Source: Corynebacterium sp. HMSC08A12 (GTDB taxonomy: Bacteria; Actinomycetota; Actinomycetes; Mycobacteriales; Mycobacteriaceae). Taken from it: a DNA stretch of 64,000 bases. The DNA lies in NCBI RefSeq assembly GCF_001807485.1, contig NZ_KV789171.1, positions 1 to 64,000 of the forward strand, in the 5' to 3' direction. Below, one piece after another: positions 1 through 64,000 of this stretch (position 1 is its first letter; each line of letters begins with the position of its first letter). The notes below the pieces were generated by a model that was given only the letters and a program-made list of their open reading frames with translations, was not told the origin of the DNA and made no database searches. The translations under genes were made by a program, and so were the position numbers.

Positions 1-1
1 A

Positions 2-21
2 CACGGCGGGGCGCCGCCGTG
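2..21. terminator. GC-rich hairpin downstream of tyrA
   Basis: A perfect 8-bp inverted repeat (CACGGCGG/CCGCCGTG) with a GGCG loop lies just past the tyrA stop codon. There is no T-tract, so it may be a weak terminator or only a GC-rich palindrome. The window edge hides its other neighbour. Confidence 0.35.
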
Positions 22-44
22 CTCGCGGCGCGGCCGCCGGCCCG

Positions 45-1082
45 CTAGAAAATTCCGATCTGCGCGCCCATGGACTCCGCCGAGCGAAGCTGATCCAGCC
101 AACCCGGCGCCCCCGGCCGCACGCGGATAATCGGCCGGTTGGAAGCATCGCCCTTGTTGCGGCCTGCCCGCGCTTCGAAGCGCCCGCGTGCGGCGTGGCC
201 ATCCTCGGCAAGGGTTTTCAGGGACCGATCCGGGTGGGCGATATCCTCCCGCGCGCCCTGCAGCAGTTCGATGGTTTGGTCCAAGGCCTCCAGCACGGCA
301 GGGCGGTTGTTCTCCACCATCGCGCGCACCAGATCCGGATCCGTGCCAGCCACGCGCGTGCCGTCGCGGAAACTTGACGCCGCCAGGCTCAGCGCCAGCG
401 GACCTCCACTATCGCCGGCGACTGCCAGCGCCTCGGCGAGGATGTGCGGCAAGTGGCTGACGCGTCCTACGGCACTGTCATGCCGGCGTGCGATGGCGGG
501 GATTACCGACGCGCCGACCTCCTCGGCCAGCCCGACCACGCGCACCCACGTATCCAGCCAGCGCTTATCTTCAGCCGCCGCGAGCTCGCGCGCGTTGTCG
601 TACGTCACGACCCACACGGCACCCCGGAACAGCCCGTGCATCGTCGCCTGCCAGCCCGAGTTCGCGGTGCCAGCCATCGGATGCCCGCCCACGAAGCGAT
701 CGGACATGCCCTTCGCCTCCACGAGGTCGTGCACCTCCTGCTTCACACTGGTCACGTCGGTAAAGCCGCAGGTCGGGGCGTGCTGAGATATGGCGTCAAG
801 AAGAAAGGACAGCGCGGGCATCGGCACGCCAAGGACCAAGAGCGCATCGGCCTCCTCGGCGCGGCGCAGCGTTGCCTCGAGGTCGGCCGACACGTCGTAG
901 CCGTCGCGGCGCGCGCGGGTGACGGTTTTCTCCGACCGATTCCAGCCGAACACGGGCCAGCCGGCGGCCTGCGCATCGCGCATCAGCGAGCCGCCGATCA
1001 GCCCCAGACCCAGGATGCACAGCGGACGGCGGTCCTCGGGGAGGGTGCTCAGGCGGTAGTCGGAAGAAATTTCGTGGCTCAC
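45..1082 (-). CDS. tyrA: Prephenate/arogenate dehydrogenase
   Basis: This enzyme makes the last oxidative step of tyrosine synthesis. Coryneforms are known to run it through arogenate, so the true substrate may be arogenate. The protein has 345 residues, close to the family size. A Rossmann motif G-L-G-L-I-G-G lies near residues 25-31, and the substrate loop G-G-H-P-M-A-G-T with its conserved His lies near residue 150. I chose the GTG at 1082 because upstream in-frame sequence is not protein-like and the Rossmann strand then begins about 20 residues in. The gene is divergent from the deaminase-associated gene at 1123. An antisense copy of the GGCGTCA word lies at 792-798 inside the coding sequence. 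Confidence 0.9.
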   Translation of the reverse strand: MSHEISSDYRLSTLPEDRRPLCILGLGLIGGSLMRDAQAAGWPVFGWNRSEKTVTRARRDGYDVSADLEATLRRAEEADALLVLGVPMPALSFLLDAISQHAPTCGFTDVTSVKQEVHDLVEAKGMSDRFVGGHPMAGTANSGWQATMHGLFRGAVWVVTYDNARELAAAEDKRWLDTWVRVVGLAEEVGASVIPAIARRHDSAVGRVSHLPHILAEALAVAGDSGGPLALSLAASSFRDGTRVAGTDPDLVRAMVENNRPAVLEALDQTIELLQGAREDIAHPDRSLKTLAEDGHAARGRFEARAGRNKGDASNRPIIRVRPGAPGWLDQLRSAESMGAQIGIF

Positions 1083-1122
1083 GCTACCCAGTGTTCCACA
1101 AAGCAGACTAGCGTTGGAAGGC

Positions 1123-1674
1123 ATGAGCACCGACAGCTTCGATAACGGCAGCAGCGCCGGCGCCGGCCGTGACAGCAGCGACGGCGGCGACCTGACCTTC
1201 GCCGTCTCCGCCATCCGCACCGACGGCCAGTGGCACCTGCGCGAACTCCCCACCCGCACGACGGAAAGCCTGCCCGACCTCATCGCGGAGCTGCGAGCCT
1301 CGCGCGCGGAAGGCCCGGTCGTGGGGCTGCTGTGCATCGAGGACGACTGGTCCGTTGTGCTCCGCCCGGTGCCGAGCGGCGTGCGGATCTTACTTAGTGA
1401 CGCCACCGCCGCGTTGGACTACGACATTGCCAGCGAGGTGCTGGACACCCTGGACATTGACGAGCCTTCGGAAGAGGAGGCCGACGCTTCGGACGATCCC
1501 TGGCCCGAGGGCGACTTCGACCTGCTGGAGGATCTAGGTGCCAGCGAGCAGATAATGTCCATCATCTTCTACGACGATGACCTGTACGGGGCGGAGCAGG
1601 TTCTGCGCGTGGCGGACGAGCTGGGCTTCGCCGACGAACTGGCGGACCTGGTGGGCGTGGAGCTGGAGTTCTAG
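1123..1674 (+). CDS. tRNA adenosine deaminase-associated protein
   Basis: This acidic protein of about 183 residues belongs to the actinobacterial family named for its position directly before tadA. Its function is unproven. The C-terminal half is rich in Asp and Glu and ends in a conserved-looking segment around D-D-D-L-Y-G-A-E. The ATG at 1123 has a GGAAGG only one base upstream, which is too close for normal Shine-Dalgarno pairing. Either the transcript is leaderless, which is common in Corynebacterium, or the TTG at 1114 or a later codon is used. The stop is 3 nt before tadA, so the two are co-transcribed. A copy of the TGACGCC word lies inside at 1398-1404. Confidence 0.75.
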   Translation: MSTDSFDNGSSAGAGRDSSDGGDLTFAVSAIRTDGQWHLRELPTRTTESLPDLIAELRASRAEGPVVGLLCIEDDWSVVLRPVPSGVRILLSDATAALDYDIASEVLDTLDIDEPSEEEADASDDPWPEGDFDLLEDLGASEQIMSIIFYDDDLYGAEQVLRVADELGFADELADLVGVELEF

Positions 1675-1677
1675 CCG

Positions 1678-2187
1678 GTGGGGGTCGAAGGCGCGCCGGC
1701 CGCGTACGTGGGCGGCGGGTTGCCGCAGGCCGGCGGGGATGCGCGCGCGGAAGCGCTGATGCGCCGCGCCCTGGACATCGCTGCGGAGACTCCCACCGGG
1801 GACGTTCCCGTCGGAGCTGTGATTCTCGGCCCGGATGGCCGCGAACTCGGGCGGGGCGTGAACCGGCGCGAAGCTGACAATGATCCCACCGCACACGCGG
1901 AGATCCTCGCCATCCGGGAAGCTGTGCGGGAGCTCGGGGACGCCTGGCGGCTGGAAAACTGCACGCTGGTGGTCACCCTGGAACCCTGCGCCATGTGTGC
2001 GGGGGCGCTGGTCGGGGCGCGAATTGGCAGCATCATCTTCGGAGCCTACGAGCCCCGGACCGGGGCGTGTGGCAGCGTCTGGGACGTGCCGCGGGAGTCT
2101 CCGCTGCACTGGGCGGAGGTCCGCGGAGGCGTGCTGGCCGGGGAGTGCGAAGAACTGCTGCGGCAGTTCTTCGCCCGCCTGCGCTAG
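1678..2187 (+). CDS. tadA: tRNA-specific adenosine deaminase (wobble A34 to inosine)
   Basis: This cytosolic enzyme converts A34 to inosine in tRNA-Arg(ACG). The zinc site is visible: H-A-E near residues 73-75 (zinc His and catalytic Glu), and P-C-A-M-C near residues 103-107 supplies the two Cys ligands. The length of 169 residues is slightly above the usual 150-160, because the GTG start at 1678 adds about 25 residues before the conserved A-L-M-R-R-A-L. A downstream ATG could also be the start. It follows the associated protein by 3 nt. It is unrelated to the pilus ATPase that is also called TadA, at 60080. Confidence 0.93.
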   Translation: MGVEGAPAAYVGGGLPQAGGDARAEALMRRALDIAAETPTGDVPVGAVILGPDGRELGRGVNRREADNDPTAHAEILAIREAVRELGDAWRLENCTLVVTLEPCAMCAGALVGARIGSIIFGAYEPRTGACGSVWDVPRESPLHWAEVRGGVLAGECEELLRQFFARLR

Positions 2188-2584
2188 GCGCGCGCGAGCC
2201 CGCGCTTGCCCGCCCGCGCCGGATACACTTGCCCGCCCGCACGTTCACGCCATCGCCGGCCGGTGGTGCTCGATCGCTGAAATGCACCGCGACCGGTACA
2301 TCCCCCGGGCATCCCCGCCCACTCAAGCCGCGAGGCCCCAAAGAGGAGTGAGGATGCGGAGGATGAGGGGGCGTCAATAAGTGTTATGGAAAAGTAATGA
2401 GCGGTGCTGAACAGTGCTTTTGCGAGTGGAATGGGCGTCTGAGGGCTGGGGAGGCGGCTCGGCGGTGGCGAGGAATCCAGAACGAACCTACGTTGGAAAT
2501 TGAGCGTCCTGGTCGTACGAATGCTGCGGCTGGGGCGCACAAGTTAGAACAAAGTTAGCGACTAGAAGACACAAGGAGAGATCA
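2188..2584. other. Intergenic region upstream of the small antitoxin-like gene
   Basis: No convincing gene is visible in these 397 bp. Open frames here have no conserved features. The stretch carries one strong copy of the interspersed word (GGCGTCAATAAG, 2370-2381) and presumably the promoter of the gene at 2585, for which I see no clear -35/-10 pair. Confidence 0.5.
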
Positions 2585-2743
2585 ATGGATCTGAACAAGG
2601 CAAAGGATCTGGCAGGCGAGCACCGCGACAAGATTCAGGACGGTGCTGAGAAGGCCATCGACGGCAAGCTGGACGGCGACAAGGCTGACAAGGCCAAGGA
2701 CGGCCTGAACAAGGGCATGGACAAGGTCTTCGGCGACAAGTAA
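2585..2743 (+). CDS. Small Rv0909/MT0933-type antitoxin-like protein
   Basis: This 52-residue, highly charged protein is rich in Lys, Asp, Gly and Ala, with an amphipathic repeat of the D-K-A-K-D-G-L type. It resembles the MT0933-like antitoxin family (mycobacterial Rv0909 type), in which a small acidic/basic helix protein precedes a toxin. No toxin gene follows here: the next features are a terminator and a tRNA, so this is an orphan, and a CsbD-like stress role is possible. The ATG is preceded by AAGGAGAG at good spacing, which strongly supports translation. It is small enough to be missed by many gene finders. Confidence 0.72.
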   Translation: MDLNKAKDLAGEHRDKIQDGAEKAIDGKLDGDKADKAKDGLNKGMDKVFGDK

Positions 2744-2782
2744 GTCCTCTGAGACTTCTGGCGCGCTGATGCGCTGAATTGT

Positions 2783-2820
2783 AAGCCCGCTGCGAACTGG
2801 TTGAGGTTCGTGGCGGGCTT
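2783..2820 (+). terminator. Rho-independent terminator after the small protein gene
   Basis: An 8-bp stem, AAGCCCGC/GCGGGCTT, extends through GCGAAC/GTTCGT around a short loop and is followed by TTCGCG. It closes the monocistronic unit at 2585-2743 and insulates the tRNA downstream. Confidence 0.8.
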
Positions 2821-2896
2821 TCGCGTGTGTAGGGCGGGGTTTTGTTGCGAAAATGTGGGGGTGTTACGCTAGTACGAGTCTGCAAACGCTGACTAT

Positions 2897-2985
2897 GGTG
2901 GCGTGTCCGAGCGGCCGAAGGTGCTCGCCTCGAAAGCGAGTGTTGTTAGTAGCAACCGAGGGTTCAAATCCCTCCGCCACCGCCA
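2897..2985 (+). tRNA. serU: tRNA-Ser (anticodon CGA)
   Basis: This is a class II tRNA with a long variable arm. The acceptor stem GGTGGCG pairs with CGCCACC, followed by G and an encoded CCA. The anticodon stem-loop CTCGC-CTCGAAA-GCGAG gives anticodon CGA, which reads UCG. The T arm contains GGTTCAAATCC. Confidence 0.95.
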
Positions 2986-3124
2986 GAATTTTTTACCGCG
3001 TGCTGTTTCCCGGTTGAACCCTGGGGCGGCGCGCGGTTTTCGCGTGCGCGGGAGCTTGGATTTTGGCGCGCAGGGTGCGCGACCGGGTGCCTGGGGCTGG
3101 GAATGAGGAGCGCTGGGGCGGGGG

Positions 3125-3235
3125 ATGTCCCAAATTCCACGTATTAGAATATAAATATTCTGTTTGTGCAGGTCAGAGGTTCGCAAATTTTGACTTCAGA
3201 TGTACTACTTTCAATAACTCGAAGATTTGGGACAT
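3125..3235 (+). repeat. 111-bp inverted-repeat element, copy 1 (divergent arms)
   Basis: It begins ATGTCCCAAAT and ends ATTTGGGACAT. The centre contains TTTGTGCAGGTCAGAG. It aligns over its full length with the reverse complement of the copy at 8258-8368, which is also 111 bp. The inner parts of its arms do not pair: TCCACG is on the left and CTCGAAG on the right. No transposase or obvious target duplication is seen. Confidence 0.88.
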
Positions 3236-3462
3236 TGGGCCTCGGGGCAAGGGATCTGCGGCCGGAGATGGGCTGGTTTTGGCGAAGTTAGAACGCTCTG
3301 TCGGAGGGGTGTGAAAGGGGGTGAAGCGCTGTAAGCGCCGTAGACGACCTAAAAGAGGGTAGGGGATACCTCAGTAAGGGTGCGGAACTACGCCCCGCAT
3401 TCGGGGAATGCTCCGAAAAGGGTGCTTGGAAGGCGTGGTAGGCGGCTGTGGGCGTGGAGAAG

Positions 3463-3571
3463 TGTCCCAAATCTTCCACTCTGTTTTTATAACTTTCTGT
3501 TTCTGCAGGTCAGAGGATCGCGGAAAATCGCTGCAAACCTGCTACTTGCCGAAAGTGGAAGATTTGGGACA
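3463..3571 (+). repeat. 109-bp inverted-repeat element, copy 2 (matched arms)
   Basis: The arms TGTCCCAAATCTTCCAC and GTGGAAGATTTGGGACA are perfect 17-bp inverted repeats. The centre has TTTCTGCAGGTCAGAG. It is closest to the copy at 24439-24550. Transcribed RNA from it would fold into a long hairpin. Confidence 0.9.
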
Positions 3572-3803
3572 TTTGCCCTTGGGTTGCCTGCGATGGGCAA
3601 GTTCGGAGCGCGTCCGGAAGGTCCACCCAGGAGCTATAGCAACACACGTCACACCTGTCACAACCCACCTGGGCTTTTGGCTACTGTAGGATGTATATTT
3701 CGAGAACTGTCTGCGCCGTGGGAAGGCGCAACCACGAACGCAAAACTCAAGACAGAACGAACGCAAGGTCCTACACACACCCCAGCCGGCGGAAGGTCAA
3801 CCA

Positions 3804-6386
3804 GTGGCGAAAATCCTGTTTAACCTCGGACGATGGTCCTACCTGCACAAGAAGCGGGTGATCGCCGCCTGGCTGCTACTGTTCGTCGGCATCGCGGCGG
3901 CCGCGCTGGGATTCCAAAAGGGCTTCAACGACATCTTCGAAATCAAAGATGTGCCCTCCACGCACGCCACGGAAATGCTCCAAGAGAAATTCCCGGGCAC
4001 GAAAAACCCCGCCGAATCCACCGACGTCAACATAGTCTTCGGAGCCCCCGAGGGGAAGAAACTCGAAGACCCAGAGTTGATGGCGGCAATGGATGAGACG
4101 GTGGCGTCATTAAGAAATAACGTGCCCGACTTCAAAGAGGGCATGCAGTTCGGCAACCCCGTAGAGCTCAACGACAAGCTCGGCAAAATGCTCGTCGACC
4201 AGATGACGAAGCAGGGCATGCCCGAAGCCACCGCGAAATCCGACGCAGAGAACCTGCGGATGTACTCCGCCGACGGGCGCTACGGCACCATGACCTTCAG
4301 CTACGACGTGCCGCTGCCCGCCGACGTGACCGACGAGGATCGGCAGGCGGTGTACGACGCGATCCAGATCTCGCGCGACGCGGGCATGGACGTGGAGGTC
4401 GGCGGCCCTGGCTTCGGTGACCCCATCGCCGTTGAGCCGATCTCGGAGATCGCGGGCGTGGTGGTCGCGCTGATCATCCTGTTCTTCACGTTCGGTTCGC
4501 TGCTGGCGGCGGGGCTGCCGCTGGCTACCGCGATCGTGGGCGTGGGTATTGGCGCGCTGGTGACTGTCGGTGCGACGGCGGTGCTGCCGCTGAACTCCAT
4601 CACGCCGACGCTGGGCCTAATGATCGGCCTGGCGGTCGGCATCGACTACGCGCTGTTCATCATGTCGCGCTACCGCGATGAGCTGCGGCAGGGGCGGTCA
4701 CGCCCGGATGCGATTGGCCTGGCCGCGGGAACTGCGGGTTCGGCGGTGGTGTTCGCGGGCCTGACGGTGACGATCGCGCTGGTCGGCCTGCGCCTGGCAG
4801 ACATTCCGTTCCTGTCGTACATGGGTTACTTCGCGGCGATCAGCGTGATGGTCGCGGTGGCTGTGGCGCTGACGTTCTTGCCCGCGCTGCTGGGGGCGTG
4901 TGGCTCGCGGGTCTTTCGTAAGGACGCCACGTTTGGGCAGCAGTACGCCTCCGCCCTCGTGGGGGAGGATGCGGCGCACGGGTATTTCACGGGCGGTCCG
5001 GCGGGGCGCGGGCGTGCGGTTCGCGTTGGCGGGGATGACGGGGAGCGCCAGCGCGCGGGCGACGGTCAGCACAAGCAAGGCCTGGCGAGCCGCTGGATCA
5101 AGCTGGTCTACAGCTTCCCTGGAATTTCCATTGCAGTGGTGATGCTGGTGCTGGCCGCGCTGACTCTCCCGGCGCTGAACCTGCAGCTTTCGCTGCCGAA
5201 TGATAAGACGGCGAACGTGGACTCCACGCAGCGGAAGTCTGCCGAGATGCTCGAGGAAGGCTTCGGCCCAGGCCGCAACGCTCCGTTCCTGGTGGTCGTT
5301 AACGGCGAGAACGCAAACCCGGATTCGCCGGCGCTCGCCACCTACATTCAGGGCCAGGCGGACGCGCAGGGTGCTGGCGGAGATACGCAGGACGCGCCGG
5401 GCGCGGAGGCTGGCCAGGGCGCTGGCGACAAGGCCAAGGCCGCGGCGCAGGCGTCATTTATTTACACGATGGAAAATCTCGGCAGCAACATTCATGTGAA
5501 GCATGCGCAGCTCATCGGTCAGAGCGACGACGGGCTTGCCGCGCAGCTGCTGATCACGCCCGAAGGCGGGCCGACCGAAGAGGGAACCGCCACGCTCATC
5601 CACGCGCTGCGCGGGCAGCAGAACGTGATCGAGAAGGAAACCGGCGTGGACATGGGCATCACTGGTCTGATCCCCATCCAGCAGGACGTCACCGACCGAC
5701 TATCGAACGCCATGCCGGTATACCTCGCGCTGGTCGTCGGGCTGGCGCTCGTGCTGCTGCTGATGATTTTCCGCAGCATCACTGTGCCGATCATGGCGGC
5801 ACTCGGATTCCTGCTCTCCGTCGGCGGTGCCTTCGGACTGACCGTGCTGGTCTGGCAGGAAGGCTGGGCCGGGCTCTGGAACTCGCCGGGGCCGCTGATC
5901 AGCTTCATGCCGATCTTCCTCATCGGCGTGACCTTCGGACTGGCGATGGACTACCAAATGTTCATCGTGTCGCGCATGCGAGAACGCTTCAAGCACGAAT
6001 CCTTCGAGGCCGCGAAGACCTCCAAGTACACGCCCGTTGAAGACTCCGTGATCTTCGGCTTCGGCATGGGCGCGAAGGTTGTGACCGTGGCGGCGCTGAT
6101 CATGATCGGCGTGTTCGCCAGCTTTATCTTCCAGCCACTGCCATTCGTGCAGATCTTCGGCTTCGCACTGGGCGCCGCCGTGCTGTTCGACGCCTTCCTC
6201 GTACGCATGACCTTCATCCCCGCCATGATGGTGCTACTTGGCAAGGCCACCTGGTACATGCCCAAGTGGCTGGACCGCATACTGCCGACCTTCGACGTCG
6301 AAGGCTCGCAGCTGGAGCGCGACTTCCGCTCCGGCGAGATCCAGCGCTTCGACGACGAAGGGCGTGCGCTGGAGCCGGCGCGCTAG
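3804..6386 (+). CDS. MmpL/RND-family membrane transporter
   Basis: This 860-residue polytopic protein of the actinobacterial MMPL family exports lipids or other hydrophobic substrates using the proton gradient. The architecture is the usual duplication: an N-terminal TM segment, a periplasmic domain, then TM2-6 containing G-I-D-Y-A-L-F-I-M-S-R-Y-R, a second periplasmic domain, and TM8-12 containing the equivalent A-M-D-Y-Q-M-F-I-V-S-R. These Asp-Tyr pairs form the proton relay in MmpL3. A poorly conserved charged loop lies near residues 370-425. I chose GTG at 3804 because GGAAGG lies 7 nt upstream and the K-R-V-I-A-A-W-L-L-L segment follows. Which lipid it moves cannot be told. Confidence 0.9.
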   Translation: MAKILFNLGRWSYLHKKRVIAAWLLLFVGIAAAALGFQKGFNDIFEIKDVPSTHATEMLQEKFPGTKNPAESTDVNIVFGAPEGKKLEDPELMAAMDETVASLRNNVPDFKEGMQFGNPVELNDKLGKMLVDQMTKQGMPEATAKSDAENLRMYSADGRYGTMTFSYDVPLPADVTDEDRQAVYDAIQISRDAGMDVEVGGPGFGDPIAVEPISEIAGVVVALIILFFTFGSLLAAGLPLATAIVGVGIGALVTVGATAVLPLNSITPTLGLMIGLAVGIDYALFIMSRYRDELRQGRSRPDAIGLAAGTAGSAVVFAGLTVTIALVGLRLADIPFLSYMGYFAAISVMVAVAVALTFLPALLGACGSRVFRKDATFGQQYASALVGEDAAHGYFTGGPAGRGRAVRVGGDDGERQRAGDGQHKQGLASRWIKLVYSFPGISIAVVMLVLAALTLPALNLQLSLPNDKTANVDSTQRKSAEMLEEGFGPGRNAPFLVVVNGENANPDSPALATYIQGQADAQGAGGDTQDAPGAEAGQGAGDKAKAAAQASFIYTMENLGSNIHVKHAQLIGQSDDGLAAQLLITPEGGPTEEGTATLIHALRGQQNVIEKETGVDMGITGLIPIQQDVTDRLSNAMPVYLALVVGLALVLLLMIFRSITVPIMAALGFLLSVGGAFGLTVLVWQEGWAGLWNSPGPLISFMPIFLIGVTFGLAMDYQMFIVSRMRERFKHESFEAAKTSKYTPVEDSVIFGFGMGAKVVTVAALIMIGVFASFIFQPLPFVQIFGFALGAAVLFDAFLVRMTFIPAMMVLLGKATWYMPKWLDRILPTFDVEGSQLERDFRSGEIQRFDDEGRALEPAR
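4099..4116 (+). repeat. Copy of the GGYGGCGTCRNNAAGAAA word in the MmpL gene
   Basis: GGTGGCGTCATTAAGAAA matches the full consensus. It encodes V-A-S-L-R-N in the first periplasmic domain, a variable part of the protein. Confidence 0.8.
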
Positions 6387-6466
6387 CGGCGGCCAGCGGC
6401 CGGCGGCAGCTGGCGCGGCCATGTCGCGCAGCCGCCGCCCGCCAGCCCACGGAACCCCCGCAAACG

Positions 6467-7915
6467 CTAACCCAGCCGCTCCCGCCATGCCGGGCCGTAG
6501 TAGCGCCCCATGAACTCCTCCCGGAACTCATAGAAACGCCCCTGCTCCATGGACTCGCGAATCCGGTCCACCAACCCCACCATGAAATGCAGATTATGCA
6601 GGGTGCACAACGTCCCGGCCAGGTACTCCTTCGCCTTCAACAAGTGGTGAATATAAGCGCGCGAATAATTCTCCGAGACATAACCGCCTACTGCGGCGTC
6701 AATAGGAGAGAAATCCCTCTTAAACCGCGCACCCATAAGATTCAGCCGACCGTCCAGCGTGTACACGCCACCGCGGCGGCCCAGGCGAGTCGGCGCGACG
6801 CAATCGAACGTATCCGCGCCGGCCTCAATCGCCGTGAACAGGTCATCCGGCTCCGAAATGCCGAGCAAGTGGCGGGGCTTATCCTCCGGCAGCTCCTCGG
6901 CGACCCAGCGGACGATCGTGCCGAGGTTCTCCTTCTCCAGCGCGCCGCCGATGCCGAAGCCGCCGAAACCGCGGTTGCCCTGGGCCTCCGCCTCCTCGGA
7001 CAGCTGCACCAGCCCGCGCGCGGCCTGCCTGCGCAGATCCTCGTACTGCGCGCCCTGCACCACGCCCCACAGCGACTGCGGCGGGCGGTGCGTGCGCAAG
7101 TCCGTGAGCCGCTGGTGCTCCGCCAGGCAACGACGAGCCCAGCGATGCGTGCGCGCGACGGATTGCTCCTGGTAGGGGCGGGTATTCACCAGCGTGGTGA
7201 GCTCGTCGAACGCGAACATAATGTCCGCGCCCAGCTGGTGCTGGATCTGCATCGACACCTCCGGCGTGAAGCGGTGCTTGCTGCCGTCGATGACGCTGCG
7301 GAAATCCACGCCGTCCTCGTCCACTACGGCCATGCGCTTTTTCTGCTGCTGGATGATGTCCGCCTCGCTGCGGCCTTTCGTGTCCATGGCCAGGACTTTC
7401 TTGTAGCCCACGCCGAGGCTCATGACTTGGAAGCCGCCGGAGTCCGTGTACGTCGGCCCGTGCCAGTTCTCGAAATTCGCCAGCCCGCCGCCCTCGTCCA
7501 CGATGTTCGGGCCCGGCTGCAGGTACAGGTGGTACGCGTTGGAGAGCATCGCCTGCGCGCCCGTCGACCGCACCTGCTCGGGCGTGAGGGTCTTGACCGT
7601 TGCTTTTGTCGCCACCGGGATGAACGCTGGGGTGTGGATGTTCCCATGCGGAGTCTTTATGACGCCCGTACGCCCCAGCCCGCCCGCGCCTCCGTTAAGG
7701 CGCGCGCTTGCGCCCGCGTCCGCGCCTGCGTTTCCGGCTCCGCCCGCGCCTCCGTCTACTCGCGCGCTTGCGCCCGCGCTTCCAGCTGCGCCTGCGTTTC
7801 CGGCCGCGCCCGCGTCTGCACTGTCGCTATCGCGCAGCCGGGTGCGCACCTCGAAGGATAGGTCTGCGGCGCCCGCGCCCGCGTCCGCGCTGGTGTTTTC
7901 CTGATTGTCGGCCAT
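6467..7915 (-). CDS. tgt: tRNA-guanine transglycosylase (queuosine family) lacking the zinc cysteines
   Basis: This enzyme exchanges G34 of GUN-anticodon tRNAs for a queuosine precursor or queuine. Conserved parts are visible: D-S-G-G-F-Q near residue 147, F-D-E-L near 225, and the nucleophile region F-D-C-V-A-P-T-R near 369. Two things are unusual. The Cys-x-Cys-x2-Cys zinc ligands that precede N-Y-S-R-A-Y in classical Tgt are replaced by A-A-V-G-G-Y-V-S-E (about residues 407-415), although the later His in L-H-N-L is kept. Residues 31-80 form an Ala/Gly-rich insert between the first beta strand and the G-R-T-G-V-I segment, giving 482 residues against a usual 370-430. The gene is convergent with the MmpL gene. 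GluQ at 9795 acts on queuosine made through this enzyme. Confidence 0.88.
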   Translation of the reverse strand: MADNQENTSADAGAGAADLSFEVRTRLRDSDSADAGAAGNAGAAGSAGASARVDGGAGGAGNAGADAGASARLNGGAGGLGRTGVIKTPHGNIHTPAFIPVATKATVKTLTPEQVRSTGAQAMLSNAYHLYLQPGPNIVDEGGGLANFENWHGPTYTDSGGFQVMSLGVGYKKVLAMDTKGRSEADIIQQQKKRMAVVDEDGVDFRSVIDGSKHRFTPEVSMQIQHQLGADIMFAFDELTTLVNTRPYQEQSVARTHRWARRCLAEHQRLTDLRTHRPPQSLWGVVQGAQYEDLRRQAARGLVQLSEEAEAQGNRGFGGFGIGGALEKENLGTIVRWVAEELPEDKPRHLLGISEPDDLFTAIEAGADTFDCVAPTRLGRRGGVYTLDGRLNLMGARFKRDFSPIDAAVGGYVSENYSRAYIHHLLKAKEYLAGTLCTLHNLHFMVGLVDRIRESMEQGRFYEFREEFMGRYYGPAWRERLG

Positions 7916-7961
7916 AGCGCCCTATTTTATCCTCCGCTTCCGCCGGCGCCCCTTTCCGCGC

Positions 7962-8066
7962 CGCCGATTCCCCATCCCACACCGCCGATTTCCCCTCCAA
8001 CACCACCGAATCCCTCTTCCACGCCACCGATTCCCTCCCTTGCATTGCCGAATCTCCCTCCCGCGC
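7962..8066. repeat. Five imperfect 21-bp tandem repeats
   Basis: Units of the form CGCCGATTCCCCATCCCACAC repeat five times with substitutions only and no length change. The unit is a multiple of three, so it can be read as heptapeptides on the minus strand, but I see no start or conserved protein that supports coding. Confidence 0.75.
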
Positions 8067-8116
8067 CTATTCTCCACACCCATTCCTCCCCATTCCCATG
8101 CCCAGGTTTCCACGCT

Positions 8117-8220
8117 GTCACATGAGCCCCACTGGCCCCACTCTCCGCCCAGGCTCGCCAGCCAAGCGCTTCCCCCTCCTCGGTTGATGCCTAGCTGACG
8201 TCACATCAGCCCCACTGGCC
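8117..8220. repeat. Direct repeat pair of about 21 bp
   Basis: GTCACATGAGCCCCACTGGC at 8117 recurs with one change (GTCACATCAGCCCCACTGGC) at 8200. The copies lie 83 bp apart in the gap between tgt and the DUF559-like gene. Their role is unknown. Confidence 0.6.
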
Positions 8221-8257
8221 TCACGGCTGCCTTGCGCCAGGGTGGGCTAAAACGCGA

Positions 8258-8368
8258 ATGTCCCAAATCTTCGAGTTAACGAAAGTAGCACATCTGAAGT
8301 GCAAATCTGCAACGCTCTGACCTGCGCAAACAGAATAGTTATGTTTTAAGACGTGGAATTTGGGACAT
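8258..8368 (-). repeat. 111-bp inverted-repeat element, copy 3 (opposite orientation)
   Basis: It reads ATGTCCCAAATCTTCGAG at the left and ends GTGGAATTTGGGACAT on the + strand. The core appears as CGCTCTGACCTGCGCAAA, the reverse complement of the other copies. Like copy 1, its inner arms are unmatched. The rest of the gap 7916-8597 shows no gene. Confidence 0.88.
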
Positions 8369-8597
8369 TTGGCCCCCGAAGTGTCGGAAATCTTGCAAAA
8401 CGACAATCGCTCGTCAGGCTGATCGGCGCACCCTGAACCCTCTCGGCGCGAAGAAAGTCGCTTAAACGGGCTTAGAATCGCCCTGCCGGATTTGGCGTCC
8501 TCCAAGCCGACTCGATGTATGCCCTACCGGCGAATTTATTCCCGCGCTGAGGCTATTCTTCCTCCTTAGGAAAGCAATTGCCTCCAGTCAGGAGCTG

Positions 8598-9674
8598 CTA
8601 TTCCCACGCTGGGACGCCTCCCCGGTAGTTGGTGGCGGGGAACTCGAGCCCTTGTCGTGTCATTTGCTGATGGATTCTGCAGATGTCCGCCACGGCACTG
8701 CCATCTCGGAAGTTGTTGCGGTCCACCCGGTAAATCCGCAGGCCCAGGTTCTGCAGTTTCCGCTCGCGTTCGCGCTCGCTAAGGATCTGCCGAGCGGCGA
8801 AAACCTCCTCGTTGATCACGCCACCCGCGCCCACCGTGAAGCTAGCTCCCGCGCTAGTCACGTCGGGTTGGTATTTCCCCTGACCGTCGTACTCGATTAC
8901 CAGCCCGCAGGGGTAGAAAAAGTCCACGCGACCTGCGAAGTAACCCTCGTAGTGCAGCTCCACCTGCTGAAGAGGTGCAGGCAGCCCGGCCTCCCACAGT
9001 TTCACCTTTAACTCAGATTCCCGCGGGCTCTCGGAGGCGCCGTTGATCAATCGCAGAGCCTCCCTCGCCTTCGCGATGCCTCGGAGCCTCCGCAGTTTGG
9101 CCGCATCAGCGCGCAGAGTTGTAATGAATTCCGAAATCTCCATGTCGTCGATACCGGCTCGTGCTGCGAACTCCGCAGCCACGACAGCATCAGCAACACT
9201 GTGCCACCGGGCAAGGTCGATGATTGTGTCCGTTACGCAGGTGAGTCGTACTTCGCGCACCCCATTCCCGGTTGCTATTCGTAGGATTTCTAGGCGGCGC
9301 GCGGCAGTCGCATGCAACGGTCTCGACGTTCGGAGGGGGAGCGGCACGTTAGTACCACCCGGCGGGTAGTACCCGATCTCCGCGTTCGGGTCCGCCCGCC
9401 CCGCGATCGGCAGCCCGTGCAGCAGCGCCGCAGAACGCCCGCACAGCACGCCGTTTGTGCAGCTCAGGCCGTGTGCGATCGCATGGAGACGTACCTTTTC
9501 GTCACGCGGCAGCGCATCCCAGTGCACCCGCTCGGCGTAGATCCCCGGCGCAACCTTATAGTGACGCCGCCCGCGCGCCAGCCCTCGCCGCGCACCGCTC
9601 GGAAGCTCTTTCGCCTCGATGAGCAGCGTTGTTGTTGTCTTTTCTTTCTGACGCCCCCACGCCAACGGATCCAC
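8598..9674 (-). CDS. AbiEi-like/DUF559-type protein with a nuclease-fold C-terminus
   Basis: This is a 358-residue protein of a type often seen in actinobacterial accessory DNA. The N-terminal third (L-A-R-G-R-R-H-Y-K-V-A-P-G-I-Y, then G-R-S-A-A-L-L-H-G-L) resembles the winged-helix AbiEi-type antitoxin domain. The C-terminal part (E-S-E-L-K near residue 217, G-R-V-D-F-F-Y and V-I-E-Y-D-G near 247-262) fits a PD-(D/E)XK or Vsr-like DUF559 fold. No adjacent AbiEii-type toxin is present, so no complete toxin-antitoxin system can be claimed. The GTG start at 9674 is uncertain. Its first codons contain a copy of the interspersed word (9649-9655), and conserved sequence begins only around residue 18. 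Confidence 0.7.
   Translation of the reverse strand: MDPLAWGRQKEKTTTTLLIEAKELPSGARRGLARGRRHYKVAPGIYAERVHWDALPRDEKVRLHAIAHGLSCTNGVLCGRSAALLHGLPIAGRADPNAEIGYYPPGGTNVPLPLRTSRPLHATAARRLEILRIATGNGVREVRLTCVTDTIIDLARWHSVADAVVAAEFAARAGIDDMEISEFITTLRADAAKLRRLRGIAKAREALRLINGASESPRESELKVKLWEAGLPAPLQQVELHYEGYFAGRVDFFYPCGLVIEYDGQGKYQPDVTSAGASFTVGAGGVINEEVFAARQILSERERERKLQNLGLRIYRVDRNNFRDGSAVADICRIHQQMTRQGLEFPATNYRGGVPAWE
9637..9658 (-). repeat. Copy of the GGCGTCA word at the 5' end of the DUF559-like gene
   Basis: On the minus strand it reads GGGGGCGTCAGAAAGAAAAG, one of the longest matches. It encodes G-R-Q-K-E-K-T, a different frame from the copies that encode V-A-S or G-V-T. Confidence 0.8.
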
Positions 9675-9794
9675 ATTTCCCCCACACGTTGAGCTTTCCC
9701 CTTGGCTTCAAAGTATCGCAGAAGAGTATTGCAGAAAAGTAGTGCAGATCCACGGGTAGCCTTGCCAGGGATACCGGAAGTAGGAGGCGACGGC

Positions 9795-11120
9795 ATGGTG
9801 CGAGCAGCGGAGCAGGCGGAGGCCGCGGGCGGGGAACAACGGGGGTCGGAAAAGCGAGCAGCGGAGGCGGCGATAGCGGAGCAGGTGGACAGCCGGGCGG
9901 GGGAGACGGCGCAAGCGCAGAAAGCGGAGAGCCGAGGGGCGGGGCGGTACGCGCCCAGCCCCTCGGGGGATCTTCACCTGGGGAATTTCCGGACTGCCGT
10001 GCTGGCATGGCTGTTCGCTAAGCACGAAGGGCGCGAGTTCCGGATGCGGATCGACGACATTGATGCTCAACGCTCGTCGGAAGAAAGTGCAAAACAGCAA
10101 CTACTGGATCTTGCGACTATGGGGATTGGGTACGAGGGGAGGCTGTGGCGTCAACAAGAGTGCTGGTCAGAGTACGAAACAGCGCTACAGGACCTGCGAG
10201 AAAAGGGGCTTGTGTACGAGTGCTACTGCTCGCGGAAGGACATCGCCGAGGCGGTCCGCGCGCCGCACGCCGCGCCGGGAGCGTACCCGGGAACGTGCCG
10301 CGACCTGGGAGAATCGGAGCGGGAGGCCAAGCGCGCAGAATTGGCGGAGCGGGGGCGAGTGCCGGCGTTGCGGCTGCGCGCGGGCGTGGCCGAGTGGGAA
10401 GTGCGCGAGCGGTTCGCCGTGTCAGGCGGGGTGTACCGCGGGGCGGTGGATGACATGGTGCTGCGGCGCGGCGGAAACGCGCCGAAGGCGTCGGGAGCAC
10501 CGGGCGGCGGAGGTGCGGAGGTGCCGAGCAGCGGAGATGCGGGGGTGCCGGGCGGCAGAGCTGCGGGCGCGGACGGAGATGCGGGGGCCGGCGCGCCGGG
10601 CGGGCCGGTGAACAGGGATTATGCCTACAACCTGGCCGTGGTCGTCGACGACGCGCTGGCCGGGGTGGGGCAGGTTGTGCGCGGGGACGACCTGCTGAGT
10701 TCCGCTCCGAGGCAGGCGTATCTGGCTCACCTGCTGGGGTTGCCGCCGGTGGAGTACGTGCACGTTCCGCTGGTGCTGGGCCCCGACGGGAAGCGACTGG
10801 CGAAGCGGGACGGGGCCGTCACGCTGCGGGACTTCCCCGGCGGGGCGGAGGGGATGTTGCGGTGGATCGCGGAATCGCTCGGCGAGGCGGTCGACGTCTC
10901 GGCCGCAGAGGCGATGGCAGCGGAGGTGTTGACCGCGGAGACCGGCGTAGCCGATGCGAATGCGGTGGGTGCGAGCTCGGTAGAGATGGCAGGCACTGAG
11001 GCAGAATCGGCCGGAGCAGCCGGAGGCATCACGCCCGCCGCACTGCTGCCAACCTTCCGGCCCGAACTACTTCCTCGCGGGCCCGTCACCTGGCGCCCGG
11101 AGGACACTCCCGCAGACTAG
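9795..11120 (+). CDS. gluQ: Glutamyl-Q tRNA(Asp) synthetase
   Basis: This enzyme attaches glutamate to the queuosine base in tRNA-Asp and does not charge the CCA end. Motifs visible are the HIGH-like [11 protein letters not shown] (about residues 55-65), the zinc pattern C-Y-C ... Y-P-G-T-C near 140-165, and the KMSKS-like K-R-L-A-K-R-D-G. The length is 441 residues against about 300 in most GluQ. The excess comes from a low-complexity N-terminus, a Gly/Ala/Pro insert (10481-10611) before N-R-D-Y-A-Y-N-L-A, and an Ala-rich C-terminus. ATG at 9795 follows TAGGAGG at ideal spacing. Together with tgt it implies that queuosine is made or salvaged. Confidence 0.9.
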
Positions 11121-11125
11121 CTCCT

Positions 11126-12010
11126 CTAGCGCACCGCGCGCGGGCGGAACTTCGGCGGGATCTTCTTCTGCGCGGCCTTCCGCGCGATCTCGGCGTTCTT
11201 GCTCACCAGCAGGCGCGCCTGGCGCAGGCGCTCGCGGGCGAAAGTCCGCCGCTCGCCGGACTCCCACGTCTCGTCCACCAGCTTCTTTGCCAGCGCCACC
11301 GAATCCGGCGAGCGTTCAATGATCTGCCGTGCCAGCTCCTCCGCCGCAACCAGCGGATCCTCCACGGCCTTGGCCAGGCCTAGCTCCGCGGCACGCTCCC
11401 CGGAGAAGATTTCCCCGGTCATGGCCAGCCGCTTCACCTCGTCAATCGGCAGCAACTGCTTCAGGGACATGATCCCCGACATGTCCGGCACCAGACCCCA
11501 TTTCGCTTCCAACACTGACCAGTGGGCGTCATTGCTCGTAAACCTAAAGTCCGCACCACAAGCGATCTGCACGCCACCGCCAAAGCAATAGCCTTCCACC
11601 GCGGCAATCACCGGGAAAGGGAGGCGACGCCACGTCCACGGCGCCTCTTGGAATGTGTTTGTGCCTCGCAGGGGACGCGGGATGAAATGCGAAAGCATGC
11701 GCGGTGGGCTTTTCAGGGTATCTGCGAAGTCGAGGCCGGCGGAGAAGTTGCCGTCCGTGCCGGAGAGGATGACCACGCGGACGGAGCGGTCGCGGTGGAG
11801 CGTGTGCGCGGTGGAGATTAGCTGCTGGAGCAGGTCGATCGTCAGCGAGTTCAGCTTGCGGGGGCGGTTCAGGCGGACGTGGACGAGGCCGGGGATGGAC
11901 TCGGAGTATTCCGTGGTGACGAGCTGGTCGGTGCCGGGGGAGCCGGGAGCTGAGGGGGAGCCGGGAGTGGTGGGAGCGGTAGGGGAGCCGGGGGCGCTGG
12001 TATCAGTCAT
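11126..12010 (-). CDS. Enoyl-CoA hydratase/isomerase family protein
   Basis: This 294-residue crotonase-fold protein probably acts on an enoyl- or related acyl-CoA. The oxyanion-hole segments S-A-G-L-D-F and E-G-Y-C-F-G-G-G are visible at about residues 90-95 and 137-144. The ATG at 12010 puts a Ser/Pro/Gly-rich tail of about 25 residues ahead of the conserved fold. The first Glu of the classical hydratase active site is not obvious, so dehydration or isomerisation cannot be assigned. It ends 6 nt from the end of convergent gluQ. The tRNA-Ser at 12124 lies upstream and reads in the same direction. Confidence 0.85.
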   Translation of the reverse strand: MTDTSAPGSPTAPTTPGSPSAPGSPGTDQLVTTEYSESIPGLVHVRLNRPRKLNSLTIDLLQQLISTAHTLHRDRSVRVVILSGTDGNFSAGLDFADTLKSPPRMLSHFIPRPLRGTNTFQEAPWTWRRLPFPVIAAVEGYCFGGGVQIACGADFRFTSNDAHWSVLEAKWGLVPDMSGIMSLKQLLPIDEVKRLAMTGEIFSGERAAELGLAKAVEDPLVAAEELARQIIERSPDSVALAKKLVDETWESGERRTFARERLRQARLLVSKNAEIARKAAQKKIPPKFRPRAVR

Positions 12011-12123
12011 GCCTCTCAACCTAAGGCACGGTGGACAGCGCGGGGGTGAGATTTGGGAAAAGCAAAACCGGCGCCGGGATCGTTTCCAGATCACCGAGCG
12101 CCGGTTGCTCACTATGTGAGATT

Positions 12124-12212
12124 TGGCGGAGGATGTGGGATTTGAACCCACGAGGGATGTGACTCCCGCACGCGTTCCAGGCGTGTGACATAGGCCGCTA
12201 GTCGAATCCTCC
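12124..12212 (-). tRNA. serV: tRNA-Ser (anticodon GGA)
   Basis: This is a class II tRNA. The acceptor GGAGGAT pairs with ATCCTCC, followed by G and an encoded CCA. The anticodon arm CACGC-CTGGAAC-GCGTG gives GGA, which reads UCC and UCU. The T arm is GTGGGTTCAAATCCCAC. Confidence 0.95.
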
Positions 12213-12385
12213 ATGTCGAACGGCAAAACACACGGAAAAGCCGTGGCTTCGACGTACTCATGAAAGGGTACACAACGCTGCCTTTAGATTCCAAATCCGG
12301 TGCTAGGGGTTGGAAAGTGGGCGTCGATAAATAAGAAAGAACGAGCCTTTGGAACAACGAGCGCGCGTGGGCTAGTATGGGCAAC

Positions 12386-12473
12386 GGATTCCGCGCGGCG
12401 TGTATCTTGTGAACTCCCCCAGGGCAGGAATGCAGCAAGGGTCAACGAGCTCTGACGGGTGCGCGGGGTCCCC
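12386..12473 (+). ncRNA. ffs: Signal recognition particle 4.5S RNA
   Basis: The conserved apical SRP core CAGGGCAGGAATGCAGCAAG followed by GGTCAACGAG is present. The ends GGATTCCGCGC and GCGCGGGGTCC pair over 11 bp with G-U wobbles. A TTTTTT tract follows directly as terminator. This is the short bacterial form without an Alu domain. It is convergent with corA. Confidence 0.93.
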
Positions 12474-12488
12474 TTTTTTATGCTCGCG

Positions 12489-13532
12489 CTACAGCCAGTT
12501 CTTGCGCTTAAACCACCACCACATCAGCAGGATCACCGCAAGGTTCAACAGTAGGCAGTAGTAATAGCCATACTCCCAGTGCAACTCCGGCATGTTGTCG
12601 AAGTTCATGCCGTACACGCCCGCGATCATCGTCGGCGGCGCGGCCATTCCGATGATGGACGAGATCGTGCGCATGTCCTGGTTCTGACGCAGCGAAATGA
12701 TCGCCGAGCTGGCCTGAATAAGGGAACTCAGGCGCTCGTCGAAAGAGTCGATCTTGTCCTTGGCCAGCATGGCGTGGTCCAAGACATCGCGGAAGAAAGC
12801 CCTGACGTGCTTGGTTGTCAGATCCTTGTGGTTTTCGATCAAAGCGCGCAGCGCCGGAATCAGGGGGCCGATGGCGTGGCGCATCTCCAGGATCTCGCGC
12901 TTCAGGGTGTAGATATTCTCAATGTTCGTCTCGGCGCGGAGGGTGAAAACCTCCTCCTCCAGACTGTCCACACGGTCTTCCAGCGCTTCGGAAATACGGG
13001 TGTACTCGTCGACTAGGTAGTCCGTGATGGCCCACGCGATGGCCATCGGACCTGCGTTGCGCAGCTCGGGCGCCTGGTGCAGGCGGACTTCCGGGTCGGG
13101 CAGTTCCGTATCATGGGCGATCACGATGATGAACTTCTGGCTGATGACCATCTGCACCTCGCCGGTTTGGATGAGGTCACGCCGGTCGATCAGGTCCTTA
13201 TTGCCCGCGTACTGCACGGAGCGGACGACCTTGAACAGCTGGTTTTCGTAGCGCTCCAGCTTGGCACGCTGGTGGGCGGTCACGGCATCCTCGACGATGA
13301 GCTCGTCGACGTCGTAGCACTGCGCCACCTTCAGCATCTGCTCTTCCGAGGGTTCCTCTAGGGTGACCAGCACAAAGCTGCCCCTGCTGGGGGTGGCTAG
13401 ATCCTCGATCTCTTTCAGCGCGGTGGCATAGTTCGCCTGGCCGGGGGTCTGCTTGCCCTCTACGTAAAGGCGGCACTCGCGGATGGCGCGTTCGACGGGG
13501 ACCCGGACTCGGTGGGGTTCGGTTTTAGCCAT
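12489..13532 (-). CDS. corA: CorA-type Mg2+/Co2+ channel
   Basis: This is a pentameric inner-membrane channel for magnesium and related divalent ions. The 347-residue protein has a long soluble alpha/beta N-terminus, a stalk helix rich in charged residues, and two TM helices at the C-terminus. The signature Y-G-M-N-F lies in the loop between the helices near residue 307, with acidic N-M-P-E-L following. The basic end W-F-K-R-K-N-W-L is typical. The ATG at 13532 is preceded by AAAGGATCC, a usable ribosome site. It ends about 10 bp from the SRP RNA terminator, which may serve both strands. Confidence 0.95.
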   Translation of the reverse strand: MAKTEPHRVRVPVERAIRECRLYVEGKQTPGQANYATALKEIEDLATPSRGSFVLVTLEEPSEEQMLKVAQCYDVDELIVEDAVTAHQRAKLERYENQLFKVVRSVQYAGNKDLIDRRDLIQTGEVQMVISQKFIIVIAHDTELPDPEVRLHQAPELRNAGPMAIAWAITDYLVDEYTRISEALEDRVDSLEEEVFTLRAETNIENIYTLKREILEMRHAIGPLIPALRALIENHKDLTTKHVRAFFRDVLDHAMLAKDKIDSFDERLSSLIQASSAIISLRQNQDMRTISSIIGMAAPPTMIAGVYGMNFDNMPELHWEYGYYYCLLLNLAVILLMWWWFKRKNWL

Positions 13533-13831
13533 AGTGGATCCTTTCCAACTATTTCAACTACATCCGGCGAGATCTGACGCACGGTAACTTTTTGCAAGCT
13601 CTATGCACCTTAGCCCGTCGTCATCCTATCGCCTGCAAGGTAGTCCCGCAGGCGCTGAATTTCGCCGGGGCTGTGGCGCCGGGCGGTGCCACGGTGCCGG
13701 GGTGCCGGGTGCAGCCGGGCGGCGCCGGGGCACGCTCTGGCGGGGGCGGTGTCCGGCAAGTCCGTTAGACTGGCAAAGGTAAGCCACACCGAGGGTAAAC
13801 CCCAGCACGCCATAAGCGGGAGAGAATTTAC
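13533..13831. other. Divergent promoter region of corA and aspT
   Basis: These 299 bp hold no convincing gene. The middle is GC-rich with repeated GGTGCCGGG-like steps (13670-13740). The GGGAGAG at 13818-13824 is the aspT ribosome-binding site. Confidence 0.5.
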
Positions 13832-15115
13832 ATGAAGATCGAAAACGTAAACGCAGAGCTCCTCCTCAGCATGAAGGAGGACGTCCGCCAGGCCTACGAA
13901 GAGCTGCACTCCAAGGGGCTCAACCTGGACCTCACGCGCGGTAAGCCTTCGGCAGAGCAGCTGGATTTCTCGGTGGATCTGCTGAGCCTTCCGGGCGAGA
14001 ACTTCACCTCGCCCTCCGGAGTGGATGTGCGCAACTACGGCGGCGGGGTCGGCCTGACGGAGATCCGCCAGCTGTGGGCGGACGTCCTGGGCCTGCCGGT
14101 GGATAACGTTATCGCCGGCGACGCCTCCAGCCTGAACATCATGTTCGACCTAATCAACTGGGCCTACACGTTCGGCACCAACGATTCCGAGCGCCCTTGG
14201 TCGGCGGAGGAGAAGCTGAAGTGGATCTGCCCTGTGCCGGGCTACGACCGCCACCACTCCATCACCGAGTTGTTCGGGTTCGAGATGCTGACCGTCGACA
14301 TGACCGACGAAGGCCCGGACATGGACCAGGTGCGCGAGCTGGCGAAGGATCCGGCCGTGAAGGGCATGTGGGCCGTGCCGATGTTCGCCAACCCGACGGG
14401 CGTCACCTTCTCGCAGCAGACCGCCGAGGCCCTGGCTGCCATGGAAACCGGCGCGCCGGACTTCCGCATCGTGTGGGATAACGCCTACGCCGTCCACACC
14501 CTGACCGACGAGTTCCCGGAGATCATCAACATCCTGGACGTCGCCGAGAAGGCGGGCAACCCGAACCGTTTCTGGGCCATGTCCTCCACCTCCAAGATCA
14601 CTTTCGCAGGCGCTGGCCTGGCCTTCTTCGCCTCCTCCAGGGAGAACCTGGAGTGGTACAAGAAGATCGCCAACGTGCGTGGTATTGGACCGAACAAGGT
14701 CAACCAGCTGGCTCACTTGCAGTACCTGGAGGATGCCGAGGGCGTGCGCGACCTCATGCGCAAGCACGCGGGCTCCCTGGGTCCGAAGTTCACCCGCGTG
14801 GTGGAGATCCTGCAGCGCCGTCTGGGCGACCTCAACGTCGCCGAGTGGACCGTCCCGGAGGGCGGCTACTTCATCTCCGTGAACCTGCTGGACGGCACCG
14901 CTGGCCGCGTGGTGGAGCTGGCGAAGAAGGCCGGCGTGGCCCTGACCGCCGCGGGCTCGACCTACCCGCTGAAGCAGGATCCGAACGACCGCAACCTGCG
15001 CCTGGCTCCTTCCATGCCGACGATCGAGCAGCTGGAGGTAGCCATGGACGGCTTCGCCACCTGCGTGCTTTACGCCGCGATCGAGATGGTCGAGCACGAC
15101 GCGGGCCAGCGCTAA
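13832..15115 (+). CDS. aspT: Type Ic aspartate aminotransferase
   Basis: This PLP enzyme interconverts aspartate and oxaloacetate and feeds the aspartate-family pathway (lysC and asd lie further on). The 427-residue length fits the coryneform AspT subgroup, which differs from the usual class I enzymes. Visible motifs are L-T-R-G-K-P near residues 34-39, N-P-T-G, the D-N-A-Y PLP segment, and S-S-T-S-K-I-T-F-A-G-A-G with the PLP-binding Lys near residue 255. The ATG has a good upstream GGGAGAG. The order aspT, SUFU-like gene, dnaX is that of C. glutamicum. Confidence 0.93.
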   Translation: MKIENVNAELLLSMKEDVRQAYEELHSKGLNLDLTRGKPSAEQLDFSVDLLSLPGENFTSPSGVDVRNYGGGVGLTEIRQLWADVLGLPVDNVIAGDASSLNIMFDLINWAYTFGTNDSERPWSAEEKLKWICPVPGYDRHHSITELFGFEMLTVDMTDEGPDMDQVRELAKDPAVKGMWAVPMFANPTGVTFSQQTAEALAAMETGAPDFRIVWDNAYAVHTLTDEFPEIINILDVAEKAGNPNRFWAMSSTSKITFAGAGLAFFASSRENLEWYKKIANVRGIGPNKVNQLAHLQYLEDAEGVRDLMRKHAGSLGPKFTRVVEILQRRLGDLNVAEWTVPEGGYFISVNLLDGTAGRVVELAKKAGVALTAAGSTYPLKQDPNDRNLRLAPSMPTIEQLEVAMDGFATCVLYAAIEMVEHDAGQR

Positions 15116-15159
15116 CCAGCAGCTAACCCACACCGTCAGACAGCAAGCAGGAGGCCACC

Positions 15160-15846
15160 ATCAACACCGACGAAACACTGGTCTGGGTCCAGGGGCTACT
15201 CCCCGGCGAGCCGACCGTCGCACGCCGCAAGGTCGCCGATTCCTTCCCCGAGTTCGCTGTCGCCGAGGTGTTTCTTGGTGACGCCCCCTCGCCCCAGAAC
15301 GGCACACCCCAGGAGGGCGACGAAGAATCCGTGCTGGCCGAGACGGTCGCAATGACCATCGACGCCGGGCGCATGGAATCCGGCCTGGAGACCGAGGACG
15401 GTTCCGACCTGCGCGTTGAGCTGCTAACCGTCGTCAGCGGACACGACGATACCGCCGCCGACCTGCTGGCCCACGCCGCGACGATGATCTCCCAGGATCC
15501 CGGCCACTGGCCGCCGCAGCCCGGCACGATGCTGCCGAACGTGGTGCAGCAGATGGATGCCGACTCCGAGCGGAAGATCACCGCTCGCAACGGCCTGCTG
15601 GTGGTTCCCTACGTGTGGGACGAGGGCGTGCCCCACGTCCACGAGGTCACCTCCGGTGGCGCGGGCCGCCACTCGAAGGAAGGCGAGACCGAGGTGGAGT
15701 TCACCCACCCGGGTCGGCTGACCATCGTCGCGCAGCTGGTGATGCTGACGGACGAGGAGCTTGAGCTTGCGCAGACGGCCGGTGTGGCCGCGGTGCAGGA
15801 GCGGTTGGTGCGTGAGGGCGTCAATATCAACGACATATGGCGTTAG
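15160..15846 (+). CDS. Suppressor-of-fused-like protein with probable ATC start
   Basis: This protein of about 228 residues has unknown function. The C-terminal half (L-L-V-V-P-Y-V, V-M-L-T-D-E-E-L-E-L-A-Q, V-N-I-N-D-I-W) resembles bacterial suppressor-of-fused (SUFU) domains. The first ATG/GTG/TTG in frame is the GTG at 15268, which has no Shine-Dalgarno and would cut into protein-like sequence. From ATC at 15160 the frame reads N-T-D-E-T-L-V-W-V-Q-G-L-L-P-G-E-P, and a full AGGAGG sits 5 nt before that ATC. No other start exists back to the stop at 15124. AUC initiation is therefore the best reading; the conservative alternative is 15268. Confidence 0.68.
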   Translation: MNTDETLVWVQGLLPGEPTVARRKVADSFPEFAVAEVFLGDAPSPQNGTPQEGDEESVLAETVAMTIDAGRMESGLETEDGSDLRVELLTVVSGHDDTAADLLAHAATMISQDPGHWPPQPGTMLPNVVQQMDADSERKITARNGLLVVPYVWDEGVPHVHEVTSGGAGRHSKEGETEVEFTHPGRLTIVAQLVMLTDEELELAQTAGVAAVQERLVREGVNINDIWR

Positions 15847-15889
15847 GCGACCGCAACGGGTCGTCTTAGGCGGAATGTAGGCTAGGTTC

Positions 15890-18787
15890 GTGGCACTTTA
15901 TAGGAAATATCGTCCGGCGACGTTTGCCGAGGTCGTGGGGCAATCCCACGTGACCGAGCCGTTGTCGGTGGCGCTGGATAGCGGGCGGATCAACCACGCA
16001 TACCTGTTTTCCGGGCCGCGCGGCTGCGGCAAGACGTCGTCGGCGCGCATCCTGGCTCGCTCGCTGAACTGCGTGGAAGGGCCAACGTCCACGCCCTGCG
16101 GAAAGTGCGAATCCTGTGTATCGCTGGCGCCCGGCGGGCCGGGGAACCTAGATGTGACGGAGCTGGACGCCGCCACGCACAACGGTGTGGACGACATGCG
16201 CGAGCTGCGCGAACGCGCCTTTTATGCGCCTGCGGAATCTCGCTACCGGGTGTTCATTATTGACGAGGCGCACATGATCTCCACGGCGGGTTTCAACGCC
16301 CTGCTGAAGATCGTGGAGGAGCCGCCGGAGCACCTGATCTTCATCTTCGCCACGACGGAGCCGGAGAAGCTGCTGCAGACGATTCGCTCCCGAACCCACA
16401 ACTACCCGTTCCGCCTGCTGGCGCCGCCGGATATGCGCGGACTGTTGGAGTCGGTGGTGTCCGGCGAGGGCGTGCCTGTGGAGGATGCGGTGTATCCGCT
16501 GGTCATCCGCGCGGGTGGCGGTTCGCCGCGTGACTCGCTGTCGATTATGGACCAGCTGCTGGCCGGTGCCGGGCCGGAGGGCGTGACGTACAACCGCGCG
16601 CTGGCCCTGCTGGGCGTGACGGATTCCACCCTGATCGACCGTGCTGTGGATGCGCTGGCGGAGCACGATTCCGCCGCGCTGTTCGCAGTGGTCGACGATG
16701 TGATTGATGCGGGGTACGACCCGCGCCGATTCAGTGAGGATCTGCTGGACCGCTTCCGCGACCTGCTGGTGGTACAGGCCGTGCCGGATGCGTTCGAACG
16801 CGGACTGGTGAACGCGCCGGAGGAGTCCCGTGACGTGCTGCGCGAGCAGGCGGAGAAGATGGGGCAGGCGACGCTGACGCGCTGTGCATCCCTGGTGAAC
16901 GAGGGGCTGGCGCAGATGCGCGGAGCCACGGCTCCGCGACTGTTGCTAGAGATCCTGTGTGCTCGCATGGCGCTGCCCGCCGCCGGCATGACTGTGGAGG
17001 CGCTGGCGCAGCGCGTGGAGGCCCTGGAGAAGGGGCACGGCGGGACTGTCGGTAGCGGTGCCGGTGGCGGCGCGGGACGTAGTGGTGCTGGCTCTGCGGC
17101 GGGCGCCGGTGCTGGAGCTGGTTCGGGTACTGGGACAGGAGCTGGTGCGGGAGCCGGCACGGGCGTGCGCGGCAGCCGGGCGGAGATGTTCGCCCGGCGC
17201 AGGAAGGCTGCGCAGGATGCAGCGCAGCAGTCTGCATCGGCGCAGCCTGAACCTGTGCAGCCTGAATCGGCTCAGTCGGAACCTGCGCAGCCTGCAGAGA
17301 AGGCACCGGAGCAAACGCCGCCAGCAGACCAGGTGTCAGCTGCGGAGCAGTCTCCGGTTCAGCCCGCCGAGTCCCCCGAGGCAGCGGAAGCTTCTCGAGC
17401 ACCTGAGACCTCGCCAGCGACTGAGCCGGAAGCTGCGCAGGAGTCCCCGGCCATCGCCGAGGCGCGCCGGGCGCGCGACATCATGCAGCGCCATCGCCAG
17501 GCCAGCGCTGCGGAAGCCGAGTCCCCGACTCAGAACGCAGCAAATGCGGAGGCATCACCGGCACCGACAGATTCTGAACCGGCGGAGACTTCGGCAGAGG
17601 CCCCGGCGGAAGCTTCGGCGGACGCGGCCGCCACAATTGATTCGGACTCCTGGGCGCGCATCATGGATGCCGTCCACGACCTGGACCTCAGCGCTTGGAT
17701 CGCCCTCCGAGGCGCCGCACCGCGCGCATCCCAGCCGACTCCGGGCGAGGTCCACGTTGACCACCACACCGGCTCACTAGCAAGGCTGGTCAGCGGGGCG
17801 AAGAACGCGGAAGTGTACTCGCAGGCTATCCAGAGTGTCACGGGAAGTTCCGCCCGCATCGTCGTCTACGTCGGCGACGAAGTTGTCGGCGACGGAGCCG
17901 CCGGAAGTGACGGAGCTACTGGAGCTACCGAGCCTGCAGGAGGCGATGAGCCGGGAAAAGCTGAACCGGCGGCGGCGCAGCCCTCCGCCGGTGAGGGACA
18001 AACGCCAGCCTCCACACCGGTGAACCCTGTGCCAGCGGAAACCCCGATGGACGCAGCGGCCTCGCGCAGCGCAGCCAGCAGCGCCCTGGAGCGCGCCCGC
18101 GCGATGGAAGAAGCGATGCGCAAGGCCTCGCACTCCCACCGGAACGCAGGCGCAGCGGGCGCGGGCGCAGCTGGCGCCGCTACTGGCAGCCGGGGAGTGG
18201 CAGGCACAGGCGCTGGAACTGCAGCCAATTCGGGTGAAGCAGCCGCCGCGCAGGAAGACCCGAACTCCGGCTGGCGCGCCCGCGCCGAACGAGCCAAGGC
18301 CCGCAAGAAATACAACATGGAAAACGGCTTCAACGGCGTCCCACTGCCCGACGAGCCGCCAGTTGATGCCTACGGAGACGCCCCCGTCGACAACTGGGGC
18401 GGCGGGGCGGCCGCTAACGCTGCAGCCGACCCAGCCGCCGACGCGCCGCTGCCGCCCGAACCCTCGGGCCCCTCTGATCCGTCCGATTCTTCCGTTCTCT
18501 CCGGCCCGCCTGGATCTTCTGCGCCGTCGGGCCCATCTGCACAGTCAGCGTCATCTGGGCCTTCCGCACGGACGGCAGAACCCTCGTCCCGAGCCGCTAA
18601 CCGCCAGCCCCACGCTGGGGTGGGCGGTGCTGGGGCCGAGGGGGCGTCACAAAGAACAGAACAAAATGAACGCGACGAACTACTCGCCGACCTCGAGCGC
18701 GCACCCGGCGAACGCGACCACCGCACGCCGCTGGAAATCGCAGGTGAACTGATCGAAAAGAGTCTCGGCGCGGAGAGAGTTCGCTAA
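15890..18787 (+). CDS. dnaX: DNA polymerase III subunits gamma/tau
   Basis: This is the clamp-loader ATPase of the replisome. Domains are a AAA+ core with G-P-R-G-C-G-K-T-S (about residues 43-51), a zinc module with C-V-E-G-P-T-S-T-P-C-G-K-C-E-S-C near 64-79, the Walker B I-I-D-E-A-H near 122, and the collar domain to about residue 375. A very long tail, nearly 590 residues, is rich in Ala, Ser, Pro, Glu and Gly. Within it a more structured block near residues 580-665 (W-A-R-I-M-D-A-V-H-D-L-D-L-S-A-W) is probably the tau segment that binds DnaE. At 965 residues it is among the longer DnaX proteins. Start GTG 15890 gives V-A-L-Y-R-K-Y-R-P, the canonical beginning. Confidence 0.95.
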   Translation: MALYRKYRPATFAEVVGQSHVTEPLSVALDSGRINHAYLFSGPRGCGKTSSARILARSLNCVEGPTSTPCGKCESCVSLAPGGPGNLDVTELDAATHNGVDDMRELRERAFYAPAESRYRVFIIDEAHMISTAGFNALLKIVEEPPEHLIFIFATTEPEKLLQTIRSRTHNYPFRLLAPPDMRGLLESVVSGEGVPVEDAVYPLVIRAGGGSPRDSLSIMDQLLAGAGPEGVTYNRALALLGVTDSTLIDRAVDALAEHDSAALFAVVDDVIDAGYDPRRFSEDLLDRFRDLLVVQAVPDAFERGLVNAPEESRDVLREQAEKMGQATLTRCASLVNEGLAQMRGATAPRLLLEILCARMALPAAGMTVEALAQRVEALEKGHGGTVGSGAGGGAGRSGAGSAAGAGAGAGSGTGTGAGAGAGTGVRGSRAEMFARRRKAAQDAAQQSASAQPEPVQPESAQSEPAQPAEKAPEQTPPADQVSAAEQSPVQPAESPEAAEASRAPETSPATEPEAAQESPAIAEARRARDIMQRHRQASAAEAESPTQNAANAEASPAPTDSEPAETSAEAPAEASADAAATIDSDSWARIMDAVHDLDLSAWIALRGAAPRASQPTPGEVHVDHHTGSLARLVSGAKNAEVYSQAIQSVTGSSARIVVYVGDEVVGDGAAGSDGATGATEPAGGDEPGKAEPAAAQPSAGEGQTPASTPVNPVPAETPMDAAASRSAASSALERARAMEEAMRKASHSHRNAGAAGAGAAGAATGSRGVAGTGAGTAANSGEAAAAQEDPNSGWRARAERAKARKKYNMENGFNGVPLPDEPPVDAYGDAPVDNWGGGAAANAAADPAADAPLPPEPSGPSDPSDSSVLSGPPGSSAPSGPSAQSASSGPSARTAEPSSRAANRQPHAGVGGAGAEGASQRTEQNERDELLADLERAPGERDHRTPLEIAGELIEKSLGAERVR
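18639..18656 (+). repeat. Copy of the GGCGTCA word in the dnaX tail
   Basis: GAGGGGGCGTCACAAAGA lies in the unconserved linker just before the last 45 residues of DnaX, encoding G-A-S-Q-R. Confidence 0.75.
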
Positions 18788-18904
18788 GCGTGAACACAAC
18801 CATCCGCACACGCGAAGGTGCCTGACACGCCTGTCCGGGCCGACCGGTACAGTTGTGGAAGAACTAAAACCCAAGCACGAAAAAACCGACGAAAGGTAAA
18901 CAGA

Positions 18905-19219
18905 ATGAGCCAGCCAGACATGAACCAGCTGATGCAGCAGGCCCAGCAGATGCAGGCACAGCTGCAGGAAGCACAGCGCGAGATCGCCGCCTCCACCGTC
19001 AAGGGCGAGGCAGGCAATGGCCTGGTCACCATTTCCGTCGCAGGCTCCGGCGAGGTCACCGACATGGAGATCGACCCGAAGATCGTCGACCCTGAAGACA
19101 TCGACACCCTGAAGGACCTGCTGCTCGGCGCGTTCAAGGACGCAAACCAGAAGCTGCAGACCCTCGCCGAGGAGAAAATGGGCCCGCTGTCCCAGGGCAT
19201 GAGCGGCCTGGGCTTCTAA
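18905..19219 (+). CDS. ybaB: YbaB/EbfC nucleoid-associated protein
   Basis: This 104-residue dimeric DNA-binding protein is found next to recR in many bacteria and is thought to act in nucleoid structure or recombination. The N-terminus is a Gln/Met-rich helix (M-N-Q-L-M-Q-Q-A-Q-Q-M-Q), followed by a beta sheet (V-T-I-S-V-A-G-S-G-E-V) and a C-terminal helix, as in the family. The ATG at 18905 is chosen over earlier in-frame codons because GAAAGG precedes it by about 8 nt. It lies 30 nt before recR, so dnaX-ybaB-recR is likely one transcription unit. Confidence 0.93.
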   Translation: MSQPDMNQLMQQAQQMQAQLQEAQREIAASTVKGEAGNGLVTISVAGSGEVTDMEIDPKIVDPEDIDTLKDLLLGAFKDANQKLQTLAEEKMGPLSQGMSGLGF

Positions 19220-19249
19220 GCCTTCTAAGAACTCCAAAGCGAGACCTAG

Positions 19250-20026
19250 TTGTTCGAAGGACCACTACAGGACGTCATCGACGAATTCTCCCGGCTGCCC
19301 GGCATCGGGCCGAAAAGCGCGCAACGCATCGCGCTGCATCTGCTGAACGAGGAGCCGGAGGACATCGAACGCTTCCAAAGCGCACTCGGTCGCCTGCAGC
19401 GCGGCGTGACGTTCTGCCGTATCTGCCACAACATCTCCCAAGAAGATGTGTGCCGGATCTGCGCGGACTCCAACCGCGACAAAAGCATCATCTGCGTGGT
19501 CGAGGAATCCAAAGACATTCAGGTGATCGAACGCACCGCGGAATACCGCGGGCGCTACCACGTCCTCGGCGGGGCACTCGACCCGCTGAACGGCATCGGG
19601 CCGAAGGAACTGAACGTCACGCCCCTGGTGCAGCGCATCGGCGGGGCGCTGCCAGACGTCGCGCTCGGCGCGAAGGGCGGCGGGGCTTCTCTTGGCGACG
19701 CCGACACGCCCGCCGGTGGCGATCCCAACGGCGCGGACGCAGCTGAAACGGGCAATGCCGAAACGGCTGCCGTCAAGACCGACGTCAAGACCGACGTCAA
19801 GACCGACGTCGAGTACGACGAAGCCCCCGAGATCACCGAAGTCATCATCGCCACCGACCCGAACACGGAAGGCGAGGCAACAGCCTCCTACCTCGGCCGC
19901 CTGCTGCGCGACTTCCCCGGTCTGACGGTCACGCGCCTGGCCTCGGGCATTCCAATGGGCGGGGACTTGGAGTTCGTCGACGAGCTCACCCTGTCCCGCG
20001 CATTCGCCGGCCGCACCGCGCTGTAG
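19250..20026 (+). CDS. recR: Recombination mediator RecR with an inserted low-complexity loop
   Basis: RecR works in gap repair with RecF/RecO. Domains are a helix-hairpin-helix ([11 protein letters not shown], about residues 16-26), a zinc finger C-R-I-C ... C-R-I-C (56-74), and a Toprim domain starting at I-I-C-V-V-E-E and continuing to [12 protein letters not shown]. Between Q-R-I-G-G-A-L-P and E-I-T-E-V-I-I-A-T it carries about 40 extra residues, including three tandem K-T-D-V units (12-bp repeats near 19774-19812). This makes it 258 residues against about 200-218. The start is TTG at 19250, which gives the canonical F-E-G-P-L-Q-D. A copy of the interspersed word lies in the insert (19696-19702). 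Confidence 0.93.
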
Positions 20027-20036
20027 CGCTCGGCGC

Positions 20037-20828
20037 TTAGAGGCGTTCCTTTCTTAGCGACGCCACCTCGCGCTCCAACTGCTCCGCCAGCTCACCCTGG
20101 AACTCGGGCAGCTCGTTGAGCCCAACCCCCATTGCGCGGGCGAGCAGCCAGTCCGCCAACTGGGGATTCCTGGCGAGCACGGGGCCGTGCATGTACGTCG
20201 CCACGACGGAGCCCTGCACGGCGCCTTCGGCGCGCGTCTGCCGGTGAGCATCCTCGCCGGACAGCCCCGCAGCCTCCGCTCCGTGGGCATCGGTGTTGCC
20301 CGTGCCGCGGGTCAGACGTCCCAGCGGCTCCGCGTCCGCACCCAGGATCGTCGCACCCATGTGGTTAGCGAATCCCGTCAGCGGTTCGGTCAGGCCTGCC
20401 CCGCCGGTCACGGCGGAGGCTGCCGGGGTGGAGGCGATCTCGCCGATCATGCGCTCGGCGAGTTGGGATGTGGTGGCGTCAATAAGACCCAACCCCTCGA
20501 TCGTGCGACCATGGCTGGTGAAGGACCGGCCAAACACCTGCAGACCTGCGCAAATAGCCAGAACCGGGCGGCCGGCGGCGACCGCGCGGGAAATGCCGCC
20601 ATCGCTGATCAGGTGCTCCGCCGCCAGAACCTGTGCGGTATCCTCGCCGCCGCCGACGGTGTAAACGTCCAGGGACTCCGGGACGGGCTCGCCCAGGTGG
20701 ATAGGGTGAATCTCCGCCGACATGCCGCGCATGCGGGCGCGCTGACGCAGCACCAGGGCGTTGCCATCGTCGCCATACGTGCCCAGCACGTCTGGCAGAA
20801 TCAGGCCGATGTTCAGCTCAGCGTTCAT
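20037..20828 (-). CDS. gatD: Lipid II isoglutaminyl synthase, glutaminase subunit
   Basis: GatD releases ammonia from glutamine for MurT, which amidates the alpha-carboxyl of D-Glu in lipid II. This 263-residue class I glutaminase of the CobB/CobQ type shows its nucleophile in A-I-C-A-G-L-Q (Cys near residue 94) and the later His in Y-M-H-G-P (near 214). A stretch between residues 130 and 200 is richer in Ala/Thr/Gly than usual. It abuts murT: the murT stop and the gatD ATG are adjacent, which implies coupled synthesis of the two subunits. The 3' end overlaps a copy of the CGACGCC word (20058-20064). Confidence 0.92.
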   Translation of the reverse strand: MNAELNIGLILPDVLGTYGDDGNALVLRQRARMRGMSAEIHPIHLGEPVPESLDVYTVGGGEDTAQVLAAEHLISDGGISRAVAAGRPVLAICAGLQVFGRSFTSHGRTIEGLGLIDATTSQLAERMIGEIASTPAASAVTGGAGLTEPLTGFANHMGATILGADAEPLGRLTRGTGNTDAHGAEAAGLSGEDAHRQTRAEGAVQGSVVATYMHGPVLARNPQLADWLLARAMGVGLNELPEFQGELAEQLEREVASLRKERL

Positions 20829-22259
20829 TTACGCTTCCCCTTCCTTGTCCAGCACCCGCTTCAGATCGCGGAACGCCGTGTAGTTCGCCAGGACCTCCAC
20901 GCGGCCCGGCGGGCAGGAACGAATCGCCGCCACCGTGTCCTTAATCAGATTGTGCTCGACCGCGGCGTAGCCCAGGCGGACGGCCAGATCCGTGCCGCGC
21001 TCGCCGGCGGCCACCACGTGCACACCCTCGAAGTTTTCGAAGCGCACATCCCACAGCCACGACAGGTCCTGGCCGTCGGCGACCTGCCCATTTACACTGA
21101 TCACGAGGCTATCAGCGGTGCGGTCCACCATCGAGAGGGCCTCCTGCCAGCCGGCGGGGTTCTTCGCCAGCATCAGGCGCACCTCGTGGTTGCCGAAGTG
21201 GACCACGGAGTAGCGGCCTGCGACGTTATCCACCTTCTCCGCGGCTGCGATGGCCTGTTCGGTGGAGATGCGCTCGGGGAGCAGCTCGCTCAAAGCCACG
21301 GCGGCGGCGACGGCCTGGGTGGCGTTGCCGCGGTTTGCGTTGCCCGGGAGGGTCAGGTTCATCGGGTGGAGCTTGCCCTCGCGGTCGATAAGACCCTCTT
21401 CAGTGATGCGCCAATCGGGCTGTGGCCTGCGGAATTCGCGGCCGTCCGGGAGCTTCTTCGCCGCGAACCAGTCCACCACGCCATCCTCGCCAGTGCGGTG
21501 GATGATCGCGCCTTCCGTGCGCGGGCAGCTAGTGGAATCGCCGGCCCAGCCGAAACCAGCGCTGACCCACTGGACGTTCGGGGAATCCCAGGCGACGGAG
21601 GTGACGGAAACATCGTCGCAGTTGGCGATGACCTGCATGTTCGGGCGCGCTTCCACACACGCGCGCAGGGCACGTTCGATCTTGTTGATCTCGCCCACGC
21701 GGTCCAGCTGGTCGCGCGAGAGGTTCAGCAGCACCAGCACGTCCGCGTCGAGTTTCTCGGCGATCTTGGGGACGTGCAGCTCGTCGACTTCGAGCACAAC
21801 TGTGTCTGCGTCGCGGCCGGCGAGCAGCGCGCTGATCACGCCTGCGTCCATGTTGTCGCCGCCCTCGTTGGTGCAGACGGTCGCGGCTGTGCGGACGGCG
21901 CCGGCCAGCATGCGGGTGGTTGTGGACTTGCCATTTGTTCCCGTGACCAGCACCGTTGGGCGCTTCTGGCCGCCCTTGCCGGCGCCGAGGCTCGCCAGCA
22001 GCTGCGGGTCGATTGCCCCGCCGACCAGGCCGCCGATCATGCCGCCGGCCCCTCGCCCTGCCTTTCTTGACGCCCACGTCGCCAGCTGCGCCATGCGAAT
22101 CGCAACGGAGCTGCGGAACCGCTGCAGCGCGGAGCGGCGTGCGCCGGCGGGCTGAGCGCCGGCAGCTTGGGTGCCCTGCTGCCCGGTGTTCTGGGCGCCC
22201 TGCGGCCCGGAGTGCTGCGTGCCCGCAGGCTGTACGCCGGTTCGATCAGAGTTATCCAT
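20829..22259 (-). CDS. murT: Lipid II isoglutaminyl synthase, MurT subunit
   Basis: This Mur-ligase-like ATPase pairs with GatD to convert D-iGlu to D-iGln in peptidoglycan precursors. Motifs are the P-loop V-T-G-T-N-G-K-S-T-T-T (about residues 104-114), the middle domain with L-N-L-S-R-D-Q-L-D-R, and the C-terminal MurT/DUF1727 domain (N-P-A-G-W-Q-E-A-L). The first 40 residues are a Gln/Gly/Ala-rich tail that other MurT proteins lack. Downstream of that tail the word GGGCGTCAAGAAAGGC encodes W-A-S-R-K. The protein is cytosolic or membrane-associated. It is the first gene of a two-gene unit. Confidence 0.92.
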   Translation of the reverse strand: MDNSDRTGVQPAGTQHSGPQGAQNTGQQGTQAAGAQPAGARRSALQRFRSSVAIRMAQLATWASRKAGRGAGGMIGGLVGGAIDPQLLASLGAGKGGQKRPTVLVTGTNGKSTTTRMLAGAVRTAATVCTNEGGDNMDAGVISALLAGRDADTVVLEVDELHVPKIAEKLDADVLVLLNLSRDQLDRVGEINKIERALRACVEARPNMQVIANCDDVSVTSVAWDSPNVQWVSAGFGWAGDSTSCPRTEGAIIHRTGEDGVVDWFAAKKLPDGREFRRPQPDWRITEEGLIDREGKLHPMNLTLPGNANRGNATQAVAAAVALSELLPERISTEQAIAAAEKVDNVAGRYSVVHFGNHEVRLMLAKNPAGWQEALSMVDRTADSLVISVNGQVADGQDLSWLWDVRFENFEGVHVVAAGERGTDLAVRLGYAAVEHNLIKDTVAAIRSCPPGRVEVLANYTAFRDLKRVLDKEGEA

Positions 22260-22325
22260 GGGGATTAAGTGTACCCGCAGGGGCGTGCTGGAATTTGGAG
22301 GCTGGCGCGCCGAGCCTGATGAACA

Positions 22326-22682
22326 TTAGTCCATCTGGAGGATCGTGCGGAGTTCGGCAAAAAGTTGGGGCTGTACCTGGTGCATGACTGTGCGACCGGT
22401 TCGTATCTTGCGGAGCAGGCCTGCCTGGGTAAGCCGTTTTAGATGGTGGGAGACCGTAGGCTGGCTAAGCCCAGTAATATCTGCCAGCCGGTTTACACTG
22501 ATAGGCTCGCAGCCCTTGGCTGCCAGGTGGGAGAGTATTTGCAAGCGGGCGGGGTCGGATAGGACTTTGAACAAGGTGGCATAACGGGTGGCCTCAGGAT
22601 CCGATAGCGGTCCTTTGCTCAAGGAACAGCATGTGGAGATGTCTGCGAGCGGAAAAATTTGCGGAGTGGCCATACGGAGCAT
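22326..22682 (-). CDS. arsR: ArsR-family arsenical repressor
   Basis: This 118-residue winged-helix repressor of the arsenic operon belongs to the actinobacterial type. In place of the E. coli E-L-C-V-C-D-L motif, the thiol ligands are a Cys pair at S-T-C-C-S-L near residues 17-20 and possibly Cys near 57. The helix-turn-helix reads I-T-G-L-S-Q-P-T-V-S-H-H-L-K-R-L. The start at 22682 has no Shine-Dalgarno; 22673 is an alternative. It is divergent from acr3 across a 97-bp region with inverted repeats, which it presumably binds. Local DNA is visibly less GC-rich than its surroundings. Confidence 0.9.
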   Translation of the reverse strand: MLRMATPQIFPLADISTCCSLSKGPLSDPEATRYATLFKVLSDPARLQILSHLAAKGCEPISVNRLADITGLSQPTVSHHLKRLTQAGLLRKIRTGRTVMHQVQPQLFAELRTILQMD

Positions 22683-22687
22683 CTTAT

Positions 22688-22763
22688 ATTGACAGATATC
22701 AATATGCCATTTATATTGACAGACATCAATATGTCATTTGGTTTTATATCGACGTGTGTCAAT
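22688..22763. promoter_or_regulatory. Three ArsR operator-like inverted repeats
   Basis: ATTGACAGATATCAAT (22688-22703), ATTGACAGACATCAAT (near 22714-22729) and the weaker ATCGACGTGTGTCAAT (near 22748-22763) are spaced across the divergent arsR/acr3 promoters. They match the general ATTGAN6TCAAT form of ArsR sites. Two full-strength copies next to arsR suggest autoregulation. Confidence 0.8.
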
Positions 22764-22779
22764 GTCTAAGGAAGGTTGC

Positions 22780-23871
22780 ATGACAGCTTCACAGCGCCCG
22801 CAGATGTCCTTTTTGGATAGGTTCCTGCCCGTGTGGATTATCCTTGCGATGTTTGCTGGACTGCTCGTTAATCGGGTGGTGCCAGAAATTGGAGCGAAGC
22901 TCGGGGAGCTGGAGGTGGGAGGGATCTCGCTTCCGATCGCGCTCGGCCTGCTGGTCATGATGTATCCGCCGCTGGCGAAGGTTCGCTACGACAAAACCCG
23001 GCAGATTGCGGCGGATAAGCGCCTGATGGCGGTTTCCCTTGCCCTCAACTGGGTTGTTGGGCCAGCGTTGATGTTCATCCTGGCCTGGGTATGTTTGCCC
23101 GACGAGCCTGAGCTGCGCACCGGGCTGATCATCGTCGGCCTGGCCCGATGCATCGCGATGGTTCTGGTGTGGTCAGAGCTGTCCTGCGGGGATAGGGAGT
23201 TGACCGCCGTCCTGGTGGCGGTCAACTCTGTTTTCCAAGTGCTCATGTTTGGAGTGCTGGGCTGGTTTTATCTGCAGATTCTCCCCGGCTGGCTGGGGCT
23301 TCCTACAACCTCGGCAGACTTTTCCTTCTGGTCGATCGTGGTATCTGTCCTGGTTTTCCTGGGTATCCCGTTGGCGGCTGGCTTGGCTTCCCGCGTGCTC
23401 GGGGAGAGGTTGAAGGGGCAGCAATGGTACGAGGAAAAGTTCTTGCCCGCGATCTCTCCCCTCGCGTTGATTGGTCTGCTTTATACGATCGTGCTTCTGT
23501 TTGCGCTGCAGGGAGAGCAGATTACGGACAACCCGTGGGCGGTGGCTCGGACGGCGGTTCCGTTGGTGGCCTACTTCGCTGGAATGTTCGCCCTGGCGCT
23601 GGCTGTGTCCAAGGCTGCGGGGTTGAACTACGCTCAGTCTGCATCGGTTTCTTTTACTGCTGCGGGAAATAACTTTGAGCTTGCTATCGCTGTGTCAATC
23701 GGGACTTTTGGAGCGACTTCTGCGCAGGCATTGGCCGGAACTATTGGCCCGCTTATTGAGATTCCGGTGCTCGTTGGACTGGTTTACGTCATGCTCTGGA
23801 TAGGGCCAAAACTTTTCGCCGGGGATCCGACGCTGCCTACTCGGTCGGGTAGCCCCAAACGATTCGGTTAA
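22780..23871 (+). CDS. acr3: Acr3-type arsenite efflux permease
   Basis: This 363-residue permease has about ten TM helices and expels arsenite from the cell. The conserved Cys that is essential in coryneform Acr3 sits in [11 protein letters not shown] near residue 124, and the [10 protein letters not shown] motif near 300 is typical of Acr3 rather than ArsB. The ATG at 22780 follows AAGGAAGG by about 5 nt; earlier in-frame codons fall in the operator region. arsC follows after 17 nt. Confidence 0.92.
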
Positions 23872-23888
23872 TGAGGGAGCGAATCAAA

Positions 23889-24308
23889 ATGAGCACGAAA
23901 CCTAAAGTTCTCTTTGTTTGTGTAGGTAACGGCGGGAAGTCGCAGATGGCTGCTGCTCTAGCCGAAAAGCATGCTGGTGAGATGATTGAGATATATTCCG
24001 CTGGCACCAAACCAGCCGAAAAGCTAAACGCTGAGTCGGTGGAAGCTATAAGTGAAGTCGGCGCTGATATGGCCGGCGGCCACCCGAAGGATGTTGATTC
24101 AACTTTGCTGCGGGATGTTGATCGCGTGATCATTCTCGGAAAGGATGCGCAGCTCGAGCTTCCAGATGAAGCGCGAGGCAATCTTCAGCGGTGGGTTACT
24201 GACGAGCCTTCCGCGCGTGGGGTAGAGGGCATGGAGCGCATGCGGCTGATCCGTGATGATATCGACGCCCGCGTGCAGTCGCTCGTTGCCGAGTTGCTTG
24301 ACGATTGA
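23889..24308 (+). CDS. arsC: Arsenate reductase, low-molecular-weight phosphatase fold
   Basis: It reduces arsenate to arsenite for export by Acr3. The 139-residue protein has the P-loop C-V-G-N-G-G-K-S-Q near residue 11. This Cys-x5-Ser type, with no second catalytic Cys pair visible, matches the coryneform enzymes known to use mycothiol and mycoredoxin. The conserved D-E-P near the C-terminus is present. ATG at 23889 is preceded by GAGGGAGCG. It ends the arsenic unit, and repeat copy 4 lies 130 bp downstream. Confidence 0.9.
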
Positions 24309-24438
24309 GAGCGGACAGTCTCCGAGCCCGTTTGAGCGTTTTTATTGGCGCCCGCGGGCTCGGGTGGGTGCAAATCAGCCTGACGGACGTCGTAGGTTTG
24401 CCGCGAGTTTGCAACATTTCCGACACTAAAAGGGATCA

Positions 24439-24550
24439 ATGTCCCAAATCTTCCACTCTGTTTTTATAGCTTTCTATTTGCGCAGGTCAGAGTGGGTGCA
24501 TATTTTTGCTTCACACTTGCTAGCTGCTGAAAGTGGAAGATTTGGGACAT
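24439..24550 (+). repeat. 112-bp inverted-repeat element, copy 4 (matched arms)
   Basis: ATGTCCCAAATCTTCCAC at the left is perfectly inverted at the right. The centre has TTTGCGCAGGTCAGAG. It resembles copy 2 (3463-3571), with almost identical outer 30 bp and a diverged interior. It sits between arsC and the dnaQ-like gene, in a 309-bp gap that has no other recognisable feature. Confidence 0.9.
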
Positions 24551-24617
24551 CCGTAACTTTGTAAGCCAGCTGGGAGGTTCCGGCGTGGTATTGGTGGGGC
24601 TAGTGATCTCAATGGGG

Positions 24618-26558
24618 CTAGTGGGAATTGCTCTTGCCGCCACGGTTGCCGCCACCGTTATTCTTGCCACCGGATCCACCGGAGCCATTCTTGCCGCGGG
24701 AGCTATCCGATCCGCCGGACCCGCCGGACCCGCCGGAGTCCTTGCGGCGCCGACGCCTGCGACGATTTCGTTTGTTGCTAGGCCCGGGGATCTTCCCCTT
24801 CTGGCCTCCTGAGCTGTGGCTTCCTCGGCTTTTGCCCTGGTCGTGGCCTTGGGAGTTGCTTGAGTCGCCGGAGTTACCGGAGTTGGAACCGGAACCGCCG
24901 GAACCGGAGCCGCCGGAGTTGGAACCGGAGCCGCCGGAATTGGAGCCGGAACCGGAACCGCCGGGCCCGTTGGAGTTGGAGCCACCGGAGTTGGACCTGC
25001 CGCCCGAGCCGCCGGACCCGCCGCGCGGGCCGGCGAGCCCGCTGGTCCGCGGGCGGGCGTCCGCACCAGGCTTCGCCGGAACGTCCTCCCTCTCGCCGGC
25101 CTGCACATTATCCAGCAGACCCAGGAAGTCCTCGTCCCGGATCAGGGGAATGTTCTTCCGGTCGGCGTGCATCGCCTTGCCCCGCAGCTCGTAGTTTTCG
25201 TTGCACACCACCAGCGAGCTGCGACGATTCAACTTCTCGCTATACGCCAGCCCCGCGGCGACACCCTGGCCGATCAGCACGTCCGGGTCGATCGCCACAT
25301 CCGGGCTGACCACAAACTCCATCCCCTCGACCAGCGGCTCCCCGCGCTTCCACGCCCCGGGGTTTACGTATGGGCGGGGAGAGTTGGCGGCGTCAATACG
25401 AAGGCCACTACGCCGCAGCCCAAATTGATCGGCCGCGAGGTCCTCAGGGTCCAGCACGGTCAGCTCACCGTTGCGCTGCTGCGCGAGGGCGAGGGCGGCG
25501 GTGAGGCGCGCGTCCGCCTCGAGGAGCTCGTCGGGGTCGATGTCTTTTTTATCTAGTGACGCCACCGCGCCCACCTCTGGCAGTGCCGTCGCAGGGGCCA
25601 GCACGGCGGACCGGCTGGCGTTTGCGGGAGCGTTTGCGTTGGTAGCAGTGGTGGTGGAAGCGTCGGCGGCGCGGTTGTAGCTGGAGACGACGGCGCGCAG
25701 GCGGGGGTCAGTGGAGTCGATGGCCTGGCGTCGGGCGGTGGCGAGTGTGTCGATGATGGAGACCGGTGCGGGTGTTGGCTGACGCCGACCACCGCGACCG
25801 CGGCCGCGGCTGCGACGGCCGCGGTTCGCTGAGCGCTGCGACAGTTTGAACTCGTGGGTGATGAAGCCCCACACGTAGTCGGACTCATGCATGATGAGCG
25901 TACGCCCGTCCAACGCCTGGTGGATCAGCTGCGCGCTGGAGTTGAAGCCCAGCGCCTGGGAGAGCTCGTTGACCTGGTAGCCGTGGAGGTGCCAGGGGCC
26001 GGCGTCTTCGCCGGGGTTGAGGTGGCGCGTCAGCGCGCCGATTTCCTGGCCGATGTTAATGGTCGGCAGTTCGTCGGCGTTTGCGAGGTCCGCGGGGGCT
26101 TCCGCGCCGGGGCCGAAGAAAACCACGGAAAGCGCCACCAGCCGGGAGGTTTTCGGGTGAATGCCGGAGGTGGAGATGCTCACGGCTGCGAAAGGGGCCT
26201 CCTCCTTGGAGGGGAGGTCATGCAGAGCGGACTCGAGCTCCGCGCGGGGGCTCGAGTGGTCGTTGTCCTCGCTGGAGTTCCCGCCGGAAGCGCTTGCGCT
26301 CCCGTCGCCGCCGTGGGAATCCGTGGCAGCTTGGAACTCGGGGGTTGCTACCGGCTCGGAGCGCCCCTCGGCACCTGCGGGGGAATGGTTGTGGGCGGGG
26401 GAGGGGGCGTCCGAAGTACTAGCGTCCGAAGAAGTACCGTCCGAAAAAGAAACAGCGAGAGAACCTGCAGGGCGAGTTACCCTGCGGCGCGGGCGCCTTG
26501 GGCGGCGCGCGCCGGTGTGCTCGGGGCCGGGGGCGGCCGAGTGATCGTTCTCGTTCAT
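24618..26558 (-). CDS. DnaQ-like/BRCT protein with degenerate exonuclease site and basic Gly-rich tail
   Basis: This 646-residue protein occupies the place of the coryneform gene annotated as a DNA polymerase III epsilon chain. The exonuclease-like segment F-A-A-V-S-I-S-T-S-G-I-H-P-K-T (near residue 123) lacks the D-x-E metal ligands of a DEDD nuclease, so catalysis is doubtful. A BRCT-like region (G-M-E-F-V-V-S-P-D ... L-V-V-C-N-E-N-Y) spans about 430-500. The last 130 residues are Gly/Ser/Asn repeats with a run of Arg/Lys, suited to binding nucleic acid. The N-terminus is also low-complexity. It is most likely a scaffold or DNA/RNA-binding protein. Confidence 0.75.
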   Translation of the reverse strand: MNENDHSAAPGPEHTGARRPRRPRRRVTRPAGSLAVSFSDGTSSDASTSDAPSPAHNHSPAGAEGRSEPVATPEFQAATDSHGGDGSASASGGNSSEDNDHSSPRAELESALHDLPSKEEAPFAAVSISTSGIHPKTSRLVALSVVFFGPGAEAPADLANADELPTINIGQEIGALTRHLNPGEDAGPWHLHGYQVNELSQALGFNSSAQLIHQALDGRTLIMHESDYVWGFITHEFKLSQRSANRGRRSRGRGRGGRRQPTPAPVSIIDTLATARRQAIDSTDPRLRAVVSSYNRAADASTTTATNANAPANASRSAVLAPATALPEVGAVASLDKKDIDPDELLEADARLTAALALAQQRNGELTVLDPEDLAADQFGLRRSGLRIDAANSPRPYVNPGAWKRGEPLVEGMEFVVSPDVAIDPDVLIGQGVAAGLAYSEKLNRRSSLVVCNENYELRGKAMHADRKNIPLIRDEDFLGLLDNVQAGEREDVPAKPGADARPRTSGLAGPRGGSGGSGGRSNSGGSNSNGPGGSGSGSNSGGSGSNSGGSGSGGSGSNSGNSGDSSNSQGHDQGKSRGSHSSGGQKGKIPGPSNKRNRRRRRRRKDSGGSGGSGGSDSSRGKNGSGGSGGKNNGGGNRGGKSNSH

Positions 26559-26572
26559 GGACTACATACTAC

Positions 26573-26597
26573 CCAGCGGGGAACCGTGCCCCGCTGG
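26573..26597 (-). terminator. GC-rich hairpin between leuA and the dnaQ-like gene
   Basis: A 9-bp perfect stem, CCAGCGGGG/CCCCGCTGG, has a 7-nt loop. It lies 22 bp past the leuA stop. There is no U-tract, so termination may be weak. Confidence 0.6.
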
Positions 26598-26618
26598 CAG
26601 GCTGCGTGGTTCCGGCCC

Positions 26619-28499
<1,881 letters not shown>

Positions 28500-28505
28500 T
28501 TATTC

Positions 28506-28546
28506 CCGACCGGCAATGCCAAATTCCGCGACGGGGTGCCGGTCGG
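28506..28546 (-). promoter_or_regulatory. Attenuator-like hairpin in the leuA leader
   Basis: CCGACCGGCA and TGCCGGTCGG form a perfect 10-bp stem between the leader peptide stop and leuA. Read on the minus strand it is followed by GAATAACAACC rather than a U-run, so it may block ribosome access or need Rho. An alternative pairing partner was not worked out. Confidence 0.6.
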
Positions 28547-28571
28547 TCGTTGAGCTGTAAACTCAAATCTC

Positions 28572-28628
28572 TTAGAACCTTTGAGCCCCGCCGCGTCGCA
28601 GAAGCAGGTTGCGCGCTGGCGTAGTCAT
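28572..28628 (-). CDS. leuL: leuA leader peptide
   Basis: This 18-residue open frame reads M-T-T-P-A-R-N-L-L-L-R-R-G-G-A-Q-R-F. Three Leu codons in a row (CTG CTT CTG) sit at residues 8-10, as in known actinobacterial leuA leaders. Slow translation at low Leu-tRNA would stall the ribosome and change folding of the RNA ahead of leuA. It is too short for routine gene calling. Confidence 0.75.
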   Translation of the reverse strand: MTTPARNLLLRRGGAQRF

Positions 28629-28769
28629 AGCCACCACTATAGCCCGAGTATTAGGTGCGTCACAGGGAGAGCTCCCAAAACTGCCAAAAAACGCACTAAA
28701 TCCCACATTGTGGGAAATCAGTCCCTCAATGTGGGGTGCTTGTTGCGGTTTTTCTTTGTGGTTCTTTCT

Positions 28770-29756
28770 TTATGACGCCGCCGTCTCTGCCTCTGTAGTT
28801 CCAGCGCCCGTTCCCGAGTCCGGGTTCGTGTTGGCGCCCGGCTCCGAGGGGGAGCCTGTGGGAGTGTCTGTGCCCGCGGTTGAACCGGCGCCCTCCGCAG
28901 CGCCTTCATCCTCGTCGATCGACTTGCGGCTCAGAATCACCGTCGAGATCGTCATCACTGCAATGGCGGCCGCCATGTAGGCATACTCCCAGCCGTCAAT
29001 CTGGAACTTCTCGCCCAGTACGATGTAGCCCAGCACGAACGCCACAAGCGGCTCCACCACTGTCATCGCGGGCAAGGAGTTCTTCAGCGGCCCCGCGTTA
29101 AACGAGGCCTGCTGCACCGCCGTGCCGATGGCTGCGAAGGCGATGAGCGTCCACAGCTCCCAGGAAGTCAGCAGCGCGGCCATCTCGGAATCGCGGAAAA
29201 TATCCACCACGGCCTTCGAAAGCACGGCGACATACCCCATGATCGCGCCGGTGATTGATCCCAGCACCAACGCGCGCAGCGCGGCCGCCTGCTCCAGCGC
29301 ATACACAAAGAACGCCAGAAGGATCACCGCGCCGATACTCAGGCAGACCAGCCACACCGCCAGGTCCGGCTCGCGGTGACCGGCGGCGGGTTTGCCGCGC
29401 ACAACGAGGATGGTCACTGCCACCGTCAAAAGCCCTGCCCATGCTGTTTCGGACGCCGATATTCGCCGCCCGTCGTACTTCGCCGACAGTGGCAGTGTGA
29501 ACATCAGGGAGAGTACGAGGATCGGCTGCACCACCAGCAGTGTTCCGAATGCCAGCGCCACAATTTGCAGGAGGTATCCGAACAACGCGCTAGCCACGCC
29601 GACCCACCACATTGGCTGCTTGATGGCGTCCCAGATGGCGCCGCTGCGGTTCTCTCCGGAGGCGACGGCGATGCGGTGGCGCACCACCGTCCCCCAGGCG
29701 ATGGTGAGCGCGGATCCTAGCGCGAAAACAACTGCGAGAGCGTTGTTTTCGAGCAT
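28770..29756 (-). CDS. DMT-superfamily transporter
   Basis: This 328-residue inner-membrane protein has about nine or ten hydrophobic segments and two EamA-like halves. The second half contains V-V-E-P-L-V-A-F-V-L-G, a common EamA signature. The last 50 residues are a soluble Gly/Thr/Glu/Ser tail without a known domain. The substrate is unknown. ATG at 29756 follows GAGGGGG. The stop codon lies inside a copy of the interspersed word: GCGGCGTCATAAAGAAAG supplies A-S-stop. Confidence 0.85.
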   Translation of the reverse strand: MLENNALAVVFALGSALTIAWGTVVRHRIAVASGENRSGAIWDAIKQPMWWVGVASALFGYLLQIVALAFGTLLVVQPILVLSLMFTLPLSAKYDGRRISASETAWAGLLTVAVTILVVRGKPAAGHREPDLAVWLVCLSIGAVILLAFFVYALEQAAALRALVLGSITGAIMGYVAVLSKAVVDIFRDSEMAALLTSWELWTLIAFAAIGTAVQQASFNAGPLKNSLPAMTVVEPLVAFVLGYIVLGEKFQIDGWEYAYMAAAIAVMTISTVILSRKSIDEDEGAAEGAGSTAGTDTPTGSPSEPGANTNPDSGTGAGTTEAETAAS

Positions 29757-30074
29757 CGTGCCCCCTCACCTCTTTGGCGTCTTGTTGGTTCGTCTACTTC
29801 TTGGCTAGTCACACTGTGCCGCGCCGGGTGGGCGCGCTGACCGCTTACGTTGATGCGTCATTTTGTGCGCTTCGTACCCTGGGTACTTTATCGGACGCCG
29901 GAGGCTGCACCGGGTATTAGTCCGCGACGCGCGTGTTACGTATGTGACGCATGTGGTTTGCTGAAGAGGTGGCGTCATAAAGTAAAAAAGAGTTACGCGA
30001 ACCCTAGCCCCAGGGAAACAGACAAAGTAGTCTAAAGTTTGATTAAGACTAGACCCGGAAGGTGGCAACAACCA
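29757..30074. other. Divergent region upstream of lysC
   Basis: This 318-bp region between the DMT transporter gene and lysC has no gene. It carries the strong word copy GGTGGCGTCATAAAGTAAA at 29969-29987. The AT-rich tract tagtctaaagtttgattaagactag just before lysC may hold the -10 box. GGAAGG at 30057-30062 is the lysC ribosome-binding site. Confidence 0.55.
29969..29990 (+). repeat. Copy of the GGCGTCA word upstream of lysC
   Basis: GGTGGCGTCATAAAGTAAAA is intergenic, so coding constraint cannot explain its conservation. Confidence 0.8.
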
Positions 30075-32437
<2,363 letters not shown>

Positions 32438-32554
32438 CCGCACCCTGCTGCACCGCGCCCGAGCCAAACGGCGGTCGCGGTGTCTAGCGCTGCGCCGCGG
32501 TACGCCAGCGCCCCGTGCGACCGACCGGGTCGCCGGGCCTTTACGCCCCCGCCG

Positions 32555-33829
32555 CTAGGCCTCGCTACCGCAGCACCCCGGCGCACACGGCTTGCCGTTG
32601 AACGTGCGGCCGAAGTCCGGAACCGTCGCCAGCTCGCCGACCACCTTCGCCGCCAAATCGCGCGCGGCCTGCTGATCTTCAGAGAGGTCGGCGCTGGGGG
32701 CGTCAGCACCAACAACAAGGTCAACCACCATCTCTGCGAAACCGGCGGTCAAACCCGGGGTAGCAACGCGCATGAAGGGGATGCCCGCCTTTGCGGCGGC
32801 ATCGCGGGCCTCAGTATCCAGATCCCACTTGACCTCCATGTGGTCGGTGATGAAGCCAACCGGGCACAGCACAATTGCGCGCTTGTTGCCGGCCTCCGCG
32901 CGCGCCTCGATGTGGTCGCACACGTCCGGCTCCAGCCACGGCACATGCGGCGAACCAGAGCGCGACTGCCACACCAGCTCGACGTCCAGGTCGGTGCCGG
33001 TACCCACATCCACACCCACAGTCTCACCCGTGTGTGCAGGCCCATCCCCGCGGCCGCCGACGTTCTCGTGGCGGGCCAGCCGGCCAGTCCAGCCGTAATC
33101 CGCACCACTACCAGGGTTGTTAGCGAAGCTGCTGGCCTGCTGGATCAAACGCGAGGCATCAAGCACCTGCTGGGAGTACAGATTCCCGCCGAACTTGTGC
33201 GGGCCCGCCGCCTTATCCGCCACCGTCGGCACCGAGTGCGCGGTGAAAACCAGGTCGGCCTGCGCGGCGGTCTCCTCGCCGTGCTCGGCACGCAGCTGCT
33301 CGCGCGCCGCATCCACGGCCTGGGCAAACTCCGCGATGAACGTCGGGTGGCGGTGAAACTGCGGCAGGCGCTCCACCTTCGGCGCCTCCAGGCCAGCCTC
33401 CTCGCACGCGACGATGGCGCGGCGCAGATCCTCCTGATACTGCGAGCAGCCTGAGTAGCCGCCCCAGGCGCTGGTGGCGAAGACGTATACGTGGCGGATG
33501 CCATCGCGGGACATCTGCTGCAGTGCGTCCTCCACATAGGGCTCCCAGTTGCGGTTGCCGAAGTACACGGGCAGGTCGATGTCGCGCCGGGTCAGCTCAG
33601 CTTCGATGTTGCGGATCAGCTGCTTATTCTGGTCGTTGATGGGGGAGCGGCCGCCGAGTGCAAAATAGTGCTCGCCGACCTTCTCCAAACGCTCGCGGGG
33701 GATGCCGCGGCCGCGCGTGACGTTCTCCAGGAAAGGCACCACGTCCTCGGCCTTCTCCGGGCCGCCGAAAGACAGCAGCAGGAGGGCGGAATTGGGGGCG
33801 ATAGCGGGGGTTTTAGCGCTCGTGCTCAT
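32555..33829 (-). CDS. hemH: Coproporphyrin III ferrochelatase
   Basis: It inserts iron into coproporphyrin III in the actinobacterial heme route (also called cpfC). The 424-residue protein shows L-L-L-L-S-F-G-G-P at the start, G-G-R-S-P-I-N, the catalytic F-T-A-H-S-V-P near residue 203, and a late conserved Glu segment. Cys in Y-S-G-C-S-Q near 124 and a C-terminal C-A-P-G-C-C match the [2Fe-2S] ligands known from mycobacterial enzymes. A region of about 50 residues near 228-280 (Gly/Asp/Val-rich) is longer than usual. ATG 33829 was preferred to upstream codons that lack conserved sequence. Confidence 0.92.
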   Translation of the reverse strand: MSTSAKTPAIAPNSALLLLSFGGPEKAEDVVPFLENVTRGRGIPRERLEKVGEHYFALGGRSPINDQNKQLIRNIEAELTRRDIDLPVYFGNRNWEPYVEDALQQMSRDGIRHVYVFATSAWGGYSGCSQYQEDLRRAIVACEEAGLEAPKVERLPQFHRHPTFIAEFAQAVDAAREQLRAEHGEETAAQADLVFTAHSVPTVADKAAGPHKFGGNLYSQQVLDASRLIQQASSFANNPGSGADYGWTGRLARHENVGGRGDGPAHTGETVGVDVGTGTDLDVELVWQSRSGSPHVPWLEPDVCDHIEARAEAGNKRAIVLCPVGFITDHMEVKWDLDTEARDAAAKAGIPFMRVATPGLTAGFAEMVVDLVVGADAPSADLSEDQQAARDLAAKVVGELATVPDFGRTFNGKPCAPGCCGSEA

Positions 33830-33896
33830 ATTCACCAGCCTAGCCCGTCGGCCCTGTTGTTCCTTAAACGCGCCGTCGCACGTGGCTGCACCCGGG

Positions 33897-34526
33897 TTAG
33901 GCCACCCCGAAGCGGCGCTTGTTCTTTGTTGTCTTTTCTTTCTTTGTGACGCCACCCTGTCCCTCGCCAGCCATCTCAACCAAGTCGGCGCGGGCGCGGG
34001 CAACGCGGGAACGGATCGTGCCCACGCGGACGTTAGCGATCTTCGCGGCCTCGGCGTAGGTGTAGCCCAGAACCTGCGTGAGGATCAGAGCCTCGCGGCG
34101 TTCCGCCTCCAGCTGGTCGATGAGGGCGCGAGTGTCCACCCACTCGGCCCAGCTTTGCCCGCCAGTGGTTTCGGCGGCGGGGGTGGCGCTGGTGGCGTCC
34201 TCAATCTCCGTGGCGGAACTGCGGGGGCGGGCCATATCGTGGCGCACGCTATCGACCCACACGCGGCGGGCGAGGGAGAGAATCCAGGTGCGGGCCGTGG
34301 AGCGGGCGGCGAAGCGCGGCAGGGCGCTCAATACGCGCAGGTAGGTCTCCTGGGTGAGGTCGTCCGCGCGGTCGGTATCGGCCAGGTGAGCCAGCAGGCG
34401 CCACACGTCGTCGTGCGTGGCGGAAATGAATTCTGTCAACGCCTGGCGGTCGCCACTGGCGGCGCGCAGGGCAAGGTCGGTCACGGCGGCATCGTGCGCC
34501 TGACTGCTGGTTGCCTGGCTGGTCAT
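33897..34526 (-). CDS. sigC: ECF RNA polymerase sigma factor
   Basis: This 209-residue group-4 sigma factor has sigma-2 (D-D-L-T-Q-E-T-Y-L-R-V-L, about residues 54-65) and sigma-4 (E-R-R-E-A-L-I-L-T-Q-V-L-G-Y-T-Y-A-E-A-A). Its place beside katA is that of coryneform SigC, which is linked to respiration and oxidative stress. No anti-sigma gene is adjacent. The C-terminal tail G-G-V-T-K-K-E-K-T-T-K-N-K-R-R is encoded by the interspersed word (33947-33953) and is not conserved in other sigma factors. The start at ATG 34526 lacks a Shine-Dalgarno, so the mRNA may be leaderless. Confidence 0.88.
   Translation of the reverse strand: MTSQATSSQAHDAAVTDLALRAASGDRQALTEFISATHDDVWRLLAHLADTDRADDLTQETYLRVLSALPRFAARSTARTWILSLARRVWVDSVRHDMARPRSSATEIEDATSATPAAETTGGQSWAEWVDTRALIDQLEAERREALILTQVLGYTYAEAAKIANVRVGTIRSRVARARADLVEMAGEGQGGVTKKEKTTKNKRRFGVA
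33935..33955 (-). repeat. Copy of the GGCGTCA word at the 3' end of sigC
   Basis: On the minus strand it reads GGTGGCGTCACAAAGAAAG followed by AAAAGACAAC, one of the longest matches. It encodes G-V-T-K-K. Confidence 0.85.
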
Positions 34527-34607
34527 GGACAAAGCCTAACACGCGGGTGTGGAGATTCTGGCAAGGTGGAATGCATAGCCAAAGCTATTAGGTATCTGGA
34601 GGTACCC

Positions 34608-36239
34608 ATGACTGCTACGAATAATGACGGCACCAATAACGACCCAATCACCACGGCCAAGGACGTCGCCTCCCGCGGCGTGTGCCCCTACTCCGGGGCG
34701 TCGACGAACGTGAACGGTTCCCCGGTCAGCACCGAGGAGCACTCCGCGACCGTGGGCCAGCAGGGTCCGCTGCTGCTTTCCGATGTGCACCTGGTGGAAA
34801 AGCACGCGCACTTCAACCGCGAGCGCATCCCGGAGCGCAACGTGCACGCCAAGGGCTCTGGCGCCTTCGGCGAGCTGACCATCACCGAGGACGTCTCCAA
34901 GTACACCAAGGCGGATCTGTTCCAGCCGGGGCGCGTGACCCCGATGCTGGCCCGCTTCTCCACCGTCGCGGGCGAGCAGGGCTTCCCCGATGCGGTGCGC
35001 GACGTGCGCGGATTCTCGCTGAAGTTTTACACCCAGCAGGGCAACTACGACATCGTGGGTAATAACACCCCGGTGTTCTTCCTGCGCGATGGCATTAAGT
35101 TCCCCGACTTCATCCGCTCCCAGAAGCGCCTGGCGGATTCCGGCCTGCGCTCCGCGGACATGCAGTGGGATTTCTGGACCCGCTCCCCGGAGACCGCACA
35201 CCAGGTGACCTACCTGATGGGCGACCGCGGCATCCCGACGGACTTCCGCCACATGGACGGCTTCGGCTCCCACACCTACCAGTGGATCAACGCCGCCGGC
35301 GAGCGTTTCTGGGTGAAGTACCACTTCAAAACCCGCCAGGGCTGGGATTTCTACACCGACGACGAGGCCGCCAAGGTCATCGCTTCGGGCAACTTCGATT
35401 CCTCCCGTCAGGATCTTTATGACGCCATCGAGCGCGGCGATTACCCGACGTGGGATGTGAAGGTGCAGATCATGCCTGTCGCCGAGGCGCAGGACTACCG
35501 CTGGAATCCGTTTGACCTGACGAAGACCTGGTCGCAGAAGGATTACCCGCTGATTCCGGTCGGCCACTTCACGCTGAACGAGAACCCGCAGAACTTCTTC
35601 GCTCAGATTGAACAGGCCGCCTTCGCACCATCGAACCTGGTGCCGGGCATTGGGCTGTCTCCGGACAAGATGCTGTTGGCTCGTGCCTTCGCCTACGCCG
35701 ATACGCAGCGTTACCGCCTGGGCGTGAATTTCCACCAGCTGCCTTCCAACCGTTCCGTCGTGGCGGAGAAAAACTACTACACCGCCAAGGACGGCGCGGG
35801 TAACCAGGAGTTCCCGCCGGCCGGCACCCCGGTGTACTCCCCGAATCGCTTCGAGCGCGGCGAGGGCACAAACGACGTCAACGACGGCTCCGGTGCCGTC
35901 GAGCAGGGCGTGGCCGCCGGTGAGTCCCAGTACGGCTTCGGCCGTGGCCAGGAATCCGCCGTGACCGCCGCTGAGGAGCTGGGTCTGTTCGACGATCTGC
36001 ACGGCACCGACCTGACCCGTGGAGCTTATGTCCGCCACCCGGAGGACGACGACTTCATCCAGGCGGGGCAGCTGGTGCGCGAGGTTCTGGATGACGCCGC
36101 CCGGGAGCGCCTGGCAAACAACATCGCAGGCGCGATGGACGGTGTGTCTGACCAGGTGGCTGAGCAGTGCTGGACCTACTGGGGCAAGGTCGACGAGAAC
36201 CTGCGCGACCGGGTGAAGGAAATCTTCACCGGCAAGTAG
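34608..36239 (+). CDS. katA: Monofunctional heme catalase
   Basis: It breaks down hydrogen peroxide in the cytosol. The 543-residue protein has the distal-side R-I-P-E-R-N-V-H-A-K-G (His near residue 77), the N-T-P-V-F-F segment, and the proximal heme ligand in Y-A-D-T-Q-R-Y-R-L-G (Tyr near 364). ATG at 34608 follows GGAGGT at 5 nt. It is divergent from sigC across 81 bp, and a hairpin terminator follows. A copy of the TGACGCC word (35420-35426) lies inside the coding sequence. Confidence 0.96.
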   Translation: MTATNNDGTNNDPITTAKDVASRGVCPYSGASTNVNGSPVSTEEHSATVGQQGPLLLSDVHLVEKHAHFNRERIPERNVHAKGSGAFGELTITEDVSKYTKADLFQPGRVTPMLARFSTVAGEQGFPDAVRDVRGFSLKFYTQQGNYDIVGNNTPVFFLRDGIKFPDFIRSQKRLADSGLRSADMQWDFWTRSPETAHQVTYLMGDRGIPTDFRHMDGFGSHTYQWINAAGERFWVKYHFKTRQGWDFYTDDEAAKVIASGNFDSSRQDLYDAIERGDYPTWDVKVQIMPVAEAQDYRWNPFDLTKTWSQKDYPLIPVGHFTLNENPQNFFAQIEQAAFAPSNLVPGIGLSPDKMLLARAFAYADTQRYRLGVNFHQLPSNRSVVAEKNYYTAKDGAGNQEFPPAGTPVYSPNRFERGEGTNDVNDGSGAVEQGVAAGESQYGFGRGQESAVTAAEELGLFDDLHGTDLTRGAYVRHPEDDDFIQAGQLVREVLDDAARERLANNIAGAMDGVSDQVAEQCWTYWGKVDENLRDRVKEIFTGK

Positions 36240-36256
36240 CCGCCACTGGCCGCAGC

Positions 36257-36291
36257 GCGGCGCCCACCGGTTCGCGTAGGCTGGGCGCCGC
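36257..36291 (+). terminator. Terminator hairpin after katA
   Basis: A perfect 10-bp stem, GCGGCGCCCA/TGGGCGCCGC, has a 15-nt loop 17 bp past the katA stop. There is no T-tract. Confidence 0.65.
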
Positions 36292-36353
36292 AACGAATCA
36301 AACAGCAACTAACGACGACCAACGACAGTTTTGGCGAAAGGATTGGTTCACTC

Positions 36354-36779
36354 ATGAGCGACGCACTGTACACAGCAAAGGCACTTTCTACCGGTGGCGG
36401 CCGCGATGGCCACGTCGCCACCGACGACCGCCAGATCGACCTGGACGTTCGCCCGCCGAAGGCAATGGGAGGCTCCGGCGAGGGCACGAACCCGGAGCAG
36501 CTGGTCTCTGCAGGCTGGGCCGCCTGCTTCAACGGCGCCCTGCAGAAGACCATCAAGGAGGCTGGCGTGGACATGAGCCAGTCCCCGGAGGTCGCCGTCG
36601 AGACCACCCTGAACAAGGTTCCGGAGGGCTTCCGCCTGTCCGCGAAGATCACCGCCACCGTCTTCGGCGTGGATCAGGCCAAGGCCGACGAGCTGGTCGC
36701 AGACGCCCACGCATTCTGCCCCTATTCCAAGGCAATGCGCGGCGAGATCGACGTTGAGGCCGTCGCCGTCGTCGGCTAG
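36354..36779 (+). CDS. ohr: Ohr/OsmC-family organic hydroperoxide reductase
   Basis: This 141-residue thiol peroxidase acts on organic peroxides. Its two reactive Cys are in W-A-A-C-F-N-G-A-L (near residue 60) and H-A-F-C-P-Y-S-K-A (near 124), the Ohr arrangement. GAAAGG lies upstream of ATG 36354. It follows katA on the same strand but after a terminator, so it probably has its own promoter. No OhrR regulator is visible nearby. A strong terminator follows. Confidence 0.93.
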   Translation: MSDALYTAKALSTGGGRDGHVATDDRQIDLDVRPPKAMGGSGEGTNPEQLVSAGWAACFNGALQKTIKEAGVDMSQSPEVAVETTLNKVPEGFRLSAKITATVFGVDQAKADELVADAHAFCPYSKAMRGEIDVEAVAVVG

Positions 36780-36796
36780 TTCCGCTGCTAAAGCAG

Positions 36797-36840
36797 AAAC
36801 GAGTCCGCTCCCACCAAGGAAGTGGGGGCGGACTCGTTTT
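36797..36840 (+). terminator. Rho-independent terminator between ohr and mnhG
   Basis: AAACGAGTCCGC pairs with GCGGACTCGTTT, with an inner CCCAC/GTGGG extension, and TTTTC follows. The symmetric A/T flanks suit termination from both sides: ohr from the left and the mnh operon from the right. Confidence 0.88.
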
Positions 36841-36849
36841 CTATTGGCG

Positions 36850-37251
36850 CTACTTGGGCTCTTTCGCCTTCTGACCACCGGACAGCGGCACAGTGTGATC
36901 CCAGTGCGTCGCATGCAGCGCGCGGCCCATCACGTATGAACCGACGGCGCCGATCACCAGCAGCGCAGTGATGGCGACGATTGCGCGGATCAACTCGCCC
37001 AGAACAAACCCTTCCGTCGACCAGGAGTAAACCAGGTTGGCGCTGATCAGCAGGGGAAGCCCCACGCCGACAGCTGGACCGACCATGTTGACCTGACTGA
37101 TGGCGTCCGGAGCAAGGTACATCGCGCGGGCAGAAACAAAGATGAAGATCGCCCCGAGAATGGCGAGCACACCCGCGGTAATCGCGCCGAGCCAACCCGG
37201 CTCGCTGAACTCGACCATTTCGCCGGCGGCGGCGAGAATTGTTGTGGACAT
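36850..37251 (-). CDS. mnhG: Na+/H+ antiporter subunit G
   Basis: This is a small subunit (133 residues) of the multi-subunit Mrp/Mnh cation-proton antiporter, with three TM helices. The middle segment V-N-M-V-G-P-A-V-G-V is the MnhG signature region. It is the last gene of the operon mnhA-C-D-E-F-G, which reads right to left, and the mnhF stop directly abuts its start. The terminator at 36797-36840 ends the operon. Confidence 0.9.
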   Translation of the reverse strand: MSTTILAAAGEMVEFSEPGWLGAITAGVLAILGAIFIFVSARAMYLAPDAISQVNMVGPAVGVGLPLLISANLVYSWSTEGFVLGELIRAIVAITALLVIGAVGSYVMGRALHATHWDHTVPLSGGQKAKEPK

Positions 37252-37530
37252 TTAGCGCCTCCCTCGAGAAATGATGCGGGCATAAGCGATCGTCGACAGC
37301 GCGCCGAACAGGCCGGCGAACAGTGCGACCTCATAGGTGATCGCCGTGCGGTGGAAGATCGAATAACACAAAAACAGGCCGGCCATCGCCATAAACACCA
37401 TGTCGGAAAGGACGGCGCGGCGGGCGTCATTATGCGTAGAAACAGCGCGCCACAGCACCGTAAACAGCGCGACAACAACAATGGCGGCGGCGATGCCCAC
37501 CAGGATATTTAGTAGGTCCCTGGGCTCCAT
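37252..37530 (-). CDS. mnhF: Na+/H+ antiporter subunit F
   Basis: This 92-residue subunit has three TM helices and the conserved R-R-A-V-L-S-D-M-V-F segment, in which Asp lies at the membrane. It abuts mnhE and mnhG with no spacer, which implies translational coupling. Confidence 0.92.
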   Translation of the reverse strand: MEPRDLLNILVGIAAAIVVVALFTVLWRAVSTHNDARRAVLSDMVFMAMAGLFLCYSIFHRTAITYEVALFAGLFGALSTIAYARIISRGRR

Positions 37531-38388
37531 CTACTTGCCTTCCTTCGGGTTGTTCTTCGGATACAACGGGTCGTACAAGGTCTCTCCCGGTTTGGTGCGG
37601 CCTTCCTGGTCGGGTTTGGACGCCCCCAGGTTGTCCCCGCGGAAAGTATCAATATCGGGGGTTGCATTGGAGATGCGGGCCTTGGCGCGCTCGGCGTTTC
37701 GGCGGGCGATCTCGTAGCGCTCCTTGCGATCCATGTCGCGCACGTCGGAGGGGTTCTTCTCCTCCTCGTCGGACTGCAGGATCGCGGCGACGAAAGCGGC
37801 GGCGTGCGGGGTGGAATCCACCTTCTCCACGTCGAAGACCGTCTCGTCGGATGCGCGGCCACCGCGCGAACCGCGGAAGCCACGCGGGCCTGGGCGGCCC
37901 TTCTCCACCAGGTACTGCACGTCGAAGTGCAGCGGCTTATCCTTCACCGACGGGGCGAGGTGCTCCTCCATGTCCGCCAGGCTGGCCAGGAGTTCTTCCG
38001 GGTCCGCGCCGTACATGGCGTGTACCGCGAGGAAGCGCTGGACGTGGTCCAGGCCGTGGGTGTTGAACTCCGAGCGGGCCACGGCGAAGGCATCCTTAGA
38101 GCTGCGCTCGCCGGCGGCTGCGTCGTAGTCGACCTCCTTCGGGCCGGTCACGCCCAGGGACAGCGTGCCGGGGGTCATGGTGATCGAGGCGATGAGGGCC
38201 GCGATGTCCCGCTCGCTGGTCACGCGCAGCGGGTAGTAGATCACCACCGGCGCGATGTTGCGGCCGGTGCCGAGGGTATCAGTCGCCATGACGACCGACT
38301 CCTTGACGATCTGCCCGACCAGCCAGGTGGCGTACTTCAGCGCGTGGCCGGTGGACTTCACTGCTTGGACAATACTGAACTTTGCCAT
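37531..38388 (-). CDS. mnhE: Na+/H+ antiporter subunit E, extended form
   Basis: The MnhE domain (V-V-I-Y-Y-P-L-R-V-T-S-E-R-D-I-A-A-L-I-A-S-I-T-M-T-P-G-T-L-S-L-G-V) covers the first half. The protein is 285 residues, compared with about 160 in most bacteria. The extra length is a soluble, charged C-terminus (residues about 165-285) with Arg/Lys/Asp-rich sequence and no known domain. The usual N-terminal double TM hairpin is short or weak here. The gene lies 3 nt after mnhD. Confidence 0.88.
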   Translation of the reverse strand: MAKFSIVQAVKSTGHALKYATWLVGQIVKESVVMATDTLGTGRNIAPVVIYYPLRVTSERDIAALIASITMTPGTLSLGVTGPKEVDYDAAAGERSSKDAFAVARSEFNTHGLDHVQRFLAVHAMYGADPEELLASLADMEEHLAPSVKDKPLHFDVQYLVEKGRPGPRGFRGSRGGRASDETVFDVEKVDSTPHAAAFVAAILQSDEEEKNPSDVRDMDRKERYEIARRNAERAKARISNATPDIDTFRGDNLGASKPDQEGRTKPGETLYDPLYPKNNPKEGK

Positions 38389-38391
38389 GGC

Positions 38392-40074
38392 TTAGCGATC
38401 CTTCCCGTCCTGAGCCTGCTGTTCCTTGCTTTCGCGTTCGGCATGCTCCCTGTGGGTGTCATCGTTCGTAGTACTACGCGCACCGGCAGGAACATTATCC
38501 AATCCGCTCGGGCCGGGCGGCAGGACCGCGCCGACGGCCTCATCCGGATCGCCGAGGACTGCCTCGACATAAGCGGTCGTGTCGGTCAGATTATCGGCGG
38601 CCTTGTTGACCTGCTGGAAGACCGGCCCGGCGCCGATGAACATGCCCACGGAAATCAGCATCATGACTGCGGACGGCCACACGTAACGGCGCGGTACGCG
38701 CAGCTCCGGGTCGGCCTCGTTGGCGTTCATCTGACGGCCCCAGAACACCTCGCGCCACACGTAGATCATGGAAACCAAGGCGCCGATGGAGGAGACGATG
38801 ATTGCGCCGATGGCCAGCCAGGTCTTCCACGTGCCGCCCTGAGCCACGCCGAAAACTAGAGCCAGCTTGCCCCACAGGCCGGAGAACGGCGGCAGGCCGA
38901 CGATTGCCAGCGCACCAGCCGCGAAGACGACCGCGACGAAGCGGTCGCGGCGCATCAGCCCGGAGAGCTTGCGCACGCGGCCCGAACCGTAGGTCTCCTC
39001 GATCGCGCCGGAGGCCATGATGAGGGATCCGGCGACGATCATGTGGTGCAGCATGTAGAACAGTGCTGCGCTGAGCATGAGACGGGCATCGTTGCTGAGG
39101 AAAGCCAGTCCAATCAGCATGAATGGGATGCCGTTGACCATCTGGTAGGCGATCACGCTGCGCATCGTGGTTTCGCCCAGGCCGGCGAAGCCGCCGATCA
39201 GCATGCCCAGCACTACGATCACCAGGATTGCCCAGGACCAGGCGGGGTCGCCCTCGAAGATGGTCAGGTACACACGGAAGATCGCGTAGATGCCGACCTT
39301 GGTGTGCAGGCCGGAGAACAGCGCCATCACGGCCGGGGAGGTAGACGGGTAGGCGCGCGGCAGCCACGTGTGAACGGGCGCCACGCCCGCCTTCACGGCC
39401 AGCGCCAGCAGAACCACGCCCAGCGGGACCACTAGCTGCCACTGGTTGCCGAAGACTCCTTCGGCAAACTCGGTGCCGCGGGGTCCGGCTGCACCCGCCA
39501 GGGCGGCGAGGTTGGTGGTGCCCACCACGGCGTAGACCAGTACCACGCCACTCAGCAGCACTAGGGAGGTCACCAGGTTCACGATGATGAACATCCTGCC
39601 CGCCGCCAGGCGAGCCCACGTGCCGGTCATCGCCAGCAGGCCGAAGGAGGGCATCAGCATGACCTCGATGAACACGAACAGGTTGAACAAGTCCGCGGTC
39701 AGCAGCGCACCCCACACGCCGCCGATCAGCATGAGCGTGAGGGCGGGGTAGAAGCGGGCGCGCGTCTCGCCGACGACGTCGGCGAACCAGTTGGCGATCA
39801 GGGCGACGACGGAGGTCGTCAGGATCATGACGCCCGCCAGATTGTCGGCGACCAGCGGGATGGAGATGCCGCCCACGAACCCGCCGACGTTATCGACCAG
39901 CACCGTGTTCGGCTCGTTGACCTGCACCAGCACCCAGATGCCGCCGACGATGCCGAATGCCGGCACCAGCAGGCCCAGAGCGCGGCGGAGGCTCATCCAC
40001 GGAGCCATCGCGGCAACGGCCGCAGCCAGCAGCGGGACGGCGATAAACAGACTGAGGAGGGAACCTTCGGTCAT
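38392..40074 (-). CDS. mnhD: Na+/H+ antiporter subunit D
   Basis: This is one of the two large NuoL/N-like channel subunits. It has 560 residues and about 14 TM helices. The key charged residues in the membrane are visible in F-I-E-V-M-L-M-P-S-F-G (Glu near residue 137) and in A-V-K-A-G-V-A-P-V-H-T-W-L-P-R-A-Y (Lys near 221). A hydrophilic tail of about 50 residues ends the protein. The stop of mnhC overlaps its start codon. Confidence 0.94.
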   Translation of the reverse strand: MTEGSLLSLFIAVPLLAAAVAAMAPWMSLRRALGLLVPAFGIVGGIWVLVQVNEPNTVLVDNVGGFVGGISIPLVADNLAGVMILTTSVVALIANWFADVVGETRARFYPALTLMLIGGVWGALLTADLFNLFVFIEVMLMPSFGLLAMTGTWARLAAGRMFIIVNLVTSLVLLSGVVLVYAVVGTTNLAALAGAAGPRGTEFAEGVFGNQWQLVVPLGVVLLALAVKAGVAPVHTWLPRAYPSTSPAVMALFSGLHTKVGIYAIFRVYLTIFEGDPAWSWAILVIVVLGMLIGGFAGLGETTMRSVIAYQMVNGIPFMLIGLAFLSNDARLMLSAALFYMLHHMIVAGSLIMASGAIEETYGSGRVRKLSGLMRRDRFVAVVFAAGALAIVGLPPFSGLWGKLALVFGVAQGGTWKTWLAIGAIIVSSIGALVSMIYVWREVFWGRQMNANEADPELRVPRRYVWPSAVMMLISVGMFIGAGPVFQQVNKAADNLTDTTAYVEAVLGDPDEAVGAVLPPGPSGLDNVPAGARSTTNDDTHREHAERESKEQQAQDGKDR

Positions 40075-40646
40075 TACTTCTGCGCTCCCTTCTGATCGTT
40101 AGCACGTGCCTTGTCGGTGGGGCTGGCCGAGCCGGCAGACTTCGCTGCATCGGCGGACTGTGCGGCGGCTTCGTCCGGGCCGTCCTCGTCGGTGGTGGAG
40201 TGGACTTCCGTGTAGTCGTTCGCGCCGAGTTTCTTCTCCTCGTGCTCCTTGACCACACCGCCGTGGGCCTTGGCTTCCTCGTAGTTCTTCCAGCCCATCG
40301 TCTGCAGGGTGCGCAGGCGGCGGGAGGCGGTCTCCACGTCGTCGCTGCCGAATGTGTCGTCGTCGCGGCCCAGTGCGGCCATGGCCAGCATCACTGCGGT
40401 GGAGGCCATGGAGATCACGATTGCCGTCAGCACGAACGCCTGGGGCAGCGGGTCGGCGGCCTGCTCGGGGGTGGCGCGGTCCATCAGCGGATCCATGCGC
40501 CACGCGCCGATGCCAGCAGCGAGGATCAGGAGGTTAACCGCGTGGCTCATCAGCGTGATGCCCATGATGATGCGCAGCATTCCGCGCTGCATCACCAGGT
40601 ACACGCCGCCGCCCATCAGGATGGCGATGATAGCTGCGATGATCAC
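40074..40646 (-). CDS. mnhC: Na+/H+ antiporter subunit C
   Basis: This NuoK-like subunit has three TM helices in the first 110 residues, with T-L-M-S-H-A-V-N-L-L-I-L and A-L-P-Q-A-F-V-L-T-A-I-V-I conserved in the family. The total of 190 residues includes a charged tail of about 75 residues rich in Asp, Glu, Ala and Lys. It overlaps mnhA by 4 nt. Confidence 0.92.
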   Translation of the reverse strand: MIIAAIIAILMGGGVYLVMQRGMLRIIMGITLMSHAVNLLILAAGIGAWRMDPLMDRATPEQAADPLPQAFVLTAIVISMASTAVMLAMAALGRDDDTFGSDDVETASRRLRTLQTMGWKNYEEAKAHGGVVKEHEEKKLGANDYTEVHSTTDEDGPDEAAAQSADAAKSAGSASPTDKARANDQKGAQK

Positions 40647-43600
40647 TGGTTCTCTCCCTTCTCCTCGTGCTGTTCTTGCTGTTCGGTGTTTTTCTTAGCG
40701 ACGCCATCAGGCTCCGCTGCCTTAGCCTCAGCTCCGTCCTTGACGCCCTTCACCGGCGCGCGGGCCGCCTCGCGCTCGGCCCGGTGGGCCTCTTCCTCCG
40801 CCTTCGCAGCAGCGGAGACCTGGGAGGGGTTGAGCGGGATGTTGCTGCCGCCGACAGTCACAGCCACAGGCGAGGGCTTCTTGGCGGGATCCGCCTTGCC
40901 CTCGATGGGCGTGGGGCGCTTGCCCTTGGAGTTCGGACCCATCTTCTGCGTGGCAGTCTGGGCGCGGAACTTAGACTTCAGCGTTGCCGGGTCTGTACCC
41001 GGGCGCTCACGGCCGCCCATCTGGTTGATGACAATGACCACCAGGCCGAGCACTGCCAGGTACACGCCGCCGTCGAAGATCAACGAGGTGGATACGTGCT
41101 GGCCCAGAACATCGGCGTGGATTGGGGAGAGGAAGCCGTCCTTGAAGTAGCCGATCAGGCCGGTGATCAGCGCCATCGCTACGCCCGCGCCGACGAAGGT
41201 GTAGGCCACCTGATCGGTGAAGATCTTCTTGGCCCGAGCCTGCGCCAGGTAGTACATAAAGATGCCGCAGGCTGCGATCAGGGCGGCGACGAAGCCGCCG
41301 CCGGGGGACTGGTGGCCGCGCCAGAACGTGGCGGCGGACAGCAGCGCCAGAATCGGGATCAGCGGGTACATCGTCATCCGCGAGTTAATGGAGTTCAAGT
41401 GCGTGGAGCGCAGGTACTTGGAGTAGAACGGCGCCAGCTCCGGAACCTTGTGTACATCCGGGAAGCGGGTGGAACCCGGGGCGCGGAACAGCTCCGCGGT
41501 GGAACCCGGGCCGTAACCCGGAACCGGGGAACGGGGGATGGACTTGATCAGTGCGGCGATGACGATGCCCGCCATGCCCAGCACCGTCAGCTCGCCCAAG
41601 GTATCGAAGGCACGGAACTCCACCAGGATGACGGCGACTACGTTATTGCCGCCGGAGATCTCCGGGGTGTTCTCCAAGTACCACTGCGCGATCGCAGGCT
41701 TCTCGTGGCGGCCGATGAGCAGCCACACGCCCAGGAAGGTAACCACGCCGACCAGCACCGCCAGAACTGTGGCGAAGCGGGTACGGTTTGCGCCCTCGCG
41801 CAGGTACAGGCGCGGCTGGTGGCGGATCACCAGCATCATGATGACGACCACGCAGAACTCGACCAACAACTGGGTGGTGGCCACGTCCGGTGCGCCTAGT
41901 GTCAGCATGACCCAGGAAACGCCCACGCCGACCACACCGACCAGCACCACGGAAGCCAGGCGCGAGCGAGTACCAATCATCACGAGCACACTCAAGCCGA
42001 TAATCACCAGGCCAACGAGGTCCACGATGCTGTCGATCCCCTCGACACGCGGCGGCAGATCCGCCAGCCCCTCCAGGCGACCCGGCCCCAGCAGGGAGAA
42101 GCCCGCCAGCACAATCAGCGAGGCGAAGATCCACACCACGTGCCGGTTGGGGTTCACAGAGTTCGCCAGGCGGCCAAACGCACGGCCCACCTTGGTCGAG
42201 CGTTCGATGAATGCGGAGATCATCTCCGCGCCCGTTGCCACCCCGAGACGCTTGCCCTCGAGCGGCTGGAGCAGAGGGCGTCGATAAATAACAACAATGA
42301 CGCCCGCGACCAGCACCGCGAGAGAGATCCAGAGCGCCACAGTCAGGCCGTGCCAGAGCGCCAGATGAGTGTGCGCGTCGCCCAGACCCGTGGCGTAAAC
42401 CACGTGATCGAGAGTCTCGTCGAACACGCCCAGGAACGCGACACCCGGCAGGGAAAGCACGCCCGGCAGCACCGCCGGAATCCACAGGTTCGCCGGAGCC
42501 TCCTTGACGTGCGAGACATCCTTCGGTCCATCGACGAACGCACCCAGAACGTAGCGCGCGGAGTACACGAAAGTGGCCAGCGCGCCGATGCCAGCCGCGA
42601 TCAGCAGGGCGATCACGCCGGCATTGTTAAACGGCGCCTCCTCAAACGCGGTGAGCATGCCCTCCTTCGACACAAAGCCGAAGGTCGGGGGAATAGCAGC
42701 CATTGACGCCGCCGCGATCACAGCGGACACAAAAGTAAAGGGCATCTGGCGCCACAGCGGACCCAGGCGACGAATGTCACGCGACCCGGCCTGGTGATCC
42801 ACCACGCCGGCGATCATGAACAGCGAGGACTTAAACAGCGCGTGGGCGGCCGTGTGAACCAGCGCGGCGCTGATGGCGAAGGGAGTGCCCACGCCAATGG
42901 TGGCGACGATCCAGCCCAGCTGGGAGACCGTGGAGTAGGCCGTGAGCTTCTTCAGATCCGTCTTCTGGATGGCGAACACGGCGCCCATGATGGCGGTGGT
43001 CATGCCGATGACGATCAGCAGGACGTGCCAGGCCATCACACCCTCGAACAGGCCGGAGAAGCGCAGCAGCAGGTACACGCCGGCCTTGACCACGGCGGCG
43101 GCGTGCAGGAAGGCGGAAACCGGGGTGTCCGCGGCCATCGCCTCCGGCAGCCAGAAGTGGAAGGGAATCTGCGCGGCCTTCGAAAACGCGGCCAGGGCGA
43201 TGAGGACTGCGACGATGGCCAGGCGGACATCTTGGCCCTCCCAGGCGGGGGAGTGCAGCATCGCCGTGAGGTTCGTCGTTCCCGTGGTGATTACGCCGAT
43301 GGCCAGGGCCGCCAGCAGGAACAGGCCGCCGACGAAGGTTAGGAGGAGGGTGCGGATGGAGCCGGCCTCGCCGCCGGAGCCCGAGCGGGCGATGAGGAAG
43401 AACGAGGCCAGGGAGACCAGCTCCCAGCCGATGAACAGCAGGGCAACGTCGTCGGCCAGAACCAGCAGGAGGACTGCCAGCATGAAGGAGGTCATGAGCA
43501 CGTAGAAGCTCATGATCTTGTCGCCCTTGTGCAGGTAAGCGGCGGAGTAGATGAACACGACGGCGCCGATGAGCAGCGCCAGGAGGGTGAAGAACAGGCC

Positions 43601-43942
43601 CAGGGAGTCCATCTTCAGGGCCAGCTCTAGCCCTCCTTCGCTGGCAGCGCCCGTGCCCGCTGCTCCGCCTGCCACACCTGCACCGCTGCCGGCTGCGCCC
43701 GCACCGCTGCCTGCCGTGCCCGCTGCTCCGCCGGCGCCGGTGAGGAAGCCTTTGATCCAGGTGATGGACCAGGTGGCTGTCTCTCCGTTGAGTATCGGGT
43801 CGGCGTGCTTGATCACATATCCTGCGAGTCCCAGGAAGGTCAGGCCTAAGGGCCAACCGGCGTTTCGATCAAGTGTTTTGACCAGCAAGGGAACGAGGAT
43901 GAGCGCCACCGCGACGGTGACGGGGATGGCAAGGAGAGCCAC
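40643..43942 (-). CDS. mnhA: Na+/H+ antiporter subunit A (fused A/B)
   Basis: This 1099-residue first gene of the operon combines the NuoL-like MnhA with an MnhB-type domain at the C-terminus (near residues 850-965, S-P-G-G-G-F-V-A-A-L). Motifs include F-L-I-A-R-S-G-S-G-G and H-A-A-A-V-V-K-A-G-V-Y-L-L-L-R with its membrane Lys. Residues 70-103 are a Gly/Ala insert in the first external loop, encoded by GC-rich near-repeats (43633-43735). The GTG at 43942 lacks a good Shine-Dalgarno. An inverted pair of GGCGTC words lies at 42277-42304 within the gene. Confidence 0.93.
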   Translation of the reverse strand: MALLAIPVTVAVALILVPLLVKTLDRNAGWPLGLTFLGLAGYVIKHADPILNGETATWSITWIKGFLTGAGGAAGTAGSGAGAAGSGAGVAGGAAGTGAASEGGLELALKMDSLGLFFTLLALLIGAVVFIYSAAYLHKGDKIMSFYVLMTSFMLAVLLLVLADDVALLFIGWELVSLASFFLIARSGSGGEAGSIRTLLLTFVGGLFLLAALAIGVITTGTTNLTAMLHSPAWEGQDVRLAIVAVLIALAAFSKAAQIPFHFWLPEAMAADTPVSAFLHAAAVVKAGVYLLLRFSGLFEGVMAWHVLLIVIGMTTAIMGAVFAIQKTDLKKLTAYSTVSQLGWIVATIGVGTPFAISAALVHTAAHALFKSSLFMIAGVVDHQAGSRDIRRLGPLWRQMPFTFVSAVIAAASMAAIPPTFGFVSKEGMLTAFEEAPFNNAGVIALLIAAGIGALATFVYSARYVLGAFVDGPKDVSHVKEAPANLWIPAVLPGVLSLPGVAFLGVFDETLDHVVYATGLGDAHTHLALWHGLTVALWISLAVLVAGVIVVIYRRPLLQPLEGKRLGVATGAEMISAFIERSTKVGRAFGRLANSVNPNRHVVWIFASLIVLAGFSLLGPGRLEGLADLPPRVEGIDSIVDLVGLVIIGLSVLVMIGTRSRLASVVLVGVVGVGVSWVMLTLGAPDVATTQLLVEFCVVVIMMLVIRHQPRLYLREGANRTRFATVLAVLVGVVTFLGVWLLIGRHEKPAIAQWYLENTPEISGGNNVVAVILVEFRAFDTLGELTVLGMAGIVIAALIKSIPRSPVPGYGPGSTAELFRAPGSTRFPDVHKVPELAPFYSKYLRSTHLNSINSRMTMYPLIPILALLSAATFWRGHQSPGGGFVAALIAACGIFMYYLAQARAKKIFTDQVAYTFVGAGVAMALITGLIGYFKDGFLSPIHADVLGQHVSTSLIFDGGVYLAVLGLVVIVINQMGGRERPGTDPATLKSKFRAQTATQKMGPNSKGKRPTPIEGKADPAKKPSPVAVTVGGSNIPLNPSQVSAAAKAEEEAHRAEREAARAPVKGVKDGAEAKAAEPDGVAKKNTEQQEQHEEKGENQ
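42277..42304. repeat. Inverted pair of GGCGTC words inside mnhA
   Basis: GGCGTCGATAAATAACAACA is followed at once by ATGACGCC. The pair makes a 6-bp inverted repeat (GGCGTC/GACGCC) around an AT-rich loop, the head-to-head form in which uptake sequences often occur. Confidence 0.7.
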
Positions 43943-44877
43943 GTTGGTTCAACACCCCAATGTTTCTATAGTTGTTCGATCACCTTGAATATTCACTGAA
44001 TAACCACGTACGACATCACGCTGCCGTCGCGAAGCGACGACCTCACGGAGCCGTGCTGAGCTCCGACATCAGAAGGTCGTGCTGAGCCGAACTAGATCGC
44101 GGGCCCAATGAGGCCTGAAGGTGTCAAAGTTATTCAAGTGATCCACTGGGGTGCCGGCAAAATAATTCCGGTCCATCACGACGCGACGTGATCGGAATAG
44201 TTATACGACGGTCACAGTTTATCAGGCGCCCCTTAGGACTGTTCAGGGTGCTTGGCCTGGCGCCCGAATGAGCAAGGCATTTGTCGGGGAGGTGCCGGCT
44301 GCGATTCTGGCTGCAGTTCTGGGTGCGGTTCTGGGTGCGGCGCGCAAAACGAGGGGGCGCTAAATGAGGAGCGCGCTGGGTGGTGCTGGGTGGTGCTGGG
44401 TAGGGCGCTGGGTGATGCTGGGTAGGGCGCTGGGTGAGACTCTGGAGCTCTGAGTGAGGTGAAATGTCGTTAGAACGGGAATACGTGGTCTGCGGTGGTT
44501 CAAATAGGGTCGCACCGGGCTCAAAAGGCTCTCGATGGCGGTGAAATGTCGTTAGAACGGGAATGCGCGCAAGAGGTTGATGGGCATCAAAAAATGAAAA
44601 CGCTCTGACCTGTACTTTTGCAAACTTGCAAATCAATGTCATTAACGTATTCCCGTTCTAGCGACATTTAGGCCCAGCGGAGGGGCATGGGCGGCAGCGC
44701 CCGGCAGAGTATTCTCGTTCTAGCGACATTTAGGCCCAGCGGAGGGGTATGGGCGGCAGCGCCCAGCGGAAGGGGTTGGCTGAGGCGCGCTAAACGAGGC
44801 GCGCTAAATGAGGGGTGCGCGCTGGGCGGGGTGCTGGCTGCAGCCCGCCGGGGTTCCCAGGTTCCCGGCAACGACGA
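43943..44877. other. 935-bp gene-free region upstream of the mnh operon
   Basis: No convincing gene is present. Near mnhA, TATAGA (minus strand, 43965-43970) is a -10 candidate. 44030-44095 holds small GC hairpins such as GTCGCGAAGCGAC. 44275-44460 is a run of degenerate GCTGGG and GGTGCTGG steps. 44462-44768 is a cluster of inverted and tandem repeats (separate entry). Confidence 0.6.
44462..44768. repeat. Nested inverted-repeat cluster with a second arm type
   Basis: ATGTCGTTAGAACGGGAAT occurs directly repeated at about 44464 and 44546. Its inverse occurs at 44650-44668 and again, with one base changed, at 44711-44729. The inner unit (44544-44669, 126 bp) contains AACGCTCTGACCTG, identical to the core of the element at 8258-8368, but its arms differ completely from the TGTCCCAAAT arms. 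The right arm plus flank is a 61-bp tandem duplication (44649 and 44710). Confidence 0.85.
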
Positions 44878-44909
44878 AACCCGCTAGCACCTTTCGGTGC
44901 CAGCGGGTT
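44878..44909 (-). terminator. Terminator downstream of tRNA-Pro
   Basis: AACCCGCTAGCACC and GGTGCCAGCGGGTT pair over 14 bp with one G-U wobble around TTTC. It lies directly after the 3' end of the tRNA on the minus strand. Confidence 0.8.
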
Positions 44910-44914
44910 CTAGT

Positions 44915-44991
44915 TGGTCGGGATAACAGGATTTGAACCTGCGACCCCCTCGTCCCGAACGAGGTGCGCTACCAAGCTGCGCCATATCCCG
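44915..44991 (-). tRNA. proX: tRNA-Pro (anticodon CGG)
   Basis: The acceptor CGGGATA pairs with TATCCCG, followed by A and an encoded CCA. The anticodon arm CCTCG-TTCGGGA-CGAGG gives CGG, which reads CCG. The T arm is CAGGTTCAAATCCTG. Length is 77 nt. Confidence 0.95.
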
Positions 44992-45109
44992 GTCTGGAGC
45001 GGCACGTTAGTTTTGCGAACTGTGCAAAGCCAACGGCTGCAACTCGAATTACTATAGCCCGCACAGGGGGCATTTTTCAAAATGGCAGCGTATCGGGCCT
45101 TTTGGTGCC

Positions 45110-45191
45110 CCAGCAACCCCGTCGTCCTCGCGGGAACCAGCCAGGACTACCCAGCAACCCCGCCACCCTCGCGGGAACCAGCCAGGACTAC
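45110..45191. repeat. Two 41-bp tandem repeats
   Basis: A unit beginning CCAGCAACCCCG and ending CCAGCCAGGACTAC is repeated twice with three substitutions. A third partial copy (CCAGCTACTCCG) runs into the end of the phosphoesterase gene. It lies in the gap between tRNA-Pro and the phosphoesterase gene. Confidence 0.75.
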
Positions 45192-45195
45192 CCAG

Positions 45196-46200
45196 CTACT
45201 CCGCCGGCTTCTCCACGATGTGGATCAACGTCGCCGACGGGCGGCAGAAGATGCGGAAAGGCACGTACTTAGAGCTGCCTAGCCCGTTGGTCACGTGCAG
45301 CCACATGCGCTCGGTCCAGCGGGAAAGCCCGCGCGCCCGGCTCCTGTCGATGCCGCAGTTCGTCACAATGGCACGCCCACCCGGCAGGCACAGCTGCCCG
45401 CCGTGCGTGTGACCGCTCAGCACCAGCTGGTATCCGTCGGCGGCGAAGCGGTCCAGAACGCGCGGTTCGGGGGAGTGGCTCAGTCCGATGGCCAGGTCGG
45501 CGTCATTATTAGGGTGCCCCGCGATCCGCGAGTAATTGTCCAGCTCATGGTGAGGGTCATCCACGCCCGCGATAGCCAGCTTGATCTTCGACGGGCTGGT
45601 CAGCGAACCAGTCGCCGCGGGGTCGATGGCGAACTCGACGGTGGCGTTCGAGGCATCGTGCCAGCCGCGCTCGATGAAGGCCGCGCGCATCCCCTTCCAT
45701 GGCAGCTGCACCTGGGAGGGCTTGCGCTTCTTGCCCAGCAGGTAGATGAAGGGGTTCACAGGGCGCGGTGCGAAATAGTCGTTGCTGCCGAACACAAACA
45801 CTCCGGGGCGTTCCAGCAGTGGCTCGAGCGCGCGGAGCACTCCCGGCACGCCGTCCTTTTCGCCGAGGTTGTCGCCCGTGTTGACCACCAGGTCCGGGTC
45901 CAGGCGGTCCAGCGCGGCGACCCATTCCTGCTTTTGCTTCTGCTTGTCCAGCATGTGCAGGTCGCTGACGTGCAGCAGTCGGAAGCTATCCCAATCGTCG
46001 GGTAGCGTGCCGGGCTCAAGCAGCGGCACGGTTACCTCGTGTAGCTGGAACTTTAGGGTTTCTTTGTATGACGCCGCAGCGACCGCCGCGCCGGCCACCC
46101 CAATTCCGAGCGCGCTTTTCAGCACGTTGGCGGGAGTGAGCAGACGTTTGCGGGCCTGGGCTGGGGAGTTCGCTGGGGAGTTCCGACGATTGTTCTTCAC
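45196..46200 (-). CDS. Membrane-anchored metallophosphoesterase
   Basis: This 334-residue calcineurin-fold hydrolase has one N-terminal TM segment (L-G-I-G-V-A-G-A-A-V-A-A-A), so it is probably anchored with its active site outside. Motifs are H-V-S-D-L-H near residue 76, N-T-G-D-N near 106, G-S-N-D-Y near 137 (in place of the usual G-N-H-D/E), and S-G-H-T-H-G-G-Q near 262. The substrate is unknown. A copy of the word lies just after the TM segment (46069-46075) and encodes A-A-S-Y-K-E-T. Conserved order places it before ponA, 29 nt away on the same strand. Confidence 0.9.
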   Translation of the reverse strand: MKNNRRNSPANSPAQARKRLLTPANVLKSALGIGVAGAAVAAASYKETLKFQLHEVTVPLLEPGTLPDDWDSFRLLHVSDLHMLDKQKQKQEWVAALDRLDPDLVVNTGDNLGEKDGVPGVLRALEPLLERPGVFVFGSNDYFAPRPVNPFIYLLGKKRKPSQVQLPWKGMRAAFIERGWHDASNATVEFAIDPAATGSLTSPSKIKLAIAGVDDPHHELDNYSRIAGHPNNDADLAIGLSHSPEPRVLDRFAADGYQLVLSGHTHGGQLCLPGGRAIVTNCGIDRSRARGLSRWTERMWLHVTNGLGSSKYVPFRIFCRPSATLIHIVEKPAE

Positions 46201-46229
46201 GTTCCCCAGGGTATCGCTTCGCCCGCGGG

Positions 46230-48542
46230 TTAGCGGAGCTGATTCAGGAAGTCATCGAGGTCGGCGAGGCCGCGGCGGATCTCCGGCGGGAGGTCCAGCT
46301 CCCCTTGGCCCTGCGGGGCCTGCGGGGCGGGCGCGGAGTTGCCGCCACCCGGGGCGCCACCACCCGATCCGCCGGTGGACGCGGGCGCGCCCCACTTGCC
46401 GGGGTTCGTACCAGCGTCGTACTTCTTGTCGTAGGAGGGCAGCTTGCCGCCACCGTACTTCTTGATCATTGGCTTCGAGGCCTCGAAGAAAATCTGTGCG
46501 GGCTCATTACCGCCGTAGAGGTTGCCGTTGCCGCATTGGCGCACGGGCGCGGTGCACAGGTTCTTGGCGGTGCCACCGTCGTTAAAGATGTAGGAGGATC
46601 CGGCCCAGCCGGAGGTGAAGCCCAGGAACGCGGCGGAGAAGCTGGTTTCCGTCGTACCCGTCTTGGCGGACAGCGGTCCGCTCCAACCCGCCGCGCGGGC
46701 AGAAGCGGAGGCCGTGCCCTGCTGCACGTCGCTGCCCAGGCCGTTGGCCAGTGCGTCGGCGATCTTCTTGTCGATGGCCTGCTCGCAGTCCACCTTCTCC
46801 ATCTCCACGTCCTCGCCGTTGCGGTCCTTCACGGACAGCACGGGCGTGGGTTCGCACCAGCGCCCGTGGTCGGCCAGGCTGGCGGCGACGTTGGAAAGCT
46901 CTAGCGGGTCGACGGCCGTGGGGCCCAGCACGAAGGAGCCGAGGTTGTTGTCCTTGACGTACTCCTCCACGGAGTTCTCGCCGTCGAAGCTGCCCTCGTT
47001 CTTGTAGGAACGCAGACCCAGCTTGATGGCAATGTCCGTGATGCGTTCCATGCCCAGCTTCTCCGCCATCTCGATGAAGGGAGTATTCGGGCTGGTCGCC
47101 AGCGCTTCCTTCAACGTCATGTTGGGCTTGTAGGAGCCCGCATTTTCCACGCAGTACTTGTTCGGCGGGCAGCCGGGAGCGCCGCCTGCACCCATGCCTT
47201 CAACTTCGGCGCGGGTGGGCACGGCGAGGTTGGTGTTGAGGCCCATGCCGTCTTCCAGCGCCGCCGCGGCCGCGAAGATCTTGAACACGGAGCCGGCGCC
47301 GTGCCCCTGCAGCGAGTGGGGCAGCGGCAGCACGGATTCCCGCTCGTCCTGGCTCAGGCCGTACTTGCGCGAGGAGGCCATGGCCAACACCTGATGCTTG
47401 CCACCCTTGGGCGTGATGTAGTTCGTCGCGGCGGATACGCCCTCCTGGTCCGGGGAGACCTTGCTGCGGGCGGCCGTCTCCGCATGCTTCTGCGCCTGCG
47501 CATCCAGCGTGGTGCGGATGGTGTAGCCGCCCTTGGCCACCTCGTCCTTGGAGATTCCCTTCTTGTCTAGGTACTCCATCACGTAATCGCAGAAGAACCC
47601 GGAGCCACCGGCGCCGATGCAGCCGTTGGCGGGAACCTTCGGCTCCTCCAGCACGCCCAGCGGCTTGCTCGCCAGCTCATCCGCCTTGGCCTGCGAAAGG
47701 CTATCCGCGTTCACGCGCGCCTGCAGCACGGCATCGCGCCGCTGCTTCGCACCCTCCGGGTTGGTGTACGGGTTCAGCGCGCTGGTGGATTGCACGATTC
47801 CGGCCAGGAAGGCCGCCTGATTGTCGTTCAGATCCGCCGCGTTCACGCCGAAATAGGTTTGCGCCGCGGCTTGCACGCCGAAGGCGCTGTTGCCGAAGGA
47901 GACCAGGTTCAGGTAGCGCGTCAGGATCTCGTCCTTAGTCAGCTTTTCGTCCAGGTCGCCGGCCATCTTCATCTCGCGCAGCTTGCGGGGCAGCGAAGTC
48001 TCGATGGCCTGGGCGGCCTCGTCCTCGTTCTCCGCTTCGATCAGCCATAGGTAGTTCTTCACGTACTGCTGGTTGATCGTCGACGCGCCCTCCGAGACCC
48101 CACCGCTAGAGACGTTCGCCGCCGCCGCGCGCAGGGTGCCGCGGATATCTACGCCTTTGTGCTGGTAGAAGCGCCGGTCCTCGATGGCGACGATGCTGTC
48201 CTTCATTGCCTGGGAGATCTTGTCCGAGGGCACTTCAGTGCGGTTCTGGTTGTACACCCAGGCGATTGTCTTGCCGTCCCGGTCGGTGATCCGCGAGCGC
48301 AGCGGCACCGAGTTGTTCTCGGAAATGTCCTGCACATTGGAGTTCATCGCGTCCGTGCTGGCGTTTACCACCCAACCGCCCGCGCCCGCGAAAGGCAGGA
48401 TGGCGGCGGCTAGCAGCACGCCACCGGCCAGGATGGCGAGGAAAAGTTTCAGAAATGCCTTCGGTGCGTCCACGGCTATCACCATAACCCACGCCCCGGA
48501 CAACCCTTTAGCCTTTTTGCCCTTTCTTTGTGACGCCCACAC
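46230..48542 (-). CDS. ponA: Class A penicillin-binding protein (PBP1a)
   Basis: This bifunctional cell-wall synthase is anchored by one N-terminal TM helix. The glycosyltransferase domain shows E-D-R-R-F-Y-Q-H-K-G (near residue 121) and Q-Q-Y-V-K-N. The transpeptidase shows S-V-F-K (active Ser near 420), S-P-N and K-T-G-T near 648. A Pro/Gly/Ala tail ends the protein. The start is uncertain. GTG 48542 gives W-A-S-Q-R-K-G-K-K, which comes from the interspersed word (48531-48537), with no Shine-Dalgarno before it. ATG 48485, just before the TM helix, is an alternative. It is divergent from whcA. Confidence 0.93.
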   Translation of the reverse strand: MWASQRKGKKAKGLSGAWVMVIAVDAPKAFLKLFLAILAGGVLLAAAILPFAGAGGWVVNASTDAMNSNVQDISENNSVPLRSRITDRDGKTIAWVYNQNRTEVPSDKISQAMKDSIVAIEDRRFYQHKGVDIRGTLRAAAANVSSGGVSEGASTINQQYVKNYLWLIEAENEDEAAQAIETSLPRKLREMKMAGDLDEKLTKDEILTRYLNLVSFGNSAFGVQAAAQTYFGVNAADLNDNQAAFLAGIVQSTSALNPYTNPEGAKQRRDAVLQARVNADSLSQAKADELASKPLGVLEEPKVPANGCIGAGGSGFFCDYVMEYLDKKGISKDEVAKGGYTIRTTLDAQAQKHAETAARSKVSPDQEGVSAATNYITPKGGKHQVLAMASSRKYGLSQDERESVLPLPHSLQGHGAGSVFKIFAAAAALEDGMGLNTNLAVPTRAEVEGMGAGGAPGCPPNKYCVENAGSYKPNMTLKEALATSPNTPFIEMAEKLGMERITDIAIKLGLRSYKNEGSFDGENSVEEYVKDNNLGSFVLGPTAVDPLELSNVAASLADHGRWCEPTPVLSVKDRNGEDVEMEKVDCEQAIDKKIADALANGLGSDVQQGTASASARAAGWSGPLSAKTGTTETSFSAAFLGFTSGWAGSSYIFNDGGTAKNLCTAPVRQCGNGNLYGGNEPAQIFFEASKPMIKKYGGGKLPSYDKKYDAGTNPGKWGAPASTGGSGGGAPGGGNSAPAPQAPQGQGELDLPPEIRRGLADLDDFLNQLR
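48520..48539 (-). repeat. Copy of the GGCGTCA word at the 5' end of ponA
   Basis: On the minus strand it reads GTGGGCGTCACAAAGAAAGG. It faces another copy on the plus strand 150 bp away (48684-48690), so the pair brackets the ponA upstream region. Confidence 0.8.
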
Positions 48543-48933
48543 GCCAGCCAGCGGGGGTGATCACCCCCTTTGCAGACCTGTGCACCTTTAGTGGAAAAGA
48601 TTTGCTCTGGCGTTGGTTTGGGAAAAGTTCCGGCTGTGACGCGCAACACGATTTTCTGATGGGCTGACCAGCGGGATCGTGAGGGCGTCAAAAAGAAAAG
48701 GTCGTGGGGCGGGTAGCAGATCTACAGTTTTCGCTGGTCAGTTGAATCCATACTTAATAAATGTCGCGTGGCTATCAGTTACCCCCAAAATGTGACCTAT
48801 TCGACACTTCTAAAAACGTGTGAATAAAATTACTACTACAGCAAGCCTCTACGGCAGTTGGCGGTACCAAACGACAACCGACGCACAAGGCGCGAGGGCC
48901 GCCCCTGCTGGAGGCACGTTTCGGAGGAAGACA
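48543..48933. promoter_or_regulatory. Divergent ponA/whcA control region with a perfect palindrome
   Basis: This 391-bp region has no gene. GGGGGTGATCACCCCC at 48553-48568 is a perfect 16-bp palindrome immediately upstream of ponA, a good candidate operator. GAGGGCGTCAAAAAGAAAAGG (48681-48700) is one of the best copies of the interspersed word. The AT-rich ttgaatccatacttaataaa near 48745-48764 could hold the whcA promoter. Confidence 0.6.
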
Positions 48934-49308
48934 ATGACTGCATCGCTTGCCCGCACGAAGGTGACCGGCGGCTCCAAGCCGACCTGCCAGCCTGCTGAAC
49001 AGATCACGACCCGCGAGTCCTTTAGCAATCGTGGCGAGTGGATCACTCAGGCACACTGCCGCAACGTGGATCCGGACGAGCTCTTTGTAAAGGGTGCCGC
49101 CCAGCGCAAGGCCGTGGCCATTTGCCGCCACTGCCCCGTCGTGCTGCAGTGCCGCGCCGACGCCCTGGATAACAAGGTGGAGTTCGGCGTGTGGGGCGGC
49201 ATGACCGAGCGCCAGCGCCGCGCGCTGCTGCGCAAGCACCGCGAGATCACCAGCTGGGCAGACTTCTTCGCAGGCCAGCTCGAGGCTGCCAGCGCGGCAA
49301 AGAAGTAA
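48934..49308 (+). CDS. whcA: WhiB-family [4Fe-4S] regulator WhcA
   Basis: This 124-residue iron-sulfur transcription factor in coryneforms negatively affects oxidative-stress genes. The four cluster Cys are in A-H-C-R (near residue 49) and C-R-H-C-P-V-V-L-Q-C (near 70-79). They are followed by the turn G-V-W-G-G-M-T and the basic R-R-A-L-L-R-K-H. The position after ponA matches whcA of C. glutamicum. ATG 48934 was chosen because TCGGAGGAAGACA precedes it. Confidence 0.92.
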   Translation: MTASLARTKVTGGSKPTCQPAEQITTRESFSNRGEWITQAHCRNVDPDELFVKGAAQRKAVAICRHCPVVLQCRADALDNKVEFGVWGGMTERQRRALLRKHREITSWADFFAGQLEAASAAKK

Positions 49309-49325
49309 CCATTACAGTAGTTCCC

Positions 49326-49484
49326 ATGACTAACTGGGAATACGTAACCGTACCGCTGCTCACTCACGCTACTAAGCAGATCCTGGATAACTGGGGACAG
49401 GATGGCTGGGAGCTCGTCTCTGTACTGCCCGGCCCGACTGGTGAGCAGCACGTTGCCTACATGAAGCGCCCGCTGGAGCAGTAG
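49326..49484 (+). CDS. DUF4177 small protein
   Basis: This 52-residue protein (N-W-E-Y-V-T-V-P-L-L-T-H-A-T-K-Q-I-L-D-N-W-G) is conserved in actinobacteria next to a RidA gene; the mycobacterial counterpart is Rv3678A. Its function is unknown. It starts 17 nt after whcA and is followed by ridA, so the three may form one unit. The ribosome site is weak. Confidence 0.85.
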   Translation: MTNWEYVTVPLLTHATKQILDNWGQDGWELVSVLPGPTGEQHVAYMKRPLEQ

Positions 49485-49512
49485 GGCAAAAGAGGCAACA
49501 GAAGTAATAAAT

Positions 49513-49980
49513 ATGGCACAGCAGAACTTTCGCCAAAAACTAGAAGAACTCGGCCTGCAGCTGCCGCCGGTAGCAGCACCCGTCGCCGCCTACGTGCCGG
49601 CCGTGCGCAGTGGCAACATCGTCTACACCTCTGGTCAGCTGCCCTTCGTGGACGGCAAGCTGCCCGTCACGGGGCTGGTCGGCGCTGAGGTGACCGAGGA
49701 ACAGGCTTATGACGCCGCCCGTACCGCCGCGCTGAACGCCATTGCCGCGATCGACGACCTGGTGGGGATCGATAACATCGAGCGGATCGTGAAGGTCAAT
49801 GGATTCGTTGCCTCCACCGCAGACTTCGGCGGGCAGCCAGGCGTGATCAACGGTGCCTCCGAACTATTGGGAGAAATCTTCGGCGAAGCCGGAGTGCATG
49901 CCCGCGCCGCAGTTGGTGTGGCCGCGCTGCCGCTGAATGCCCCCGTAGAGGTAGAGATCGTCGCGCAGATCAGCGCATAA
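49513..49980 (+). CDS. ridA: RidA-family enamine/imine deaminase
   Basis: This 155-residue trimeric YjgF/RidA-type protein hydrolyses reactive enamines formed by PLP enzymes. The family core appears as Y-T-S-G-Q-L-P-F and V-K-V-N-G-F-V-A-S-T. The Arg that binds the substrate carboxylate in classical RidA lies in H-A-R-A-A-V-G near residue 132. A TGACGCC word is at 49710-49716. Confidence 0.9.
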   Translation: MAQQNFRQKLEELGLQLPPVAAPVAAYVPAVRSGNIVYTSGQLPFVDGKLPVTGLVGAEVTEEQAYDAARTAALNAIAAIDDLVGIDNIERIVKVNGFVASTADFGGQPGVINGASELLGEIFGEAGVHARAAVGVAALPLNAPVEVEIVAQISA

Positions 49981-50008
49981 TTTCGCGGTTCGATCTACAC
50001 TGGGAGGC

Positions 50009-50839
50009 ATGAAGCACCCCGCTTATAGTCAACTACGTCCAGTAACCCCGAACGTCGGCGTCGTTCTCGCGCCGAACCCCAGCTACGCTGCCCTTGAGGG
50101 CACGAACTCCTGGGTGATTAGGGGAGAAAACGACAAAGTATCCGTTGTGGTGGATCCGGGTCCGCAGGACGAGGGTCACCTGAATGTGCTGAACACCAAG
50201 GCTACCGAGGGTGGTGCGGAGATCGGCGTTGTGTTGCTGACCCACCGCCACGCTGACCACGCCAACGGTGCTCAGCGTTTCCGCCAGATCTCTGGCGCGC
50301 CGGTGCGCGCCTTCGATAAGCAGTACTGCATCGCAGCCGACGAGCTGGAGGACGGGGAGATCATCTCCTTCGAGGGGCTCACCCCCACCATCGAGGTCGT
50401 CCACTGCCCGGGCCACACCTCCGACTGTGTGTCCTTCTTTATCCACTCCAACGGCGGCACCGACGATTCCGACGTGGAAGGCATCATCACCGGCGATACT
50501 CTCGCCGGCCGCCACACCACCATGATCTCCGAGACCGATGGTGACCTGGGGGCTTACCTGGAGACCCTCGCCAAGCTGCGCGAGCGCGGGCAGGACAAGC
50601 CGCTGCTGCCCGGCCACGGCCCGGACCAGCCGAACTTGGCGGAGGTTGCACAGAAGTACATCGATCGCCGCGAGCAGCGCCTGGAGCAGGTTAAGGAAGC
50701 CCTGAAGAAGCTGGGCGATGACGCTTCGGTGAACGAGATCGTCGATGAGATCTACACGGACGTGGATCCGGTGCTGCGTAACGCCGCGGCACAGTCCACC
50801 CGCGTGACGCTGCGCTTCCTGCGCGGAGACAAGGATTAG
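50009..50839 (+). CDS. MBL-fold hydrolase
   Basis: This 276-residue metallo-beta-lactamase-fold protein of the Rv3677c type is always next to the crp/glxR gene in related genomes. The metal motif T-H-R-H-A-D-H lies near residue 77, the later His in H-C-P-G-H-T near 134, and the Asp in I-T-G-D-T near 161. A LACTB2-like helical C-terminus follows. The substrate is unproven. A symmetric terminator separates it from convergent glxR. Confidence 0.9.
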   Translation: MKHPAYSQLRPVTPNVGVVLAPNPSYAALEGTNSWVIRGENDKVSVVVDPGPQDEGHLNVLNTKATEGGAEIGVVLLTHRHADHANGAQRFRQISGAPVRAFDKQYCIAADELEDGEIISFEGLTPTIEVVHCPGHTSDCVSFFIHSNGGTDDSDVEGIITGDTLAGRHTTMISETDGDLGAYLETLAKLRERGQDKPLLPGHGPDQPNLAEVAQKYIDRREQRLEQVKEALKKLGDDASVNEIVDEIYTDVDPVLRNAAAQSTRVTLRFLRGDKD

Positions 50840-50870
50840 TGCAGACTAGCGGAGAGGCTACAGCCGACTG

Positions 50871-50902
50871 AAAAAGCCCGCACCAGCTGGTGCGGGCTTT
50901 TT
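50871..50902. terminator. Bidirectional terminator between the MBL gene and glxR
   Basis: AAAAAGCCCGCACCAG is followed directly by its exact inverse, making a 32-bp perfect palindrome with A and T flanks on the two sides. It serves both convergent genes. Confidence 0.92.
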
Positions 50903-50966
50903 GTGTGCCCTCTATATCTCTACCCGGAGCGTGCAGTTCTAGCGCTGCCCAAAGTGGCGCGCCGCT

Positions 50967-51650
50967 CTAGCGAGCGCGCTTGGCCAGGCGCTCGGTATCG
51001 GAGATAAGCACGGACTTGCCCTCCAGGCGGATCCAGCCGCGGTGGGCGAACTCTGCCAACGCCTTGTTCACGGTCTCACGGGAGGCGCCAACCAGCTGGG
51101 CGATTTCCTCCTGAGTCAGGTCGTGGTGCACGCGCAGAGCGGTGCCCTCCTGGGTGCCGAAACGGTTTGCCAGCTGCAGCAGGGCCTTGGCCACGCGGCC
51201 GGGAACGTCCGTGAAGATCAGGTCCGCCAGGGAATTATTGGTGCGGCGCAGGCGGCGAGCCAGCACACGCAGCAGCTGCTCGGCGATCTCCGGGTGCTCG
51301 CTGATCCAGTTGTGCAGCATTGTGGAGTCCATCGTCGCCGCGTGCAGCTCCGTCACGCAGATGGCAGACGAGGTGCGCGGGCCCGGGTCGAAGATGGACA
51401 GCTCGCCGAACATATCGGAGGGGCCCATGACGGTCAGCAGGTTCTCGCGCCCATCCACCGAGTGGCGGGCGAGCTTCACCTTACCGCTGATGATGATGTA
51501 CAGCCGATCACCTGGCTCGCCCTCGTCGAAGATGGTGGTGCCACGAGGAAATTTAACGGTATCCAGTTGCTCAATGAGGGTGCGCACTGCGGTGGGTTCA
51601 ACACCCTGGAAGATGCCTGCCCTCGATAGTATTTCGGATACTTCTGCCAT
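50967..51650 (-). CDS. glxR: CRP/FNR-family global regulator GlxR
   Basis: This cAMP-dependent global regulator controls carbon metabolism and much else in corynebacteria. At 227 residues it equals the C. glutamicum protein and is nearly identical in its conserved core. The cNMP pocket is [14 protein letters not shown] (near residues 80-93) and the recognition helix is [13 protein letters not shown]. The start ATG 51650 gives [14 protein letters not shown]. Upstream, minus strand GTGATGCACGCTACA (about 51708-51722) is a weak match to TGTGAN6TCACA and could be an autoregulatory site. Confidence 0.96.
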
Positions 51651-51863
51651 CCTTAGTTTCACTTCCGTTTCTGGCATCGCGGTGGCGCGGGTGACCACCT
51701 CACCTGTGTAGCGTGCATCACGCTAAATATGTATGGTTCGTCTCTTTTGTTAGATCATACCCAACTATGTCACAGCACAATTCGGGGTGAAGGTACATTT
51801 GAAAATATTATTAGCTGCCGCTTTTGCTCGCAGAACTTCTTTTTCGTCGAAGTGGAAGGTTCT

Positions 51864-52661
51864 ATGACTCGCCAACCAACCCTGCCTCGCATCGGCGCTC
51901 ACATCGCCGCGAACGGCAAAGAAACTCCGCTGGGCCGCAAACGCCGCGCCCGCAAGATCAATCGCATGCTCGCCGAGGCCTACCCGGGCGCACACTGCGA
52001 GCTGGATTTTAACAATCCCCTCGAGCTGCTGGTGGCTACCGTCCTGTCCGCACAGTGCACCGATAAGCGCGTCAATGCCGTAACCCCGGCACTGTTTCGC
52101 CGCTATCCCACCGCCGCCGACTATGCGGAGGCGAACCTCGAGGACGTCGAGCAGCTCATCAAGTCCACCGGCTTCTACCGTTCGAAGGCCAAGAGCATCG
52201 TGGGCCTCGGCCAGGCCATCGTGGAGAAGCACGGTGGCGAGGTCCCCGGCACGCTCGAGGAGCTGGTGAAGCTCCCCGGCGTGGGGCGCAAGACCGCAAA
52301 CGTGGTGCTGGGAAACGCTTTCGGCGTGCCGGGCATCACCGTGGATACGCACTTGGGCCGCCTGGCCCGCCGCTGGAAGCTCACGGAGCACGAAGACCCA
52401 GTACAGGTCGAGCGCGACCTCATGGAGCTCATCGAGCGCAAGGAATGGACCCTCTATTCCCACCGGGCGATCTTCCACGGTCGCCGAATCTGCCATTCGC
52501 GCCGGGCGGCCTGTGGAGCCTGCTTTTTGGCGCGGCAGTGCCCTAGCTTCGGGATGGCGGGGCCGGCTGACCCTGAGGTGGCGTCAACAATGATTAAGTC
52601 GGACGACCGCGACCACCTGTTAGATATGGCGGGGTTTGGGGAAGCAGGCCAGGGAGACTGA
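51864..52661 (+). CDS. nth: Endonuclease III
   Basis: This base-excision glycosylase/AP lyase removes oxidised pyrimidines. The 265-residue protein has the helix-hairpin-helix [10 protein letters not shown] with catalytic Lys, V-D-T-H-L with catalytic Asp, and the [4Fe-4S] pattern C-x6-C-x2-C-x5-C near residues 210-226. ATG 51864 follows GGAAGG. The C-terminus beyond the cluster is longer than in E. coli, and part of it (E-V-A-S-T-M-I-K) is encoded by the word at 52580-52586. It heads the unit nth - TlpA-like - nudix - marP. Confidence 0.94.
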
Positions 52662-52670
52662 TTTCCTGTT

Positions 52671-53390
52671 ATGTCTGCACCTGTCGAACACTCCGCCCGC
52701 ACGCGCGCGATCATCATCGCGGTCACGCTGGTTGTTGGCATTGCGATTCTTTGCGTGCCGCTGATTGCCGCGCTGCGTGATGATTCTGCGGACGATGTAG
52801 GTGCGCCTACTTCTTCTGTGGAGGAGGACGCCCCTTCGGCCCCAGCGGACGACGGGCCTATCGAGGTAGCGAACGAGGTCCGCTGCCCAGAAGGTGCAGG
52901 CGCGGGCGCGAGTGAAGGTGAGGGCGAAGTCACTGTGAGCCCCGAGGCGGAGCTGAAAGACGTGCACCTTCCCTGCCTGACAGAGGGCGGTACAGGCAGT
53001 GCAGGCAGCGCAGGCGCGTCGCAGACCTCCCTGGCCGAACGCCTGGCGGGCAAGCCTGCGGTCGTGAACGTCTGGGCCTGGTGGTGCGCCCCCTGCCGTG
53101 AGGAACTGCCGGTGGTACAGCAACTCGCCGAGCAGAACCCCGAGTGGAATGTCGTGGGAGTGCACCTGGATGCCAAGGGCCAAGCCGGAGCGGACATGCT
53201 GCGCGACCTGGAGGTGGATAAACTGCCCAGCTTCCAGGATTCCAACCACACTTTCGACTCCGCGGCGAACCTGCCGAAGGTGGTGCCGCTGACTGTGGTC
53301 TACAACCCGGACGGCACCCGCGCGCACCTGTACGCGCAGACCTTCCACAGCGCCGAGGAAATGGAAAAGGCGGTGCAGGAGGTTCTATGA
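52671..53390 (+). CDS. TlpA/ResA-like membrane-anchored thioredoxin
   Basis: This 239-residue protein has one N-terminal TM helix (residues 12-35), a low-complexity Ala/Asp/Gly linker, then a thioredoxin fold outside the membrane. The active site is W-W-C-A-P-C (near residue 141) and the cis-Pro segment is K-V-V-P-L-T. Two Cys in the linker region (near residues 72 and 103) could form a further disulfide. The mycobacterial relative is Rv3673c, in the same order. Its end overlaps the nudix start by 4 nt (ATGA), which implies coupling. Confidence 0.9.
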   Translation: MSAPVEHSARTRAIIIAVTLVVGIAILCVPLIAALRDDSADDVGAPTSSVEEDAPSAPADDGPIEVANEVRCPEGAGAGASEGEGEVTVSPEAELKDVHLPCLTEGGTGSAGSAGASQTSLAERLAGKPAVVNVWAWWCAPCREELPVVQQLAEQNPEWNVVGVHLDAKGQAGADMLRDLEVDKLPSFQDSNHTFDSAANLPKVVPLTVVYNPDGTRAHLYAQTFHSAEEMEKAVQEVL

Positions 53391-54277
53391 CCAGCTCGAG
53401 TTCCCAGCCGAACACCCACCTAGACCGGTGGCTTGCACGCATGCAAAAGCAGCCAGAACTGCCTTCCAACCTGCCCGAATGGCTGCACGACTTCGCCCGC
53501 GACTGCCGTGAGGTGGACATCCACCAGTACCTCAACGACTCCGCCCGGATCGTGCCGGAGGTCGACGAGCACGGCCGCCCGCCCCGCTACTCGGCGGTGC
53601 TGATTCTTCTTTCTGGTGACGCTACCTTCTCCCGCCCCGCCGGAACCACAGGCAGGCAGTCCATCCCCACCGACGCAACCATGCTTCTAACCCACCGCGC
53701 GCCGACCATGCGCAACCACAGCGGACAGGTGGCCTTCCCCGGCGGGCGTTTGGAGGAAGCCGACGCTGGGCCGGTGGAGACCGCCCTGCGGGAGGCCGAG
53801 GAGGAAACGGGGCTGAACCCGGACACGGTGGAGCCGTTTGCAGTGCTGCAGCCGATCTACATTGATCGCTCAAATTTCGCAGTGGTGCCCGTGGTGGCGT
53901 GGTGGCGTCAACCCCATGCGGTAAGCTGCCCTACAACCGAAAACGACTGGGTCGAGCCCTACCCCCTGGGCGAGCTGGTAAACCCGGAACGGCGCTTTGA
54001 GGTGGGCTTCGCCGGCTGGCGCGGACCGGCCTGGAACCTGCACATCGGTGAGGAAAACCCGCTGGTTCTGTGGGGCTTCACCGGCGGGGTGATCAGCGCC
54101 CTGCTGCGCCGCGCGGGCTGGGAGGAACCGTGGTCCAGCGGCGGCGATAGCGGTGCCGAGGGGCCGTGGAACCTTTTCGAAACGCTGGCCGGCTCCGCCA
54201 ATGGCGAGGCGCTCGGCGATATGCGGGAAGGGTTCGACAGGGCCAACAAGATGGGCAGGAACGGAGGCGCACCATGA
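53387..54277 (+). CDS. NUDIX hydrolase (CoA pyrophosphatase-like)
   Basis: This 296-residue protein has a Nudix box at F-P-G-G-R-L-E-E-A-D ... R-E-A-E-E-E-T-G-L, near residues 117-143. The N-terminal half and the preceding M-R-N-H-S-G-Q-V-A-F-P-G-G segment resemble NudL-type CoA pyrophosphatases. The counterpart is Rv3672c. It overlaps marP by 4 nt. Word copies lie at 53617-53623 and 53905-53911. Confidence 0.88.
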   Translation: MTSSSSQPNTHLDRWLARMQKQPELPSNLPEWLHDFARDCREVDIHQYLNDSARIVPEVDEHGRPPRYSAVLILLSGDATFSRPAGTTGRQSIPTDATMLLTHRAPTMRNHSGQVAFPGGRLEEADAGPVETALREAEEETGLNPDTVEPFAVLQPIYIDRSNFAVVPVVAWWRQPHAVSCPTTENDWVEPYPLGELVNPERRFEVGFAGWRGPAWNLHIGEENPLVLWGFTGGVISALLRRAGWEEPWSSGGDSGAEGPWNLFETLAGSANGEALGDMREGFDRANKMGRNGGAP

Positions 54278-55491
54278 GCGGAGCTACGGGGTCGATGATC
54301 CTCGACATTGTGCTGGTGTTCATCTGCCTTGGCGCGGCGATCTCCGGATTCCGGCAGGGCGGGTTTAGCGCCACGCTGAGCTTCGTCGGGGTGGCTCTGG
54401 GCGGCTACTTGGGTCTGAAGCTGATCCCGCTCGCCGTGCACTTTGCCGAGGACAAAGTGCCTGATAGCGCCAGCGCACGCTTCTTCGCAGCACTGCTCAC
54501 CGTGACGGTCGTCGTGGTGATCTGCTACGCCATCGGCTCCGGCTTTGGCGCGAAACTGCGGGATAATATCCGCACGCGGGAGGCTCTAAGGGCGGATTCC
54601 GTCGTCGGTTCCATCGTGCAGGTTTTTACAACGCTGCTGATCGTGTGGTTGATCCTCGTGCTGATCGCCACCGGGAACGTCGGCGGCTTCGGGAAGACGA
54701 TCAAGGGAAGCAAGATCCTCGGTGCGGTGGGCAACGCCGCCCCGGTGTGGTTTAAGCAGCTGCCCGCGCAGACCTCGCAGCTGATCAACGACTCGGGTTT
54801 CCCGATGATCGCCGACCCGATGGAGAACCTGCCCACCGCGGAGGTCGATCCGCCGGACAACGCCCTGATGCGTTCCCCGGCGGTGCAGAACACCCGCGAC
54901 AGCGTGCTGCGCGTGGTTGGCCAGGCGGAACAGTGCAGCCGCATGCTGCAGGGCACCGGCTGGGTGGTTGCCGAGGATACGGTGATGACCAACGCGCACG
55001 TGGTGGCCGGAACTAACGAGGTCACGCTGATGACGAAGGACGGCCCGCGCGAGGCACGGGTGGTGTACTACAACCCGCAGGTGGACATCGCCCTGCTCCG
55101 CAGCGAGAACCTGCCCTTTGTGCCGATGAAGTGGGCAGAAGGCGAGGGGCAGCAGGGCCAGGATGCGATCGTTATGGGCTACCCCAACGGCGGGCCGTTT
55201 AAGGCCACCCCTGCGCGCATCCGCGAGAAGTTCGTGGTCAGCGGACCAAACATCTACGCGGATGAGCGGGTGGAGCGCGAGGCGTACTCGCTACGCGGCT
55301 CCGTGGTGCAGGGCAACTCCGGCGGCCCGCTGATCGACAAGGACGGCCACGTGCTGGGAGTCGTGTTCGGTGCCGACATCAACGAGGAGGATACCGGCTA
55401 CGCCCTGACCAGGGAAGAAGTCATGAAGCACGTCGGGGACGTGACCTCGCACCAGGGCAGTCCAGCGACGGGCGCTTGTGTGGCGGACTAG
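54274..55491 (+). CDS. marP: MarP-like membrane serine protease
   Basis: This 405-residue protein has four TM helices (CvpA-like, residues 8-150), followed by an extracytoplasmic chymotrypsin-fold domain. The catalytic triad is visible as N-A-H-V-V-A-G, V-D-I-A-L-L and G-N-S-G-G-P, with Ser near residue 350. In M. tuberculosis MarP (Rv3671c) is needed for acid and oxidative-stress resistance and is activated by a redox disulfide; a Cys near 225 is present here. The ATG at 54274 overlaps the nudix stop. It ends 18 nt from convergent gene 55510. Confidence 0.93.
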   Translation: MSGATGSMILDIVLVFICLGAAISGFRQGGFSATLSFVGVALGGYLGLKLIPLAVHFAEDKVPDSASARFFAALLTVTVVVVICYAIGSGFGAKLRDNIRTREALRADSVVGSIVQVFTTLLIVWLILVLIATGNVGGFGKTIKGSKILGAVGNAAPVWFKQLPAQTSQLINDSGFPMIADPMENLPTAEVDPPDNALMRSPAVQNTRDSVLRVVGQAEQCSRMLQGTGWVVAEDTVMTNAHVVAGTNEVTLMTKDGPREARVVYYNPQVDIALLRSENLPFVPMKWAEGEGQQGQDAIVMGYPNGGPFKATPARIREKFVVSGPNIYADERVEREAYSLRGSVVQGNSGGPLIDKDGHVLGVVFGADINEEDTGYALTREEVMKHVGDVTSHQGSPATGACVAD

Positions 55492-55509
55492 CGACTAGAG
55501 ACTGGCGAC

Positions 55510-56430
55510 TCAAGCGCGCAGGTGCTCGCGGAGTAGTTCCGCGACGCACGGCGGATCCTCCACGTGCGGGTAGTGGCCCACGCCGTAAAGCACCTTGTGC
55601 TCGGCGGTATCGGCCCTCCGGGCGGACTTCTGCGCCAGGGATTCGTCGTAGATCGGATCCATGCTGCCATCCACCGCCAGCAGCGGCACAGGTGTGGTCG
55701 CGGGGAAGGTTCGCTCGAAGCGCATCGCCTCGGGGCGGAAGCGGCTACGGAAAGGCCAGCGCAGGTACTCGCAGGAAAGGTGGGCCACCTTATCCACCTG
55801 CATTGCTTCGCGGCGGAGTGCGGCGCTGCGGAAGTAGGCGTCCGTATCCCTAAAACCCGGGGCCACACCCGCCCTAAAGATCTTTTCAGCCGCCGCCGCG
55901 TTATCGGCCAACAGCTTGCGTTCCGGAAGGCGCGGCAGTTGGGCGGACAGCAGACGGCGAGCGAAGTGCGGCTGCGAGAACGGCTGGGCCAGGATCCTGC
56001 GGAAACGCAGCAGCGGATTGATGGCGGAAAGGGTGACGAAGCTGCGGACGCGCTCCGGGTTGTGAGCCACCAAAGTCCAGGCGACCATGCCGCCGTAGCC
56101 GTGGCCGACGACAGTGGCGGTGGTGTGGCCCAGGCCGCGGATCACCCCGGCCATGTCGCTGGCGGCGGTGGTGAGGTCGTAGCCGCGTGGGGTCTTATCC
56201 GAGCGGCCATAGCCGCGCAGATCCACTGCGGCCAGGCGCAGGTCCTCGCCTGCGAGCTGCTGCATCAGCGGGTGCCAGTCGAAAGCGCCGCCGCCGAAAC
56301 CATGGATCAGCAGCACTAATGGCGCGTTGCGGGGGCCTTGGACGTCGACGTGAAGACGCACACCCCGCGAATGCACGAAAGTGGCATGCGGGGTGTGCGG
56401 ATCTACAGCGTGAGAATCTTCGGAAGTCAT
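55510..56430 (-). CDS. Alpha/beta-hydrolase fold protein without a standard nucleophile
   Basis: This 306-residue protein of the EphE (Rv3670) position has the oxyanion H-G-F-G-G-G near residue 44 and D-L-R-G-Y-G-R-S-D-K near 72. The nucleophile elbow, normally G-x-S/D-x-G, reads G-H-G-Y-G-G, so the nucleophile position is Gly. A late Asp (V-D-G-S-M-D) and the final His (G-V-G-H-Y-P-H) are present. Enzyme activity is therefore doubtful or uses another residue. It follows the holin-like gene by 18 nt in the same direction. Confidence 0.82.
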   Translation of the reverse strand: MTSEDSHAVDPHTPHATFVHSRGVRLHVDVQGPRNAPLVLLIHGFGGGAFDWHPLMQQLAGEDLRLAAVDLRGYGRSDKTPRGYDLTTAASDMAGVIRGLGHTTATVVGHGYGGMVAWTLVAHNPERVRSFVTLSAINPLLRFRRILAQPFSQPHFARRLLSAQLPRLPERKLLADNAAAAEKIFRAGVAPGFRDTDAYFRSAALRREAMQVDKVAHLSCEYLRWPFRSRFRPEAMRFERTFPATTPVPLLAVDGSMDPIYDESLAQKSARRADTAEHKVLYGVGHYPHVEDPPCVAELLREHLRA

Positions 56431-56448
56431 CTCAGGCGCGCGGGGGAT

Positions 56449-56958
56449 TTAGGTGTACATTCCCGGGCGGCGCGCGGAGGAAGAGTTGTTGCCCTTCTGC
56501 GGGATCACGGTCTTCAGCTCGCCGACGGACTCGATGGTCTTCTCCGGCTTCTTCACGCCCTTGACCTGCTTCAGGCCGACCAGAGCCAGGATGGCAACCA
56601 GAACCAGCATGAACAGGAAGACGACCAGGAAGGCCGCCCAACGCCACATGAAGGTATCCAGCGCCTCGGCGATGGTGAAGAAGAGGAAGAAGGAGCTGTA
56701 GGCCAGGATGATGGCGGCAGCGCCGAACAGGCCCACGCCAATGCCGGCCTTCTTGGCGGACGTAGCGATCTCGGTCTTTGCCAGCTCGACCTCGGAACGA
56801 ACCAGGGAGGAAACCTGCGCGGAGGCATCCTTCACCAGGTCACTGATACTGGCCTGACCCTTGGCATGGGTATCCACATCCGACAGCGGAATAGCGTTAA
56901 CCTTCGGGTTAAAGCTATCGCGGTCGGTGAACATGCCATCGTGATCGTTGTTGCTCAC
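56449..56958 (-). CDS. Holin-X/phage-holin-3_6-like membrane protein
   Basis: This 169-residue protein has two TM helices near residues 75-130, preceded by an amphipathic segment (I-S-D-L-V-K-D-A-S-A-Q-V-S-S-L-V-R-S-E-V-E-L-A-K-T-E) typical of the actinobacterial Holin-X family. This family is chromosomal and not itself evidence of a prophage. Its counterpart is Rv3669. The function is unknown; association with the cell envelope is likely. Confidence 0.85.
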   Translation of the reverse strand: MSNNDHDGMFTDRDSFNPKVNAIPLSDVDTHAKGQASISDLVKDASAQVSSLVRSEVELAKTEIATSAKKAGIGVGLFGAAAIILAYSSFFLFFTIAEALDTFMWRWAAFLVVFLFMLVLVAILALVGLKQVKGVKKPEKTIESVGELKTVIPQKGNNSSSARRPGMYT

Positions 56959-57052
56959 TGTTAAAACTCCTGGGGGTTACACCTAATTGACTCCCCCTAG
57001 TTTGCCAGACCACGGGGAAGATTGCGCGCGCGGGTGCATTATTGTCTTAAAT

Positions 57053-57838
57053 ATGTCTGACAATTCTGCGCAAGACCCACTCGCCGGACTGGCCGAACTG
57101 CCCGGAGTGCCGGAGGCCGTGGCCCAAGCCAACGACCACCTGGCGCGCCTGCACCGCCACCCCGCCAACCTGCGTGGTTGGGATGTTACGGGCGCGGAGT
57201 CGGTGCTGCGCGGCGCGCGTGCCTCGGCGCAGCTGGACGGTGGCTCCCCGCGTTTGCCGGAGGACGGCCAGGTGGAGGATCCGATCCTAGCCGGTGCCCT
57301 GCGCGCCGCGGAGCTGCTGGCGCCGGACGGTGTGACGGAGACGGTGACTACCTGGCGGCGCGCCCCACTGCAGATCATGGCGCGCATCAACGCGGTTGCC
57401 AGCCCGCAGATGTCCGACCCTGCATTTCGCCAGAAGGCCGCGGGGGATGCGGAGTTCCTGGTGCCGGGTCGGCCGCGCCGCTCCACGGATGCGCGCCTGC
57501 AGCTGCTGGGCAAGTTCATCACCGGTGGCACCAAGGTGAACGCGACGGTGCTGTCTGCGGTGATCCACGGCGAGCTGCTGACGTTGCAGCCTTTTGCGGA
57601 CGCCACCGGCGTGACCGCCCGCGCCTGCTCCCGCCTGGCCACTATCGCCACCGGCCTGGATCCGCGCGGCCTGGGTGTGCCGGAGGTCTGGTGGAACCGT
57701 CGGCGCGACGAGTACCAGGCAAAGGCTGAGGGATTCGCCAGCGGCACCCCGGAAGGCGTGGCCGAGTGGATTGTTTTCCACGCCACGGGCCTGTCCGAGG
57801 GCTCGCTGGAGGGCAAGTCGATCGCGGACGCGAAGTAG
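57053..57838 (+). CDS. Fic-fold protein with degenerate active site
   Basis: This 261-residue protein of the Rv3662c type has an N-terminal helical part and a Fic-like core. The AMPylation motif H-P-F-x-D-G-N-G-R is replaced by Q-P-F-A-D-A-T-G-V-T-A-R near residue 182. The catalytic His is Gln and the Gly-Asn-Gly anion loop is altered, so classic AMP transfer is unlikely. It may bind nucleotide or act as a structural partner. It starts at ATG 57053 without a Shine-Dalgarno, and TTATTGT about 10 nt upstream could be the -10 box of a leaderless mRNA. Confidence 0.78.
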   Translation: MSDNSAQDPLAGLAELPGVPEAVAQANDHLARLHRHPANLRGWDVTGAESVLRGARASAQLDGGSPRLPEDGQVEDPILAGALRAAELLAPDGVTETVTTWRRAPLQIMARINAVASPQMSDPAFRQKAAGDAEFLVPGRPRRSTDARLQLLGKFITGGTKVNATVLSAVIHGELLTLQPFADATGVTARACSRLATIATGLDPRGLGVPEVWWNRRRDEYQAKAEGFASGTPEGVAEWIVFHATGLSEGSLEGKSIADAK

Positions 57839-57847
57839 AAGTAGCCG

Positions 57848-58684
57848 CTAGGCCTCGTCTGAACCTTCCTCGCGCCCGCGCCACCACATCGCCAGACCAG
57901 TCGCGGCAATGCCGAGCAGCGCCAGGGTGGCGCCCGCCCCGGCGATCACCGCTGCCTGCGGGAACAGTGGTTCCGGGCGGATGAACTGGCGGATCGGCCA
58001 CTCGGCCTCCGTCGCCTGCTTCTTCAGGGGACGATCCGGGTTCACGGCAACCGGGTTGCCCACCAGCTTCAGCATGGGGATGTCTGTGGCGGCGTCAGAA
58101 TAAGCGTAGCTTTTCCCCAGGTCATAGCCGTGTTTGCGGGCGAGCTCTAGGATGCGCTCGACCTTGGCGTGCCCCTTGTTGAAGTGCGTGACGGCGCCGG
58201 TGAAGCGCCCATCCTTTTCTTCCAGTTCGGTGGCGAAGAGGTGGTCCACGCCGAGTTCCTTGGCGATGGGCTGCACCATGATGGAGGCCGAGGCGGTCAC
58301 GATGGCGATGCGGTGACCCTGTTTGCGATGCCATTCGATCAGTTCGCGCGCTTCGGCGTAGATGAATGGGGTGATGACCTCCTGCAGGGCGTCTTGGGCG
58401 ACCTGACGCAGGGGTTCGGATTCGCGATCCTTGATGATCCTGGTCAGGGCTTCTTTTGTGGATTCCAAACTCTCTTCGGAGTGGGTGGAGAGCATGTAGT
58501 TGCCCAGCATCGCCATCATCTTCAGCACCTCGCCGGTGTTGAGCAGACCGCGTTCGGCCATCGGGCGGCGGTAGGCCAGGGATGCCGACGTGTCGATGAT
58601 GGTCTTATCGAGGTCGAAAATGGCCAAAACTCGCTCTGCGTCCTTTGCGCGCGGTGGGTCTTGGTGCTGGTTCACATGCGTCAT
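57848..58684 (-). CDS. HAD-IB phosphatase, SerB-like, membrane-associated
   Basis: This 278-residue HAD hydrolase of the Rv3661 position has F-D-L-D-K-T-I-I near residue 23 with the nucleophile Asp. V-T-A-S-A-S follows near residue 132, and Y-S-D-A-A-T-D-I-P-M near 197 supplies the Mg ligands. A single C-terminal TM helix (near 250-270) is preceded by R-P-L-K-K. The substrate may be a phosphoserine-like or phospholipid phosphate. It is divergent from the Tad locus, where it is found in many actinobacteria. Confidence 0.87.
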   Translation of the reverse strand: MTHVNQHQDPPRAKDAERVLAIFDLDKTIIDTSASLAYRRPMAERGLLNTGEVLKMMAMLGNYMLSTHSEESLESTKEALTRIIKDRESEPLRQVAQDALQEVITPFIYAEARELIEWHRKQGHRIAIVTASASIMVQPIAKELGVDHLFATELEEKDGRFTGAVTHFNKGHAKVERILELARKHGYDLGKSYAYSDAATDIPMLKLVGNPVAVNPDRPLKKQATEAEWPIRQFIRPEPLFPQAAVIAGAGATLALLGIAATGLAMWWRGREEGSDEA

Positions 58685-58838
58685 TCTAGTAAAATCGCAC
58701 CACTTATGTCACTCTAATCTTTTTGCGTTACGGGTTATTCACAGGGTCTAGGCCCTTTTTTATGACGCCAACCCGACTTTTCCACAGCTAAAAAATCAGG
58801 GGTACTTTTGCCAGCGCGCAGCTGGGAGCCTGTGGTTC

Positions 58839-60044
58839 ATGGGCGCAGGGAAGTCAGTAAAGCAGAGCAAGGCAGCAACCAAGAAGGCAAAAACGGCAGC
58901 CAAGAACAAGGGGTGGGAGCGGCCGGCACAGCTCCGGCCGGTGATCGTGGACATCGCGGATCCGCTGTGGAATAACGAGGCACGCATGGTCGTGGCGGTG
59001 ACTCGTCGGCCGATGATTATCCTCGATGGCACGGAGGAGTTCGAGGCGAACCTGCTCCGCGAGCTAGATCGGAAAGACGGGTTCACCTGCCAGAACTCGG
59101 CAATCGTGCTGAGCGATAGGGAAAGCGAGTTGACCCGCCACCGACTGGTGCGAGCGATCCGGGTGGATCAGCTGGAGCCCTCCCTGGATGCCGGTGGGGC
59201 GATGGTCCTGGCGGAGATGATCGGGTCCAATGACGCAGTGCGAATCGCAGTGAGCTCCGCCGTTGGCGGGGCCGGGTCCAGCCTATTCGCGGCGCAGCTG
59301 GCCTATTACATGTCCTGCGAAGGAAGACCCGCGGTTTTGCTGGACGCCGACCCGCACTCCTGTGGGTTAGATCTGGTGCTGGGTAAGGAGCGGCGACCGG
59401 GGCTGACCCGCAATCAGATTCCTGCCGACTGCGACTTTGACCAACTGCGCAGCCACCTGCTGATGCTTGGATTCGACAGCGCGGGCGGAAAGAAGATCAG
59501 CGCGGACGGCGGGGCCGTTCCCGTAATCTACGCCGACCGTTACCCGACTTTCGGCGCGCACAGCGGTGGTAGGGGACTGGACGTGGGCCAGCTGGCTGGA
59601 TTGATGCATGCGGATGACCTGGTGGTGGACTGCGGGCGCAGCCTGCCAGTGGCCGATAGTGCGAGTGCCGGATGGCAGGAGCAATGGGGTGAAGGGGAAC
59701 CCGACGTGCACATCCTAGTGGCACCTCTAACCATCCAGGGAGTGACCGCCGTTAGCGCGCTGCGGAACCGGATGCTGGAAAACGACCGAACCAAGCCGCT
59801 GATCGTGCTGCGGGAAGTCCCCGGCGCTTCCACCTCCGTGGCTGTTGCCGCGATGATGATGGACGAGGTTCCGGTGGCGGTGATCCGTCACGACGACCAG
59901 TGCACTCCCGCCCTTGACCGAGGCGAGGCCGAGTACTGGATTGAAAGCTCGCTGAAGCACGACCGCGCCCGCGGGCCGGTGCGCGAGGTGTGGGAGAAGA
60001 TCCAGCACATCGTCGGCAACTGCGCGCTGCCAATCGCAAGCTAG
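58839..60044 (+). CDS. ssd: Septum-site-determining/TadZ-like protein
   Basis: This 401-residue MinD/ParA-like protein of the Rv3660c (Ssd) type heads the Tad pilus locus. After a basic N-terminus and a receiver-like region, the P-loop reads A-V-G-G-A-G-S-S-L. The Lys residues of the deviant Walker A motif are missing, as in other Ssd proteins, so ATP hydrolysis is uncertain. The switch segment L-L-D-A-D-P-H-S-C-G-L-D-L follows. It likely places the pilus machine or affects septation. ATG 58839 has GGGAG upstream. cpaF follows after 35 nt. Confidence 0.87.
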   Translation: MGAGKSVKQSKAATKKAKTAAKNKGWERPAQLRPVIVDIADPLWNNEARMVVAVTRRPMIILDGTEEFEANLLRELDRKDGFTCQNSAIVLSDRESELTRHRLVRAIRVDQLEPSLDAGGAMVLAEMIGSNDAVRIAVSSAVGGAGSSLFAAQLAYYMSCEGRPAVLLDADPHSCGLDLVLGKERRPGLTRNQIPADCDFDQLRSHLLMLGFDSAGGKKISADGGAVPVIYADRYPTFGAHSGGRGLDVGQLAGLMHADDLVVDCGRSLPVADSASAGWQEQWGEGEPDVHILVAPLTIQGVTAVSALRNRMLENDRTKPLIVLREVPGASTSVAVAAMMMDEVPVAVIRHDDQCTPALDRGEAEYWIESSLKHDRARGPVREVWEKIQHIVGNCALPIAS

Positions 60045-60078
60045 GGGTATAGGGGACAAAAGGGACGGGGGAGACGTA

Positions 60079-60099
60079 GGTGGCGTCACGAAGAAAAAA
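60079..60099 (+). repeat. Copy of the GGCGTCA word at the cpaF start codon
   Basis: GGTGGCGTCACGAAGAAAAA matches the full consensus. Its GTG is the start codon of cpaF. Confidence 0.85.
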
Positions 60100-61255
60100 G
60101 AGCAAGAACAGCCAGCCGGAACCGGAGCGCGGGCTGCTGGCGATCGTGCGCGACGACCTGGCCGAACAGGGGATTAGTAGGCCGGACGAGCGCGATCTTT
60201 CGCGCAGCCTGCACCTGATCGGGAAGGCGAGTGTAGAGAACGTGCGGACTTTGCAGCGGGAGTTCAGTGGACTGGGTCCGCTGGCGGGGCCGCTGCAGGA
60301 TGCGCAGGTGACGGACGTGGTGCTCAACGGCGATGGCAGTGTTTGGGCCGATCGCGGCGAGGGTATGCAGCCTATAGACGGGGTGCAGGTCGGCGTGGAA
60401 GCCGCGCGCGACCTGGCGGTGCGGATGGCGACGATGTGTGGGGAGCGGCTGGACGAAGCCCGGCCTTTCGCCGATGGGGTGCTGCGCGAGCTGCCTCCGG
60501 ACGTGCCGGCGCAGGCAGTCCGAGTACATACGTTGCTGGCTCCGCCGGCGGCGGGCGGCAGTTGTATTAGCTTGCGCGCGATTAAAGGGCAGCAGAACTC
60601 TCTGGATGCGCTGGTGCAAGGTGGCCTGGCAAGTCAAGAGATGGCGGGCGTGCTGCGGCGGATCGTTCGCGCGCGGCGGAACATCCTCATTAGCGGCGGA
60701 ACGGGCGCAGGGAAGACCACCCTGCTGGCCGCACTGTTGGCGGAGGTGGCCTACGACCAGCGGCTGCTTGTAGTGGAGGACACCCCGGAGCTGCTGATTG
60801 ACCATCCTCACGTGGTGGTGCTGGCGACCCGCGAGGGCAATGCGGAAGGGGCGGGTGCAATCTCCATGACTGCACTGGTGAAGCAGAGCCTGCGCATGCG
60901 CCCCGACCGCATCGTGGTGGGAGAAATCCGTGGCCCCGAAGTGGCGGACCTGCTGGTCGCCCTGAACACCGGGCATGCGGGCAGTGCGGGCACCATCCAC
61001 GCGAACGACCCGGCAAGTGTGCCAGGGCGGCTGGAGGCGCTGGGTGCGATGGCCGGACTGGATCGGATTGCACTGACCCGCCAGGTAATCGACGGAATAG
61101 ACGTTGTATTGCACGTTTCCCGCACGGAGCAGGGAAGACGGTTGACGCACATCGGACGGCTAGTCGGCGACGAGCGGACGCGCATCGAGGTGCTGTGGCA
61201 CTGGCGCGACGGCGCCCGCGGGGGATTCGAGGAGTTCTGCGATGAGCTGGGCTGA
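60080..61255 (+). CDS. cpaF: Tad pilus assembly ATPase (CpaF/TadA)
   Basis: This hexameric secretion ATPase powers pilus assembly. The 391-residue protein has the N-terminal domain, Walker A G-G-T-G-A-G-K-T-T-L (near residue 206), the Asp box, Walker B (M-R-P-D-R-I-V-V-G-E-I-R-G) and the His box (G-S-A-G-T-I-H-A-N). The start GTG 60080 lies within the word GGTGGCGTCACGAAGAAA, giving V-A-S-R-R-K-K, and is preceded by GGGGGAG. This gene is often named tadA and should not be confused with the tRNA deaminase at 1678. Confidence 0.95.
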   Translation: MASRRKKSKNSQPEPERGLLAIVRDDLAEQGISRPDERDLSRSLHLIGKASVENVRTLQREFSGLGPLAGPLQDAQVTDVVLNGDGSVWADRGEGMQPIDGVQVGVEAARDLAVRMATMCGERLDEARPFADGVLRELPPDVPAQAVRVHTLLAPPAAGGSCISLRAIKGQQNSLDALVQGGLASQEMAGVLRRIVRARRNILISGGTGAGKTTLLAALLAEVAYDQRLLVVEDTPELLIDHPHVVVLATREGNAEGAGAISMTALVKQSLRMRPDRIVVGEIRGPEVADLLVALNTGHAGSAGTIHANDPASVPGRLEALGAMAGLDRIALTRQVIDGIDVVLHVSRTEQGRRLTHIGRLVGDERTRIEVLWHWRDGARGGFEEFCDELG

Positions 61256-61270
61256 TGGGAGGAGCGAACG

Positions 61271-62410
61271 ATGATTCCGATACTCGCGGTGGTGGCCGCC
61301 GCGCTGATGGTGGCCTTCACCCTCAAGATTGTGGTCGGGCGGATGATGAAAACCCGCCGACAGATGAAAACCCTGGCCGAGGTGCGCGATGTAGTGGATG
61401 CCATCTCCCGCGAAGTGGCCGCAGGTGCCCGACCATTGGAGGCTGTCGAACACGCGGCTGAGGGGTTGAAATCCGAGGCGCTGCGTCACGAGCTGGACGT
61501 CGCCTGCGTGAAGGTGCGTCTGGGCGCAGCGCCGGGTGCAGAGTCTGCTGGTGCGGGATCTGCTGGCGCCGCGCCGGGCAGTGACGCCCTGAGCTTCCTT
61601 GCCCACCTATTCCACATCTGGGGCATTTCCCACCGCCACGGCGTGGGGTTGTCAGCGCTGGCACGGGCACACGTGACCGACATTGATGCGCAGCTGGCGC
61701 ACATCTCCAAGTCGACCTCCGCGACGGCGGGCGCGCGGCTAACGGTCACGGTGCTGCTGGCACTGCCGGTTGGCGCGGTGGCGTTGGGGCAGAGCAGCGG
61801 GCTGGGCACGCTGACTTTCCTGCTGACGAATGTGCTGGGAGTACTGCTTTTCTTGGCCGGGGTGGGGTTGGTGTGCGCCGGCACCCTGTGGACGGAGCAT
61901 CTGAGCGAATCGCTGACCACATCACCGCTGGGCGGAGTGGGTGTGCGGGCCGGACCTGCCGGCTCCACACCCTTGGGTCCGCTGGACGCGGCCCGCGCCC
62001 TCGACGTTTCCGCGGCTGCGCTGCGTGCCGGAAAGGCATTGTTGCCAGCCTGGGACGTGGGGGTGGGGCAGCTAATCCAGGATGGTGAACACGATGGGGA
62101 AGGGGAGCTCGGCCGCGCCATGGCGCTGCTGAACCTCGGTGGAGGAAAAGACGCCTGGCTTACGCTGGCCGAGCATTCCCTTTTTGGCCCCATCGCCCGC
62201 CAAGCGGCGCAGCAAACCCGCGCCGGAACTTCGCTTGCCGATGGAATGCATCAACAGGCCGAACACCTCCGCCGCGTTGCCGCCGACAAGGCAACCGCCG
62301 GAGCCGAAAAGGTCTTGATCGCCTTGGCGGCACCACTGACCCTCTGCTTCCTCCCGGCCTTCGTCTTCGTCGGCTTGATACCGCTGGCCATCGGAATGGC
62401 CTCGCTCTAA
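61271..62410 (+). CDS. tadB: Fused TadB-TadC pilus platform protein
   Basis: This inner-membrane platform protein of the Tad machine has 379 residues in one frame. Residues 1-210 resemble TadB, with a first TM helix, a soluble helical region and a TM pair (L-T-V-T-V-L-L-A-L-P and L-L-F-L-A-G-V-G-L-V-C-A-G). Residues about 230-379 resemble TadC (L-D-V-S-A-A-A-L-R-A-G ... A-L-A-A-P-L-T-L-C-F-L-P-A-F). In mycobacteria these are two genes (Rv3658c, Rv3657c). A linker of about 25 residues joins the parts without a stop. It starts 15 nt after cpaF. Confidence 0.87.
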   Translation: MIPILAVVAAALMVAFTLKIVVGRMMKTRRQMKTLAEVRDVVDAISREVAAGARPLEAVEHAAEGLKSEALRHELDVACVKVRLGAAPGAESAGAGSAGAAPGSDALSFLAHLFHIWGISHRHGVGLSALARAHVTDIDAQLAHISKSTSATAGARLTVTVLLALPVGAVALGQSSGLGTLTFLLTNVLGVLLFLAGVGLVCAGTLWTEHLSESLTTSPLGGVGVRAGPAGSTPLGPLDAARALDVSAAALRAGKALLPAWDVGVGQLIQDGEHDGEGELGRAMALLNLGGGKDAWLTLAEHSLFGPIARQAAQQTRAGTSLADGMHQQAEHLRRVAADKATAGAEKVLIALAAPLTLCFLPAFVFVGLIPLAIGMASL

Positions 62411-62542
62411 GAGCAATGGGCACCGACGCGAGGTGAAGGCCACTCCTGGAGAAGCAACTCACACCGACATCCGACGTCTACCGATCACAACTCACTCGAC
62501 ACGGCGGCGCGCCTTTTGCGTCGCCGGGGAAGGACACTGACC

Positions 62543-62872
62543 ATGACCACTCCGACCATCACCGCTACACCCGCTTTCCCACCGGCTGCAGTGCCGGAGC
62601 AATTCCAGGCCGCGCCGGTCAAGACAGATCCGAGCACTGGGTACTCAGAAGAAATGTATGCTGACCTGCACCCAATCACCCGTTGGTGGAATCAAATTAT
62701 CGGCGCTATCTACCGTCGATACACCGATGATAGGGGTATGTCCACAGTGGAATATGCCTTGGGCTGTGTCGCGGCAGCGGCCCTCGGAGCGCTGCTGTAC
62801 ACCGTCGTCACCTCGGACACCGTGGAGCAGGCACTCAGCGGAATCTTCGATAGGGCACTGAACACGAAGTAA
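62543..62872 (+). CDS. flp: Flp-type pilin/DUF4244 protein
   Basis: This 109-residue protein is the likely major pilin. It has a long N-terminal leader with Thr/Pro-rich and charged parts, then D-R-G-M-S-T-V-E-Y-A-L-G with cleavage expected after Gly. The Glu at +5 of the mature protein is kept, followed by a TM helix (C-V-A-A-A-A-L-G-A-L-L-Y-T-V-V-T). The leader, about 65 residues, is much longer than in classical Flp (about 15-25). No prepilin peptidase gene is in the window. ATG 62543 follows GGGGAAGG. Its counterpart is Rv3656c. Confidence 0.85.
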   Translation: MTTPTITATPAFPPAAVPEQFQAAPVKTDPSTGYSEEMYADLHPITRWWNQIIGAIYRRYTDDRGMSTVEYALGCVAAAALGALLYTVVTSDTVEQALSGIFDRALNTK

Positions 62873-62949
62873 TCCGGATGGCTTCTCGTTAGCCTCCGGG
62901 GTCACACAGCGCCCCGCGCGCCGGGTCTCTTCAATCGGGACGGGCGCGT

Positions 62950-62968
62950 GGGGGCGTCACCAAAAAAC
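62950..62968 (+). repeat. Copy of the GGCGTCA word between flp and tadE
   Basis: GTGGGGGCGTCACCAAAAAA is intergenic within the Tad locus. Confidence 0.65.
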
Positions 62969-63012
62969 ACACACCACGAACCACACACAACAATCTTTAA
63001 CCAGGAACGAAC

Positions 63013-63321
63013 ATGAACACAGTCGAAGGCGCCATCGTCCTGTCCGCCATAACACTCGTCGCTGGTGGGGCCGCCGCTGGATTGGTCACCATGTCGCAGG
63101 CCGCCACGGCGCAATCGCTGGCGCGAACCGTAGCCCGAGCCGAAGCGCGCGGTGGCGATGGGGTTGCGCTCGCTAGGCAGATTGACGCCACCGCTGACGT
63201 CTCCACATCCCGCGAAGGTAGCGCGGAATCGCCACTTGTGCGGGTGAAAGTCACCAAGGACGGGGCGCTGTTCGACGTTCACGGCGAGGCCGTCACGCTG
63301 GTGGAGCCCGACGGGGAATAG
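63013..63321 (+). CDS. tadE: TadE-like pseudopilin
   Basis: This 102-residue protein begins M-N-T-V-E-G-A-I-V-L-S-A-I, so the hydrophobic TadE helix with its conserved T-V-E starts at the N-terminus and no leader is visible. A short soluble domain follows. It resembles Rv3655c. AGGAACG precedes ATG 63013. The absence of a leader is odd for a pseudopilin and could mean an altered start or processing. The next gene is 19 nt downstream. Confidence 0.78.
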   Translation: MNTVEGAIVLSAITLVAGGAAAGLVTMSQAATAQSLARTVARAEARGGDGVALARQIDATADVSTSREGSAESPLVRVKVTKDGALFDVHGEAVTLVEPDGE

Positions 63322-63340
63322 GGGAGGTGGAGACGAGCTC

Positions 63341-63664
63341 ATGAGCACCGTCTATGGGGCGATGATCACGCTCGGCATCCTGTCGGTGGTTTCCCTGCTG
63401 GCGCTCGGCAGCGCCATGCTGGGTCACAAGGAGCAGGCCAGCACGGCCGCGGACCTAGCCGCGCTATCGGCGGCGATCGTTGTGCAGACGGGTGAGGGCG
63501 AGCCGTGCGATACGGCGCGCAGCATCGCCGGTGCCAACGGTGCCGACGTGGAAAGCTGCGAGGTTAAAGGCGAGTTCGTGACGGTGGACGTCACCACCCG
63601 CATGGGATCGAACTCGCGTATCCTCCCGCAGAAGGCGCAGGCCACTGCCGGGCCGGCGGAGTAG
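63341..63664 (+). CDS. TadE-like (Rv3654c family) small secreted/membrane protein
   Basis: This 107-residue protein has an N-terminal hydrophobic helix (I-T-L-G-I-L-S-V-V-S-L-L-A-L-G) followed by Q-A-S-T-A-A-D-L-A-A-L-S-A-A, the helix shared by the Rv3654c/TadG-like family. Two Cys near residues 52 and 68 may form a disulfide outside the cell. It is the last gene of the Tad locus, which reads ssd-cpaF-tadBC-flp-tadE-Rv3654c-like. Confidence 0.82.
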   Translation: MSTVYGAMITLGILSVVSLLALGSAMLGHKEQASTAADLAALSAAIVVQTGEGEPCDTARSIAGANGADVESCEVKGEFVTVDVTTRMGSNSRILPQKAQATAGPAE

Positions 63665-63732
63665 CCAGGCAGCGTACTGCGGGTGTACCGCGATGTGGCG
63701 CGGGGCGTGGCACAAAGCCGCGCTTACGCAGG

Positions 63733-64000
63733 CTAAGCGTTGCGGAACAGCTTAGCCAGGAACGGGGTGGAGTGCGCCTGCGAAGCGGGGACGGTCCCGC
63801 CGTGGTCGGTGGGATACCAGTGAACCTCCACCCGCTGGTTACGGCTGCGCATATCCCCGATGAACTGATTGATCCACATGTCCGTGTTCAAGATGATGCC
63901 GATAGGGGTGGGTACGTCCATATCCATCAGGCCGTGGCCGAGGAAAACCGGCTTATCGTAGCCAGTTGCAGGAGTTTGCATGAACTCGCGCAACGCGGGC
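63733..64000 (-). CDS. Secretory lipase-like alpha/beta hydrolase, C-terminal part
   Basis: Only the last 89 codons are in the window; the gene continues past base 64000. The segment P-V-F-L-G-H-G-L-M-D-M-D-V-P carries the acid Asp, and W-Y-P-T-D-H-G-G-T carries the active-site His of the secretory lipase (LIP) family found in lipophilic corynebacteria. The nucleophile and signal peptide lie outside. It is convergent with the Tad locus. Confidence 0.75.
   Translation of the reverse strand, partial: PALREFMQTPATGYDKPVFLGHGLMDMDVPTPIGIILNTDMWINQFIGDMRSRNQRVEVHWYPTDHGGTVPASQAHSTPFLAKLFRNA

What the first reader, a model, noticed from the sequence alone, without database searches (positions are those of the whole stretch)
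792..62959. An interspersed DNA word, GGYGGCGTCRNNAAGAAA, resembling an uptake or Chi-type signal
Seen directly: GGCGTC followed by A or G, two free bases and AAG occurs in at least 18 places. On the plus strand these are 792, 2370, 4103, 10147, 18643, 20475, 29971, 48684 and 60082. On the minus strand they are 1398, 7660, 15279, 19696, 20058, 28773, 33947, 40699 and 48531. More copies are slightly degenerate (6695, 9649, 12320, 22068, 25389, 25557, 42277, 46069, 53617, 58091, 58763, 62953). With about 62% G+C (my rough guess) and independent bases, fewer than one strict copy is expected in 64 kb. The word lies in all three codon frames (V-A-S-R, G-V-T-K, G-R-Q-K) and in intergenic DNA, so selection is on DNA. 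The two strands are about equally used, which fits uptake sequences better than strand-biased Chi or KOPS. Copies favour gene ends, start codons and unconserved inserts. Inference: a genome-wide recognition signal for DNA uptake, recombination or chromosome organisation. A Tad pilus locus lies nearby, and Tad pili have been tied to natural transformation in other actinobacteria.
Basis: partly seen in the sequence, partly recalled or inferred. Interest (0 to 1): 0.93.

Follow-up and report, generated by a model that had tools for sequence, protein, structure and literature searches.

The report
Corynebacterium's species-specific DNA uptake tag
Most Corynebacterium genomes examined carry tens to hundreds of copies of a short DNA word whose spelling differs between species, and the word likely serves as a self-tag that tells the cells which free DNA to take up, a trick known from two Gram-negative bacterial families.

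Summary
The word is real. GGCGTCRNNAAG occurs 20 times in the window (0.5 expected) and 277 times in its 2.21 Mb genome (144 + / 133 -; reversed-word control 26). The window belongs to the Corynebacterium jeikeium complex. The word is a genus trait with dialects: of 201 genomes, 136 are rich in GGCGTCGNNAAGC, 14 carry chiefly GGCATCGNNAAGC and 6 (the window's group) GGCGTCANNAAGAA; 155 in all, one being in two lists. In the 136, forward and reverse counts are equal (25,089 and 25,016; control 817). Codon choice does not explain it: 83 copies in genes against 4.4 after synonymous shuffling. Between two collinear species of different dialect, 24 of 38 aligned sites carry the other spelling and none keeps the full word unchanged, so the sites have followed whatever reads them. 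ComEA, ComEC, DprA and a Tad pilus are present. Best explanation: an uptake sequence for natural transformation, otherwise known from Neisseriaceae and Pasteurellaceae. Uptake is untested, the reader protein is unknown, and 46 of 201 genomes are rich in none of the three dialects.

The parts
792..803 (+). word copy GGCGTCAAGAAG
1393..1404 (-). word copy GGCGTCACTAAG
2370..2381 (+). word copy GGCGTCAATAAG
4103..4114 (+). word copy GGCGTCATTAAG
7655..7666 (-). word copy GGCGTCATAAAG
9644..9655 (-). word copy GGCGTCAGAAAG
10147..10158 (+). word copy GGCGTCAACAAG
15274..15285 (-). word copy GGCGTCACCAAG
18643..18654 (+). word copy GGCGTCACAAAG
19691..19702 (-). word copy GGCGTCGCCAAG
20053..20064 (-). 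word copy GGCGTCGCTAAG
20475..20486 (+). word copy GGCGTCAATAAG
22063..22074 (-). word copy of the refined form GGCGTCANNAA[AGT]
28768..28779 (-). word copy GGCGTCATAAAG
29971..29982 (+). word copy GGCGTCATAAAG
33942..33953 (-). word copy GGCGTCACAAAG
40694..40705 (-). word copy GGCGTCGCTAAG
48526..48537 (-). word copy GGCGTCACAAAG
48684..48695 (+). word copy GGCGTCAAAAAG
52580..52591 (+). word copy of the refined form; kept in 4 of 4 relatives
58758..58769 (-). word copy of the refined form; kept in 4 of 4 relatives
60082..60093 (+). word copy GGCGTCACGAAG at the start of tadA; kept in 4 of 4 relatives
62953..62964 (+). word copy of the refined form; kept in 4 of 4 relatives
58839..60044 (+). 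TadZ/Ssd-like protein of the Tad pilus locus (candidate uptake machinery, inferred)
   Evidence: TIGR03815 E 1.8e-17, below its cut-off
60080..61255 (+). TadA-type pilus ATPase
   Evidence: TIGR03819 E 5.4e-132
61271..62410 (+). pilus platform protein (T2SSF)
   Evidence: PF00482 E 1e-10
62543..62872 (+). DUF4244 protein, the presumed major pilin (role recalled)
   Evidence: PF14029 E 9.9e-23
63013..63321 (+). TadE-like minor pilin, candidate reader (inferred)
   Evidence: NF041390 E 1.2e-8, below its cut-off
63341..63664 (+). Rv3654c-family TadE-like protein, candidate reader (inferred)
   Evidence: TIGR03816 E 5.9e-22

Best explanation
The word is a dialect-forming DNA tag, rich in 155 of 201 Corynebacterium genomes examined, that most likely acts as an uptake sequence for natural transformation. 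Inferred mechanism: a DNA-binding part of the surface machinery (a minor pilin of the Tad pilus, or ComEA) would bind double-stranded DNA that carries the tag, ComEC would pass one strand inwards, and DprA with RecA would recombine it into the chromosome. Because tagged fragments would enter more often, each recombination would tend to keep or spread tags, so copies pile up on both strands wherever genes tolerate them. Shown here: the excess, its DNA-level nature, use of both strands, the dialects, the switch of spelling at orthologous sites, and the presence of the uptake genes. Not shown: sequence-specific uptake, transformation, and which protein reads the tag.
For: Excess in the window and genome. 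Refined word and flanks from 68 copies. Synonymous codon shuffling leaves 4.4 of 83 copies in genes; the observed count exceeds all 30 shuffles in 11 of 11 genomes. Dialects in 155 of 201 genomes. Forward 25,089 and reverse 25,016 copies in the 136 genomes rich in the commonest dialect; both strands used within stretches of one replichore sign (G023: 10 + and 12 - in four stretches of positive GC skew). Site-by-site switch: 24 of 38 aligned GTC words of G005 are ATC words in G006, 0 keep the full GTC word; base 4 identical in 12%, the other five core bases in 91-97%; switch inside the word 25 of 35, outside 26 of 139, p 6e-9. Four alignable window words kept in each of 4 relatives. Machinery: Tad locus, ComEA and ComEC neighbours, DprA beside a Mg-chelatase/ComM-like gene; ComEC in 200 of 201 and TadA in 195 of 201 genomes. 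A Tad locus is needed for transformation in Micrococcus luteus (PMC6668835, passage).
Against: No uptake or transformation was measured. The machinery does not separate word-rich from word-poor genomes. 46 of 201 genomes are rich in none of the three dialects; in G014 and G030 a de novo search found no such word at all, and in G039 only a raised count of a 9-mer. The noncoding excess of G000 is not general: 2 of 41 copies in G005 and 4 of 56 in G006 lie in the 15% noncoding. Copies are spaced at random, not evenly. Small samples of strand use are uneven in places: 11 + and 3 - in G165, 19 + and 30 - in 20 stretches of G000, though 42 and 42 for the refined word on contig 9.
Confidence: 0.72

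Rival explanations
1. The word is bound inside the cell by a chromosome-organising or segregation protein, and dialects follow changes of that protein.
For: Genome-wide spread, DNA-level selection and coordinated switching need a reader but do not by themselves place it at the cell surface.
Against: No orientation along replichores in the stretches examined, random spacing, and copy numbers that vary from 40 to 976 between congeners, which is odd for a basic chromosome function.
Confidence: 0.12
2. The word is a recombination hot spot of the Chi type, read by a helicase-nuclease on one DNA strand.
For: Chi sites are also over-represented short words that differ between bacteria (recalled).
Against: Chi and KOPS are oriented with replication (recalled); here both strands are used in stretches of one GC-skew sign. 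The word is long, gapped and flanked by G-rich and A-rich runs, unlike the contiguous 5-8 base Chi words (recalled). No helicase-nuclease was examined here.
Confidence: 0.07
3. The word marks self DNA for a defence or modification system instead of for uptake.
For: Species-specific spelling suits self recognition.
Against: No defence gene was sought or linked here. Recognition sites of restriction-modification systems are rather avoided than enriched (recalled).
Confidence: 0.05
4. The excess is a by-product of a common peptide, Leu-x-Asp-Ala, and of codon habits.
For: 49 of 83 copies in G000 genes and 33 of 39 in G005 genes lie in that frame.
Against: Observed counts exceed all synonymous shuffles in 11 of 11 genomes. 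CTT is 5% of leucine codons in G000 but 37 of 63 in the Leu-x-Asp-Ala(GCC) context. The aspartate codon after CTT flips with dialect: GAC 36 and GAT 5 in G005, GAC 0 and GAT 48 in G006. Other frames and noncoding DNA carry the word too.
Confidence: 0.02

Closest known systems
DNA uptake sequence (DUS) of Neisseriaceae, with eight dialects
   Same: Short non-palindromic word in hundreds to thousands of copies, dialects between related species that share an inner core, species without an obvious word in the same wider group (PMC3630211, abstract and the section on dialects).
   Different: Different spelling and inner core (CTG there); split into two halves with free bases between; an actinobacterial host with a Tad pilus, where DUS is tied to type IV pili and the minor pilin ComP (abstract in listing); uptake proven there, not here.
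Uptake signal sequence (USS) of Pasteurellaceae
   Same: Core with an A/T-rich right side in the extended form, dialects that differ by a few bases (PMC12616744, passages).
   Different: Different spelling (inner core GCGG); receptor there also still only predicted; uptake proven there, not here.
Chi sites and KOPS
   Same: Over-represented non-palindromic chromosomal words read by a protein (recalled).
   Different: Those are oriented with replication (recalled); no such orientation was seen here in the stretches examined.
Tad-dependent natural transformation of Micrococcus luteus
   Same: Actinobacterium with Tad pilus, ComEA and ComEC (PMC6668835 and PMC6667448, passages).
   Different: No uptake word is mentioned in the passages that I saw; the papers were not read whole.

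Membership tests
DNA uptake sequence (DUS/USS class) | strong genome-wide over-representation of a short word | tested here: met
   277 against 26; 155 of 201 genomes
DNA uptake sequence (DUS/USS class) | both strands used about equally | tested here: met
   25,089 and 25,016; both strands in single stretches
DNA uptake sequence (DUS/USS class) | DNA-level word inside genes, not due to protein or codon use | tested here: met
   synonymous shuffles in 11 of 11 genomes
DNA uptake sequence (DUS/USS class) | dialects between related species with a shared core | tested here: met
   three main dialects and further candidates; switch at orthologous sites
DNA uptake sequence (DUS/USS class) | host has pilus and DNA import genes | tested here: met
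DNA uptake sequence (DUS/USS class) | the word raises DNA uptake or transformation | not testable with these tools
   needs an uptake assay
DNA uptake sequence (DUS/USS class) | a receptor protein binds the word | tested here: inconclusive
   no shared Tad or Com protein stands out between two dialects
Neisserial DUS proper | inner core CTG and DUS spelling | tested here: not met
   the word GGCGTCRNNAAG lacks it
Pasteurellaceae USS proper | inner core GCGG | tested here: not met
   the word lacks it
Chi site / KOPS | strand bias along replichores | tested here: not met
   both strands in stretches of one GC-skew sign, limited sample; no complete replichore was counted

The most novel reading that the evidence does not exclude
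Corynebacterium has its own genus-wide uptake-sequence system, the first in a Gram-positive lineage and a third independent origin beside Neisseriaceae and Pasteurellaceae. It is read through a Tad pilus or ComEA, and species set themselves apart genetically by flipping a single base of the tag across the whole genome.
Probability: 0.65. Interest if true: 0.95.

Novelty: new variant of a known kind. Interest (0 to 1): 0.9.

Why it matters
Passages of two papers (PMC5031613, PMC12616744) describe uptake words in Pasteurellaceae and Neisseriaceae only. A third case, in actinobacteria, would show that self-tagging of DNA evolves repeatedly. It would predict that most Corynebacterium species are naturally transformable; none of the listings that I saw reports this. 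The switch at orthologous sites between near relatives gives a direct view of a recognition code changing across a genome, so the co-evolution of reader and tag can be studied and tested.

Tried and rejected
Strand bias: the place listings of the genome search showed only + sites for some genomes; fetched sequence shows both strands, so I take this as an effect of list truncation. Presence or absence of ComEC or TadA as the cause of word-poor genomes: both are near-universal. A single outlier among Tad and Com proteins shared by G005 and G006: none found. Even spacing: not found. Terminator-like inverted pairs: 4 close pairs (under 70 bases), 2 of them in opposite orientation, among 148 relaxed sites of the 460 kb. 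The same word in other genera of the family: 185 genomes of 30 other genera, no strong excess, at best 64 against 14 (G329) and 50-54 against 12-20 in five genomes of one genus; in 32 genomes of other families at most 3.1 times control for GGCGTCRNNAAG. Other words were not sought there. GTGGCGTCG as marker of a further dialect in the 46 remaining genomes: 9 reach 2.9 times control or more, against at most 2.3 times in 10 outgroup genomes, weak support. Protein-identity estimates to place dialects on a tree were noisy, except that G006 lies nearer to G005 (other dialect, 82%, 90 proteins) than to G125 (same dialect, 69%, 11 proteins). Alignment of G000 with the G086 and G165 stretches gave no usable overlap and the script stopped there. 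Scripts stopped on errors of mine and were redone; the alignment figures printed before one search stopped are used. No structure prediction, phage or plasmid test was run.
Full report
What was claimed and what is there. One search finds 20 exact copies (9 on +, 11 on -), where 100 dinucleotide-preserving shuffles give 0.50 on average and never more than 3. The 18-mer with up to 3 mismatches gives 30 against 2.15. The window's own genome (2,214,227 bases, 30 contigs, 99.9% complete) has 144 forward and 133 reverse copies; the same pattern read backwards gives 11 and 15.

Shape of the word. From 68 exact copies in 460 kb (window plus 20 fetched stretches), the profile runs from a G-rich, C-poor left flank (about -12 to -1), through GGCGTC, A (90%), two nearly free bases and AAG, into an A-rich, T-poor right flank to about +19. 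The one-mismatch count shows that the last base of AAG is loose: with A after GGCGTC, 62 copies end in G, 32 in A, 18 in T and 7 in C, with 0-1 reversed-word controls for A, T and C. The practical form here is GGCGTCANNAA[GAT], with 112 copies in 460 kb. A search for over-represented gapped words, without prior knowledge, returns GGCGTCnnnAAGA as the top word of this genome (63 against 1.5 expected).

Not codon use. When synonymous codons were shuffled among the genes of the sample, keeping every protein and the overall codon use, 83 copies in genes fell to 4.4 on average (maximum 8 in 30 shuffles). In all 11 genomes tried the observed count lay above every shuffle, for example 39 against a mean of 1.1 in G005 and 52 against 3.8 in G006; the smallest case is G033 with 7 against 0.3. 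The word still sits where proteins allow it: 49 of 83 copies in G000 read antisense as CTT NNT GAC GCC (Leu-x-Asp-Ala); the others use four further frames. In G000 26 of 112 copies lie in the 11% of sequence outside called genes (binomial p 1.6e-4). That noncoding excess is not general: G005 has 2 of 41 and G006 4 of 56 in 15%. Gene calls come from a simple codon-usage caller that I wrote, not from a published gene finder.

Whose genome. The TadA protein of the window is 95-96% identical to that of three named Corynebacterium records, one of them C. jeikeium, and 87% to that of another C. jeikeium record. The window thus belongs to the C. jeikeium complex and the unnamed genus is Corynebacterium. 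C. jeikeium is a skin bacterium that can infect hospital patients (recalled).

A genus-wide word with dialects. In 201 genomes of the genus, one per species and drawn evenly from a larger group, GGCGTCANNAAGAA is rich in 6 (117-139 copies; at most 5 in each of the others). GGCGTCGNNAAGC is rich in 136 (at least 40 copies and at least 5 times control plus one), median 394, maximum 976. GGCATCGNNAAGC has at least 40 copies and outnumbers the GTC spelling in 14 (40-578 copies); eleven GTC-rich genomes carry it as a minority of 40-62 copies. G174 is in both of the last two lists, so 155 of 201 carry at least one dialect. Over the 136 genomes the copies split 25,089 to 25,016 between the strands, with 817 for the reversed word. 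A de novo search in 17 genomes found the known dialects, and variants with the same GGCGTC core in G033 (A run further right), G010 and G015 (GTGGCGTCG), G098 (CGGCGTCGG), weakly in G179 and G183, and nothing convincing in G014, G030 and G039. In the 46 genomes without a main dialect, GTGGCGTCG reaches 2.9 times control or more in 9 (G010, G015, G033, G039, G109, G112, G163, G164, G179), against at most 2.3 in 10 outgroup genomes. Most of the 46 stay unexplained. Outside the genus, 185 genomes of 30 other genera of the family show at most 64 copies against 14 for GGCGTCGNNAAGC, and 32 genomes of other families of the order at most 3.1 times control for GGCGTCRNNAAG, against 10.7 times in G000.

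A dialect switch seen site by site. G005 (GTC spelling) and G006 (ATC spelling) are collinear. I compared 200 kb of each: 139 kb aligned at 79% identity. Of 45 GTC words in G005, 7 are unaligned; of the other 38, 24 are ATC words at the same place in G006, 4 are one mismatch away, 1 two, 9 have no word, and 0 keep the full GTC word; at 2 of 35 gaplessly aligned sites the six core letters GGCGTC are kept without the full word. Seen from G006, 66 ATC words: 18 unaligned; of 48, 24 are GTC words in G005, 4 are ATC in both, 11 near, 9 none. Of 4000 random places, 3 gave an ATC word. Around the G005 words base 4 is identical in 12% of cases and the other five core bases in 91-97%; flanking positions range from 39% to 97%. 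Outside the word GGCGTC changes to GGCATC in 26 of 139 aligned cases, inside it in 25 of 35 (p 6e-9). Of the 24 switches, 21 are synonymous (20 GAC>GAT, 1 GCG>GCA) and 3 change Val to Ile, so the switch ran mostly where proteins do not mind; but the aspartate codon elsewhere did not move alike, since overall C-to-T difference between the two is 7%. Neutral drift would hardly move separate sites by the same base while sparing their neighbours; a reader with a changed preference would. Among relatives with the same dialect, all 4 alignable window sites are kept in each of 4 named records at 83-96% identity.

Why uptake. A DNA word used in both orientations, spelled differently in close species and rich in most species of one genus is what uptake sequences look like. 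The machinery is there: TadZ-like, TadA, platform, DUF4244 and two TadE-like proteins in the window, ComEA (SLBB and HHH domains) next to ComEC on contig 7, and DprA beside a Mg-chelatase family gene on contig 9 (ComM is a recalled name). ComEC occurs in 200 of 201 and TadA in 195 of 201 genomes. In G005 a DECH-box helicase family named for its neighbourhood with this pilus locus lies next to it (TIGR03817, under its cut-off on a cut fragment). A Tad locus is needed for transformation in Micrococcus luteus (PMC6668835, passage), whose tadA and comEA genes are treated as competence genes in PMC6667448 (passages). In four stretches of G023 with positive GC skew the word is used 10 times on + and 12 times on -, against a Chi or KOPS role; complete replichores were not counted.

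What speaks against it or is missing. No uptake has been measured. The uptake genes do not separate word-rich from word-poor genomes. Weak TadA matches (E above 1e-125) are commoner in genomes without the three dialects (28 of 45 with a match, against 2 of 150; rows read by hand), but this may be kinship alone. Among proteins shared by G005 and G006 no pilus or Com protein is an outlier: major pilin 92-95% identical, TadE-like 86%, Rv3654c-like 72-74%, TadA 85-87%, ComEA 74%, ComEC 77%. A reader inside the cell is not excluded.

Compared with what is known. DUS and USS are the known kind. By the tested features (excess, both strands, core with dialects, machinery) this word fits the class; by spelling it belongs to neither known family, whose inner cores are CTG and GCGG. 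Passages of PMC5031613 and PMC12616744 describe such words in Neisseriaceae and Pasteurellaceae. My ten paper searches showed no report of this word or of uptake sequences in Actinobacteria; some searches listed only 20 of 126, 43 and 42 papers and the library lacks most subscription journals, so this is not proof of absence in print.

Noticed in passing
L099-L108 (G183): A repeat with CCGCGnnCGCGG counts over 100 copies in 200 kb, perhaps a CRISPR-like or other repeat array.
   Followed up: no
L061-L065 (G086): Local repeats of the type TTATCCGGGT / GGGTTnnnnGGGTT outrank the word in this genome's sample.
   Followed up: no
L031-L050 and window (G000): AAAATTTTT-like blocks are strongly over-represented (39 against 0.6 in 460 kb).
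   Followed up: no
window 1-64000 against contig 9: Strict word density is higher in the window (20 in 64 kb) than on contig 9 (46 in 376 kb).
   Followed up: no
window 42277-42304: Two GGCGTC cores face each other (GGGCGTC ... GACGCCC) with a short A-rich loop, as in terminator-like paired uptake words.
   Followed up: partly
L189 (G005) 9661-9993 and L192 (G140) 9621-9953: A 110-residue reading frame with no NCBIfam match follows the TadE-like genes in two GTC-dialect genomes and is not found in the two ATC-dialect genomes' loci L190 and L191.
   Followed up: partly
genomes G311, G324, G347, G377, G386 (genus g46) and G329 (genus g28): GGCGTCGNNAAGC is about 2.5 to 4.6 times its reversed control in some genomes of two other genera of the family, perhaps a trace of the same word or a codon effect.
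   Followed up: no
G014 stretches L089-L098: No GGCGTC word, but TCGATGAG / TCCTCATCG is over-represented (42 against 6, 20 against 2 in 200 kb), possibly another dialect or a codon effect.
   Followed up: no
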